Assembly (NCBI GenBank): GCA_004335835.1
Contig: RWJK01001200.1
Location: forward strand, 9,507 to 73,506
Direction of reading: 5' to 3'
DNA: 64,000 nucleotides
From: Scenedesmus sp. ARA3
Taxonomy: Eukaryota; Chlorophyta; Chlorophyceae; Sphaeropleales; Scenedesmaceae
Shown here piece after piece: positions 1 through 64,000 of this stretch (positions are counted from its first letter, which is position 1; the number at the start of each line of letters is the position of its first letter). The position numbers and the translations under genes were made by a program. The notes beneath the pieces were generated by a model that was given only the letters and a program-made list of their open reading frames with translations, searched no databases and was not told where the DNA came from.

Positions 1-57
<57 letters not shown>
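1..57 (+). repeat. (CTG)n microsatellite ending at a 3' splice site
   Basis: An uninterrupted CTG/TGC run from the window edge to 57, followed by TAG and then dynein exon 61-139. It occupies the place of the polypyrimidine tract. Confidence 0.95.
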
Positions 58-58
<1 letters not shown>

Positions 59-60
59 AG

Positions 61-1369
61 GTGGGTGTCTGTGGTGAAGGACATGCGGGGAATCTTTGCC
101 AACCTGGAGGCCCAAGGCTACCCGCGCGAAAGGCAGGAGGTGCGGCTGCGCTGCAAGTGTATGCAGCAGCCCATGGCGCACCATGCAAGCGCAAATCTAT
201 CACTGGGACATCCAGCTGTACAAGGCGCTGTCGGTCACCCATTGTCAGCTGCACATACGCTCCTGATATGGACAGTGTCGTACACCTGGATATTTGTGGA
301 TTTAGCATCTGAAAATCGTCATCTTTGCAGGTGTGGCGCGCGCACTGGGACTTCCAGCTGTATAAGGCGCTGGAGGTGCAGTTCAGGGCGGGGCTGGAGA
401 GCATACACAAGAGCCTGCCAGAGGTGCGGCGGCTACTGCCAGCCGATAGCTTTGCACACTATGTTGCTCTGCAGGCAGCTGGCACCTTAGGCTAGTGTGG
501 TTTGTTGCCAACTGGCTGGCCAGGCACCATGCGCCCTTGATTTTGTTTGCCCCACATAGGACCTGATTCAAGGCATTTTGATCAGCATGCTACCACACCA
601 GCCCAAACACCCACATATGCCTTCAGTGGGGAGCTGGAGCCTATACATGAAGGTGATTATTATTATTATTATTATAATTAGAGAGGCTAGTAACATGTGG
701 GTCCTGGCACCATCTTAGATGGTATGAGCCACAACAGGTTGAACACATGATCTGAGACCAGAGAAGGAGAGTGAGCACCGTATAATGCTGTTGCTGCATT
801 CGTTCGCAGGTGGAGGTGTCCCTTGTATACAAGAACAAGCGGCTGCAGTTTGACCCTCCTTTGGAGACACTGCGCCTGCAGCACTACAGCCGCCACTTGA
901 ATGGCTTCCTGGGGCTGCCGCTGCGCATGAAGGGCGTGAGCAATTTGAGTGAAAGGCAAGGCTTCTTTGCACCCATTGCTGATGCAGACCCAACGGCCAT
1001 TGCAAGGGTGAGTGCTTGCACTGACGGTTATTAATGGTGATTGGCCTGCATGCATGCGTCAACGCATGTCACTGGCTTGCATGTTGTCAAACTCTATCTA
1101 TGGCCTGCACACCACAAGTAAGTACATCCACTGCAATATGAAAGAACCGTTGCCCGGGTCTGCACATACGCAGCTCTGCTGCTCCATGCTCTGATTCTCA
1201 TTGCTCGCACACCCACTGACTCCACCTCACGCGTCTGCAGGTCTACGAGTCCTGCGAAGCACTGTTTGCTGCTCTGGCTGACGAAGCCAAGAAGTACAGC
1301 GACTGGCTGGTGCTGGGTGACGTGGCAGGGGAGCTTGAAGAGCACGTGGAGGCTGTGCTGTGTGGGGAC

Positions 1370-1411
<42 letters not shown>

Positions 1412-2612
1412 GCTGGCGGTGATGTGGGGGACTGGGAGCTCAACCTGCGAATGCTGAAGACAGCTGCACATGATCTGAACAAGCTGCCAAATGAGGTGAG
1501 CAACTGCAGATTGACTGCAGTTTGTGGTGTTGGCTTGCTGGTTGTGAGCACTTTGCAGCGACTGGCTGGTGCTGGGTGACGTGGCAGGGGAGCTTGAGGA
1601 GCACGTGGAGGCTGCGCTGTGCGGCGATGACAGCAGCAGCAGCAGCACCAGCTGTGCAGGCGGTGAAGTCGGTGATTGGGAGCTGAATCTGTGGATGTTC
1701 AAGACAGCTGCACATGATCTGAACAAGCTGCCAAACGAGGTGAGTGGCTGCAGATTGACTGCAGTTTGTGGTGTTGGCTTGCTGGTTGTGAGCAATTAGC
1801 AGCGACTGGCTGGTGCTGGGTGACGTGGCAGGGGAGCTTGAGGAGCATGTGGAGGCTGCGCTGTGTGGAGACAACAGCAGCAGCAGCAGCAGTGCTGGCG
1901 GTGATGTTGGCGACTGGGAGCTGAATTTGCGGATGCTGAAGACAGCTGCACATGATTTGAACAAGCTGCCGAACGAGGTGAGTGACTGCAGGGTAGCGGG
2001 TGATCTTTGCAACGTGCCTGCTTGTTGGATCAACATCATATGTTATATGCTCAGTGGGCTACTGCCGCCAGCATTTTGATCCTGCCTGCCTTCTGCGCAG
2101 ACAACGTGTGTTGTGATGTTTGCAAGCTTGCTGCATCTGCTTTTTTACTGGCGGTGCTGTGCAGCCAAGCGCAAGCTCAAGCCTCTTGAAGCATGTGTGC
2201 GACAGCAGACATGCGCAGTGCTTGCTGATCAGTGCTGCTGCTACTCTTTGCAATACTCAGGTGCGGCTGGACTGCTACCGCGTGAGCCTGAGCCCATTCA
2301 AGGCATATGTAGAAGAGATGATCAAGCGGCTAAGAGAAGCCCTGGGAGCCAGTCTGCGCAAGAAGGTGCGGGGGTGCTACTCAACTGCATTTTCGAAACT
2401 TTACATGTGCACATGCGGATGCCATGAATTACGCTAGTTTCTGGCAGCAGCTCCGATCACATGTACTGCAGCGCACTAGGAATGCCTGCTGTGCGCTTCT
2501 TACTGCTCTGCCATCCGCCACGTGTTGCTTCTGCACCCCGCTGCTAGCATTCACGTCCACTAGCTGGCTTTCCACTCAAGCCAGCATCACTAACACATTG
2601 ATGTCATGCACT

Positions 2613-2654
<42 letters not shown>

Positions 2655-5600
2655 GATGCTGCTCCTGCTATTGCACTGCCGCCGTTCCTGCAGGCGTTTG
2701 CTGAGCGCCAGGCAATCGAGGACTTCCTGTCAGCGGGCGCTGCGCTGCTGGCGCTGCAGGCCAGCAGTGTGGAGGAGATCGGGCGCGCAGGGCAGGAGGC
2801 TCGGGCGCTGGTGGCACGGCTTGGGGAGGTGCCTCAGGTGCGGTTAACAAAGGAAACAGATATCGTGCAGCAGATGGCTTGTGTACCATGTGCAGTTGCA
2901 CAGTGGTAAGAAGGTTTGATTCGTATTTCATGTACGGCCCGCCTTGTAACTACTGGTTGTTCACGCCACATGTGTTTGCAACGCAGCTGTGTGTGAAAGT
3001 TAGTCTGATTGTTTTATGTGTTTTGTCTGGCATTCCAAAGCTGCCAGCTGCTACGCAAAGAAAGTATGCAGTTTTTGCTGACCATGCAGCTGCTGTTGCT
3101 CTTGGGCTGTTTGTTTGCAGCTGCGCAAGCGCGTGGAGGAGAAGAACCGCCTGTTGCGTCAGATGGCAGCAGCAACGCCTGCTGGTGCTGCCTCCAGCTC
3201 AGCGTTGACCGTCGTTGACCTAGCGGGCCTCTCTGAGCGCTGGGACGGCTTTGTAGGGCAGCTACAGGCGTATGACAGCCACTTGGAGGGGCAGCGGGCG
3301 GGGCTGCAGCAGCAGCTTGGGAAGAAGCTCGAAGACTTTGGCGGCACTGTAGCTGGCTTTGCGTCAAGGTGGGTGCAAGTACTTGATGCGAGCTAGGTTG
3401 CTGACTTTCATACCACTGCGTGGTATGTGTCAATCATCAAGTGACGTGTATGCCTTGATGGCTGCAACGCTGTGCATCATGTGCTTGTGATGTTGTTGTT
3501 GCTGATGCAGGTGGCAGTCCATCAAGCCGCGCAGTGTTCCCTCAGGCAACCCTGCTGTGGTGATTGCTCAGTTGGAGTATACGCACCGAATGTGAACATG
3601 TGCTTTCTGCTGCTGCTGCTGCAGGTGGCAGTCCATCAAGCCGCGTGGCGGGCCATCCGGCAATCCCGCTGTGGTGATGGCTCAGCTGGAAGATGCTGCA
3701 CGGCAGCTGCAGGACGTGCAGGAGGAGGCAGAACAGCTGTGCAAGGTGCGTAACCCTCGCTGTGCATTAGTTGGCCCGGCCAGAAAAAGGCGGGAGAACT
3801 CATTAATGCTGTACATGTTATATATTTGTGCGTGGACCGCTGCCGAGCTGGTGTACACTTCTATAGATCTAGCACCCTTCTCCAATATCTCGACCATCTC
3901 AGCTGTCCCTGCAGGAGTGTGAGGCGCGGGGGCTGTCCCCGCCAGCCTTCCCCCAGCTTGTTGTGGTCGCGGCTGACCTAACGCAGACTCAGTAACCCCT
4001 ATTTACCTGCCGAACAACCTTGTTCATTTCTGCCTGCAGGAGTGTGAGGCACTGGGTGTAGACCTTCCGGCTTCCCCCAGCTGGAGGAGGTGGCTGCTGA
4101 CTTGAGTGCCACTTTGAAACTGCTGCCCACCACTCTTACATCAAATCTGCTTGCACAAGTGTGAGGCACTAGTAGTGTAGCACTAGTAGTGTAGCCCTTC
4201 CAGCCTTCGCCCAGCTGGAGGAGGTGGCTGCCAACCTATACCAGACCCACTTTGAGCACCCTTGCAAACTACTGCCGGCATTTTTTCCACTGTCCATGCA
4301 CGCTTATGCAATTGCTTCCGGCATTTTCACTGTCAATGCAGGAGTGTGAGGCGTTGGGGCTGTCCCTGCCCGCTTTCCCCCAGCTGGAGGAGGTGGCGGC
4401 TGACCTGGCGGCTACCCAGGCCAGCTGGGGCGGCTACCGGGACTTCCTGGCAGAGCGGGACGCACTGGCGCACAAGGACTGGCTCAGCATGAGGGACCAG
4501 GTGCGGCCTGCTTTGCCTTTTATGGCTTTTTGCTGCTTACTGTGCATTGCAGTCCATAACCTCGACCTCCTGACACTGTACGGCAGGCGCAGTCCACATT
4601 GAATTTCATTGGAGCTCGGCGTAGCGCAGCGTGTTGCGGTGCAATGCGTGCGAAGGAGTGATAAGTGGATGCTCGTTACGACACCACCTCATTGCTGTAC
4701 TTGCATCATGTTGCTCGGGCTTCTGCAGTGTTCATGACAGCCCAAGATACGCGAGGATTGTGCAGCTGAGCGCCCTGCTGCTGTGCTGACACTCCATTCT
4801 CTCAGGTGTGGAAGATCGAGGACTTCCTCACCAAGTGGGAGAGCAGCTGCAGCGGCGCCTCAGCAGCCGACCCTGGCAAGGCAGCTATTGCTCTGGTGCT
4901 GCTGCAGGAGATTGACACCTACAGGTGCGGCCAACTGCTGCTACTGTTGGGCGTATTTCACGTTGGCATAGCAGCGGGGTGGTAGGGCCTGGTAAGGCAG
5001 GTATTGCGCAGGTTCTGCTGCAGGTGATCTGTGATCAACGCGTACAGGTGCGGCAACTGCTGCTGCTGCTGCTGCTGTTCAGCCTAGCCTGTCGGATCAC
5101 CAAACTGACTAAGCAGCCCGCTGGCTGGCAAACCGGCATACCACCACTTACTGCCATGTTTCGCGCAACATCTCCACCTGGCAGCCGTAAAACCCTAACT
5201 TACATCAATGCATTGTACGCCTGCTCTGTGAAATGTGCGCCTTTATGTGCAGGTGCTGCCTTCCTCACCTGAAGAGCTGCATGCGTGGCATCGGCTGGGA
5301 GGACAGCCGCTGGCTGCCTTGCGCGACACACTCACCATGCCCGCTCATCTACCTCGCCTATCAACTGTACATTGCATCTTGCAAAATAACAAAATGGCAC
5401 ACTAACACAGCTGTTACATGGATTATGGCTTGGTATGCCGCATGTGCTGCACAGACGCTGCCTGCCGCACCTCAAGAGCTGCATGCGCGGCATCGGCTGG
5501 GAGGACAACCACTGGCTGCAGCTCTTCTCCCTGCTGGGCTTCAAGCAGGGCAGCTTGGCCAAAGAAACAGTGACACTCGCACACTTTTTGGACAAGGCCG

Positions 5601-6040
5601 ATGCAATCATTGCGAATGTGGAAAAGATCAAGGCTCTGGATGCCATGGTGGGTTGGGTTTTGCAGTGTTTCTACTCAGGTAATGGAGTGATGACATTCAT
5701 TTGGAAAAGATCAAGGCTCTGGATGCCATGGTGGGTTGGGTTTTGCAGTGTTTCTACTCAGGTAATGGAGCGATGACATTCATGATGCAATGAGTCTTCA
5801 TATAGTGCTGTATTCATCCTGCAGCTACTGGTGAAAATACTGCCCTAATGCATGCAGCATTCAACAGAATGGTCGCAGCTTGCCTGGTTGCCCCTATGTG
5901 GCTGCAGCCGCTGTGCTCACTGCTACTCTAGTCAGCGCGAGATGCAAGCTTGCAACAACACACCACCTGCAACTCTTGGTGCTTGCCGCATCTGATGCTA
6001 GGTGTTGCCGCTGCCCTTGCTGCTACTGCCGCTGGCCCTG

Positions 6041-6096
<56 letters not shown>

Positions 6097-9000
6097 AGGC
6101 TCAAGGCGAGGCCCTCATCCGCAAGGCACTGTCCGAGCTGAAGCTGTGGGGCCTGCAGCGCAGCTTCACCTTCGTCCCCAGCAAGGACAGCAGCAGCAGC
6201 AGCAGCAGCAACACAGCGCCTGCTGCTGCTGGTCAGGCCGGCGGCTCTCGTGCTGTGCAGCTGATCAAGGAGTGGTCCGAGGTGCTGAGTGAGCTGGGCA
6301 ACCACCAAAGCCTGGTGGCGAGCCTGAAGATGTCAGCCTACCACCACTTGTTTAAGGTGCGTGGTTCGGCTGCTGCTGCTGCTGCTTTGCAGGATGTGGC
6401 TGCATCGTTGGTGGCCGGCCTGGCCAACATCTTTCCTGGTCAAACATGCTGCGCATGCCTCTGCTGCTGGTGCTGCTGCTGCTGCCGTCAGGATGAGGTG
6501 GCGTCCTGGAAAAGGCACCTAGCAATGCTAGTCGAAGGCCTGGGCCTGCTGCAGGGCATCCACCATCAACCTGCCGTTCCTGATGGGCTGCTGCTGCTGC
6601 TACTGTTGAAATTGATGTGCAGGATGAGTTGGCGTCCTGGGAAAGCCGCCTGGCCACACTTGTAGAAGGCCTGGGCCTGCTGCAGGGCATCCAGCGGCGC
6701 TGGCTGTACCTGGAGCCCATGAATACTTTGGTCAGACCCTGGTCAAACTGCTGTGTGGTGCTGCTGCTTTGCAGGATGAAGTGGCATCCTGGGGAAGCCG
6801 CCTGGCCACACTTGTAGAAGGCCTGGGCTTGCTGCAGGGCATCCAGCGGCGCTGGCTGTACCTGGAGCCCATGAATACTTTGGTCAGACCCTGGTCAAAC
6901 TGCTGTGTGGTGCTGCTGCTTTGCAGGATGAAGTGGCATCCTGGGGAAGCCGCCTGGCCACACTTGTAGAAGGCCTGGGCTTGCTGCAGGGCATCCAGCG
7001 GCGCTGGCTGTACCTGGAGCCCATCAATGACTTGGTCCATTGGACCTTGGTCAAACCCCGGTCAAATTAACTGCTGCCTCTGCTGCTGCTCTTGCAGGAT
7101 GAGGTGGCGTCCTGCAGGAGCCACCTGCCCTCACTGATGAGGGGCTTGTCAGATGTTTGGTGGAAGTCTGGTCAAACTGCTGCATGTGCTGCTGCTGCTT
7201 TGCAGGATGAGGTGGCATCGTGGGAAAGCCGCCTGGCCACACTTGTGGAGGGCTTGGGCCTGCTGCAGGGCATCCAGCGGCGCTGGCTGTACCTGGAGCC
7301 CATTTTTGGCAGAGGGGCGCTGCCTGCTGTGGCTGGACGCTTCAGGCATGTTGATGGGGAGTTCAGGGCTATCATGGGCCAGCTGGCGGTGAGTGCTTTT
7401 TTTAAGCCTGCTGTAAAGGAGGCTGGCTTTGCAGGGTGGCATGCGCTGGATACTCATTTGGATCTCTGGTCCTGTGCTGCATTGTATGGTGTGTATCAAA
7501 AGACAAAACTGCCTGATCACTTGGGTCGCTGCGCAGGCTGCAGCCCGCTGGCGAGGTGCTGGGCTCTGCTGAGCTGCCTGGCGTATGCTGGCTATGCCTG
7601 CTTACAATATGTTCTGGTACTGCATGATGCGTTGACTGCGGCCGACAACAGCTGGTGGCGATTGCTTTGTGTTTCAAGCTGTCGGTAAGGGGTTGGCCTC
7701 TGCCGAGCTGCCTGTCTTGTATTGGCAATCTGGGTTGACATCATGCCTTGCGATGCTCAACGTGTTGGCTGACATGGCTGCTTCCTTGCCTTGCTGCGCA
7801 GGCTGCCGGCAAGGTGGTGGGCTTTGCTGAGCTGCCCGGCGTGCTGGCTATGTCTGCTGACCCTCATTGGTTGCTTGTGCACTAGCGAGACTATCTGCTG
7901 ACCTGCTCTGCTGCGCAGGCTGCCGGCAAGGTGGTGGGCTTCGCTGATCTGCCCGGCGTGCTGGCTATCTCTGCTGACACTCATTGGTTGCATGCGGACT
8001 AGCGTGATCACCTGCTGCCTTGCTCTGCTGTGCAGGCTGCCGGCAAGGTGGTGGGCTTTGCTGAGCTGCCCGGCGTGCTGGCTGTTTCTGCTGAAAGTCA
8101 TTGGTTGCTTGTGCACTAGCGTGATTACCTGCTGCCTTGCTCTGCTGTGCAGGCTGCCGACAAGGTGGTGGGCTTCGCTGATCTGCCTGGCGTGCTGGCG
8201 AGGCTGTCGGCCATGGCTGCTCAGCTGGACGCCTGCCAGCGGGCACTGGCTGAGTTCCTGGAGGAAAAGAGGGCGGCGTTTCCCAGGTACGTGCCAATAT
8301 CCGGCTGTTGTTTGACAACAACACCGTACAACGGATGAATTGTCGCATATATTCATACAGCATAGGTACCAGCATCTTCTGCGATTTGGCGCTTTGTGTA
8401 ATAAGCTGGTGAGGTGCGGTGCAGAAACTCAATGCAAACCCCTATTTTCCTCAACCTGCTGCAACACAGGTTTTAATTCCTGGGTGACGATGACCTGCTG
8501 GAGGTGCTGGGGCAGGTCTCCAGCCTGACGATCATCCAGGCAAACCTCCTGACCTCTAGTTATATAACATACAAATGACACATTTATGACATTGTATGTT
8601 TGGTCTATAATCGCAGGTTTTACTTCCTGGGCGACGATGACTTGTTGGAGGTGCTGGGGCAGGCCTCCAGCCTTGGTGTCATCCAGGCAAACCTCCTGAC
8701 CTCTAGTTATATAACATACAAATGACACATTTATAACATTGTCTGTTTGGTTTATAATCACAGGTTTTACTTCCTGGGCGACGACGACTTGCTGGAGGTG
8801 CTGGGGCAGGCCTCCAGCCTTGGTGTCATCCAGGCGCACCTCAAGAAGCTCTTTGCAGGCATCCACAGGGTGAGGCAGCTGTCTAGTGCATGTGTTATGT
8901 CTGGGCCTTTGTATTATGCTTGCTGCTGCTGTTGTTGTTGTTGTTGTCGTTGTCATCAATTTGTTGTGATGAGGCTCACCTCAAGAAGCTCTTTGCAGGC

Positions 9001-12000
9001 ATCCACAGGGTGAGGCAGCTGTCTAGTGCATGTGTTATGTCTGGGCCTTTGTGTTATGCTTGCTGCTGCTGTTGTTTTTGTTGTCAATTTGTTGTGTTGA
9101 GGCTCACCTCAAGAAGCTCTTTGCAGGCATCCACAGGGTGAGGCAGCTGCCTAGTGTGTTAGGCCATGTCTGATGCCTGTGCTATGCACTGGAGGCCTGA
9201 TGCCGTTTGATTCACGACCTTTCTATACCTGCCGCTAGGCATTGCTAGTGTTACCAACTGCTTTGACAACACATTTTGGAAGCACATGCTGCTGCATCGC
9301 TATGGTTAACGTTTGCCCGCTGCTGCTGCTGCTGCTGCTGCCGCTGCTGCTGCTGCTGCTTCAGGTGCGCTTCAGCGGGGACCAGGGCAGCATCACTGCC
9401 ATGCTGTCAGCTGAGGGTGAGGTGGTAGACCTGGCAGCGCCAGTCAAGGTGAGTCAACGGACTTGAATTTTTCTTCCGTAGGCCTTGCCACTGCAGCTTT
9501 GCCCAAAGCACATGCTGCTGCGGCTGCCAGCACTGCCCATTACGTGCACAACTGATGCCATAGCAAAGCCTAAGCGTTATGCTATACATTTGGCTAATTG
9601 CGATGTGGCTTATGTACATGAAGCCACCGCAGCTGGTGCATCCCTGCTTGCTGAACCAAGCAAAACGATGACTCAGTCGCACATCAAGCAAGCGCAAGCC
9701 TGGTTCTGCCACCGCTGCCACTGTTACTGCTGCTGCTGCTGCTGTTACTGCCAGGTGACCGACACCATTGAGGCGTGGCTGGAGCAGCTGACAGGCGGCA
9801 TGCGCAGCACGCTGCAGGCACGGCTTGCTGGAGTGGCAGGCATGCAGGATCCTTTTGGCCAGGCGCCAGCACAAGTGCTGGGGCTGTACCATGCGCTGCG
9901 CTTCACGGAAAGGTGCGCGTGCTTGTGTGTGTGTTTTGATGTTGTCATTTCTGTCTCGGCTCCTGTTTTGGCCAGGCGCCAGCACCACAACTGGGGCAGC
10001 ATCATGCGCTGCCCTTCTCTGAGAGGTGTGTAACCCTTCAGTCTCAAAATGGGCGGTAGATTACAGCAATGTGAGCCTGCAGGACAGCCGCTTTGGCACT
10101 CATGCTTGTCACGTCTACTAGTGCAGCCACCAATGGCCTGCTGCCTGTGCGTTAGTCATGTACGTTCTGGAGCAATGTCTTGGCTGCTGCCTGTCTTCAG
10201 GGTAGAGGCTACCATTCAAAGCGGCAAGCTGTAGCAGTCGTTTATTGTGCAATTGTACTTGTTATACAATACGTTGCTTGTCGTTGCTGTGTTCAGGGTG
10301 GAGGCTGCCATTCGGGCCGGCAAGCTGCAGCAGCTAGCAGGCGAGCTGCGGGAGGAGCTGGCTGCGCTGTCCAGCCGCGACTGCAGCGGCAGCAGCCTGC
10401 TGCAGCTGAAGAAGCAGGGCTTAATCATCGATCAAATGCACGCCTGCGATGTGGTGGAGGGGCTGCTGGGAGGCAGCAGCAGCAGCAGCAGCAGTGTTCA
10501 AGCTAGTGGTGGTGACGGTGTGCCGAGGAGTCCTGAGGACTGGGCTTGGGCAAAGCAGCTGCGCTACTACGCTGCACAGGTACGGTTTGATGCAGACACA
10601 TGCACCATTCTGTTGTATGGCAGCTACTGCGTGTGATGTAGTAGAGGGGCTGCTGGGTGGCAGCAGCAGCAGCAGCAGCAGAAGCAGCAGTGTTCAGGCT
10701 AGTGGCGGTGACGGCGTGCCGAGGCGTCCTAAGGACTGGGCCTGGTCAAAGCAGCTGCGCTACTGTGCTGCGCAGGTACGGTTTGAAGCACATACTTCCA
10801 CTATTAGGATGGTTGCGGACTAATGTTGCATCACAAGTAGGCTTGTACAGTGCATCTGGAGCTTGGTGTGCAGCAACATAATGCAGCAATACCTGTGAAG
10901 AGAGGTGGATGACAGACAGCGACCTGTGTCGGCTGCCATGCTGCTGCAGGATGGCGCTGTGTCTGTGTGCATGGCAGAGGCTGAGCTGCCCTACACATGG
11001 GAGTATGCAGGCAACGCGCCAAAGCTGGTGGTCACACCGCTCACAGACAGGTGTGCTAATCTCGGCTTGCAGCTGCTGCATCGGCAGTGATGTGCGCCTT
11101 GTGATGATTGTGCGCTTGCACGGCAGCAACAGCAGCCCGAAGAGAGCTGTAGCAGGTGTTGTGCAGCCAGATCACCAACCGCACCTACTTTGAGCTCTAT
11201 GCAGCTGTCTATCCACACTCCGGCTGCAAGCACATCTCCACGCATGCAACATACACGTTGTGCCATCCAGTCTACAGCAAAGCTGTACAGAGGTACCCTT
11301 TAGCTCTGCAAAGGAATGTGGCAACACTGTGTAACGTTTCGCTCTGCAGGTGCTTCCTCACGCTGACTCAGGCGCTAGCTCTGGGCTACGGCGGCAACCC
11401 CTACGGCCCTGCTGGCACCGGCAAGACTGAGTCAGTCAAGGCGCTGGGGCAGGCCCTGGGGCGGCAGGTGAGGGATAAGACAGACACTGGGTAGGATTGA
11501 GGGGGCTAGTCCTTGCATATAGCTTCATAAGCAATACAACAAGATGAGGCACAGACAATGGGCAGACGGATGCAGGGCAGGTCCTGAAACAGGTGCTTGC
11601 CAGGCAGATAAAGAATTGCAGGCATCCATGGCACCTGCAGCGCTGTCAGTCTGCCAAATCAGCAATCTCGTTGCTGTCGCAACCTGCTGTGCAAGCGGTT
11701 GCTGGTGGGACTGCAGTGCAGGACGCTGCAGCCAGCACTCACAAGCACAGCTTGATGATGCATCCTGCTGCACAATCTTATTGCACACGTGCGTGCAGGT
11801 GCTGGTGTTCAACTGTGACGAGGAGTTTGATGTGCGCGCCATGGGGCGCATATTCGTGGGGCTGCTGCGCTGCGGCGCCTGGGGCTGCTTCGACGAGTTC
11901 AACAGGCTGGGAGAAGACGTGCTGAGTGCTGTCAGTCAGCAAGTACAGGCCATTCAGGTGAGGGATGATACATGTTGTGAAGGTACAGGCCATTCAGGTG

Positions 12001-15000
12001 AGGGATGATACATGTTGTGAAGGTACAGGCCATTCAGGTGAGGGATGATACATGTTGTGAAGGTACAGGCCATTCAGGTGAGGGATGATACATGTTGTGA
12101 AGGTACAGGCACCTGGGGATGCATGATATATGTTGATGATATATGTTGTGATATGTATGCATGATATGTTGAAAATATATGTTGTGAAGGTACAGGCACC
12201 TGGGGATGCATGCCAGGTGATCATAGCCCAGCTGCATCTACATGTTACAGCAATATGTGGTTGCAATTGAAGGCGGTATGAGTCATGCCGTGTGCACACC
12301 CATGGACACATGGCACTGTATGCCACGCAACATCCCTCTCCTCACTGCCTGCTGACGTGTTGCAGACTGCCTTGAAAGAAGGAGCGCCAGAGCTGGCCTT
12401 CATGGGCAAGCAAGTGCAGGTCAACCCCGCAGCAGGGCTGTTTGTCACGCTCAACCCTGCGGGCAAGGGATACGGCGGCCGCTCCAAGCTCCCAGATAAC
12501 CTGAAGCAGATGTTCAGGTGGGCTGATCCTCTTAGAACAGCACACCAGCTGGTACTGTCTGCTATGTGACTTCCTGCGTGATGCAGCTTGTCACAAGGCT
12601 TGCATGACGCAGTGTCACGGCAGGCCAACACACTGCACATACGTCTGTGGGCGTGTGATTCCTGGCTGCTTAACTGACAGGCTGGTTGCCAGGTCAGTAC
12701 CAGGCAATGAACGCATCGCGGAGGTGCATGGCTTTGCCTAGCCGACACTAATTGCTGCAAAGACACCCACGTTCCTGCTGCGTATGTACAATTGCACCGC
12801 AGGCCTATTGCCATGTCAGTGCCAGACAGTGACCTCATTGCAGAGGTGCTGCTAGCCAGTGAGGGCTTTGCAGCAGCCAGAACCCTAGCTGGCAAGCTTG
12901 TGGCGCTTTTCAGCATGTGCCGGGAGGGCCTGTCACGGCAGCAGCACTACGATTGGGGGCTGCGGGCGCTGAAGACATGCTTGGGAGCTGCAGGGCTGCT
13001 GCTGCGGCAGGTGTGGAGTGGTTGGGGTTTGGACAATGAGGATACTTTTTTGAGAGAGGATAGTTACATGTGGGTCCTGGCACCATCTTGGATGGTATGA
13101 GCCACAACAGGTTGAACACAGGTCTGAGACCAGAAAGGAGAGTGAGCACCGTAAAGCACACTGCACACCCTTGAGCACCAAGTCTCTCATGTTATATCCA
13201 GAGACGTTTTACTGCGGTGCCAAATGGCACCCCACCTTTCTGAGCTTATCCAAGTCTGCAACAGCAGGATCATGGTCATCCCAGGTGCAGCCGAATGACC
13301 GCTTGCCTACAGCTTCAAACATACTGTGAGAGAGAGAGGAAAGTCCTGACACAATGTTTCTTGGAATTCAAAGCACCTGATGCGTCGTCAACTTGCCGTC
13401 ATCACTGCTGCAGTGCATCTTGTGCATGCAGCACTGCAAGAGCCAGCAGGGGTCTGCTCCTCCAGACCCAGCAGCTGAGACAGCGCTGGTGCTGCGGGCC
13501 GTGTGTGCGACAAATCTACCTACGCTCACATTTGAGGATGTGGGTCGCTTCAGGGGACTGCTGGGAGACATTCTCCCTGGCACACAAATAATCGATACAA
13601 CCTGTTGTTTTTGCATCTGACTGCTTCCGTGCTGGCTGCGCTGATGTTTTGCTTGCAGCACCGCAAGAGCCAGCAGGGGTCTGCCCCTCCAGACGCAGCA
13701 GCTGAGACAGCACTGGTGCTGCGGGCCGTTTGTGCCACCAAGCTACCTACTCTCACTTTTGAGGATGTGGGGCGCTTTAGGGGGCTGCTGGGAGACATTT
13801 TCCCAGGCACGCCAATCACTGACACAACAAACCCGGAGCTACAGGCCGTGCTGCAGCAGGCGGCGGCTGACATTGGTCTACAATTGACACCACAGCAGGT
13901 GTGGCGGCAACGGGTATTGCGAGTGCTGTTGCAACACATGCACATAAAGCTTGAGCACTGAGCATTGAGCAGCAAGCAGGAACATGATGTGCTTACAATG
14001 CAGTGCTGAAAGCTGCTGCTGTTGCAACTGCATCTCCTTTGCTGTCGAACCTGCAGGTGGAGCGCATGCTGCAGCTGCACCTGGCCTGTGAGCAGCGCAT
14101 CGGCGTCATCATCGTGGGGCCCTCCGGCAGCGGCAAGTCAACACTGTGGCAGGTATGGCGGCTTGGACACAGCCACATCGCAAATATTGTCAGATACCAC
14201 AGCGTGGGTCGCATCTTGTTGCATCGTGCATGATCATTGTGGGGCCCTCCGGCAGCGGCAAGTCAACGCTCTGGCAGGTACGGGGGCAGCGCAGTTATAT
14301 TAGCCAACTCATCACTCAGATGCTACAATTTGAGTCATATGCTGTTGTGTACACATGTTTCAGCTGCCACGGCTGATGAGGGGGCGGGGGGCTGTCTCCA
14401 GCATGCTACGCAGGCAACACAACACCGCATGCTCCAACATATGCTGCATTAAAAGGGACTTCATCAGGCTCGTACTAAGATAGACGTCATCTATATGTGT
14501 GATCTTGCATTGAACATTTCACAGGTGTTGGAGCGCGGCCTGGAGCTGCTGGGATCGCGGCCTGTGGTGTACCGGCTCAACCCCAAGGCCATGCCAGACC
14601 CTGCAGATCATCTGAATGTCTGCTGCCTGATGCACTTGTTACGCAGGTGCTGGAACGTGGGCTTGAGCTGCTAGGTTCAAGGCCCGTGGTGTACCGGCTC
14701 AACCCTAAGGCCATGCCTCGCCAGCAGCTGCTGGGCAGCCTCAACCTGGACACCCGGGAGTGGAGTGATGGCGTGCTCACAGCAGCAGCCAGGAAGGTGA
14801 GTGGCTGGTTGTCGTGCCTGAACGGCAATTGTCAGGACTCATGCCTCGATTTTGGCAACTCATCAGGAGCACCGCTTGCTACATTTTCATACAGCAATCT
14901 GCAGACGCTGCACATGTTTGGTGTGTATGCCTGTATGCTCTTCCGTCGCTGCCTGAACCATGTCGTCCCGTTCTGGCTCGTTCAAGGAACCACATGTGAC

Positions 15001-17629
15001 AAATGGTGTCTCCTCTGATCTGCTGCATCTGCAGGTAGTGCAGGAGCGGCTGGAGCAGCGCAGCTGGATCGTGTGTGATGGTGATGTTGATACCCTCACT
15101 CACTGTCATGGCCTCTTGCCGCAGGCTCCTAGTGGATACACATGTAACTAGTAGTGCTGCTGCACGCCTCAACTAATGTCTGATGTGCAGGTGGTGCAGG
15201 AGCCGCTGGAGCAGCGCAGCTGGATTGTGTGTGATGGTGACGTTGACCCCGAGTGGATCGAGTCCCTGAACAGTGTGCTTGACGACAACAGGCTGCTGAC
15301 CATGCCCAATGGCGAGCGCATCCAGTTTGGCAGCAACGTCAACCTGATCTTTGAGTGCGACAGCCTGGCGTATGCGTCGCCAGCAACCGTGTCAAGGTGA
15401 GGCTGGCGCATCTGCTGTGGAGCTGATGTTTTGCTGGTATGCCAGTGTCAGTCAATCTTCATTCAGGCAGCAGCAGCACACACGTTCACACAGTGACATG
15501 CCTGCTTCACACTCCTGCACAGGTGCAGGAGCTGGCCTAGATTCACACAAAGGTTATGCTGCATCAGGATAACAAGAGTGAACACGCTTGATAATGCTTT
15601 GCACTTTCCACTGCCTGCAGGTGTGGCATGCTGTTCATGAGTGATGCTGCGGTGGACCCCGCATCTGTGATGGCACGCTGGCTGAGTCAGCACCCTGCTG
15701 CTGACATGACCGGCAAGGCAGGGGGATGGTTCAACCAGCTGTTCTCCAGGCGAGTGCAAACCATGCTTTGACCAGTGCAGCATCTGTGCACACCTCTGTG
15801 CATCTGTCCCACCCCAGCAGCGAATGTGCAGTAGCAGTGACTGCTGCCTGCTTTCTTCAATACAGCCGGCGGCAAACGCTGCCACTCATAGTGTTTAACA
15901 TTAACGTCCTGTCACATGAATAGTTGCACGACTGGCTGCATCCTTGGCATCTCTCGTAGCCAGTACTGGCTGTGTCCTGCAGGGTGCACAGCCTGGCGCT
16001 GTGGCACCTCGTGGCGGTGCCCAGCAATAATATTTTTGTGGCTGGGCCGCTGCCTGGTTGCAGGCTTCAACACTGACGTACTGTACTGTATGTTCTGTAT
16101 GTATTGGTTAATGCATGTAGGGCGCATGACCTGGCACTGTTGCAGCCGGTAGTGGTGCCCAGCACCAAGTTTGGGCTGCTGGAAAATGTGCTGTCGCACC
16201 TGGCCGCTGGCATTGACAGCAAGCGGCAGCTGGCGGTGGGGCTGGCCCGGGGCCTGGCCTACACAATGGGCCCTGAGCACAGAAAAGACTTCATAGATCA
16301 GCTGCTTAGGTGAGGATGCCTTTGAGTTGACTGACAGCACGTGACTCAGCCACTGTATGCATGATTTAGCAAAAGGCCTCGCCTACACGATGGACCCTGA
16401 GCACCGAAAAGAATTCTTAGATCAGCTGCTTACGTGAGGATGCGTTTATTGTAACTAGACAGCACGTGACTCAGCTACTATATGCATTATTTAGCAAAGG
16501 GCCTGGCCTACACAATAGGGCCTGAGCACAGAAAGGAGTTCTCAGATGAGCTGCTCAGGCGATGATGATGACACCTTTGGTTGCTGTCTGACAACTGGTC
16601 TAACTGACACAACGTTACTCAGCCAGCGTACACATGATCCTGCAAAGGGCTTTTCCAACTATCATGTTTTGTCTGACACGATGCGTTGCTGCTGTCATGC
16701 AGGCTTGCTGGCAGCGAGGTGGGCAGTGCTGACCTGCTGTCAGTGCCAGCCTCAGATGACCCCCTAGCCTGCCTGCTGCAGCAGCAGCAGGACCCCGCTG
16801 ACCTGGCTTTGCCCAACCCTGCGGCGCTTGACTACCTTGATCACCGGCTGCTGGTGACGGATGATGTGCGGGCGCTGCTGGCAGTGCTGGCTCCATGGCT
16901 AGCAGGGCAGCAGCCATTCCTGCTGGTGAGCTTCATGATGCTGCCAGGAGTGTTTACATCTGTCTGTTTGTGTCAGCACTTCTGACAGCTTGGGTTCTAG
17001 AGGGCTGTTGTGCACCGTCGGAAGAGGTAAGTAGTTCTCATAACTAGGCTGCTGGTGAAGGATGATGTGCGGGCGCTGCTGGCAGTGCTGGCTTACTGGC
17101 TGGCTGGGCAGCAGCTTTCCTACTGGTGAAACAACGCAATGATGTTCATTGCTTGAACCTTGCGCTCATTTGTGCATCTGTTGTGGCTCATACTTTCTGA
17201 GGTGGTGCCAGCACCCAGATGTAGCTATCCTCTCTTTGTCATGCTGATCGGGACCTGACAGCTGGGAGTGGGATGCCGAAAGGCAACGCAAGCGCTTTCA
17301 GCCACAGATGTAACTGATGGCGGGCTGCTTTACATTGCTGCTGATATACATGCTGCGTATCAGTGTCTCATGCAAATTTTAAAGCATTGCTGCGCTGCTC
17401 GTACATGCTGCTGCTGCTGCTGCTGCAGGTGGGCCCCGAGGGCTGTGGCATTTCCACACTGCTGGACTACTGCTTCGCGCAGCTGCCAGGCAGGGTCACT
17501 TGAAGTCAGTGAGAACTGCTGCTGCTGCTGCTGCCGCAGGTTGGCCCTGAGGGCTGTGGCAAGTCCACGCTGCTGAACTACTGCTTCACGCGGCTGCCAG
17601 GCAGGGTCACGTGAAGTCACTGAGCAATG

Positions 17630-17660
<31 letters not shown>

Positions 17661-17752
17661 AGGTTGGCCCCGCGGGCTGTGGCAAGTCCACGCTGCTGAA
17701 CTACTGCTTTGCGCGGCTGCCAGGCAGGGTCGCATGAAGTCACTGAGCAATG

Positions 17753-17795
<43 letters not shown>

Positions 17796-20700
17796 AGGTT
17801 GGCCCAGAGGGCTGCGGCAAGTCTACACTGCTGGACTACTGCTTCGCGTGTCTGCCAGGCAGGGTCACACTGGCCACGGTGCACTGCAGCGCGCAGACCA
17901 GCGCGGACACAGTCATACAGAAGCTGCTGCAGGTGAGCAGCTGCGTTGAATCCTTATGAAATGTCACTGAATAAGGGCGTGCAGCACTGTTTTCGCTGGT
18001 GCGGTGCTGACTCCAGCATGCAAGCCATTCTGCAGTGACCAGGCCCAGCCTGTAGTAGCTGCAAATACAAGGCCGCTGATTGATATGTGATATCTCAAGC
18101 CGCCCTGTGGTGCATGGCGCAGGTGTGCGGCAAGCCAGTCACCACCAACCAGGGCAAGTGCCTGCGGCCAGACGCAGGCCGCGTGATACTGTACCTCAAA
18201 GACATCAACCTGCCAAAGTTAGTACCACATTCAGTGTCAGTGTGTACAAGTGCACCAGTTGCGACTGGAATAGGCTCATTCAGCAGACATTTGGGGCCAC
18301 ATCTCAACCAGCATAGCCCTTGCAGTCAGCTCTACTGCTTGGAGCGCGCTACACAGACATGCATTACATTGCGTGCTTTCCTGCGTGTACAGGTCTGCAT
18401 GGAATCAGTGGCCTCATCTGCTGCTGTGGTGTGCTGTGCTGCTGTGGTGGTCTGCTGTTCTGCTCTGGTGGTGCGCTGTGCTGCTGTGTTGTGTTGTGCT
18501 GCTCAGTGGCCTCACTGGCTGCTGTGGTGTGCTGCTTGCTGCAGGCCGGACAAGTACCAGACGATGCAGGTGGTGGCGTTTGTGCAGCAGCTGCTCACGC
18601 ATGGCGGCTACTATGATGAGCACCTGGAGTTCATACGCGTGGAGCGCGTGCAGGTAAGTGCACGTACGAAGAAGTTGCTCAAAAAACTACGTACCTTGCA
18701 GTAAACATCCTTCTCATTGAGCAGTCGCCATGCATGCACGGCCTCCATGTAACCTGTTGTGCTGTCACGCTTGTTGGCATACGTGACATAATTCATGAAG
18801 GCAATACTTCACCAGATCCACTGAATGAATTGATCGGCTCCTGCTGTCCCCGCTGCTGTAACCTGCCGCAGGTTGTTGCCAGCATGGTCCCCGGGAGCGC
18901 CGCAGGGCACAGCGTACTCAGCAAACGTTTCACCGCGCGCATGCGGCTAGCTGTGATGGGCTACCCTGATGCTCAGCAGCTGGAGGCAGTCTACACGCGC
19001 ATGCTGCAGCAGGTGCGTTTGTATGTGAGGGTGTGCAATTAAGCAAGGAAAGCTAGGCTGAGCAGGTGTGGCTGACTGTGATGGGCTACCCTGAACCTCA
19101 GCAGCTGGAGGCAGTGTACACGCGTTGCTGCAGCAGGTGGGTTTGTAACTGCGGATTTGGGGATGCATCTGGGCAACAGCTGTTTGCCTATGAAGCTGCA
19201 GTTGAGTTGCTGCACATGCATTTGAGCAAGTGCGGGTAGGCTGAGCAGGTGTGGCTGGCTGTGATGGGCTACCCTGAACCCCAGCAGCTGGAAGCAGTGT
19301 ACACGCGCATGCTGCAGCAGGTGCGTGTCTGTTTTTGTTGTACAACACGCAGCTGTAAAGTGATTATGTAAACTGCTGAATCTGCCAAAAGGTTCATGTC
19401 AGTCCACTCACTGGCTGCGGTTGATGTGCTGTTGGGTTTTGTGCATGCAGGCGTTCGGCAGCAGCACTCAGAAGCAGGCCGCTGCGCTGGCAGGCCAGGC
19501 TGGCAGCTACGCACGCTGCCTGGTGCAGCTGTATCAGCAGGTGCAGGCGGCCTTTGGCAGCAGCTGTGGCAGCGGCGGCGGCAAGGTGCACTGCAGCTTC
19601 AACCCTAGGCACCTGACGTCGACTGTGCAGGGACTGCAGAGGTGAGATAGTCTGTGTGCATCACAAAGCACCAAAACCATGCAATGCGCAGTGACACAAA
19701 AACCATGTTCCAGGTGTGAGTACCTGTGCATTAAGCTTCATCATCAGTTTCTGTGTGCTGCTATGCCTCCACCAAGCTTCTGGCTGCCTTGTGTGCAACG
19801 TAACATCACATGTAAATAAAGTAACGTCATTGTTAAACATCTCTCTGGCTGCTTGCAGGTATGACCTGACCCAGGTTGATGTGGAGGCTGTCGCTGCTGA
19901 GGTGCTGGCCACCTTTGGCGGCTGCCTTGTGTGTGTCTGACGTAACACAACGTAACATGATTTTAAATCTTCTGGCTGCCTACAGGTACGACCTGACCCA
20001 GGTTGATTTGGTGGAGGCTGTCGCTGCCGAGGCGCTGGCCACCTTTGGCGGCTGCCTTGTGCGTGCAATGTAACACAACATAACATGATTTGAATCTCGC
20101 TGGCTGCCTGCAGGTACGACCTGTCCCGAGTTGATGTGGTGGAGGCTGTTGCTGCTGAGGTGCTGGCCACCTCTCCGGCTGCCTTGTGTGTCTCTGACAT
20201 AACATGACGTAACATTACTCAATCGAATCTCGCTTGCTGCCTGCAGGTACGACCTGACCCGGGTTGATGTGGTGGAGGCTGTTGCTGCGGAGGTGTTGGC
20301 CACCTTCGGCGGCTGCCTTGTGCGTGTAATGTAACACAACATAGCATGATTTTCAATCTCGCTGGCTGCCTGCAGGTACGACCTGTCTCAGGTTGATGTG
20401 GTGGAGGCCGTTGCTGCCGAGGTGCTGACCACCTTTGGCAGCTGCCCTGTGTGTCTCTGACGTAACATAACGTAACATTGCTTATGCAATTCTCTTTGGC
20501 TGCCTACAGGTATGACCTGTCCCAGGTTGATGCGGTGGAGGCTGTTGCTGCGGAGGCCCTGGCCACCTTTGGCGGCTGCCTGCCTGACGCAGCAGCACGG
20601 CAGCTGGAGGAGCTGCTGCTGGCTGCTCTCAGAAGCAGCCTGGGGTACAGAGGTGCGGATTTTGTTTCTCTTTAGGATCTGTGACCTTACCAGCAGCGCA

Positions 20701-23700
20701 GGAAATGCCTTCGCTGTAGAACACCTGTGATTTGATGCCAAGTGTAGCATCCTGGAGCTTATGGTAAGCTGAACTCATCATGCACAGCAAAATCCAAGGC
20801 GATCAGTGTGAAGTAACACATACATGGATTCCTTTGCTGCTGCAGGTGGCCTGCCGTCTGGGCAGCTCTTCAGCAGCCTCGCGCTCTCCCCAGAGGCCCG
20901 CGCTGCTGCCGCTGCTGCCGACAGCCCTGTGCCCCTCAGCAGGCTCAGCCTGGATGATGCTGGTGGGCTGGCAGCTGGTGCGCTGCGCAGCTTCAGCCGA
21001 GAGGTGGCTGACACACCGCTGCTGCTGGTGCCACAGGTGCGGGCGGCATAGAGATAGGGGGTCATATTGGTGTGAGCATGCATGCATCTCAGCAGGCTCA
21101 GCCTGGATGATGCTGGCGGGCTGGCGGCTGGCTTTCTGCGCAGCTTTACCAGGGAGGTGGCAGACACGCCGCTGCTGCTGGTGCCACAGGTATTGGTTTG
21201 AGCTGAGTCGAGGGGCATGGCTATGCACAAAATGTCATAATGCAGCTAGACTGCCCCAACAGCTTTCCCCTTGCTGGCACAATACGTGTGTACAGGGTGC
21301 ATACCAGTGCCCGTCGGCAGCTCAAATCACGATGTGGCCTTTTTGTTCCACCTGAGCTGTGTGAATATTATACCTTATCGTCTTGCCCCTGCACTTTGAT
21401 GCACAGCATCATGCAGGCTCTGGATTGCATTGCAGCGCTGGACCCTTGCCTGTCACTGCCTGTGGTCAGCGCTTTCTGCTTCACCTAACCTATGTGAATC
21501 AACCTACCCTGCCCCGTCTTGCTGCTGCGGTGATGCACCACACAGGCTCTGGAGCGCATCGCAGCGCTTGACCGCTGCCTGTCCGTGCCGTCCGGGGCGG
21601 TGCTGCTAGTAGGCCCTGCCGGCAGCGGCCGCCGCAGCCTGGCGCACCTGGTGGCGCATGCGCATGGCATGACTTGGTGCAGCCCCCGCATTAGCAGGTG
21701 CGGTTGTTTGTAGGGTGATTAATGACTAGTCTACTGAACAGTGCAGGCTACTGTCTGCTTCTGTGAAGCTTGTTCATACTCTGCTTCCTGTGTCATGCAC
21801 ATGGCATGGCCTGGTGCAGCCCCCGCATTAGCAGGTGGGTGTGATGCTACATTGGGACGCCTGCAGACTAAATGGCGACGGCCGCTGCTAGTGCTGTGTG
21901 TCTGCGTTGACCCACCTGCTCCTGCGGTGATATTTGCTGTGGCTGTTCGTATGCATATGCATGCCCTTGCATGAATGCGTTGTTTTTCATCTCACCCTGC
22001 TACCTGTCCCAAGCACGCTGAACATTGGCTGTTGCTGCAGGCGCTTTGATGCTGCTGCCTTCCGCTCGGAGCTGAAGGAGGTGCTGCGGGCAGCAGGCGT
22101 TGAAGGCACCCCGCTGCTGCTCTTCCTAGAAGAGCGGCACCTGGCTGATGACCCAGGTAGGCGGGGTTATCTGTGCTTCGTTACATGAGCCTGCTGTCAT
22201 TATAATCCTGCTGCAGCTGAGTGTTTTACAGCATACAGCTGCACGATTTTGATCTAGCTTTGAGGGCACCCGGCTGCTGCTGTGCCTGGAGGAGAGGAAC
22301 CTGCCTGTTGACCCAGGTGGGTGGCAATTTTAAATGCTTAATCAATGATCTCTGTTATGTTGTCACATATGTCAAGGTTCCATTGTCACAATGTTCAGGA
22401 TGATGCTGTCACCAGCGTAACATAGCAGCAGCTGCTGCTTGCTGTTCTTACTTTGGCAATTACACATTAAAATGCCAGCATGTGGTGAAATACTGGCGAA
22501 CTTCCCCTGCTGCTGCTGCCAGGTCTGCTGGAGCTGCTGAACTGCCTGCTGTCTGTGAGCGAGGTGCCTGGCCTTTGTAATGCCTTGTTGACTTTGGCTG
22601 CCTCAGCTGACTCCACAACTATGTGCTGACAAACCATCATGCTGACACGCTGATGGCGCTTTCCCCTGCTGTATTTTGGCCAGGTGTGCTGGAGCTGCTG
22701 AACTGCCTGCTGTCTGCTGGCGAGGTGCCTGGCCTGTTTGGGCCTTGTACTTCTGTATCAGGCCTGATGGTCTTGCACTGCTGACTCTTGTAACTATGCA
22801 CTGACCTGCCGATAAACTTGACCTGCTGCCTGCTGCTGCTAGGTGTGCTGGAGCTGCTCAACTGCCTGCTGTCAGCTGGTGAGGTGCCTGGCCTGTTTGG
22901 GCCTGATGAGCTGGCCAAGGACATGGCAGCACTGGAGGCAAAGCGCGCGGCAGACAGCCACTACCAGGTAAGCTGCTTTATAATGGTGTGGCTGCTTATG
23001 TCACATATAGAATGATGGTTGACGAAACAGTTGCTGCCAGGAGATGACGCTTGCTGCTTGCTGTTGATTGACTGTGCACGCCTAGGTTTACAATCTGGCG
23101 ATACGATAAGGGGCTCGTGAAGCAGTCATGCATACTTCCGCACCCACCTGCGCCGCCACCTGCAGAGTTGATGCTACTCAACCAGGACGACGTGCCTGCG
23201 TTTGACGTGTTCTATGTTTGAATCGCCCACAGAACCCGCCACGTAGCTGCGCCTACTTCCAGGCGCACCTGCGCTGCCGCCTGCAAGGCAGATGCCCATC
23301 ACACACTAGAACAAGCCTATGTTTGGACCATCTCATGTGTTGTCCTGCTTTTTAAATCCACGCAGGGCCCACCCAGCAATTATGCCTACTTCCTCTCCCT
23401 GCTGCGCCGCAACCTGCGCATCACCATCGCCCTGGACCCCGCTGCTGAGGGTTTTGCAGCGCGGCTGGAGCAGAACCCTGCGCTGGTCAACCGCTGCAGC
23501 CTGCTGAGCTGGCAGGGCTGGAGCGATGCCAGCCTTACTGCAATCGCACAGGGCAGGCTGCAGGTAAGCAGGAGCAGCAATTTTGTTATTCTGTGAGAGG
23601 TGGCTAGAGTGTGCTGCCATGCCAGAGCAGCCACAACGTGTGTCACGCATGCACCCCAGATAGCTTGTTAGCCGGGTAAAGCATATATGTTTACTAGCCT

Positions 23701-26184
23701 ACCATGGTGGCATTTGGACTAGCAAAGTGTGTGGGGGTCAAGGTNNNNNNNNNNNNNNNNNNNNNNNNNNNNNNNNNNNNNNNNNNNNNNNNNNNNNNNN
23801 NNNNNNNNNNNNNNNNNNNNNNNNNNNNNNNNNNNNNNNNNNNNNNNNNNNNNNNNNNNNNNNNNNNNNNNNNNNNNNNNNNNNNNNGAGGTGGCAGGGC
23901 TGGAGCGATGCCAGCCTGACAGCGATTGCACAGGGCAGGCTGCAGGTGAGCAGGACCAGCGGTTTTGCTGTGTTTGGTGGGGCTTATGCACGGGAACTGT
24001 CATGCCAGAACAGCCGCACGGTTATGTGCTTATTACAGCACTGGGTGGCGCAGACGCTAACTTAAAATAGCATGAACCACTACAAGCCGAATGTCTGCAG
24101 CAACTCCTGGTCTGCTGTTTCCCTGCAGGATGTGCTTTCAAACCTGGCATGCTCTGAGCCAGAGCGTGCTGAGCTGCTGGCGCTGCTGCTGAAGCTGCAC
24201 AACTCGGCAGCAGCTCAGCTGGGCGCTGCGCCTCGCCACTTCATGGCAGCGGCTGATCTGTACAGGGCCACCATCAGCAGCAAGCGGGAGCAGCTGCTGC
24301 AGCAGCAGCAGTTCCTCAAGGTGTGTGCTGCACAGCCTGTGTTTGCTGTTATGCATGCTGTGTTGCGTCCAAGCTTTCAGCAGCTGCTGGTAGTGAAAGG
24401 GTGGTTAATGCTAGCTCAGCATGCACATGTGCATCACAAGATATGGTCGCTGAGGATCAAGAGCACGGAGCGTCGGTCAATGAAGCAGTCGCAGCCCATC
24501 AATTTCTTGCATACTGCATCCATTGGGACAGTCCTGCTTGGCCCAGGTGACCTGCGTTGACAACCTCTTGCACAACAACAACACATACACGTGTTGCTTG
24601 CCTGCCGTCACATCTGCCTCTTGCTCCCACCTCACCCAGGACCACACAGTGCGGCTTCAACCGCTTGGCTGAGGCAGCCGGCACAGTGGACGAGCTGAGC
24701 AAGCAGGCATAATTTACTGAAACGATCAACATATCTTCTCTGCTTTCTGCCTCTGCCCACTTCATGTGTAGGGTGGCCTCGACAGGCTGGCTGAGGCAGC
24801 CGGCGCACTGGATGAGCTAAGCCAGCGGACATATCTCATGTATCGTTCAACACATACATCAACGGCTTCTGTCTGCCTCCTCCTCTCTCGCATGCAGGGT
24901 GGCCTTGACAGGCTGGCTGAGGCAGCCGGCACAGTGAACGAGCTCAGTCAGCAGGCAGAGGCGCAGCGCACTCTGCTGGCAGCAAAGCAGGGCGAGGCTG
25001 ATGCGGCTCTTGGCAACATACAGGTGAGGCAGCGCCGCATAGACGTGCCGAGAAGGATCACACCAGTGTACCTTGTGCACTGAAAACTACTGGACTATAG
25101 GGGCAGTGTTGCAGCCAGTAGCTGCTGCTCTCGCGATTGTATCCTGTGGTGTGCAACTGCGATGGTAAACTTGCAATCATGATTGGAGCGCTCTTGCGCC
25201 AACCATCACAAGTCAAAAGAATGTGTATGTGTCTTCCCGTGCTGCAGTCGTCCATGGAGGTTGCTGCTGACAGGCGGCTTGAGGTGGAGCAGCTGGGGCA
25301 GCAGCTGGGCGAGACAGAGGTGGCGCTGCAGCAGCGGCGAGGTGGGTATCTGGGAAAATGCAAAGTGACAGATTTAGGCATGGTAAATGCACAACTGCGC
25401 ACCTGCAAGCAATGTTGGACCAGAAGGCCCCCTGCCCGAAGGCTCCTGGTGCTTCTTTGGGCTTCTTGGATGCACTTGAAGGCCTGCGCGCATGCTGCCA
25501 TTCCCTGCTGCAACATCTGAGCTGAACAACTGCTGAAATTGTAATGTTCTGGCAGCAGCCTTCGATCGCGCAGACAAGCTGAGATGGTGCCACTGTTGCA
25601 TGGTGCTGTGCTATCATTGGCATGCGCGCAGGTGATGTCGAGGCACAGCTGGCGGAGGTGCAGCCCCTCAACTGCTGCAGCTGCTGTGTTGCCATGCAAG
25701 CCAAGGCATGATCACACAAACCAGAGACATGATAATGGTGTTCGTCCAATGCGCTGCTGCTGCTGGTGTGATGTATGCTGCTTGTGTGTATTTGCAGGCG
25801 GCGTGGAGGCGCAGCTGGCTGAGGTGCAGCCGCTGATTGATGCTGCACGCACTGCGGTGGGAGGAATCAAGGCAGACCACATCAACGAGGTGCGCTGAGC
25901 AGTCTTATTGAAGAACACATCCATTGTGTGCAGCTCGTGCGTGCGCTCAAAAGTGCCAACATATGCAGTCAACTTCTGGCTCATGGCGCCATCTGCAACG
26001 TGCTGGAGGGTGTGCTGCTGCTGCTGCTCATGAAATCTGTTGCTGCTGATGCTGCCGCTGTCAAATGCCTTTCTTTGACTGCAGGTGCGCAGCCTGCGCA
26101 TGGCGCCTGACGTAATCCGGGTTGTGTTGGGAGGGCGTGCTGCTGCTGATGGGCCAGGAGGACACCAGCTGGTCTCACTGCTGT

Positions 26185-26219
<35 letters not shown>

Positions 26220-27088
26220 CAGGTCCGCAGCCTGCGCATGGCCCCAGACGTCATTCGGGATGTGCTGGAGGGTGTGCTGCTGCTGATGGGCCAGGAGGAC
26301 ACCAGCTGGGCTGCCATGAAGGCCTTCCTGGGCAAGCGCAGCGTGAAAGAAGATATTGTGAACTACGACGCGCACAGGTGGGCAGAGGATTCTGTGGCAT
26401 TTCTATTGGGCAGTGCAGTAGATGTACCTGTTGCCGCATGATGAGTGCAGCGCAGTGTGAAGCAGGACATTGTCAACTACGACGCACACAAATGCCGCAT
26501 GATGAGTGCAGCGCAGTGTGAAGGAGGACATTGTCAACTACGATGCACACAGGTGGGTAGGCAGTACAAAGGGCACGGAGAGCCTGATTGCGCACAACAG
26601 AGCAAACCATGATGTCCGCACAAATGCTTACTTGGTCATGTAGTGAGCATATATATAATGTGCATTGTGCCGCTGCAGGATCCTGGCCACCCCTGGGCTG
26701 CGGGCCAAGCTGGACAAGCTCATGGCTGCCAAGGGGGCCTCAATCATCATTATAAGCTATGGATCGAGCAACTGGCTGTCACTGATTGGCTCTGCTGCCT
26801 GCCGCTGCAGGATCCTGGCCACTCCCGGGCTGCGGGCCAAGCTGGACAAGCTCATGGCTGCCAAGGGAGCCTCTTTTGAGCGGGAGGTGGCCTACAGGGC
26901 CAGCCAGGCTGCAGGTGCGGTGGGCTGGGCAGCGCGTGGTTGTACACACTTGCAGCATCTAAGCTACAGCAGCTGCTGCAGCTTAAACGTGCTGGAGGCA
27001 TGCACGTGACGCATGCAGCTGGCGGCGCCAAGCCGCAAAAGCAGAAGTCACATCCCAGAGAATCAACGCATGTGCGCTCACACTAGCA

Positions 27089-27181
<93 letters not shown>

Positions 27182-30100
27182 GACTGCAGGCCCCATGGCT
27201 GTGTGGGTGTCTGCCAACATGGCTTACAGCGAGGTGCTGAAGCAGACCGCACCCCTTGAGAAGGAGCTGGCTGCACTCAACAGCAGCCTGGCAGACAGCC
27301 AGGCACGGCTGGGGACCTGCCAGCAGGAGCTGCAGCAGCTGGACGAGCAGGTGTGTGCATTTGGATTTGTTTGAGACATTGCAAGTCAGAAGTCTTACGC
27401 ATCGGAAGCAGGCAAGCCAAAAATCATGCCACTAGACCAAGCTCCCGCCCGAACGGGTCGCGCTGGGTCTGCGTATCCAGTGCAAAGGGTGCTGTGCCTG
27501 ATACATCGGCACTTGCTTTCCTCAGCTGTGTTTGCATCCAGAGTGCGGTGCTTGACAGAACGGGACTCACATTTCTGAACCGGCACACAATCCATACATC
27601 GACTACGGGAGCTGCTGCTCTTGTGCCGTCGCCTCAAATCCCTCCCGCTGCATTTGCTGTGCGGGTGGTGCGGCTCCCACGTGCTCTGCTTGGATTCGTG
27701 CGTCTTGGCTGAGCATATTGTGTAAAACATGTCATCATGTTGCCGCCTAATCTCTTCTGCTGCGCTTGCTGAGCAGGTGGTGCGGCTCAAGTCCGACTTC
27801 CAGGCGCGCATTCGGGAGGCGGAGGCGCTCAAGCTGCAGCTGGCGCGCGCTGAGGGCACTGTGAATGCAGCCTCAGGTGCGCATAGCTGCTGCGATAGTT
27901 TGACGCCAAAAAGCGCGCCGGTGCGCGGGCAGATTGTTATACGCAGCATTACTAGTACTATGCATACAGCCCCGCTGCTGAACAGAATGAACCAGACTGC
28001 ATTGCATGCCAGCATCTGCCTTGGGCTTGGTTGGTGTTGTCGGTGAGCTAATCAAGCCTTTTTCAGGCATCCATCGGTGTTCTTACTCCTTGAATTGGTT
28101 ACATGGGTGCTGCTTCATTGCTTTGACGTCCCCTGCAGACCTGCTGTCCAAGCTCTCAGGGGAGCGCAGCCGCTGGGGCCAGCAGCTGGCAGCGCTGGAC
28201 GGCCAGCTGCAGCAGCTGCCCCGCGCTGCACTGGCTGCTGCTGTGTTCATAACGTATCTGCCTGCACATCCTGAGGATGTGCGGGAGCGAGTCATGCAAG
28301 GGTGGACCAGGTGCGTGATGTGACTGCTGCTGATGTACATGTGCAGGTCATGCCTTGCAAGCTTGGCCTGTGTCGTTACATCAGCCTAGAGTGCTTCATC
28401 AGCACTATACAATTGTATCTAGCTTTTCCATAATCCTTGCATGCTGCTGCTGCTGATGCTCTTGTTTCTGTGCAGCCTTCTTTCCCTGCCCCCCAGCTTC
28501 AGCCTGGGCTCCTTCATGAGCACTGAGTCTGCTCAGCTGAAGTGGCAGGGCCTGCGCCTGCCCAGCAACCCTCTGACATTCTCCTCAGCCCCTCTCACTG
28601 TGCTGCTGATCCTCTCCACATGCGGGGGCTCCTGCACATCTTCAGTTATCTATAGCTTGTTTCTAACTCTCACGTGTTGCTGCTACTGCTGCTGCTGCTG
28701 GTGCTGCTATTTCTATGCACAGCCTACTATCTTTACCCCCCAGTTTCAGCCTGGGCTCCTTCATGAGCAGCGAGGCTGCCCAGCTGACGTGGCAGGGCCA
28801 GGGCCTGCCCAGCGACGACCTGAGCGGGCAGAATGCACTGGCGATTCTGCATGGCGTGATGACGCCGCTCGTGATCGACCCCTCCTCGCAGGTGTGTTTC
28901 TTTGTGTGCAATCACCTCCCAACAACGCAAAGTTTGCCGCGGTGTTATTTGTGTATGCTGCGCAATGCCTTGCGCGTTCAGCTGTGCAGCAACTGCTATG
29001 CTGCAAGGCAGATTTCTGTCGGCACACATGTAGGTTTGTGCTGACTAGCAGCGCTGCTTAGGACAGTGTGCATGCTGTGTGGCCATGCTCTTTTGCAATT
29101 TGCTCTTGCTGCAGGCCATCGAGTGGCTCAAGGCGCATGTAAAGGCTGCCGGCCAGGCCCCCGAGGTGCTGCCACAGCACGACCTGCACTTCCAGAACAG
29201 CCTGGAGCTGGCTGTGCGCTTCGGCAAGGTGAGCTGGGGCCCGACCTCTGGTCCTGCCACACAAATATGTTTTTAGTCTTTGTGCACATGGGCATTGCAA
29301 TGCAGCAGCTACTTCCAAAACAGCTTGGAGCTGCGGCCTGGCACAGGTAGTCCGGTGCAGCACAAGTGATCAGGTCAAAAGCTTCAGGCATTTAGCTGCT
29401 GCAACTCAGCAGCTGCTTGCAGAACAGCCTGGAGCTGGCAATGCGCTTTGGCTAGGTGAGCTGGGTCTGGCCTACTTCAGTGATTGTGGGCCAGTAAGGC
29501 AGCACTGAAGGGCTCAAGCCCTAGGCCTTGTGCACAGCAGCGGCTGCGCTGCAATCAGCTGAGCAAAGCTGAGCAAAGCAGCCTGCCAGGGTGCTCAGTG
29601 ACGTTGCAATTCAGAGTTTTGCATTGGCATAACTAGAGAGTAGGCCTAGGCAACGCCCCACCCAGCACCATGGAGTATAGCTGCTGGTTCTTCTCCAGTT
29701 GAGGGTGCTTTGACAATGCTGCCGCTTGCTCTGTGGACTGATGCCATCTGACGCGGACTGCCGCAGGTGCTGGTCGTGTCTGAAGTGGACAGGGTGCACC
29801 CCATCCTGCACCCACTGCTGCGCGGTGACATCCAGAAGCAGGGCGGCAGGCTGGTGAGATCAGCATGGCTTTGATGTTGCTGAATGCAGTGATGTAGTTG
29901 CCAGCAACCTGTCTAGCCTGTATTGCACTCCACGCTGCTGGCAAGTAGGTCTGTTAGTGATCCTAGGCCTGATGTCAGCCTGTCGTCTATTTCAATGCAA
30001 GCCAGCACACACGCCCCAGAGCTGCAGTCAGAATCATAAGTAATTGCATGGTTTGCATAGTTCAACCTTTTAAAAATGTGAACAAACATGTATGCTGCAG

Positions 30101-33100
30101 GTGGTGCCTGTTGGTGACAAGCTTGTGGACCACAACGCATCCTTCAAGCTGTACCTGGTCACGCGCAATGCCAGCCCGGCGCTGAGCCCCGACGTGCTGC
30201 CGCTGCTGACAGTGACCAACTTCAGCATCACGCGCAGCGGCCTGGAGAGTGAGTGACCCTCTGGACTGGCTGACAACCGGCTGTGATGTGCAGAATGCAG
30301 ATGCAGCTCTTGTTGCTGGTCCTGTCTGCAGTGTGTACTCGTGCTGAAGTTCCGCAACATGCAAAGAGGTCCATGCCTCGTGTGGCACTTCATTACTCCC
30401 AAATCACCTTGGATTTGGGATCTCCTGCCCCTGTGATCAACTTGATGTTCAGTAGCAGGTGTCGTTAGGTGTAATTATCAGGGCCCAAGCAAAGTTGTTT
30501 GTCGCTGTCTTGCCGCCCTGCAGGCCAGCTGCTGAGCCTCACGCTGCAGCACGAGCAGCCGGAGCTGGAGTCCCGAAAGGCCGCGCTGCTTGCTTCAGAA
30601 GCAGGGCTCAAGCTGCAGTTGGCTGGGCTAGAAAAGCAGCTGCTGCAGGCGCTGGCTACCAGCAAGTGAGTTGGATGACTACACATGTAGACATATGCTG
30701 CAGCCTGTGAGCTGGCAAGTGTCAGCAACTGTGTCAGCACGCCTCCTTCTTGTGTAAAGAACAGCTTTGGTGAGCCAACAGCACCGTTCAGTAGAGTTGT
30801 AGAATATTTGGTAAGGCTGCGCTGCTTGCTTCAGAGGCAGGGCTAAAGCTGCAGCTGGCTGGGCTAGAAAAGCAGCTGCTGCAAGCGCTGGCCACCAGCA
30901 AGTGGGTTGTTTGCAACTATGACATGAAGCGTGTAGCCTGCAAGCTGGCATATGTTGACTCGATTCCAACAGCGCATCAATGTACATGTACTCAACCTGT
31001 TGTGGCTCGTACCATGCAAGATGGTGCCAGGACCCACATGTAACAATCCTCTCTCATGTACAGATGTTAATCAGGTTGCACCAACTGCATGAGCCAAAGG
31101 ATCATGTTGAACACGCTGTGTGATTGGCTGACGTGCGGCTGCGTGGCTCGCTGCGTGTGCAGGGGCAATCTGCTGGAGGACACTGCGCTGCTGACGTCAC
31201 TGAACGACACAAAGTCGCAAGCCTCCAGTGTGGCAGCGGCACTGCAGGACGGCCAGACGCTGGCAGCACAGCTGGATGAGCAGCGCAGCGCATACAGGTG
31301 TGTGCCTGTCACGGCTATCTTTAACAAATGCCTGCAGTGCGGCACACATGTACATGTGGCCTTGCAGTGAATGCCCAACGACAGCATTGTGTGCTTGTGC
31401 TTGTGCTGATAGCTACTCTGAAACAAGCACACCCCTCTGGCAACAAAGAACCCAAGTCACCCCAGCCTTCAGCAGATCGCTGCATTCTTTGTGCAGGCGA
31501 CGTGACTCGCTTCGTGGCTGACTGCACATGCCTTCTTGTACTGCGTCCCTGCTGCACTGCATGTCACTCACAGATCTTGCTGTGCAACTGTGCTGTTGTG
31601 CTGCAGGCCGCTGGCAGCGCGTGGCAGCCTGCTGTACTTCACGCTGGTGCAGCTGCGGCAGCTGGACCCCATGTACTGCTTCAGCCTCAACGTGAGTGGG
31701 AAACATTGTTTTGCAGCCGACGCGACTTAGGCAGTTGTGTCGCAAGTAGCGCTTTGGCAGTGACAAACCAACACAGAGCCGTTGGCAAACCAGACATGTG
31801 GTTTTACCTTGTAGCGTGCACCACTATGATATATAAGAAAGAATTTAGACACCCACCGAGTCCTGAGTACCACGTTGGATGCGTAACTGCGCGTATTGCT
31901 CTGCGCTGTTCTTGCATTGCCTGTTTGCCTCCGCAGGCGTTCCTGAAGCTGTTCAAGCAGCTGCTGCGCTGGGCAGCTCAAGCAGCCGGCCCTGCCAGCA
32001 AAGCAAACAGCAGCAGCAGCAGCAGCAGCAGCAGCCAGGCAGATGCTCTGGCTCGCAATGCGCTGCTATGTGACAAACTGTTAGAGTTGGTGCATGCATC
32101 TGTCAGCAGGGCAGTGTTCAACAAGGACCAGCTGACACTAGCAGTGCATGTAGCTCGCAGCTTGCTGCCAGATCAGTTCCCGGCAGACGAATGGGCCGTC
32201 TTCCTGAGCTGCAGCAGCACTGGCAGCAGCAGTGGTACAGCTGCTGCAGCCGGCAGGCCTGGCTCTGCCACAGCAGCAGCAGGTGCTGGTGCTGCTGCTG
32301 TGCCGAGCTGGGTACGGGGCGACAGGGCTGCTGCTTTTGAGCAGCTTGCAGCAGCGCTGCCAAACCTTGTGGCTGCCGCGCAGCTGCATGATGCTCGCAT
32401 TTGGGCACCTTGGGCAGCTGCAGTGGCAGGCGTAGCAGCTGGCAGCAGCAGCAGCAGTTTGGAGTTTGTGCCTGCTGCTGCTGCTGGGCGGCTGACCGGG
32501 CTGCAGCAACTGATCCTGGTGGCTGCACTCAAGCCCGAAAGGTGGGTAATGAAGCACTCGTGTTCTATTATCATCCCACCTATGCGTGCTGCTGGGCAGC
32601 TTGGCAATGTGCCCTGCCCTGCTTTGCCGACCACATTGTATGAACTGCAGCCAGGTACTTGCTATGGATATCCCGCAAGCTGCTGACAGGTTGCCTGCTG
32701 CCCACTGCACGTTGCTGCACAATGTGCATCTACCTGCACAGCCTATCTGCTGCAGCTGGCAAGCTAGCATGCCAGCTGCTGCACCTGCCTGCGCTCGCGC
32801 CAGCGCCTCTCAGCATGAGGCAGCTGCTGGAGGCACAGGATGCCGGCAGCAGCAGCAGCAGCAGCAGCAGGGAGCCTGTGCTATTCATCACCACTCCGGG
32901 TGCTGATCCCAGCCAGGAGCTGGCTGCCTTTGCTGAGGGCCAGGTGCGGGCACAAACTGTAATTGTCACGTTGAGGAACATACTCCATTCAAAAATTTTG
33001 AAGTGATCAGCAGCCAAAAAATTTGAAGTGATCAGCAGCCACCTTCTCACAGGATGACAGCAGCGCCTTGAGCAGCTTTGTAAATGCATCTACTTGTTGA

Positions 33101-33201
33101 CGATGTGTGAAAGCCAACTAGATGCTCTGCTGAACCATACGACTTTGAGGTTATGCCAGTAAGCTACTGCCGCTCAGGGGTCTCACTGCTGCTGCTGTCA
33201 C

Positions 33202-33235
<34 letters not shown>

Positions 33236-35118
33236 ACAGGTTGGTCGTGAGCGGCTGCATGAGGTGGCCATGGGCCAGGGCCAGGCTGAGGTGGCGCTGC
33301 AGCTGCTGCGGGAGTGCCCAAAGACAGGTGCATTGCTTAGTTGGTGTACACCATTGTGCTGCGCGTGATGTACATCCGGCAGAGTGAGGAGTGTGTGATG
33401 GTGGCGTGAAGAGTACAAACAAACTTGTGTTGGTATATGCCTTCCTCGGCTCACAGCCACATTGCTGGAGTGTGCTGGGCATCTCAACCCATACCAGCAC
33501 CCATGACTGAGATTGTGACACCATTGCGTGTCATTGCCGCCAAGCAGGCAGCTAGATGCAGCAGAACCACCTGCACGAACTGCAAATCCAGCACCCGCAA
33601 CTGCAACACCTTGATACGCACCACAACTGCCAACTCTGCTGTGCTGCTGCTGCGCAGGCGACTGGCTGCTGCTAAAGAACCTGCACCTGGTGGTGGCCTG
33701 GCTGCCACTTCTTGAGAAAGAGGTGCATGGGCTGCCAGAGGCTAGTGTGCACCCAGGCTTCAGGCTATTCCTAACCACTGAAGCGCATGGACGCTTCCCG
33801 CCATCACTGCTGGAAGGGGCACTGAAGGTGGGTGGGAGTGTGGATTGGGAGGGGTTTATAGTGCACATGCAAGGATTCCTGTGTTAAGCTGCTTTGCTGG
33901 GGTTTTCCAAGATGTACAAGGCGGCATGGGCTGCCAGGGGCTAGTGTGCACCCAGGCTTCAGGCTGTTCCTAACCACTGAAGCGCATGGACGCTTCCCGC
34001 CATCACTGCTGGAAGGGTCGCTCAAGGTGGGCGGGGGTGTGGGTTGGGAGGGGGGCAAAGAGCTTGCTGCGTTGTGCTGCGTGTTGGTCCTGTTCAAGGG
34101 GCGTAACCTCCTGTGAACAGGTGCACGGACGCCAGGGGGCAGCGTGCACCCGTTTATCCACAGATGCAGCATTACGTGCCCCACTCAACAAGGAGTGGAA
34201 ACCCCAACCAGGCATTACAGCAACAACCCGTGCATGCTGCTGCGCAGGTCGTGTTTGAGGCGCCTCCTGGTGTGAAGATGAACCTGCAGCGCACCTACTC
34301 CTCCTGGAGCACCGACTTCCTGGCAGGACACAACACAAGCAGCAGCCAGGCAGCAGCTGGCAGCAGCACGCTGCAGCAGCTGGCTGTGCCTGCAGAGCTT
34401 GTGCCGCTGCGTGCGCAGCTGCTGTTCCTGCTGGCGTGGTTCAACGCTGTGGTGCAAGAGCGGCGCAACTACGTGCCTTTTGTAAGTGTTTTGCAAGTGT
34501 GATGCTGCTTCCAGCCACAGCAGCGCACAGTGCACACCTGCGCCATCTGAAATGAGATCATGCACATGACTGTACTGCTTACACATCTGCTGCGTAGTGC
34601 TGCCATCATGTCTGCGCATGCTGGCTGGATTAGCATTTGTTCTTGGGCGCAAAACCAGAAAAGCTTCGCATGCCGCCACTGCTGCTGCTGCTGCTGCTGC
34701 TGCTGCGTGCAGGGTTGGTCCACTGCTTACGACTTCTCAGTCGCCGACCTGCGCGCAGCATCAGATGTAGTGGGCCGTGCTGCTGCGTGCAGCGGCCCTG
34801 GAGGCCCAGACTGGCGGCAGCTGCTGGGGCTGCTGCAGGTCATCTACAGCGGGCGCGTGGACACAAAGCAGGACACAAAGGTGGGCTGGCGCATGTGCCA
34901 ATTAGTCGGGACGGTTTTGGCTGTTGTCCAACAAGAGCTGTGGACGGTTATGGAGGATGTGCAACATTGCAAGCCTTGTCCGGCACTTGGCTTCAATACA
35001 TGTACTCAAGCTGAGTTTAGCTGCAGTCGTTGATTAAGCACATGTATGGCTGGTATGCTGCGCAGGTGCTGCTGGCGCACCTCAACAGCATCTTCCAGCC
35101 AGAGCTGCTCACAGCCCT

Positions 35119-35151
<33 letters not shown>

Positions 35152-35178
35152 CGGCCGCAGCGCTTCAGGCCGCCGGCC

Positions 35179-35210
<32 letters not shown>

Positions 35211-37756
35211 TGCGGCTGCCTGGCCTCGCTGCTGCTGCTGGAGCCATGCCAGCGACAGGCAGCAAGCAGGACTGGCAGGCCTTCATTGCGGGGCTGCCTG
35301 ATGCTGATGCTCCGGAGCTGTTTGGGCTGCCTGCAAACATTGAGCGGGCACTGGCGACAGCGAGCAGCAGGCAGCTGCTGGCAGCGCTGCGGCAGATGGG
35401 CGTGGCACAAGTGAGGTGGTCCGCAGATGTGTATGAGTGTGCTAGAGGTTGTGCGCAGCTGCTGCAGAGGGCTGACATCTGTGACAGATGGAGGTGGCTG
35501 CGGCAGACAGCCTACAGTGGCATCGCTCCGCTAGACAGGCCATAAATTGCTTGGTTCGCCAACAAATGAAGTTGCTACTTTGCCTGTGCCGTCAAGTACC
35601 ACCTTGTCTAGGTATAGGTATAGGTATCCATTGCCGCATATCCGCGCCGCGCACAACGCTGTGCTGTGCTGCACTCAACTGCAGGGCATTGCCGGCCGCT
35701 TTGACCGCGCAGCATGGGCAGCCCTCCTGCAGCCGTTAGTCAAGCTCTGGGAGCAGCTGCTAGCCCTCGCCCCAGCACCACTGCGCCAAGCTATCAGCAG
35801 CAGCAACAGCAGTGCAGCCAGTGCAGCAGCAGCAGCAGGCGGCAGCAGCAGCAGCCAGCTGGGTCCTGTGGATTCATTTGTGGGGCTGGAGAGGGCCTTT
35901 GGAGTGGCGCTGCTGCAGGTTGTAGCGCAGACGATGGCAGGCGTGAGGGCGGTGCTTGCTGGAGAGGCGCCCACAGCAGCCGTGCAGGTGAGCACTGTGG
36001 ACACACGTGTCAATGCACAGCTGCAGTGTTCATCCATTGGAGCATTGTGCATATCAAATATGTTGCCACGGACTGGTACCATTCAGTCACAGATCCTGCA
36101 AGGCTGAACAGCGCACAGGTGTGCAGCAGCTAGCCAGCCTGCTCCGGTGTGTGCTTGGACGCTAGGCAGTTCAATCAGCTTTATTTCGAGCTTGACATGT
36201 GTGATGATTGGCTCGCTGTCGTGCCCTGCTGCCGTGGTATGCAGGCTGCTGCCTCTGCGCTGCTGCAAGGCCAAGTCTGCGCAGACTGGGATTCCCACTG
36301 GGAAGGCCCCGGTACCCCTGCCGACTACATGCGGGCAGCAATGCGCCGCGCAGCAGCACTGGAATCCCTCCACAACCTCAGCCAGCAGCCAGGCGGCTTA
36401 CTGGCACATGCAGGAGCATCGCCAGACTCCCCACTAGACCTTGGGCAGCTGTTCAGGCCGAGTGCGTTCCTCAGTGCACTGGGGCAGCAGGCAGCACGCA
36501 ATGCAGGGCTGCCGCTGGGGGTGCTAAGGCTGGCCAGCAGCTGGCAGGGAGGGAGGCTGCCGCAGCGCTGCCCGCTGGCGGTGACTGTTGGCGGGCTGCT
36601 GCTGCAGGGCGCGCTGTTTGATGGGCACAGCCTCAGCCCAGCATGGAAGGTGGGCGGACTGTGTGTTGCTGCGCAGTTTCAGCATGCAGCAGTTGCTGCA
36701 TTATCTGCCATATGTTTGCTGTATTGGGCGTGCTAAAGTTTGGCCAGCTGCTGGCAGGGAGGTAGATTGTTGCAGCGCTGCCCGCTGGCGCTGGCTGTGG
36801 CCGGACTGCTGCTGCAGGGGGCGTTGTTTGATGGCCACAGCCTCAGCCCAGCATGGAAGGTGGGCGGTGTGCAGATTATTGCGTGTTGGGCTGCAGGCCT
36901 GCATAGAAGGTAGGATGGTGTGGATTGCCGCTGTTGTGTGTACTACTGTGCAAAAGCAAAGCTATGTGTGTTTTTTCGGGTGTGGGTGCTAAGAGTGGCC
37001 CTTTGCTGGCAGACAGGGAGGCTGCCGCAGCGCTGCCCGCTGGCGGTGACTGTTGGGGGGCTGCTGCTGCAGGGCGCGTTGTTTGATGGGCACAGCCTCA
37101 GCCCAGCATGGAAGGTGGGTGGTGTGGCGGGTCTGTTGCATGTGGTGTGATGCAGCTGTTGTGTGCTGGGTGCCTGCAGCCTGGGAACAGCATGTGGGCG
37201 GGCTGCTGCTGCAGGGGGCGCTGTTTGACGGGCACAGCCTGAGCCCAGCATGGAAGGTGGGTGAACACAGGTTGCCTGTGTTGCTGATGCATGTGTTGCG
37301 CCCAGGGCTACCTTCAGCTGACGTGTCGCGTCACATGCAAGCTGGGCAACTGAGCGTATCCCCCTGGCTTTGGCATCTGGCACGTGTGCTGGTCTGTGCG
37401 CCATTGGTGCTAAAGCTGATGCCTGTTTAATATATACTGCTGCTTGTTGGGCAGCAGCTTGCACACAAGATGTGCCGTGGCAGATAATCTCTGCTCAAGC
37501 TGAAGTTTGCGCTTCCTGCTGTTTGTTTTGCTGCTGCTTGCAGGATTCACCACTTACCAGCACAGCACCGGTCTTCACTCTGGCCTGGCTGCCTCCAGAT
37601 GCCCCTCCGCCACACCTCCAGGCTGTGCCAGTGCCCCTGTTCTTCAACAGTGAGGGGCGAAGCAGGGTCGTGGCAGAGCTGCAGCTGCCAGTGGCGAGCG
37701 CAGCAGAGCAACAGCAGTGGACGCTGGCAGGCGTTGGGCTGATGCTGCCAGATTAG
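61..37756 (+). CDS. DHC1b: Cytoplasmic dynein-2 heavy chain (IFT retrograde motor), 5' end outside window
   Basis: ATP-driven minus-end motor that returns intraflagellar transport trains from the flagellar tip to the base. I joined 67 exons by hand (first 61-139, last 37544-37756, stop TAG 37754-37756). All phases agree and give about 3,786 codons. The order is tail, linker, AAA1 to AAA4, stalk with microtubule-binding tip, AAA5, AAA6 and C-terminal domain. Dynein-2 rather than dynein-1 or axonemal dynein is indicated by the AAA1 stretch [19 protein letters not shown], the AAA3 loop VGPEGCGKS, the degenerate AAA4 loop [18 protein letters not shown] in AAA6 and FGLPANI in the C-terminal part. 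Family members have about 4,300 residues, so roughly 550 N-terminal residues precede the window. The largest exon is 31937-32541. One intron starts with GC (after 15749). About 35 of 66 introns hold decaying copies of adjacent exon edges. Confidence 0.95.
183..240 (+). repeat. Upstream partial copy of dynein exon 331-423
   Basis: CACTGGGACATCCAGCTGTA and following bases match the start of the exon at 331-423 (CACTGGGACTTCCAGCTGTA). The copy lacks the exon end. Confidence 0.75.
681..783 (+). repeat. Dispersed intronic element, copy 1
   Basis: About 103 bp, preceded by an ATT microsatellite (655-675). It is nearly identical to 13052-13155, with ACCATCTTAGATGGT forming a short hairpin, and sits in a dynein intron. 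Confidence 0.85.
1297..1978 (+). repeat. Three tandem copies of a dynein exon end with donor site
   Basis: Copy 1 (1297-1495) is the end of exon 1241-1495. Copies at 1557-1739 and 1801-1978 repeat it with its AAC/T GAG|GTGAG donor. Spliced in after the exon, either extra copy would run into TGA within seven codons, so they are not additional exons. Confidence 0.9.
3912..4500 (+). repeat. Four copies of a dynein exon start with acceptor site
   Basis: CAG|GAGTGTGAGGC at 3912-3993 and 4037-4115, a poorer copy at 4155-4240, and the intact exon at 4342-4500. The upstream copies stop short of the exon end. Confidence 0.88.
5625..5775 (+). repeat. Two 81-bp copies across a 5' splice junction
   Basis: The end of exon 5455-5647, its donor and about 50 intron bases are duplicated almost perfectly. 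In addition, the start of this exon has an upstream copy at 5250-5325. Confidence 0.9.
6488..7388 (+). repeat. Array of six copies of a linker exon start, 152-bp period in part
   Basis: Copies begin near 6488, 6621, 6773, 6925, 7099 and 7206, each after an AG acceptor. The units at 6773 and 6925 are identical over about 100 bp, and the intron segments 6722-6772 and 6874-6924 are identical. Only the last copy (exon 7206-7388) extends to the full FGRGALP exon. Confidence 0.93.
7535..8286 (+). repeat. Array of about five copies of a linker exon start, ~117-bp period
   Basis: CAG|GCTGCCGGCAAGGTGG at about 7801, 7919 and 8036, with a more diverged copy at 7535 and traces near 7680. The intact exon is 8153-8286. 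Confidence 0.92.
8468..8869 (+). repeat. Three ~147-bp tandem copies of exon 8764-8869 with AT-rich intron segment
   Basis: Units begin near 8468, 8615 and 8762. Each has an exon start (GGTTTTACTTCCTGG in the better copies). The first two also carry the AT-rich stretch TAGTTATATAACATAC, unusual for this GC-rich gene. Confidence 0.92.
8837..9147 (+). repeat. Three ~133-bp copies of the end of exon 8764-8869 with donor
   Basis: CACCTCAAGAAGCTCTTTGC through ACAGG|GTGAGGCAGCTG recurs at 8837, 8977 and 9105, together with a TGC/TTG tract. The copies lie downstream of the intact exon. Confidence 0.92.
10440..10775 (+). repeat. Two copies of the end of exon 10297-10579, ~189-bp period
   Basis: GATGTGGTGGAGGGGCTGCT to GCTGCACAG|GTACGG is repeated at 10628-10775 with an in-frame TAG and TGA, so the second copy is decayed. 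Confidence 0.9.
11943..12110 (+). repeat. 40-bp minisatellite spanning the Walker B exon donor
   Basis: Four full units start at 11943, 11983, 12023 and 12063, with a partial unit at 12103. Each unit contains CAGGCCATTCAG|GTGAGGG, the end of exon 11799-11957 plus its 5' splice site. Confidence 0.97.
12111..12260 (+). repeat. Degenerate AT-rich repeat tract after the minisatellite
   Basis: Permuted copies of ATGATATATGTTG and GTACAGGCACCTGGGGATGC (12103 and 12185) look like an older, rearranged part of the 40-bp array. Confidence 0.7.
13052..13155 (+). repeat. Dispersed intronic element, copy 2
   Basis: About 104 bp, nearly identical to 681-783, from AGAGAGGATAGTTACATGTG to GGAGAGTGAGCACCGTA. 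Sits in the intron after exon 12803-13010. Confidence 0.88.
13428..13610 (+). repeat. Upstream copy of most of exon 13659-13898
   Basis: AAGAGCCAGCAGGGGTCTGC through GGGGACTGCTGGGAGACATT is repeated with about 10 percent differences. The copy stops before the exon end. Confidence 0.9.
14230..14278 (+). repeat. Second copy of the AAA2 Walker A coding segment with donor
   Basis: GGGGCCCTCCGGCAGCGGCA and CTCTGGCAG|GTACGG repeat the end of exon 14057-14152. No acceptor is obvious in front of it. Confidence 0.9.
14525..14605 (+). repeat. Upstream copy of the start of exon 14647-14796
   Basis: An acceptor ACAG| followed by about 60 bp matching the start of the intact exon, through CTCAACCCCAAGGCCATGCC. 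Confidence 0.9.
16240..16562 (+). repeat. Three ~125-bp copies of the end of exon 16121-16309
   Basis: GGCCTGGCCTACACAATGGG to GCTGCTTAG|GTGAGG recurs near 16375 and 16500 with substitutions. The copies lie downstream of the exon. Confidence 0.9.
17176..17236 (-). repeat. Dispersed intronic element, diverged minus-strand copy
   Basis: Shares CTGTTGTGGCTCATAC, GGTGGTGCCAGCACCCA and TATCCTCTCT with the reverse complement of the elements at 681 and 13052. Confidence 0.6.
17425..17932 (+). repeat. Four copies of the AAA3 Walker A exon start with CTG-tract acceptors
   Basis: Copies start near 17430, 17540, 17663 and 17798, the first three preceded by CTG tracts of 5-10 units. Encoded loops are [24 protein letters not shown] and GPEGCGKS. 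Only the last exon continues to the donor at 17932. Confidence 0.95.
18950..19322 (+). repeat. Three copies of the end of exon 18872-19012
   Basis: GTGATGGGCTACCCTGA to ATGCTGCAGCAG|GTG recurs at 19078-19138 and 19260-19322, downstream of the exon. The middle copy lost part of ATGCTG. Confidence 0.9.
19857..20600 (+). repeat. Six ~128-bp copies of the start of exon 20510-20652
   Basis: CAG|GTATGACCTGACCCAGG and relatives at 19859, 19986, 20115, 20249, 20377 and 20510. The first five share the exon start, GGCCACCTTTGGCGGCTGCC, and an intron segment with CGTAACATAACGTAACAT. Only the sixth continues into the full exon. Confidence 0.95.
21090..21190 (+). repeat. Downstream copy of the end of exon 20846-21036
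   Basis: AGCAGGCTCAGCCTGGATGA to CTGGTGCCACAG|GT repeats the last ~100 bp of the exon. Confidence 0.88.
22520..22967 (+). repeat. Three copies of the start of exon 22843-22967
   Basis: AG|GTGTGCTGGAGCTGCT and following bases at 22522 and 22682 precede the intact exon. Period about 160 bp. Confidence 0.9.
23745..23887. other. Assembly gap, 143 N
   Basis: The gap lies in a dynein intron. Its right flank (23888-23945) is a copy of the end of exon 23366-23563 with its donor, so the gap probably hides further tandem copies. Confidence 0.9.
24640..25023 (+). repeat. Three ~125-bp copies of the start of exon 24898-25023
   Basis: GGCTGAGGCAGCCGGC and GACGAGCTGAGCAAGCAGGC-like sequence at 24650, 24775 and 24898. 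Confidence 0.9.
25985..26377 (+). repeat. Copies of the start of exon 26223-26377
   Basis: CAG|GTGCGCAGCCTGCGCATG at 26083-26172 and a fragment (GTGCTGGAGGGTGTGCTGCT) at 25999 precede the intact exon. A CTG/TTG tract (26181-26220) makes the acceptor. Confidence 0.88.
26335..26552 (+). repeat. Three copies of the end of exon 26223-26377
   Basis: CGCAGCGTGAAAGAAG to GACGCGCACAG recurs at 26448-26492 and 26511-26552. Only the last of the extra copies keeps the donor GTGGGT. Confidence 0.88.
26676..26914 (+). repeat. Two copies of the start of exon 26811-26914
   Basis: CTGCAG|GATCCTGGCCACC followed by about 60 nearly identical bases at 26678 and 26811. Period about 133 bp. Confidence 0.92.
27091..27180 (+). 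repeat. (CTG)30 microsatellite
   Basis: Ninety uninterrupted bases of CTG, the longest in the window, 9 bp before the acceptor of dynein exon 27190-27350. Confidence 0.98.
28470..28600 (+). repeat. Upstream copy of the start of exon 28744-28891
   Basis: CCCAG|CTTCAGCCTGGGCTCC to GGCAGGGCC matches 28735-28803, together with the preceding CTG-rich tract. Confidence 0.88.
28744..30665 (+). other. AAA5 module
   Basis: Exons 28744-28891, 29115-29228, 29767-29853, 30101-30248 and 30524-30665. Landmarks are [62 protein letters not shown] and [23 protein letters not shown]5 lacks a nucleotide-binding loop in dyneins, and none is visible here. Copies of exon edges lie at 28470-28600, 29310-29465 and 30815-30905. 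Confidence 0.88.
30815..30905 (+). repeat. Downstream copy of the end of exon 30524-30665
   Basis: GCGCTGCTTGCTTCAGAGGC to GCCACCAGCAA|GTGGG repeats the last ~90 bp of the exon with its donor. Confidence 0.9.
30989..31056 (-). repeat. Dispersed intronic element, minus-strand copy
   Basis: Reverse complement of the core of the elements at 681 and 13052 (TTACATGTGGGTCCTGGCAC and ACAGGTTGAG). About 68 bp. Confidence 0.82.
33725..34028 (+). repeat. Two ~200-bp-spaced copies of the end of exon 33658-33827
   Basis: CATGGGCTGCCAGAGGCTAG to CTGAAG|GTGGGTGGG is repeated at 33925-34028 with only a few differences. A third, worn trace lies near 34120-34160. Confidence 0.93.
36530..37258 (+). repeat. 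Four copies of the end of exon 36245-36649
   Basis: CTGCCGCAGCGCTGCCCGCT to CAGCATGGAAG|GTGGG recurs at 36755-36860, 37016-37116 and (shorter) 37195-37259, all downstream of the intact exon. Confidence 0.94.
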
Positions 37757-37882
37757 GCTGTCCGCAAAGGGACAGCAGGGGTTGGGTCTGTAGGAGCTGT
37801 GATGTTGCTGCCATGCACTATTGCAGTGTCACGGCAACTGTTTACCTACATCTGGCTACACTTCCGCGGACGCGACTTGTCC

Positions 37883-37887
37883 TGTAA
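37883..37887 (+). terminator. TGTAA poly(A) signal of the dynein gene
   Basis: TGTAA occurs 127 bp after the dynein stop codon. TGTAA is the usual cleavage and polyadenylation signal in volvocine and related green algae. It is the first one after the stop. Confidence 0.55.
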
Positions 37888-39264
37888 ATTGTCGCCACAA
37901 GCATTCATACGGCCCCTGTCACTGACAAAAGGCGGTGGGCGGGAAAGCAGGGCCTTGCTTAGGGTTCAGGCGTTCTTCTGCCGTTTTATTCTCGTGTATG
38001 GCCCCGTGCATCATTTCTGACTCCCTACAGCGGAATTGTTCAGGCTCTTCTGTGGTGTCACTTGCACCGGGGGCACTGACCAGTGCTGCTGCGCAGCAGC
38101 CGCATGCATGCGGCTGCCTGCCAGGCTGCACTTGTGCGCAACATGGGGCATGGGGGAGTTGCCATGCCGTGGAACGAGCCCTTGCATACTTTGACCCTCA
38201 TGTAGAAATCGACGTGCAGTTGTACTGATCAGTCAGTCATGACTGCAACAATTAGGCAGTCAGCATCTCAGTGATAATGTGTTACACCTTCGACAGCTGT
38301 GGTTGCAACCTTGTGGAAAAAGATGCTGGGCACGCCAGCTGCAGGGTACAATACAGTACATGCACAAACATCGGGGCAATGCTACTGCAGCAGCGGCCCA
38401 TCATGCAATGAGTTGCACACTGTAGTTAACGTTTTTTGCATGGCCTAAGATAGGGGGCCGACCACTGGCCTGTGCCGCACAGGGCCTAGGCGGCCTAGGC
38501 ATGTGCACGTGCAAAGGCATGCGCAGCAACTACAGGCTGTGCTTGGGCTTCCACGACATGCATGCATGCATCACATGCATCCTCCACCAGCACAACAATG
38601 ACAGCACAACAGCATAAGGGGCAGGCTTGAGTTATAAAGGGAGAGAGAGTGGTGTTGTGCTACACAGCACCAACCAAACCACCATCGCCAGAACAGTGCA
38701 ACTCTGCAACCGCAGGCAGCAGCTGGGAGCATGTTCATCATCGTGATGATGCGAATGATTCGCATGTGTCGCCAGGCAGTGCTGCAAGCTCATCTGCACC
38801 ACCAAGTTGCATGCTGCAGCAGTGGCGCCGCTACGCTCCGGCACCACCTGGCTCACTGCACTGTAAAGGCGAGGTCAACTCCACATGGGACAGCGGTGAT
38901 CAACGCCGGGGACGTGGTGCGAAAGGGCCTGCAGCATGCGCAATGTACCAATGTGCGGTGTGCACTGCAGACAACCCTGCACTAGCCCCGGGGCCGCAAA
39001 ATGACAAAGAACCATCTGCCGCGTGTTGCAAAAGAGATAACATCATGCAGCAAGTTATTTCCCTCAAAAAATTGCCACCACAGCGTGCACATCCGCAAAC
39101 GGCCTACAGCTTGCAGCACCTGCTGTCAAGCCTCATATAATTGCCTGATGTGTGTGGATGTTGCCGCTGCACCCTGCGGCAGTTGTCAGCCTTGGGCTGC
39201 ACCAGGCTGCTGCCAGGCTGCCAGGCTGCCAGGGCCTGCACAGAGAAGCTGCACCCTGCAATCC
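37888..39264. other. Intergenic region without a supported gene
   Basis: The region lies between the 3' ends of the dynein gene and the minus-strand pseudogene. It has a plus-strand open frame (about 38649-39140), but its composition looks random and no domain or splice pattern supports it. Short self-complementary patches occur near 38455-38475 (CCTAGG repeats) and 38555-38580 (GCATGCATGC). I see nothing else that can be named. Confidence 0.5.
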
Positions 39265-39696
39265 TGAAACTGCTGCTGCTATGTACTGCATGCCCAACAG
39301 GCACTTGCTGAACTGCTTGTGCAGGCCCTGCCAGCCCTTGCTTGTAGGCAGACGCACAACCCTAGCACCAGTCATGACTGTTGCTTGAACGCTAGCAAAG
39401 CTGCCATGCACCATCCAAAGATCACAACGCTCGTCATAACGAATGCCATGCGCCTAGGCACTGCCTCGTATAGTCTCAAATATGCAGTCTGCTGTCCGCT
39501 CCCATGCGCTGCTGTCGCTGCGAGGTAGCTTCCAGTGCATGCCGCTGTACTCCAGCAGCACGTGCTGTGACATGGGCGTGGCTGCGATGCTGCTGACGCA
39601 GATGTCACACACAACTCTGATGTTGCAGACACTGGCCTTGCAGTCTTGCTTGAACTGCTGTGCAGCTGCACTGACAACTGCCTGTGCCAGGTCCAT
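39265..39696 (-). pseudogene. Broken paralogue of the 40994-41464 gene
   Basis: Read on the minus strand, this segment starts MDLAQAVVSAAAQQFK, identical over 16 residues to the ORF at 40994-41464, and shares ATPMSQHVLL and WKLPR. The frame then hits a stop at about 39454. Similarity resumes in another frame as GWQGLHKQFSKCLLGMQYIA, matching GWESLREQFSAFVMGMRYMV at the end of the intact copy. At least one frameshift and one stop therefore separate the two halves, unless an unrecognised intron bridges them. The product is unknown. The open frame extends upstream of the shared Met to about 40158, and its last residues before that Met still resemble the region upstream of the intact copy. Confidence 0.65.
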
Positions 39697-39699
39697 GGG

Positions 39700-40993
39700 C
39701 GCTGTGCACATGTAAGGCTGAAAGATTAGAGGCAATCGTACAAAGACGCTGTTATGTGGCTCGACTTCTCTGAAGGCGCATGAACAATGCTTGGGACCCT
39801 TGGGACCCTTGTACCGGGATAAGAATCGGCGATCGATCGCGGGGTAATAACATGCGTCCAATGTTTCACGATCGACGGGCGTTGAAATAGCCAGATACCA
39901 AAGCAGACTCGAACGCGCTGGAAGAAGCATATGAAGATGCATCGTTAGACAACTACCACAACCCGCTGACTGTGCGTCCTGGTCCTGTCGGCGCTTGCTG
40001 CAAGCTATGGAGATGTCATTTTCGTCAGCCAGGTTACAATTTTGCACGACATCACAGCAGTTCAAATTAAGCATTCCGTAGAACAGGTTGCATACAGTTA
40101 CCCGCTTCAGCCTGTACACAGCCCTCGTGCATACATCCAGACCCATCCTCAATATCACAACTGGGTGAAAGCGTGGTGGTACACTGTGGTACTACTTCCA
40201 CAGTTGTGGGCAGCCCCTGCGCATCTGCAAATGCTGTTGCAATTCAGCTACATGATACTGTGCACTTATTCAACAATGCTGCTGCAGCAACGATCTACCA
40301 TAAAGGGGAGTGCACACCTCAGCTTGTAAAGACGTCCATGCAATTGGGTCATGTGCTGACCGCAAATACATGTATAGGCACCAGCCACAGGAACAGGCGT
40401 ACATAGTTCTGCTTGCGCTGCTGCCCCATCCATGGATGACTGCATGCGCATGCATGCACCAGCATAATTTGGACAACAGTGTCGTGTAAAAAGCGTCAAC
40501 AACAATACAATCACAGAGCTGGGTTGCCTTAACTACACAAATCTAACCAGTCTAAGAGTCACAACGTTGTGAAAGGTGCAACCATGTGCAACTGCTGGAC
40601 TTTTGCGCAACAATGCACGGCAAGCAGTACAACAAGGCCTGCAGCGTAGATGTGTGCTGCTGCATAGGTAAGCATGTGGGTTGCACTTGCTCTGGAGTAG
40701 TCCGACTGCTGCCTGACTGGTGCCATCCGCTGCGCATCTGCGGCATGCAACATGTGCCATGTAACCAAGCCCAACATCGCAGGAAAAACCTTGCAGGCCT
40801 CTCCAACAGTTGCCAGCGTGGTGTGCGCAGCAAGACACAGCTTGCAGTGTGCTTCAACTATCAAATACCAGGTCCCATGCTGCCTGCCGAGCGGTGTTGC
40901 TGCTGAGGCGCAGCGCTGCGGCTGTCTGCTTCGGGCAGCAGCAAGTTGGTAGGGCTGTGCATGCAGAAACAAGCTGCGGCCGAAACACAGCGC
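39700..40993. other. Spacer between the two paralogous units
   Basis: Minus-strand open frames at 39697-40158 and 40559-40972 could be 5' or 3' extensions of the flanking paralogues, but neither has recognisable similarity or clear exon borders. No RNA gene or repeat array is visible. Confidence 0.4.
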
Positions 40994-41464
40994 TCACACA
41001 GCTGCCACCATGTACCGCATGCCCATCACAAATGCGCTGAACTGCTCCCGCAGGCTCTCCCAGCCATAAGGCCTACAAGAAAACAGAACCTCGTCGCCGA
41101 CAGCAACTGTCGCAGTCACAACAGCGCCCAGGGTGTCGGCAAACACCCAGATCCCGGCCTCAGAGCAATAGTCGATGGCAGAAACCTCAGGGCCGTTGGT
41201 GACAGCCCTGTAGATGAAGTCTATGGTCTGCTGCCACGCGCCGCTGTCGTTGCGGGGCAGCTTCCAGGCCATGCTTTTGTACTGCAGCAGCACGTGCTGC
41301 GACATAGGCGTAGCTGTGATGGGGCATGGGCTGTCGAAGTCGACCAAGTCGCGGTCGCTTTCACGTTTAGGATCAATGGTGATCTTGAACTTGCAAACAC
41401 CGGCCATGCATTCTTTCTTGAACTGCTGTGCAGCAGCACTGACAACTGCCTGTGCCAGGTCCAT
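40994..41464 (-). CDS. Hypothetical protein, about 156 aa, unrecognised family
   Basis: A single uninterrupted minus-strand frame runs from ATG 41464 to a stop at 40994-40996, with no decoy copies inside it, unlike every other gene in the window. It begins MDLAQAVVSAAAQQFKKE, has a charged middle, and ends GMRYMVAAV. No signal peptide or membrane segment is evident. I do not recognise the family. The related damaged unit 1.3 kb away (39265-39696) shows the sequence was duplicated, and keeps the same residues at both ends, which argues that the frame is really coding. Similarity between the two units continues about 25 codons upstream of this Met (VEPQQNVSVL versus VEPHNSVFVR), so an upstream exon is possible and the true start is uncertain. 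Confidence 0.55.
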   Translation of the reverse strand: MDLAQAVVSAAAQQFKKECMAGVCKFKITIDPKRESDRDLVDFDSPCPITATPMSQHVLLQYKSMAWKLPRNDSGAWQQTIDFIYRAVTNGPEVSAIDYCSEAGIWVFADTLGAVVTATVAVGDEVLFSCRPYGWESLREQFSAFVMGMRYMVAAV

Positions 41465-42244
41465 GTGCGCTTTTAACAGATTAGATCGTAGATCTAGAAC
41501 CCAAGACAGTACGGAAACGTTTTGCTGAGGCTCAACTTGGCCAATTGATCACGTGCTGCTGGCACGAGGATATCAACCGGCGACACTGCTGCCTTGGACC
41601 TTCGTCCAATGTTGTGCGATTGTCGGAACGTTGACGGTTGTTAATTGAGGCTTGAAAACGAGCTTGGTGCAACGTGCTTGAATTCAATTCAAGCTATCAA
41701 CATTGCATCAGGCTTATTGTAGCCGCTTGCCTCGTACTCGTGAGGCTTCTTGGAGTCCCCCGCCACTTGGCAGGTCACCGGGCACGTGATCAAGCTCAAC
41801 CTGAACTCCAGGGTTCAAAAGCCTCAGGTCGTCCGTGATGCAGCGGCGAAAACGGAAGAGTTTGCCAAAGGACGTGTTCACCGGTTAAAACGTATTTATA
41901 CGGCTCTGGGATCATGACAGCTTCTAACGTTTACCACAGAGCAGGCTGCCTTCGCAGCAGCAGCAACACAAACCCAGTACACCGACATCTCACAGCTGTA
42001 GTTCGACCGGTGATAGATGATGACCAGTACACAGCCATCATGTTCATCACCATGTCCCATCTACCCTTGACCGCAAAGACACGACTGAGTCCTTGGTGTC
42101 TGAGGCATCCGCTCAACCAGCCCATACGTGCCTGGCCGCCATCCTCTTGTAACAACACTGCCTGTCACGACATACCTCCACCGACACACATAACACGGCC
42201 CTCCTCAGCGTCATACCGCAGCAACATCGCCACTCGCCAGAGCC
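41465..42244. other. Intergenic region upstream of the small gene and downstream of Nup88
   Basis: Contains the likely promoter of the minus-strand small gene and the 3' flank of the Nup88 gene. No TGTAA was found on the minus strand just after the Nup88 stop. No other gene signal is visible. Confidence 0.4.
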
Positions 42245-45200
42245 CTAAACCACGACCCTGCTGCTCCTCAGCCGCCCAGGCAGCTGCACCTCTGGGTGCT
42301 CCAGCCTGTACGCCTCCACCTCATCAAACAGCCCCGTCAGCTTCTCCCGTGCAGCCGTTATAACGTCATTTTGAGCCGCCAGCATCTCCTTCAGCTGCTG
42401 CAGCTTCGCAGGGTTCACTAAGCCCTGCGGCGGCTTAGTCACCTGGCGCCTGTCACGAGCCCTGTTAGATGCCAAAGCAGGAACCCCCAAAAAGGGGCTG
42501 CGGCCAGCACCTGCTGATGCAGGCGTCTGCTGCTGCAGCAGCGGGCTTGAGTAACCGCCGAAACTGCTGCCGTAACCGCCGCTGACAGGCGTGCCAAACC
42601 CAAGAGTGCTGCTGCCAGCAGGCCTCATGGGCGTCGCTGCTGCGGCGTGCTGCTGCTGCTGCTGCGCTGCTGCCGTGTATGCTTCCAGCCGCGCCTGCAG
42701 GGCTCTCCAGGAGGCCCTCAGCTGGTCGCGCCGCTGCTCCCACACCTGCAGCAGCACAGCAAACCACACACAAGATGTTACATAACGTTACTTGTGTTAC
42801 ACAGCAAGCCAGTCGTGCCTGCAGGGCTCTCCAAGAGGCCCTCACCTGGTCATGCCACTGCTTCCACACCTGCAGCAGCACAGCAAACCACACACAAGAT
42901 GTTACATAACGTTACTTGTGTTACACAGCAAGCCAGTCGTGCCTGCAGGGCTCTCCAAGACGCCCTCAGCTGGTCACGCCACTGCTCCCACACCTGCAGC
43001 AGCACAGCAGCACACATCGTGTTACACAACGTTACTTATGTTACACAGCAAGCCAGTCGTGCCTGCAGGGCTCTCCAGGAGGCCCTCAGCTGGTCACGCC
43101 ACTGCTCCCACACCTGCAGCAGCACAGCAGCAGCCGGTGATACAGCACGCGGTCACCTTACTGGGTTACTCCAGTGTAACCCCGCCAACGTTCTGTAGCA
43201 CACTCACCCCGCACACCTCAAACTGCTTGTCCATCTGCCGCTCTGCCGCACCCGCCGCGGCAGCTAACAGTACAGCTATAATACCACATTAACACCATAC
43301 ACCAACACAAACCCAGCCTGCGCACCTCAAGTGTGTGTTCTTGTGCTGCTCAGCTGCACTCATTGGAAACACACAAGAGCAGGCCGTCAACCAACCCACT
43401 CTGTAACACACTAAAACCCAGCATACCTCCAGCTGCTTGTCCATCTGCTGCTCCGCCGCGCTGGGCGGCCGCGGCAGCGACCAGTGCAGCCCCGCAAGCA
43501 GGCTGCTGCGCTCAGCCAGCCAACCGCCACCACTTCACCTCAAAGCACAGCACAGCATAGAAAGCACGGAAAAGCACAGCGAACTCTGCACACCTCACAA
43601 CCTGCTTTCCCATCTGCTGCTCAGCAGCGCGACGCACATTCGCTGACGGCAAGCACAAACAAGGCACGCACCTCCAGCTGCTTGTCCATCTGCTGCTCTG
43701 CTGCGCTGGGCGGCCGCGGCAGCGACCAGTGCAGCCCAGCCAGCAGGCTGCTGCGCTCAGCCAGCGTGTCGGCAACAGAGCCCAGCCTCGCCAGCCTGCC
43801 AGCAATGGCCTCCTGGCGGTGTGCTGCTGCTGCTGCCAGCTCGCGCAGGGCGGCGATGGCTGCTGTCTGCTCATGCGACTGCAGGGGGAGGTGTGGCGCA
43901 GGGAGGTGCCGCAGTGTGACGTGTTTAGGCTAATATGACGAATGACAGGTGCAACTTGTGTGAAGTGGGCCATGCTTCACTGCATCATCAGGTCAGACCT
44001 ATTGTCTGCTCGTGAGCCTGCTGGGCGAGGTGCGGCAGTGTAACGTGCTGTGGTTATGTGTTGAGTGGGGGTGCAGCTGGTGCTTGGTGAGTCATGCTTC
44101 ACTGAAAGTCAATGGTCAGATCTCTTGAAACCTCCTGTAACGCTTGAGATGTTGCCCGCTAGAAGCCACGCAGCAGCTGTGAGCAAGGAACAGCCGATAA
44201 CAGCTGCAGGGCTCTCACCTCATGCAGCTGCCTGCTAAAACGCACGCAGCAGCTGTGATCATGCACCATGCATTTATCTGCAGACATAAATATGCACTGC
44301 TACCAGCCAGTTCGCCAAAAAAAACAGCTAGATGCCCCACCTCATCATGCAGTTGCCGCACCTCATCATGCAGTTGCCGCACCTCATCATGCAGTTGCCG
44401 CACCTCATCATGCAGTTGCCGCACCTCATCATGCAGTTGCCGCACCTCATCATGCAGTTGCCGCACCTCATCATGCAGTTGCCGAGCGCGCTCAGTCAGG
44501 TCGGCATGCGCCCCATTCGCAAACTCCACATGTGTTCGCAGCAGCCAACTGGCAACATCATTCAGGTATTGCAGGCCTGCAGGGTCTGCAGGGGTCAGCT
44601 GGGACAGGTTTGGGGGCCGCTGGGGGGCAGGCAGCCGGCGAGGTCCCCTGCAGATGTCTGCGTAGAAGTCCTGCAAGGAACGCGGTCAAACGTTCACAGC
44701 AGCGGTCAAACATGACGGTCAACACCGCGGTCAAATGGTCACGAGCAATACTCAGCGGTCATCAGGGCAGTGTCAGGCAGAGTGTCGGGCAGTGTAAACA
44801 GGGTTCCTTTGCAGCTAATCGCTTTCAGATGTGAAGAAGAGATAAGCAGAGAATTGGGGTGCTTCAGCATCGTATCGGCTACTATATCGTGTTGGACCTC
44901 CTCCATCATGTTTAGCACCCAAACCCTGAACCCTGGACCCTGCTCACCTCCATCCTGCCTTTTGCGTCAACCTCCTCAGGGCTTAGCGCCAGCTCCCCAA
45001 GCCCTAAACCCTCGCCCTCGCCTGCGCCCTCTCCTAAACCGCCAAGCACGCCCTCTCCCAAAACCCCAGCAGGCCTGGGCCTCAGGAAGGTCAGGCAGCC
45101 GCCACTGCCGCTGCCAGCTGCAGCAGCAGCAGGGACGATTGCAGATCCTCCGCTGCCGTGCTGCTGCTGCTGCCCTGGTGCGGCCTCCAGCACAACACAG

Positions 45201-48200
45201 CCACTGCCAAGCAGCGCATTGCCAACCACACAGCTGCTGACAACAGCGCTGCCAGATACCAGCAGCTCCTGAAGCACAGGGGCCGCCAGCTGCTGTTGCT
45301 GCTGCTGTTGTAGCTGCAGCTGCAGCTGTAGCTGCCCAAGCGCTGCACCGTTTGCAGCAGCTGCTGCATCATCAAGCCGTGCAGCCAGCTGCTGCAGCCA
45401 TCTGATATTGATACCCCAGCAGCCCTGATCATGGCATGCCCAAAACCTCCCTGGAAGCTCAGGAGCTGCATGCAACGTTACTTTTGTCAGCTGTAACAGC
45501 TGCTGATCTTCCAGATCCTCTGCTGCATCGTCATCATCACTGCCAAGCCCTAAACCGCCAAGCATTAAGCCGCCGCCCCTGCTGCTGCTGCCGTTGCGCT
45601 GCCTGCTGCTGCTGCTGCCAAAGCCACCCCTGGCAGCTGAAGGGTCATAGCCTGCGTCACTTTCTTCGTCACTGTCTGTTGCGCTTCCGCCTGCTGAGTC
45701 AGCGTCATCCTCAACTTCCCAGTCCGAAGTTCCCGCTGCTGCTGCTGGCGAGTGCAGGTTGATCTTCAGCACGTCCAGCAGCAGCAGCGGGCTCACAAGG
45801 CTGCCTGCTGCTGCTGCTGCTGCTGAGTGCGTGCCTGATTGCTGTTGTGACTCCTCAGCAACAGGTGCTAGCCCTGCACCAAGAGAAGCATAGCACAGAT
45901 GCCGATGGCAGCGCACGTCAACAACGTCAGATCACGTAGTAAATGGAACGTCAGATGACATTGTCACAATGTGTCAAGCGTAAAATCAGCAGGTGAGCAA
46001 GAACAGCATAATCCACATCAGCTTGCAGCTGCTGCTGGCCCCAACATGCTGCTGGCGCCACACATGACACCTGCCAGCACGCTTGCATACACAACTCCTG
46101 GCGGTGAACCCATATCTGCCAGCAGCTGCTGCTGCTGCTGCTCAAAACCCTGCTTACGCACGCTGCAAGCGACTTGAACTCCTGGCACTGCCTCGCACGC
46201 CCTCATCTGCTGCTGCAGATGCGCAAGGCACTGCCTCGACTTGAAAGCGCACAGCTGCCAGCTGCTGCTGCTCCTGCAATATAGGCGCCCCGCCTCAAAG
46301 CGCGCTGGCAGCAACATTCAAGCCACCCAAGCACGCCCTCACCTGCTGCTGCAGGAGCGCAAGGCACCGCCTCGACCTCATAACGCACCGCTGCCACCTC
46401 CCCTTTCTTGTCATAGGCACACTGCGGCGCGCCATCCAGCCACACCGGCAGCACCTGGCCCAGCTCCAGCGCATGCGCATACACGCTGCCATTGCTAAAC
46501 CCCGTGGCCACCACACTGAACCCTGAACCCTGGCCGCTGCCAGATCCAGGGTTTAGCGACAGGCCGGCTAAACCGCTGGAGGCGCCGCCGCCGGTGCTGA
46601 GAGCCAGGGTGCAGGCTACACTGCGCAGGGCTCGCTGCTTGAGTGATTCGGCACCGCTGTTGAGGGGCCCTTGTAGGGCTGGTGCTGCTGTCTCTAGCAT
46701 GTGGGGGCGTGCTGAGACTGCCTCAGACTCGTGTGACAGCACAGACAAGAAAGCGGCCTGCAGCGGGGTGTGGCAGCGCAAGTACAGCAGCGGAGCAGGG
46801 GGTGAGGGCGTAATTCCGTTAGGGACACTTCTGGTGATGCAGCAGGTGCAGCGGGACGCAGCGGGGTGCTGTCGCTGCTGCCATGTGAGAAAGTGCAGTA
46901 CAGCACACAAACAGCAGACAGGCAGCGGGTGGGATAGTGTACATGGTAAGGAAGAGCGCCAGAAGGGCGCAACTAACACACACAAGCTAGTGAGTCTAAA
47001 CTCACCAGCAGCCATGCGTGCGCGGTGCTGTCGCTGCTGCCATCCAGCAGCCGCTGCAGCGCCCCGGCCGCCACGCGCATGCCAAACGGCGCCACCGGGC
47101 ACAGCACATACACGCCGCCATTGCTCGCCAAAAATAACACCGCCAGGCTCGCCCAGCCGCTGCTAGGCGGCCCAAACGCAAACGACGTCAGCCGCGGCGG
47201 CAGTCCTCCACCGCTGCCGCTGCTGCTTGCGGCGCCAGATGCGCCAAATGCTGCGCCCCTGCGCAGGCCGACTGACTGCTGAATGCCTGGCAGGCGCAGC
47301 GCAAAAGTCTGCTCTGCCTCTGAGAGGTGGCTGGTGTGGTAGAGGCGCCAGCGGTTGTCGGAGGACAGCGCCGCAAAGTGGCTTGGGCTGCTGGGGTGCC
47401 ACGCAGCCTGCAGCAGCAGCAGCAGCAGCGAGGCGTTATATAGTAGCAGTGTGCAAGAATTTGGACCCTATCATTCACACAGCAGCCCACCACCGGCTGC
47501 TGAAGCGTTTATCAAGTACAAGCAGCAGGGACAATTTCTGTCTGCACCACCCTTGTTCATAAGAGGCGATAAGCAAACAAGATGCCTGGTATCTCAACCT
47601 GTAGATTGTATTCTTGTATTCTGGCTCACCTTCAGGATCCTCATGCTGGGCCGCTCCCTGTACAGGCCCCGGTGCACATGCAGCAGGCTCGCAACGCGCT
47701 GCTTGGCTGCCGGGTGGCTGCTGCTGCTGGCGCCTGCTGCTGCTGCTGCTGGCTGGGAGCCGTACAGGTCCACGAGTGCCAGCACGGGTGCGGCATCTTC
47801 CTGCGAGCAAGCAGTAGATCAGGTGTGTAAGGAACAAGCAGCAGCAGGCACTGCAGGCGTGACTTGCAGCAGCAGTACAGGTCCACAAGTGCCAGCACGG
47901 GTGCCGCATCTTCCTGCGAGCAGAAAACGCCCAGGGGTGTAGGAAGCAAGCAGCAACAGACATCGCAGGTGCTCACAGCAGGGTAACTTGCGCAGCACAC
48001 ATATACACAAGAGCCAGCACGGGTGCGGCATCTTCCTGCAAGCAGACGTGGGCCAGCAGCAGCAAGCATTGCAGGCGCAAATGCAGGCATGAATTGCAGC
48101 AGACTGGTGATACAACATTCTGTGCGGTGCTGCAGCGTACCAGCTGCTGGCCGCCAAGACGCTGCTGCTTTGTAGTGAACAACCCAGCTTGCATCTGCAG

Positions 48201-48799
48201 CGCTGGCACCGCATGATGTATGCAAGTTGACTGCCTGAGCAGCCCTGCGCCTCTCTGAACACCACCAAACAAACACATGACAAACAGAGCGCCGTGCGTT
48301 CTGCAGTGTTCCTGGTTACCGTGGCTCGGGTGCTGCAGTGCTGCTGCCTGTTGAGCTGCCTGCCTTGTTATACTGCAGCAAGCAGCAGCTGCGCACCTGT
48401 CTTGTTGCGCCCACCAGCAGCAGCTGATGCCCGTCTGCGGACGCTGCTGCAGCTGTGATGTCGAAATCGATTGCTGGCACAGTCTGCACCACCTGCACCA
48501 CTGGCACGTCATTCAACAGCACAGCTGCTTCCTGCAAGGCAAACAGTGGGGGTTGCAGCAGGTGGTGATGTGTTGACAGGTGCGCAGCTGCACGGATGGG
48601 TGTGTACTGCAACAGTAGTGCCATTGCAGTGACCTCTCCATCTGGCAGTGCATGCGAGGATTCAGAGAGCTGTAAAGCTAGCAAGATCACTCTCCTGGTC
48701 CTTACCTGTGCATCTGTAGTCTTCAGGGCATCTGGGTAGACATCTGCCATCCAGATAGCAAAGGTCCCTGGGTGCACATCCGATCTGGCCACTCCATAC
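42245..48799 (-). CDS. NUP88: Nucleoporin Nup88/MOS7 homologue
   Basis: Scaffold nucleoporin of the cytoplasmic face of the nuclear pore, partner of Nup214/Nup82-type complexes, involved in protein export. Minus-strand exons are 48799-48706, 48531-48397, 47800-47630, 47407-47006, 46757-46343, 45873-44948, 44670-44341, 43878-43672 and 42745-42245 (stop TAG 42247-42245). Recognisable blocks are AAWHPSSPSHFAALSSDN, NGGVYVLCPVAPFG, GFSNGSVYAHALELGQVLPVW and LVSPLLLLDVLKINLH in the beta-propeller part. A coiled-coil C terminus follows, including a seven-fold LHDEVRQ heptad repeat and KLQQLKEMLAAQNDVI. The model gives about 1,045 residues against about 810 in the Arabidopsis protein. The excess is low-complexity Ser/Gly/Asp/Gln sequence in exon 45873-44948. 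The first in-frame ATG in exon 48799-48706 is 48750; a further 5' exon is likely. A 9-nt microexon at 44227-44219 is possible. Confidence 0.82.
42685..43130 (-). repeat. Four ~125-bp copies of the start of the last Nup88 exon
   Basis: On the minus strand, GCTGCAG|GTGTGGGAGCAG and the next 65 bp occur near 43117, 42993 and 42870 before the intact exon starting at 42745. The intron parts share GTTACATAACGTTACTTGTG-like sequence. Confidence 0.93.
43205..43760 (-). repeat. Copies of the end of Nup88 exon 43878-43672
   Basis: GAGCAGCAGATGGACAAGCA with the following GAG|GT donor recurs at about 43490-43430 and, more worn, near 43625-43598 and 43260-43210. All lie downstream in the sense of transcription. 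Confidence 0.85.
44342..44490 (-). repeat. 21-bp minisatellite coding coiled-coil heptads
   Basis: Seven units of 21 bp encode LHDEVRQ at the end of Nup88 exon 44670-44341. Each unit contains GATGAG|GTGCGG, which also fits a 5' splice site. Confidence 0.95.
47408..47430 (-). repeat. Sense-strand CTG tract before a Nup88 acceptor
   Basis: On the minus strand a CTG run ends in CAG directly before exon 47407-47006, mirroring the plus-strand genes. Confidence 0.9.
47801..48045 (-). repeat. Two extra copies of the start of Nup88 exon 47800-47630
   Basis: CAG|GAAGATGCCGCACCCGT and the next ~20 bp occur at about 48035 and 47915 upstream (in transcription sense) of the intact exon. Confidence 0.9.
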
Positions 48800-49389
48800 C
48801 TGCATGTCCAGCCAGTTCATCGTTATCACCTTGATCCATACAGTTGCTTTATGCATACTGCCGTCAGGTAGCTTACAAGCGTCCTGTTTCATCTCCAGCT
48901 ATAGCAGCACACTGTGCCCAGGCCATCTGGCCCACTAGCTTGGTGCTAGCGCTATCTTGCGTGATGAAACGTATCAACACATTAAATCCGGTTCATTCTT
49001 CTTGTCACAGACTAAAAGGAGAACTTGCTGCTGCCAGCTGAAGTTTGTACTGCCAGCCCAAGCACCAGAACAGCTGATCCACTGGCAAAACCGACAAGCT
49101 AAGCACAAAGTAATCCAAGCAGCACTCGCTGAACTGCACAAAGACAGCACGTAACAACATGTGTCTGCTGGTATTCTCATTTTCCGCGTCAGCAACCGAA
49201 CGGTGTTTACACGTGCCTTAGCAAATACTCATGCGATTCTATCTTGCTGCACAATGTAAGTAGGCATCAGTCTGTTTGCAGTGACACCGCATATCTTTTT
49301 CACCCGCCTTTGCATCACCAAAGTGGCAGCCTGAGCACGTTGCCCCTCAACTGCATTTGATTGCGCTCCCACAAGGAGTCGCAGCAACC
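48800..49389. promoter_or_regulatory. Shared upstream region of divergent Nup88 and acyl-CoA oxidase genes
   Basis: The two genes are transcribed away from each other with only about 640 bp between in-frame ATGs (48750 and 49390), so their promoters probably overlap. I see no clear TATA box. The first Nup88 exon may lie inside this interval. Confidence 0.5.
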
Positions 49390-52300
49390 ATGTCTAGGCC
49401 GGTGGATGAGCGCACACGGCAGCTGCAGGCGCCAAGCACTGCACTGGTCACCAAGCATGCTGAGGACCCAGTGCAGGACCTTGCCAACGAGCGTAAGCGC
49501 GCTTCGTTCAGCTCCCAGGAGCTGTGTTACTTTCTTAATGGAGGCAAGGAGAAGGTGGAGCGCAGGTGGGGCCTGGAGCTGGCCTGGACCTGGGGCTGTT
49601 GCATGGTGCTGTTGTGTGTGGTTGCTGATGTGTGCATCACAGTGGCGCATGGTGAACAGAATCGTCAGCTGTGCTGTTCTGATGCATACAAATGCACTGT
49701 TGGACCTATAGCAGCAATGGGATGCAGGCATGTTGTGATGATGCCATCCTGCAAGCTGTGTAGCCTGAAGGCAGCCGGTGAAAGAAGCCGCAGCAACAGC
49801 TACAGCACCTACAGCACCTGCATGCACCACACATCATACGCGCAATTGTCACGGCATGCATGGAAGTGGTCAGCCACAGCAGCAGCAGCCAGCATCAGCA
49901 GAGAGTAGCCCTTGCATGCGCATGGGCCGCTGTTGGTGTGTGAATGCTCAGCTGCACTGCGCCCATGCAGTGTCCTGCAAGCTGCCGTCATTGCTGGGTG
50001 CACGGCCGCCCCATCATCGCCTGTGCCACTGAAACTGGTTGTATCACCTCCATCTAGCACACAACAGTGGTGCAGCGGGGGATACATACTCCTACAATCC
50101 CCGCATGCAACGCTAGCAAATGCTAGACACAGTTGCATGGCAACCATTGGGGTTCCCTGTCGCTTTCTGTCACTTCCTGTTGGGTTCATTTGCTGAGGTG
50201 CTGTGCAGACTAGCGGGGCCGGCAAGGAGCAGCATCATTGCCAGCATGTTGTGTGCAATGCCTGACAAATGTTATACGCAAATTGCTGCTGTTCCTGCAG
50301 GGCGCAGTTTGCTGAGGTGCTGTTTAAGACCAGCTGGGCCAGGAAGGAACAGCAGTACTGCCAATTCATTGTGCGCAATGCCTGACACTATTATACGCCA
50401 ACTGCCGCTGTTCCTGCAGGGCGCAGTTTGCCGAGGTGCTGTCCAAGACCAGCTGGGCCAGCAAGGAGCAGCAGTACTTCCACACGCGCGAGGAGGAGTA
50501 CGTGCACAACCTGCGCTGCTCGTTGGGCATCTGGTGAGGCGCAGTTGGGCATCTGGTGAGGCGCAGTTGGGCATCTGGTGAGGATCAGTTGGGCATCTGG
50601 TGAGGCGCAGTTGGGCATCTGGTGAGGCGCAGTTGGGCATCTGGTGAGGNNNNNNNNNNNNNNNNNNNNNNNNNNNNNNNNNNNNNNNNNNNNNNNNNNN
50701 NNNNNNNNNNNNNNNNNNNNNNNNNNNNNNNNNNNNNNNNNNNNNNNNNNNNNNNNNNNNNNNNNNNNNNNNNNNNNNNNNNNCAGTTGGGCATCTGGTG
50801 AGGCGCAGTTGGGCATCTGGTGAGGCGCAGTTGGGCATCTGGTGAGGCGCCAGAGGCCATCGCAGTTGGTTGGGCTGGGGTTGGCTGCGCACAGCAACAG
50901 CAGCCGTGTGGCAGTCAGCCGGTGCTTGGGTGGCGCACAACCTGCGCTGGAGGCCAGGCTCATACTATGTAGTACTAGTTGACAGCGCTTGAGGCCAGAC
51001 TAGCTGGCTGCGCTTGGGGCATGGGTGGTTGGGCGCAGCGGCAGTCCTCTGGCAGTTGGACAGTGCAGGGGCGGTGCTGCTTCTTAGGGTTGGGGTGGAG
51101 TACACAACCTGCGCTGCTCGCTGGGCATTTGGTGAGGCGCCAGAGTGCAGTTGTTTCATTTTGGTTTGCAGCTCATGTCAGTCTTTCCCACAGCAGCAGC
51201 GCAGGACTTGAAGCCGGCACGTGCCTGGCTGGCCTGCACACAGCAGCAGCGCAGGGTGATCAGGTCCCCAGTTCCTGAGGTGGATGATGATGGTGACTGT
51301 AATGCTCTGTTCATTGGCTGCAAGCAGAAGATGACGAGTGAGAAGCTGTCCATGGACGACTGGCTGACGACTGCCTGGCAGCAGGTTGATAGTATGTAAT
51401 TTTCGCTGTCATGTTTTGTTCATTGCCTGCAGGCAGAAGATGACGAGTGAGAAGCTGTCCATGGATGACGGGCTCATGATGCGTACACTGGCAGACAGCC
51501 CGGGAGGCCTGGAGCTGCACATCGGGGTGAGACGGCAGCAACTGCTGCTGCAGCCCATATCACCAGCACACTGTGTGATGTGGTAAAGAAGGCCCGCACC
51601 TCCGTTGCCTGACTGTATGGCAGCTGCACCGTATGTGTGCTCTTGGTGCCGCTTTTAAGAGCAGCATGTGTGGACCTGCTAATCCTCTTGGTGTGTTGCA
51701 TGTGGACGGCGGCGCTTGGCTCACCCTGTTGTAACTGCCGCCGCCGCTGCTGCTGCTGCTGCTGCCGCTGCTGCTGCTGCAGATGTTCATGCCCACCATC
51801 ATGTCGCAGGGCGATGCTGAGCAGCAGGCCAAGTGGATCCCGCCCTGCCTCAACCTGCAGGTGGGCGTGATGCGATCCTTGGCAGTGGCCATGGCGTGCC
51901 AGACCGCTGCATTTGATTGTTGTTTGTGTTGTGATGCGTGGCAGCGTTAACTCTGGTAGATGGTGGAGCACTGATCTGCCTCTATAGCAGTGTGGCAGCT
52001 GCGCATGCCATGTCGCACCACATGACGTGTATATGTGCTTCAGCGGACTCATCATCCTCAAAGATACTTGCTGTTGTGCTGCACTGGCTCTGCTTTGCGC
52101 AGATTATCGGCACGTACGCGCAGACGGAGCTGGGCCACGGCACCTTTGTGCGCGGCCTGGAGACCACCGCCACCTACGACCCAGCTAGCCAGGTGAGGCA
52201 GCAGCAGCAGAGCAGCAGCAGCAGCAGCATCTATCTCTGGGCTCAGCACCAGTAGCTGCGCCTGTTTGCTCCGCACACTGTGCGCCAGCAGCAGCTGAAG

Positions 52301-55300
52301 TACTCCGCACAGCTACTGTGCACCACTGCATCCTGAGCTTCACGTTGAAGTTACCGGTCAAAACATATGCTGCTGTGCCTGTTTCTCGCCGCCAGGAGTT
52401 CTTGAAGTGCTTGCCCACTCTCCCATCCACCGAGCGGTGGCCGGGGTAGCAAAGCTGATTTCAATTACGGTGTGCTTGCCTGAAGATATATCGTGTTTTT
52501 TATGTGTGCACTGCAGGAGTTTATCCTGCACTCGCCCACACTGACCAGCACCAAGTGGTGGCCAGGCGGCATGGGCAAGACAGCCACACACGCAGTGGTC
52601 ATGGCGCGGCTCATTCTGGGTGGCAAGGACCATGGGCCGCACGCCTTCATCGTGCAGGTGGGGCTTACCAGTGCTTGCTGCCAGCTGGGTTTTTGTTCTT
52701 TGTAAGCCTTTGCACAATGCCTGCAGCCGTATTTGTATGTTGTCCATGCTCAGGTGACTGCCGCGCAGCCTGGCGGACCACTTGCCATGCCCGGCATCAC
52801 TGTCAGGGACATACACAGACCTGGAGATGCTGTGATTGCCCTTTTTGATCTGAACCTCTGCTCCGCTTTGTGCTTTGTTGTGCCCGCAGCTGCGCAGCCT
52901 GGCGGACCACATGCCCATGCCCGGCATCACTGTGGGCGACATCGGGCCCAAGTTTGGCTTCGGGGGCGTGGACAACGGCTTTATGCGCATGGACCACGTG
53001 CGCATCCGTGAGTAGCGCGGTCCAGGGTTTTGGTATGACGTTCTGGGTACACGCTGTCGCTTTGCGGGGCATGGACAACTGGTTCATGCCCTTGGACTGC
53101 GTGCGCATATGAAGTCATGGGTTGATTGCAATGTCACACCCTTTTGCAAGTTTATTTCAAACTCACACATCATCTTGTTGTCTGTGCCTGGGGTTTCTAA
53201 ACCCTGCAGCGCGCGGCAACATGATGAGCCGCTTCAGCAAGGTCACCCCTGAGGGCACCTACGTGCCGCCCCCGCCAGCCAACGCCAAGGCCAGCTACGC
53301 CACCATGCTGTTTGTGCGTGCGGACATCGTGCGCAACAGCGGCGGCGTGCTCAGCAAGGCAGCCACCATCGCAGTGCGCTACGCGGCGGTGCGCCGCCAG
53401 ACTGCGCCAGGGCCAGGTGCGCACGACAGCGGATGTGTCTTGGTGGTGCATCCACATTGTATGCAGTCCGGTTTTTTGGCATGCTGGGTCTTGCCACTGT
53501 GGGCTGCTCATTTCATTAGCTTGTAAATGTGCACTACACAAAACAGAAAGGGCAATTGGCCTACACAATACGCATTTCAGTTGATGTTGTTTGCTGCCGC
53601 TGCTGCTGCTGCTGCTGCTGCAGGCCAGCGGGAGCTGCAGGTGCTGGACTACCAGAACGTGGCCAACACGCTGATAGGGCTGGTGGGCTCTGCATATGCC
53701 TGCTGGTTCATGGGCCTGGAGATGCAGGCGCGCTATCAGCGGTGAGGCGCTGTTGATATTGCAGATTGACACTGGTAACAGTGGAATGTCAGAAAACAGC
53801 ATCAACTCGAACAGCAAAAGCATGTGATGTTCATAGATGATCAACCTACCTGAGCTGCACACGCGTGAAATTGGTGCACGTGTTCAGGGCCACCTGTACT
53901 ACAGGCACTCACGCGCTACTTCTGTATGCTGTCTTGATTGTTCACACCACCCTACAGGTTTGAGGCTGACAGGGACGAGGGTGTGTTCAGCGACCTCCCC
54001 GAGCTGCATGCACTGTCCTCCGGCCTGAAAGCCGCGTGCACCAGCACCACGCAATTGGTGTGGTGCTTGGCGGCTGTCGCGCTAGTCTTGACCATATGTA
54101 TCGTGTCCTGCTGTTGTGCCGCAGTTTTGAGGCCGATCGCGACAAGGGAGTCTTCTCAGATCTGCCAGAGCTGCACGCGCTGTCATCCGGCCTGAAAGCC
54201 ACCTGCACGGGCACCACAGCGGACGGCATTGAGGCCGCGCGGCGCTGCTGCGGCGGGCACGGCTACAGCGCGCTGAGCGGGCTGCCGCGGCTGTTTGCGA
54301 GCTACGTGCAGAACGTGACCTGGGAGGGCGACAACAACGTGCTGTACCTGCAGGTGCGTGGAGTGTTGTGCACCCTGTGTGGAGTGCGTGCAGTATGCTT
54401 GCAGTGCATGTATGGTTTCTGACAGAAATATAATATAGACATCAGATAAGGTCCAGCAATTTTACATCAATGTCAAACATCAAACGCCATCCAACTTGGC
54501 TGCTTGCTTGTGTACGTGTCTGCCGCAGACGGCGCGCTACCTGCTCAAGGCGCTGGCGGCCGGCCAGTCTGGCAAGCCCGTGGGCGGCAGCGCGGCCTAC
54601 CTGGGGCAGCTGCAGCAGGAGCTGCGCAGCAGCTGCAGCGCACGCGGCGCAGACTGCTGGGGAAACCCAGGTACGGTTGCCCTGCCGGTGTTACAATTCC
54701 CCAAACTAACACCAGGGCTCGCAGCGGGCGCAGCAGGGATTCGCAGCTGCGAGCAGCGCTTGACAGATTTATGTAGTTTGGGGTCAGATGTACTGTGGAG
54801 TATGCAGCTGGCATTTGGCGTGCCTGTACAGCTCTGCTGCCTGTGTTTGCCTCTCTAGTTTGTTGACTGAAGACTTGTTGTTTTTGTTGTGCTGCAGCAC
54901 TGGCGCTGGCGGCACTGCGGCATCGTGCGGCGCGCCTGGCAGTGTCAGGTGCAGCCACGCTGCAGGCAGCCAGCAGCGGTGCTCGTGCCCCGCTGAAGTT
55001 TGAGGGGCCTGCCTGGAACAGCAGCACGGTGTCGCAGATCGCGATGGCCAAGGCACATACAGAGATGGTGCTGCTGCAGGTGCGGTGATGCAATGATTGG
55101 CGTTGCGGGGGTGTGGGGTGCTGGGCTGTACGCTGCATGTTCATGTGCAGCTGTGTGCTGCAGGGGGTCTAGGCGATGACAGCAGCCTGGCTGTTGCTGC
55201 GTGCATACAGCCGCATGTCATACTGTCGCTGCTGCTGTTGTTGCTCTGGAGGTCCGTCCGACGTTGTTAAGCACTGAGTCTGCAGGTGATATCCGCCGTA

Positions 55301-56926
55301 CGCGTCGACACGCTGCGCCATCCTTGGTTGCTAGGCTTCAAATCAAGTTCATCAGATCTTGCTGCTTGATGACCTTGCTGCTGCGTGCAGACGTTCATGG
55401 ACACGCTGCAGCAGGCGCGCGATGCTGGCAACTTCAGCAGCAGTGGCGTAGCCACATGCATTTTGATGGCAGTGTTAGTTGCTTCTCACCATACTGCTGC
55501 TCCTGACCATGCTGCTGCACTGCAGACGTTCATGGACACGCTGCAGCAGGCGCGTGATGCTGGCAGCCTGAGCCCGCCCGTGCTGGCGGTGCTGGGGCGG
55601 CTGTGCTGCCTGTTTGGGCTGGGGCTGGTGGAGGCCGGCTCGGGTGATCTGCTGGAGGCCAGGTGGATGACAGGTAGGGTTTGTAGGGGTGAGGGGTTTG
55701 TGGATGCATTTGTTAGGCTTTAGGTCATGCCGGTGGAGGTTTGATTGTGCCTGTTTGGGCTGGGGCTGGTGGAGCTGGCTCGGGGGGCCTGCTGGAGGCC
55801 GGGTGGATGATAGGTTGGGCTTGTAGGGTTGGGAATATGTTTGTTGGGTTTGGGGCTGGCAGTGCTTGCAGCTGAGACAGCAACATAGCATGCATGGCGG
55901 CCTCTGCTGGCATGCTGCTGCTTGTGCTGTTGCGGGTGTGTGTGCCCCTCCACAGATAAGCAGGCAGCCGTCGAGCTTACACAGCACTGGGCGCTGCTAA
56001 CATCTGCTCTGCGCCTCTGTTTACGATTTCGCTGTTGACAACAGGCGAGCAGGCTGCTGCCGCGCGCACACAGCACCGGGCGCTGCTGGCTGCTCTGCGC
56101 CCTGAGGCAGTTGGGCTGGTTGACGCGTTCGGCTGGGAGGACTATGCGCTGAATTCTGCGCTTGGCAGGCAGGACGGCGACGTGTACAAAGCCCTGCTGG
56201 ACATGGCCACGGTGCGTGGCTTGCTGATGCTATGAATGTTTTGGCTGTTGGTGTGCTGGGTATCCGGCCATTGGTCTGCTGTTTATTTGGCTGTTGGTGT
56301 GCGCATTTGTGTTTGGCTGTTGGCTGCGACTTGAGGCTGTAGGGCTGGTTGACGCGTTCGGCTGGAAGGAGTGTGCGCTGAATTCCGCGCTGGGCAGGCA
56401 GGACGGAGACGTGTACAAGGCGCTGCTGGACATGGCCACGGTGGGTGCATATTTGCGTGTGTTTGACCAGGCGCTGAACAGCGCAGTTTGGGGTTTGTGT
56501 GCATGTGCGGTCGGGGCGTGGGGAGGCCGAATGTTTGTTTCTGTGCTGTTTGGGTAGCGTGTGTGAGGCTGTGGCCTGGTGGACGCCTTTTGCTGGGAGG
56601 ACTACGCGCTAAATTCTGCGCTGGGCAGGCAGGGATGGCGATGTCAACAAGGCGCTGCTGGACATGGCCAAGTGCGTGTCTGTTGCTTGGGGGCAAGTGT
56701 TAGTATTTACAAGGCAGTGGGCTGCTGGTTGCTTGCATCTGGGAATGAAGCTTGCCTTGGGTCTGCATCGAGGCTAGTGGCCAGCAAACATGCAAACCAG
56801 CTGCCGTCTCATCACTTGCTGCTGCTGTCGCTGCAGGTGTCCCCGCTGAACCGCACGCAGCAGGGCCCCGCCTGGGAGAGTGTGCTGAAGCCGGTGCTGC
56901 ACCGCAAGCCGCTGCCAAAGCTGTGA
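49390..56926 (+). CDS. ACX: Peroxisomal acyl-CoA oxidase
   Basis: Catalyses the first step of peroxisomal beta-oxidation, oxidising acyl-CoA to trans-2-enoyl-CoA with FAD and passing electrons to O2 to make H2O2. Fifteen exons: 49390-49565, 50420-50533, 51433-51526, 51783-51860, 52103-52192, 52517-52657, 52890-53007, 53210-53416, 53624-53741, 54125-54353, 54529-54670, 54898-55079, 55526-55673, 56045-56211 and 56837-56926. All phases agree, giving 697 residues. Family signatures are [62 protein letters not shown] and, with the presumed catalytic Glu, [16 protein letters not shown]. The C terminus is PKL, a variant of the plant peroxisomal PTS1 signal. No N-terminal PTS2 is evident. Introns contain many copies of exon edges and one assembly gap. 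Confidence 0.93.
50205..50533 (+). repeat. Three copies of the start of acyl-CoA oxidase exon 50420-50533
   Basis: CTGCAG|GGCGCAGTTTGC at 50304 and 50420, plus a partial copy near 50190-50245. The intron parts share AATGCCTGACA and TTATACGC. Confidence 0.9.
50522..50851 (+). repeat. 22-bp minisatellite spanning an acyl-CoA oxidase 5' splice site
   Basis: Units GTTGGGCATCTG|GTGAGG plus four bases start at 50522, 50544, 50566, 50588, 50610 and 50632. After the gap they continue at 50786, 50808 and 50830. The first unit contains the real donor at 50533. A further stray copy lies at 51118-51145. Confidence 0.97.
50650..50783. other. Assembly gap, 134 N, inside the minisatellite
   Basis: The spacing of repeat units across the gap (50632 to 50786) is 154 bp, exactly seven 22-bp units, so the gap length appears to be real repeat sequence that was masked. 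Confidence 0.9.
53958..54057 (+). repeat. Upstream partial copy of acyl-CoA oxidase exon 54125-54353
   Basis: CTACAG|GTTTGAGGCTGACAGG to ACCAGCACCAC matches the start of the intact exon but stops before the catalytic DGIE segment. Confidence 0.92.
55391..55440 (+). repeat. Upstream copy of the start of exon 55526-55673
   Basis: GCAG|ACGTTCATGGACACGCTG and the next ~30 bp are repeated 135 bp before the intact exon. A copy of the end of the same exon lies at 55742-55815. Confidence 0.9.
56328..56678 (+). repeat. Two extra copies of the end of exon 56045-56211
   Basis: GAGGCTGTAGGGCTGGTTGA to GACATGGCCACG|GTG at 56331-56441, and a worn copy at 56565-56672 with an extra base in GGCAGGGATGGC. 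Both lie downstream of the intact exon. Confidence 0.92.
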
Positions 56927-57347
56927 GCGGCAGCAAGCAACGACTTCAGCAGCTGCAGGATGCTGGCAGGTAGCAGCTGCTGCTGCAGCACACGGCAGGA
57001 ACAGCGGCGTCACGCACCGCAAGCCGCAGCAGTGCGCTGCCAAAGCTGCAGCAGCTTCAATGCTCACGCAGCAGCAGCAGCAGCAGCAGCAGAAGCAGAA
57101 GCAAGCGAGGCTGGTGTGCAGTCCTTCTTTGATAGGATGCTGCCTTGCTGGTTTGGCAGCCGTTGCTAGTTATACGGCCCTACGGCAATGTGAAATGGCG
57201 AGTTTGCTCCTTGAGGTTGGGCAATGGCATGGGCATTTCAAGGCCAGATAGCAGCCATGGCAAATAGCAACCATTCTTTGACGATGCCATGCTGTTACGC
57301 CAGTGTTGTGCCTATTCAAAGTGACAGTTACAGTTTAGGTTCACTTG

Positions 57348-57352
57348 TGTAA
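57348..57352 (+). terminator. TGTAA poly(A) signal of the acyl-CoA oxidase gene
   Basis: First TGTAA after the stop codon at 56926, about 420 bp downstream, giving a long 3' UTR that includes CAG-rich sequence at 57060-57105. Confidence 0.5.
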
Positions 57353-58193
57353 CGTATGATATTTATTGATGTGTCACGAAAGTTTGTGTTGTTCCCTGCT
57401 GTGAATCAGCAGCAGCATGTATAATGACAGTTGCCCAAGGAAACTTTCACACACGGTACTTTCACATAGGGCTTACACGTGTTCACGTGGCAAGGGGGCT
57501 TACCGCCCGGCCTGCTGGTAAGGGTGGGGGCTTACATATGTAAGCCCCCCTAACCGTGTAAGCCCTAGCCACAATCGGAGACCTTACATATGTAAGGGTT
57601 ATCCCTTACATATGTAAGGGGGTTGCCGGGGTAGTGATACGGTACTGTCACATACGGTATGTTGCTGCGCTGTAGGTCAAGCAAGCGCTTGCATGCAGTT
57701 GTTGGAACCACAGCTGCCTACGACCATACAACACTGCGAACAGAAGCTGTGCTGAACACGTTTGTGCAGGGCCGTGCACGCCTGATGTGCATCAGGCTGA
57801 TCAGGCTGATCACTTGTCACAATGAATGACTTGCAACGTCCTGCAGCAGAGATAGAATGTGCTGGGGCATGTTCTCATGTGGTAATTCGAATCAAATCAT
57901 ATATCCGACACTTACCCGTCCTGCTGACGGCGACAGCAGTTCTGCAAGCCGTTCTGCTGCGTGCTGTGGTTCAAGCACTGAGGTGTGGCACAAGGGTGAC
58001 CGTCCCCACAGCTTCCAAGTAATTTTGGTCAGGCTCAGCATTTAGCAGTTGCATGCTTAAGCAGTTTAAAGATTTCCAAGTGTACTTCGTCAATTAATCC
58101 CGATATCATAATCCTGCAGGCGTACGTCTCGGCTGCGCGCTCCTATCTCGACACATTACTGGACGGCAACTGGTTCACCCACGTATCTGCGCA
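57353..58193. other. Intergenic region between acyl-CoA oxidase and YqeY genes
   Basis: Holds the palindrome cluster at 57526-57620 and otherwise no recognisable gene. The part nearest 58194 should include the promoter of the next gene. A short doublet (GCATCAGGCTGATCAGGCTG, 57788-57807) is the only other local repeat seen. Confidence 0.45.
57526..57620. repeat. Three perfect palindromes sharing core CTTACATATGTAAG
   Basis: Perfect inverted repeats of 24 bp (57526-57549), 16 bp (57582-57597) and 18 bp (57603-57620) share the core CTTACATATGTAAG but differ in flanking G/C arms. Related half sites GGGCTTAC and GTGTAAGCCC occur nearby (57465-57575). They lie about 580-670 bp upstream of the YqeY start. 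Confidence 0.9.
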
Positions 58194-59058
58194 ATGGCGG
58201 CCATTTTCAGAACCTTTCGCAACGCCCGGGCTGCAATTGTAGGTGCATGCAGGCTGCAGCAGTGCCAGCAACAGTGCTGCTGCTTCTCAGCAGCAGCACC
58301 AGCAGCATGCAGCAGCAACTGAATGACACGGCTCCTGCTGCTGTGCGTCTGCAGGGTCGCCAGGCTTCTTGCTCAGCTCCCATTGTTAGCAGACGCGGTA
58401 TGCTCAGCCCCAGCACTCATGTAGTGTGTGAGCTGATACATGCTAGACTAGCATTGCTAGTGACAGTGCTGGTGGACAGCAATTGCACTGCAGCCTGCAT
58501 GCTGGCTGCTGATGTAGCTACACCAGTCGCAGCTTGCAACAGCCACCACTGCCATCAAATCATGCATGTGAGTAGTAACTTCTGCTCATGTCGTGGGGGC
58601 CTGACAGGGCTCATATGCATGCGCAAATGCCGGTGTGTTGACCTACGTGACCTGGATTCGGCTGCTGTTGGTGCAGGTGGCCTGCAGCGCCAGCTACATG
58701 TGTCGGTCTGCTGTGCTGCTGCTGGCAGCGACCTAACAGTGCGCATCAAAGATGACATGAAGGTGAGGCCTCTGAACTTCCCAGGTTCACAATGTAGGGC
58801 AGAGTGGGACAGCAAAGGTTACTATCAATCACGACAGTGTGCACTAAACACAAGGATGGAGGTGGGGTGCCTGACCTTGCGTGCAGCAGCAGCTGCCGGA
58901 CTACCATGTCAGTTAATTCCGCAGACTGTCTGCAAACACACAATAGCTTTGCTGCGCCCACGTCAGTGCTGCGCATGCACTTTGATGCTTTTTTGCAGTT
59001 GGTCACTGCCAACACTTGCTGCTGCTGCTCCTGCTGCTGCCGCCGCCACTGTCGCCAC

Positions 59059-59100
<42 letters not shown>

Positions 59101-59792
59101 AGGCTGCAATGAAGGCGAAGGATGCGCCCCGCCTGGATGCCATCCGCTTCCTGTCAGCAGCCATCAAGCAGCGGGAGATCGAGCTGCGAGAGAAGGGACA
59201 GGAGGTACGAGTTCTGTCGTACTGTTACGTTACAGTGTTATTTTGTTTATTGAGTTAATTTATGTGATGCCAGCATGTGAGCAGCTGTCAGCAGCGCCAG
59301 ATTGAGCTGCGCAAGTCGGGCAAGGAAGTGTGTTATGTCATACGGTTACGTCACACTGTTATGTTGCAGTATTTTGCAGGAATGATGTGTTAAAATGCCA
59401 GCATGCTGGCAGCCATCAACAAGCTGAGTGGGCAATCGCTGCCACTGCTGCTGGTTGCTGCTGCTGTTGCTGCAGGTCAGTGATGCCGAGGTGCTGTCGG
59501 TCATCCAGAAGATGGCCAAGCAGCGGCGAGACTCCATCGACCAGTACAAAGCTGGGGGCAGGGACGACCTTGCAGGTGCGCTGGCATTGCTGATGCATGG
59601 ATCTGGTGGGCTGCTACTGCATTCAGTTGGTTGCTAGTGACCCATCATGTGCAAGGGATCTGCTGCAGGCAGAAGAGCGGTTGAGCTGAGGGTGGCTGGC
59701 TCGCAAAAGGGGCAGCCTGATGTACGTGTCTGTGTACTGATTGTTTGTTTACTGGCTATCTGCATAGCCAGCTGAGCTCCAACCTTTGAGCA

Positions 59793-59845
<53 letters not shown>

Positions 59846-60068
59846 AGGCAAGGAGGAGGTGGAGCTGCAGCTGCTGCTGTCCTACCTGCCAGCTCAGCTG
59901 AGCAGGGAGGAGCTGGCTGGCATTGTGGCAGCAGCAGTGGCAGAGGCAGGGGCGAGCAGCGTGAAGCAGATGGGGCAGGTGATGAAGCTGGTGACTGCAA
60001 AGACAGCGGGCGCTGCTGATGGCAAGATGGTCAGCGAGCTGGTCAAAGCAGCGCTGACGCAAAAGTAA
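58194..60068 (+). CDS. YqeY/AIM41-like (GatB-YqeY domain) protein, probably organellar
   Basis: The family is thought to act with tRNA-dependent amidation or as a tRNA-binding helper; its exact role is not settled. Exons 59103-59204, 59476-59575 and 59848-60068 (stop TAA) encode the core. It reads AAMKAKDAPRLDAIRFLSAA, then VLSVIQKMAKQRRDSIDQY and LLLSYLPAQLSREEL, ending LVTAKTAGAADGKMVSELVK, the typical YqeY order. Exon 58688-58762 supplies DLTVRIKDDMK. A first exon at 58194-58238 (MAAIFRTFRNARAAI) joins in phase to RQLHVSV, giving 180 residues with an Arg-rich, acid-poor presequence suited to mitochondrial or plastid import. The 5' exon is inferred. An alternative is the open frame from 58247 running straight into exon 58688-58762. 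Exon 59103-59204 has a decayed copy at 59286-59325. Confidence 0.85.
59792..59846 (+). repeat. CTG tract at the acceptor of YqeY exon 59848
   Basis: About 18 CTG units leading directly into CAG|GCAAGG. A similar tract (59060-59101) precedes exon 59103. Confidence 0.95.
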
Positions 60069-60179
60069 AAACTACCACGCAGTATTGCGTCCTCAGGGTT
60101 TGACGGAGACGTGAGCAAGCAGCGCTAACTGACAAGTGAGGAGATGCAGAGGCTATTCACAGTGCGATTGCACTTTGCA

Positions 60180-60199
60180 TGTAAGCAGTCTACATGTAA
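60180..60199 (+). terminator. Paired TGTAA poly(A) signals of the YqeY gene
   Basis: TGTAA at 60180-60184 and again at 60195-60199, in the tandem repeat CATGTAAGCA, about 115-130 bp after the stop codon. Confidence 0.55.
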
Positions 60200-60758
60200 G
60201 CAATCTATGCGCCTAGGGGGAGCTTGCGCATGCGGCCAGTGTCTTTGATGCATGCAGTGGCAGATCGCCCCGTCAAGTCGGGGCATGGTTACAGGACTCA
60301 CGTCAGCAGGTGACCTTTTGGTGATTGGCCAGAGTAAAACACTGCACCTGACAGGCTAAGCCTGCAAGCGACCTGCTGTATGCACGCAGCACATGCAGCA
60401 GTACATGTACTGCTGCCGTATTTACTGTCTAAATGGTAAAGCCCCGCTCCTGAGAGTTGTTATTACACTGCACGTATTCTCTAGCAATCGATCCACTCCC
60501 AAACCAAGCAGTGCTCCGGATAGCGTGCAACTGTCCAGGCCGTGTACCCTGCTGGTGCCAGGCCCTGAGGCAGCTTTGGGGTGAGCGGAGCATGGGCTGC
60601 ATGCGGATACTTATCTAGTTTTAGCTGCTCACTTTGTCAATTGTTGGAAGGTCAACAGGGACTAGCAGCCGATCTTTCACTGCGAGTGACACCAGTAAGA
60701 TCTCCGCAATTGCGTCGTGCAGCGAAGCTCCGCCCAGCACCAACCGAATCCAAACATC
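60200..60758 (+). promoter_or_regulatory. Probable promoter and 5' UTR of the TPR gene
   Basis: Non-coding sequence between the poly(A) signals of the YqeY gene and the first ATG of the TPR gene. No distinct motif is recognised. Confidence 0.35.
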
Positions 60759-61941
60759 ATGCTGTGCCCAGTAGCGCGCAGCGCAGCAGCTCAAGGAGCT
60801 CGCATGGCGCGCACCTGCCAGCCAGCAGCTGCTGTGCACCCAACAGCAGCAAGGCGCCACAGCACCATTGCTCGCAGTGGCGAGGGCGTTCGTGACTTGA
60901 TCAGTCGCGACAGGAAGTAAGTGGTATGCTTGTTGCCATGCATGCCTGAGGCTACCCACAGGCGGGGTAATGTGATGTGCAACCACTACTACATGTGTCA
61001 GCTGCTGCTGCAGCAGCTCTTTCGGTTTGCAACATCCAGCTATGCAGCTCTCTGTTTGTGGGCTTGTTGAAGATGGTTGCTAGCCTTCATTAAGAAATCT
61101 CATAGACATGCACTGGCAGCATCTGCTGCCAACAGGTGCATCACACCATGCAGGACTTGCCAACATGCGGTATCAACGGCGCCGGCAGGTTCACTGGTGC
61201 ATGCTAGCGTGAACATTTTAGTTGCTTATGCCCTTGGCTTCACACATCATCACAAGATACACATGTTGTACTGCTTTTCTCCTTCCAGGGAGGTTGAGCT
61301 GACTGATGCCTTTGAGGAGAAGCCAGCAGCACCAGCTGAACCAGCAGCAGCAGATGCTTCATCATCAGCCAGCAGCAGCACCACCACCACAGCAGATGCT
61401 CCCAGCAGCAGCACCCGCAGCAGCAGCAGCAGCGCCAGGCGCCGCACAGGCGGCTTCAAGACTCGCAAGCAGCGGCAGGCAGACATGGCACAGGCAGCAG
61501 ATGCAGAGGACGCCCCAAGCAGCAGCAGCAGTGATGCACCAGAGCGGCAGTTCAAGCGCTGCAAACAGGTGGGTACATCAGAAGCTTTGTGGCTATCTCA
61601 GCCTTCTTCTTGTTGCTTGGATTTGTTGTGATTCAGCAACTATCAACATGCCGAGCTTTTCATGCTGTTGTGCCACAAGCCCTGCAGCCAAGGTGGCGTC
61701 ATGGAAAAGTATGTCCAGTGGCTCTTTCCTGCAAGCAGTACACTTGCACAGACCCTGCCCCTTTCCTGCAACCAGCACACCTACACAGCCTCTCTCTGCT
61801 GCAGTCATTTTTGTAGCAGCAGGCTACTCTGCCGCTGCTGCTGCTCCTGCTTGACCTCTCCTCAGCTGCGCAGCATGATGTGCTGTTCCCGCACAGGCAA
61901 AACAACTCTTCGCTCCAACTGGCTGCTGCTGCTGTTGCTGT

Positions 61942-61983
<42 letters not shown>

Positions 61984-63036
61984 AGGCCATTGATGCTGGG
62001 CTGGAGGCTTTTGCGGCAAAGCAGTACAGCCAGGCCATTGACCTGTTCAACCTGGCCCTGGAGCTGCCTGGCAACGGTGAGCCTCTAAGTACCAGCTAAG
62101 GCTTTGTTGTTGTTGACTAGACTTGGACATTGATGTGGCTGTCACTGTAGACCTTTGCTGTTTACAGCAGGGTAGTCAGACCTGTTCAACCTGGCCCTGG
62201 AGCTGCCGGGCAACGGTGAGGGGATGAGTGTCTGTTGGTGCTAGCTAGAACAGGTCGTCACTGCTGTTGTGACGAAGCTGCCTGTCTGTCACAGGAACTT
62301 CCCCAACCCGATCTTGGAGCTGCCAGGCAATGGCGACTGCATGATTGCAGCATTGCAGCAGCTGCGGTTGTGGTGTTGCTGGCAAGAACATGCCGCTGAT
62401 GCAATTATGCCACAGCCTTCACTTAGCTGCGTTGACTGGCCCGCTTGCGTCCTGCAGCTCTGTGCAGGTGCGTACCAGCTGTCTGGCTGTCCTCGTGAGT
62501 ACGTGCGTGCCCCACTTTCGGCCTCTTACATGGCTCCACCTTGCTCACTGCTCTGCCTTTCTGCTTCTGCTGTGTGTGTCTGTGCAGGTGCATACCGGCT
62601 GTCTGGCAGTCCCCGCGAGTACGCCTGCCCCAGCGATGCAGAGGAGCATGCGGCGCTGTACAACATGGCTTGCTGTTACGCGCAGCTGGGGCAAAAGGCG
62701 GCGGCGCTGACCTGCATTGAGTCGATCCTGGAGACAGGTATGATACGCTGGCTGTTGGTGCTTCTTATAGGTTGCTGTGGCAGCGGACTTGTTCTGTTGT
62801 GATATAGGCTGGAAGGGCAGCATGTACAGCTATGCGCAGCTGGGGCAGAAAGCAGCGGCGCTGACCTGCATTGAGTCCATCCTGGAGACAGGTGCGTTAT
62901 CACAGAAGTAACAACATATGGCAGACTAGGTTTGATGTGGCAGCGGGTCTCTTGTGCAGCCTTTGCTGGCTCACCTGGAGTGCATCCTGCAGACAGGCCT
63001 GCCATGTTAAAACACATATAACTTACGAAGCGCAAC

Positions 63037-63074
<38 letters not shown>

Positions 63075-63410
63075 AGGCTTCAGCGACATTGCCACCATCA
63101 CCTCAGATCCCGACCTGAGGCCGGTGCAGGGGCCTGAGCTGCAGGCAGTCATCAACAAGTGAGCGGGCTTGAGAGTGGCAGTGTAGAGCTTCAACACCTG
63201 CGTTAATGGCAGTGAAAAAAAAGTGCCTGCCTAGCGCTCAGCACCAGCGTTAGAAGAATTGCATGCAGCTGTCGCAGCAATATTATGCGCCCATTGGATG
63301 CAGCAAAAGCGTGCTGCTGCTTTTGCTGCTGCACACACAAGGTGCTGTTTACTTCCAAGCAACCACAGGCACCTTTTGCTGACAACTGCTGTTGACTCAC
63401 AGCTGTATTG

Positions 63411-63453
<43 letters not shown>

Positions 63454-63560
63454 GCAGGCACACTGGCATCGGGGGTGTGTTCAGCAAGCTGCTGCGCAAG
63501 GACAAGGAGGAGGTGCTGGTCAGCGACAGCAACAAGAACAAGCCCTGGATCATGTGGTGA
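60759..63560 (+). CDS. TPR-domain protein with probable chloroplast transit peptide
   Basis: Six exons (60759-60916, 61289-61568, 61986-62076, 62588-62737, 63077-63158 and 63458-63560) join in perfect phase to 287 residues. The N terminus MLCPVARSAAAQGARMARTC is rich in Ala, Arg and Ser with no acidic residues, as in algal plastid transit peptides. Residues about 60-146 are low-complexity Ser/Ala/Thr from AGC runs and then RRRTGGFKTRKQRQ. A TPR-like helix pair follows (GLEAFAAKQYSQAIDLFNLA) and a second one (ALYNMACCYAQLGQKAAAL) ending LRPVQGPELQAVINK. The C terminus VFSKLLRKDKEEV is basic and ends WIMW. This resembles a family of plant and algal plastid TPR proteins of unclear role. No enzyme motif is present. 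Introns carry repeated copies of exon edges. Confidence 0.82.
62160..62890 (+). repeat. Copies of TPR-gene exon edges
   Basis: Copies of the end of exon 61986-62076 lie at 62180-62221 and 62310-62335. A copy of the start of exon 62588-62737 lies at 62466-62512. A copy of its end lies at 62830-62893, with a fragment at 62975-63000. Confidence 0.9.
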
Positions 63561-63789
63561 TTATTTTTAAACAAAGATTGGAACCTGATGGCTGTGCACC
63601 TCATGATGATGGTGATGCACCTCAGCATTATGATGGTGGCCATGCGGTAATGCAGCGTTTTTGCCATGGGAGTGCTGCCACATGGCTGGTCTTGAGCCGC
63701 CTCCGAAGCACTGATGAGCACTGTGGAGGGCAGGTGGCGCGTTGTGTGAACTATGCGGAGTAAAATACGCGCGACATAGGTCAAACTGA

Positions 63790-63794
63790 TGTAA
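63790..63794 (+). terminator. TGTAA poly(A) signal of the TPR gene
   Basis: First TGTAA after the stop codon at 63560, 230 bp downstream. From 63795 to the window end nothing else is recognisable. Confidence 0.55.
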
Positions 63795-64000
63795 CCTTTG
63801 GATTTCAGACTTAGTTGCAGCGATGTTTGAACAGAGTGACAAGGTGTGTGACCGCTAACTGCGTCTTGGACCGCATGTGTTGCTGCTGAATCCGCTGCAG
63901 CTGCTGCAGCTAAGGCTCAAGGTGTGGTCCATTTGCTTTAACTTGAGACTGCAGCGCAGGGCAACTGATGTTGCAGAGACTCTTGCTTGTTGTCAAACCC

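Follow-up and report, generated by a model that had tools for sequence, protein, structure and literature searches.

Junction copies in a dynein-2 heavy chain gene

The window analysed here, 64,000 nucleotides of contig RWJK01001200.1 from the green alga Scenedesmus sp. ARA3, begins inside a gene identified by homology-guided spliced alignment as that of a cytoplasmic dynein-2 heavy chain of the DYNC2H1/DHC1b type. Four of the 70 introns initially predicted (51-78 nt, in CAG-type repeats) were removed; the remaining 66 are each at least 100 nt long (median 356.5) and the median exon length is 152 nt. The spliced exons have a summed length divisible by three and are stop-free, in agreement with an earlier sequence-only reading, which had proposed 67 exons with a clean open frame. 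Self-comparison of the window by BLAST after TRF masking gave 111 same-strand pairs separated by less than 4 kb and no near inverted pair; the far pairs, two on the same strand and four on opposite strands, all come from one dispersed repeat.

A first list of arrays within the gene, with a cut-off of E<=1e-3, contained 42 of them: 30 covering an exon-intron junction, 11 touching an exon without its junction and one intron-only. The final list, obtained by unmasked realignment at a threshold of at least 43 bits, holds 40 arrays (37 on junctions, 2 touching an exon, 1 intron-only) and affects 34 of the 66 introns, where about 35 had been claimed. We refer to the extra copies of a junction as decoys; there are 58 decoy-junction pairs over 38 of the 132 junctions and 32 of the 66 introns, with at most six decoys per junction. 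The gene and its arrays are as follows (ss, splice site).

59..37747, +, cytoplasmic dynein-2 heavy chain gene, first gene; 67 exons, 66 introns; 5′ part upstream of the window
201..371, +, array touching an exon, covering no junction
1297..1991, +, array (periods 244-259) in which the exon tail that ends at 1495 is repeated in tandem with its 5′ ss
3494..3690, +, decoy of 3′ ss 3625
3903..4407, +, decoys of 3′ ss 4342 (3903-3979, 4035-4104; a third, decayed, near 4195)
4872..5071, +, decoy of 5′ ss 4925
5255..5519, +, touch-exon class; exon-head copy beginning 2 nt inside exon 5455
5616..5783, +, clean 83-bp tandem duplication over 5′ ss 5648, 98% identity, intron included
6374..7303, +, array, six decoys of 3′ ss 7206
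7520..8199, +, array, decoys of 3′ ss 8153
8465..9156, +, array around exon 8764-8869, decoys of both splice sites
9853..10028, +, decoy of 5′ ss 9913
10191..10333, +, decoy of 3′ ss 10297
10442..10805, +, decoy of 5′ ss 10580
11943..12212, +, 80-bp tandem array over 5′ ss 11958
13407..13828, +, decoy of 3′ ss 13668
14097..14287, +, decoy of 5′ ss 14153
14522..14717, +, decoy of 3′ ss 14647
15027..15246, +, decoy of 3′ ss 15191
16250..16567, +, two decoys of 5′ ss 16310
16846..17129, +, decoy of 5′ ss 16926
17388..17869, +, array, three decoys of 3′ ss 17798
18405..18541, +, sole intron-only array of the gene
18942..19326, +, two decoys of 5′ ss 19013
19812..20581, +, array, five decoys of 3′ ss 20510, period ~130
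20935..21191, +, decoy of 5′ ss 21037
21339..21589, +, decoy of 3′ ss 21546
21657..21837, +, decoy of 5′ ss 21698
22097..22324, +, decoy of 5′ ss 22157
22502..22904, +, two decoys of 3′ ss 22843
23121..23417, +, weak exon-head copy beginning 9 nt inside exon 23366; touch-exon class, E<=1e-3 list only
23506..23967, +, decoy of 5′ ss 23564; the gene's only pair with an N run between the copies (23745-23887)
24653..24957, +, decoys of 3′ ss 24898
25628..25834, +, decoy of 3′ ss 25798
26037..26312, +, decoy of 3′ ss 26223
26335..26560, +, decoys of 5′ ss 26378
26668..26873, +, decoy of 3′ ss 26811; exon part 95% identical, shared intron only 11 nt
27630..27788, +, decoy of 3′ ss 27777, acceptor altered to GG
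28442..28816, +, decoy of 3′ ss 28723
29189..29465, +, decoy of 5′ ss 29229
30577..30909, +, decoy of 5′ ss 30666
33725..34053, +, decoy of 5′ ss 33828
36516..37263, +, three decoys of 5′ ss 36650

The copies had been reported from five genes of the window. This holds for the dynein-2 gene; in the rest of the window, 38-64 kb, where coding-like content rather than exact junctions was scored, all 17 further arrays contain coding-like sequence, a count which may include a coding repeat at 44330 and a minisatellite at 50522:

42685..62893, unstranded, 17 local arrays, all coding-like, e.g. 42685-43132, 47758-48102, 50174-50482, 51297-51474, 53955-54217
55360-55831, 56087-56681, 62040-62220, 62459-62893, unstranded, more examples among these 17, coding-like

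Dense copying across splice junctions is thus present in the sequence as claimed, and it recurs in a second dynein gene (C867), where all 21 arrays lie on junctions, none is intron-only and 19 of 75 introns are affected. Pooling the two genes gives 61 arrays, of which 58 span a junction and a single one is intron-only. The intron-only share expected from random placement is 35-64%, and that from a simulation combining random tandem duplication, neutral decay and detection is 25-30%. Purely intronic duplications, whose equal frequency had been set beforehand as a refutation of the junction claim, are therefore rare (1/61 against 25-64% expected). One reason for such a pattern could be plain random tandem duplication seen under a detection bias, with exons diverging more slowly, and single-junction events are indeed expected to make up 36-65% of the tolerated random events. 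But the simulation already includes decay and detection, and at an expected 30% the probability of finding at most one intron-only array among 61 is 1e-8; moreover, in regions beyond the two genes, arrays without coding-like sequence are also rarer than under random shifts (L030 is uninformative for this test, being 81% coding-like owing to CTG repeats). This explanation, rejected by the simulation and contradicted in two genes, is very improbable.

The junction-copy effect is regional, and not pervasive as first proposed. A third dynein gene (C1283) has 10 arrays within 8.8 kb, counted without a gene model; three other dynein stretches have, per 50 kb, one (C1260), three (C1548) and one (C1136), and arrays are absent from another four dynein loci of 3.2 kb (L002, L005, L007 and L008). 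Contamination by a second organism was rejected as the source of this pattern, tetranucleotide signatures correlating at 0.86-0.99 among the compared stretches, and so was CTG-repeat density, for which array-poor and array-rich stretches overlap.

Polarity and decay of the decoys

The pairs formed by a true copy and a decoy, pooled from the dynein-2 and C867 genes, number 82. In the dynein-2 gene, decoys of 3′ sites lie upstream and those of 5′ sites downstream in 62 of 64 pairs. The offset of the duplications is mostly 80-300 bp, and the spacer to the nearest decoy is at least 44 nt at 60 of 60 junctions (log10 P of -4.2 for 27 5′ sites and -5.9 for 33 3′ sites). At the single-decoy junctions of the two genes the copied exon part has medians of 60 and 57.5 nt and amounts to a partial exon; whole exons copied with both splice sites and an open frame, as for tandem or mutually exclusive exons, were not found. 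Exon identity between true copy and decoy is 80-95% in 70 of the 82 pairs and reaches 97.5% in only two; recent copies are therefore few, and the continuing birth that had been suggested is not supported, though identical repeats may have been collapsed in the assembly and so be hidden.

Decay is one-sided. Where the two copies differ in amino acid, the outgroup protein has the residue of the true copy in 139 cases, that of the decoy in 14 and neither in 51 (80 of the 82 pairs; the other two, with an exon part of more than 250 nt in which exon is mapped to exon, were left out). At junctions of the dynein-2 gene with at least two decoys, changes unique to one decoy fall on the three codon positions as 48/35/56 and those unique to the true copy as 6/2/18. 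Decoys contain 11 stop codons in the dynein-2 gene and none in the C867 gene, for which codon frames were set per exon because its joined exons are out of frame (length no multiple of three, 52 stops). Coding constraint on the decoys was rejected on the codon-position pattern and these stops. Use of a decoy is predicted to cause a frameshift or stop in 77 of the 82 pairs (with the model's intron phases for C867). Given this and the 139 to 14 polarity, the decoys look like silent debris, and the earlier view that they are not extra exons is borne out by the partial exons, by the stops in the first gene and by the decay in both. A function as alternative exon edges regulating splicing could be read from the intron-end dinucleotide, which decoy and true site share in 80 of 82 aligned pairs, a figure inflated since only aligned junctions were counted; with stops and amino-acid changes accumulating and an in-frame open product predicted in only 5 of 82, we give such a function hardly any credence. 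A simple test for decoy traces as internal repeats in sister-species proteins (P0001, P0121 and P0122) found none.

Another possibility is that alleles of a heterozygous sample were joined in series during assembly. False exon duplications on one scaffold have been described, with gaps between copies listed as a mark, as outlined in PMC9516828, and such false heterotype duplications share with our arrays the in-series local copies of exon-containing segments; the gapped scaffolds of the assembly and the regional pattern would also fit. However, a gap separates the copies in only one of the 82 pairs, the other 81 being gapless; alleles should differ symmetrically from an outgroup, whereas here the decoy side carries the changes and the two copies are not both functional alleles; and the arrays hold multiple copies. 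No leftover haplotig or second haplotype was found when the assembly was searched once with protein and twice with 3-kb DNA stretches and the best candidates were scored. The near absence of gapped pairs, together with this search result, makes an artefact quite unlikely, as the sequence-only reading had also held for a simple assembly duplicate.

Exon and intron halves of the copies

The two halves of a copied segment differ in what is left of them. The intron shared by true copy and decoy exceeds 12 nt in 40 of the 82 pairs (long-intron pairs) and is 12 nt or less in 42 (short-intron pairs), against 0-18% short-intron pairs in the simulation. Nonetheless, the exon part of the 42 short-intron pairs is 81-98% identical, and mean exon identity in the two genes is 0.877 and 0.905 for short-intron against 0.881 and 0.853 for long-intron pairs, in which the intron parts reach 0.876 and 0.851. 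In the per-position profile of the short-intron class, which was chosen for a short intron match, identity is down to background within ~10 nt on the intron side, whereas the exon remains at ~0.9 up to its edge. At single-decoy junctions the shared intron has a median of 11 and 5 nt against a spacer of 70 and 75.5 nt; homology over 80% or more of the spacer, as expected if the repeat period matches the copied unit, occurs in 5 of 27 and 0 of 20 pairs. At 37132 and 41045 of C867 and at 26811 of the window, no intron homology accompanies 95-96% exon identity; a pair at 46281 of C867 with 98% exon identity has non-significant flank homology (p 0.07). Such pairs are hard for any model in which intron is copied too.

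These observations could point to a process that inserts into the neighbouring intron nothing but a copied exon edge plus splice signal (2-12 nt of intron), e.g. by transcription- or splicing-coupled repair, long-intron arrays being secondary unequal exchanges among such copies. The scarcity of intron-only arrays would follow as well. Yet faint homology persists in about half of the short-intron flanks, where in 19 of 40 cases the match tops every window sampled from that intron; as a group these flanks reach a z of 2.14 +/- 0.36 against shuffles, and 8 of 42 have p<0.05 against unrelated flanks. An earlier anchored test confined to the dynein-2 gene had placed them near random (means of 5.9 vs 5.3 and of 6.55 vs 6.29), with two exceptions. 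The residual match suggests that intron was copied in those pairs too. At least one clean tandem duplication (5616-5783) takes in intron, no sequence element or RNA trace of junction-targeted copying was found, and we know of no process acting in this way. We regard such copying as unlikely while giving it some weight, and the same applies to the broader proposal of a mutational process tied to splicing or to the exon-intron boundary, which would act in regional bursts, inflate introns and seed decoy splice sites.

Alternatively, the copies may come from a diverged homologue (another haplotype or a hybrid partner) with alignable exons and unalignable introns, placed in series by aberrant recombination, in those regions in which two lineages had come together, and then decaying. 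The missing intron homology and the missing, because unrecognisable, intron-only arrays would be explained, as would the scarcity of copies above 97.5% identity (2/82), the regional blocks and splice sites which are independent yet intact, such as gtaggt and gtgagt in a C867 pair with 98% exon identity. But at four-fold sites the copies diverge by just 0.22 and 0.24, alike in both classes, and introns should stay alignable at that distance; no second copy was found among the best candidates of the searches mentioned above, and six decoys at one junction exceed two haplotypes. We consider this origin rather unlikely. A synonymous excess, considered as a pointer to a diverged homologue, was set aside since four-fold divergence is equal in both classes and mutation bias may explain it.

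Possible origin and known systems

We favour, at a rough probability of 45%, small tandem duplications that span junctions and whose exon half stays recognisable. In certain regions of the genome, such duplications would repeatedly copy segments across a splice junction. Those within exons would be purged because they break the protein. Across a junction, the copy contiguous with the remaining exon would retain at least ~44 nt of intron along with its own splice site, so that the original mRNA could still be made; the other copy would become a silent decoy inside an enlarged intron and decay. Its exon-derived half would persist, probably by re-templating from the constrained exon (ectopic gene conversion) or by some otherwise slowed loss, while the intron-derived half and purely intronic duplications would erode. 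What is observed is the decoy geometry, the scarcity of intron-only arrays, the decay of decoys, the minimum spacer and the regional clusters; we infer from this an origin by tandem duplication, survival by splicing around the decoy and conversion as the keeper. The gap between simulation (25-30% intron-only, 0-18% short-intron) and observation requires an extra, so far hypothetical, exon-specific step. As conversion would give, exon identity does not correlate with flank homology (Spearman -0.06) and differences between exon copies occur in clusters (window-variance Fisher p 7e-6 for 32 short-intron and 5e-5 for 34 long-intron pairs); a maximum-run tract test is weak for short-intron pairs (p 0.063) and gives 0.018 for long-intron pairs. 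A drop of exon identity near the junction, which conversion tracts might leave, was looked for in the pairs and none was found.

Gao and Lynch (2009) reportedly described internal gene duplications across exon-intron boundaries. Our arrays, local same-strand copies of exon, splice site and intron, belong to this type: they are within-gene tandem copies bearing splice sites and can be spliced around. They differ in that about half of one gene's introns are affected, intron-only copies are nearly absent and the copied intron is often missing. Rogers and Hellsten are said to have modelled intron gain by tandem genomic duplication. As on that route (PMC4974935), a tandem duplication can be tolerated here since splicing is able to recover the original mRNA, but no new intron arises: existing junctions are copied, decoys sit inside existing introns with their own splice site, 3′ decoys upstream and 5′ decoys downstream, and of the 42 arrays of the first list a single one spans both junction types, so that intron ends are not copies of opposite flanking exons. 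Introners (PMC9860276) similarly alter intron content at many places, whereas no repeat family was seen in our spacers and no family of mutually similar inserted introns was found. In a genome search skipping simple and very common words, an affected 3-kb stretch of C867 matched only itself, and a source elsewhere in the genome was rejected on searches with two 3-kb stretches. To our knowledge, small tandem duplications made by break repair have no preference for splice junctions. They are a possible source of short tandem units (PMC8355091). None of the papers listed in literature searches describes junction copies of this kind, as judged by title or the opening of the abstract.

Should the junction bias be mutational, it would represent a new source of cryptic splice sites and a new route of intron growth. 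If it reflects retention, these algal introns amount to a natural experiment: dozens of very similar splice sites compete next to one another and only one per junction gives the protein, and splice-site choice, decoy tolerance and minimum intron context (~44 nt here) would become directly testable. Such loci also call for caution in annotation, since gene predictors and assembly checks could misread them.

Dynein genes and the arrays at their splice junctions

The genome that carries the window comprises 87.3 Mb in 1,567 contigs. The gene at window 59-37747 (the first gene) encodes a cytoplasmic dynein-2 heavy chain, with its best relatives in Scenedesmus sp. NREL 46B-D3 and volvocine algae; homology-guided spliced alignment gave 67 exons and 66 introns with no stop, the same exon number as had been counted from the sequence alone. 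A GC-AG intron (donor GCGAGT) is predicted in this model at window 15750. For the dynein gene on contig C867 (the second gene), a relative in Tetradesmus obliquus aligns to 48% of the query with 85% identity. Together these relatives suggest a Scenedesmaceae-like green alga as the host. In a published table T. obliquus has a GC content of 57% and introns averaging 462 bp; the corresponding means of the three other Sphaeropleales listed are 230-302 bp, and that of Chlamydomonas reinhardtii is 270 bp (PMC5966456).

Self-alignment of the whole window revealed 111 local pairs in direct orientation and none in inverted orientation. Among the 40 local groups of duplicate copies (arrays) of the first gene, which affect 34 of its 66 introns, 37 lie over an annotated junction, two touch an exon and one is intron-only. 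In the C867 gene all 21 arrays lie over a junction, and 19 of 75 introns are affected. On C1283, a third dynein gene holds 10 arrays within 8.8 kb (counted without a gene model), one of them made of six exon-tail copies, each with a strong donor site. A cruder test, independent of gene models, counted arrays whose copies all lack coding-like sequence and compared them with random shifts; L030, L031 and L032 are other stretches of the genome.

Arrays without a coding-like copy: observed; random shifts; P
First gene: 2 of 40; 8.2; ≤0.012
Window 38-64 kb: 0 of 17; 5.8; ≤0.012
C867, first array-rich part: 2 of 12; 5.7; ≤0.012
C867, second array-rich part (overlaps the modelled gene): 1 of 19; 4.7; ≤0.012
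L031: 0 of 7; 2.9; ≤0.012
L032: 0 of 12; 4.3; ≤0.012
L030: 0 of 3; only 0.1

Other features of the window are these:
681-782, 13054-13153, 17166-17235 and 30984-31056: repeat of about 70-100 bp in dispersed copies, of which that at 30984 has at least some 40 other matches in the genome
39269-41471: a pair of related blocks lying 1.73 kb apart, with 72-75% identity, in open frames on the minus strand; they may stem from a local gene duplication
44330-44484, minus strand: in-frame 21-bp coding repeat (LHDEVRQ units)
50522-50850: minisatellite of 22-bp units, interrupted by an assembly gap at 50650-50783

CTG/CAG runs are dense all over the window, at about 7-9 per 10 kb (72 in L030); they give Ala, Ser, Gln or Leu runs in exons and are also located at 3′ splice sites. 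ARAGORN (bacterial code) found no tRNA in the window, and Rfam no match.

Anatomy and decay of the copies

An array over a junction sets the exon edge in use (the true copy) beside one or more extra copies of it, with splice site, inside the adjoining intron (decoys); we compared 82 pairs of a true copy and one decoy from the two genes. In 62 of 64 pairs of the first gene, decoys of 3′ splice sites lie upstream of the true site and those of 5′ splice sites downstream. The exon part copied is typically 35-160 nt, and the spacer to the nearest decoy is at least 44 nt at 60 of 60 junctions, as if the true site needed its own local intron.

Where the two copies differ in amino acid, an outgroup protein agrees with the true copy 139 times, with the decoy 14 times and with neither 51 times (80 of the 82 pairs). 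Over the three codon positions, changes private to a single decoy number 48/35/56, an almost even spread, whereas private changes of the true copy are uneven at 6/2/18. We counted 11 stop codons in decoys of the first gene and none in those of the second, and splicing to a decoy is computed to cause a frameshift or a stop in 77 of 82 cases. Judged by their sequence, the decoys look like debris.

False duplications in assemblies are a known kind of error (PMC9516828), and an artefact of this sort could have produced the copies. However, wrongly joined alleles would be blind to which copy is in use, so the asymmetry of 139 to 14 speaks against it; a run of N separates the copies in only one of 82 pairs, and when the whole assembly was searched with one protein and with two DNA stretches of 3 kb, no second copy appeared among the best candidates scored. 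We thus consider an artefact very unlikely, in line with the doubt about a simple assembly duplicate already expressed in the sequence-only reading.

The pairs form two classes of similar exon identity. In long-intron pairs the intron parts are 0.85-0.88 identical, whereas in short-intron pairs homology drops off within about 10 nt of the intron. An earlier, simpler test on the first gene found almost no homology in short-intron flanks; as a group they show a faint one (z 2.14 ± 0.36 versus shuffles), and in 19 of 40 the flank matched better than any window sampled from the same intron. When flanks of unrelated junctions served as the reference, mean z was 1.03 (20 pairs, 5′) and 0.80 (22 pairs, 3′), and 8 of 42 exceeded them at p<0.05. 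No flank homology was found in some individual pairs with 95-96% identical exon parts, and that of a pair with 98% exon identity was not significant. In a predicted dynein of Chlamydomonas sp. UWO 241 (P0139) we observed several internal near-repeats spaced 15-45 aa apart; they may be exon-edge decoys that were taken for coding sequence in this other alga.

Chance, detection and regional distribution

Randomly placed tandem units with the observed periods yield intron-only events as 50% of those tolerated in the first gene and 35% in the second; shorter units yield 64% and 53%. We also ran a simulation in which duplications arose within the array-poor part of the C867 gene and both copies decayed with the true exon constrained, and detected them at a score threshold resembling the one used for real arrays. 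Intron-only events then make up 25-30% of those detected, against one of the 61 arrays observed, and 0-18% of pairs share 12 nt of intron or less, against 42 of 82. Purely intronic duplications are thus far from equally frequent, and the junction bias noted from the sequence alone exceeds chance and detection bias. A process truly targeting junctions could make such copies, but we think this unlikely.

The arrays had been described as pervasive; they proved to be regional. We counted 57 arrays over the 64 kb of the window, and 50-kb stretches have 33 (C867), 3 (C1548), 1 (C1260) and 1 (C1136). Four 10-kb stretches at contig starts have 0, 3, 7 and 12, and among eight 3.2-kb dynein loci six have none, one has one and one (C867) has six. 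The switch can occur within one gene: that of C867 is array-poor before about 35 kb of the reverse-complemented stretch 136001-186000 and array-rich after. The three array-poor 50-kb loci have introns too (mean coding segment 188-221 nt, median gap 196-213 nt; 164-200 and 206-299 nt in the remaining loci compared) and the same sequence signature as the others.

Possible origin of the copies

We favour, at a probability of about 45%, small tandem duplications straddling junctions, with a decaying decoy and an exon-specific step. Such duplications would be purged inside exons and tolerated across splice junctions, since mRNA could still be made, after which the decoy would decay. The further step is required because intron-only copies, and intron halves at equal exon identity, are missing. 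The sequences lend some support to one candidate, in which the constrained exon re-templates the decoy; this would fit the clustering of differences within exon copies and the lack of correlation between exon identity and flank homology; a maximum-run test for re-templating tracts was weak, and no edge effect was seen at the junction, where we looked for one as a mark of re-templating. Derivation of the copies from a diverged homologue seems quite unlikely to us.

Internal duplications across splice sites are of a known kind. So is intron gain by tandem duplication (PMC4974935). A literature search, judged by titles and the beginnings of abstracts, gave no description of such density or of such exclusion of intron-only copies. 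We assign the phenomenon to internal junction-spanning duplications, from whose known cases it differs in its density and in the near-exclusion of intron-only copies, with several mechanisms proposed.
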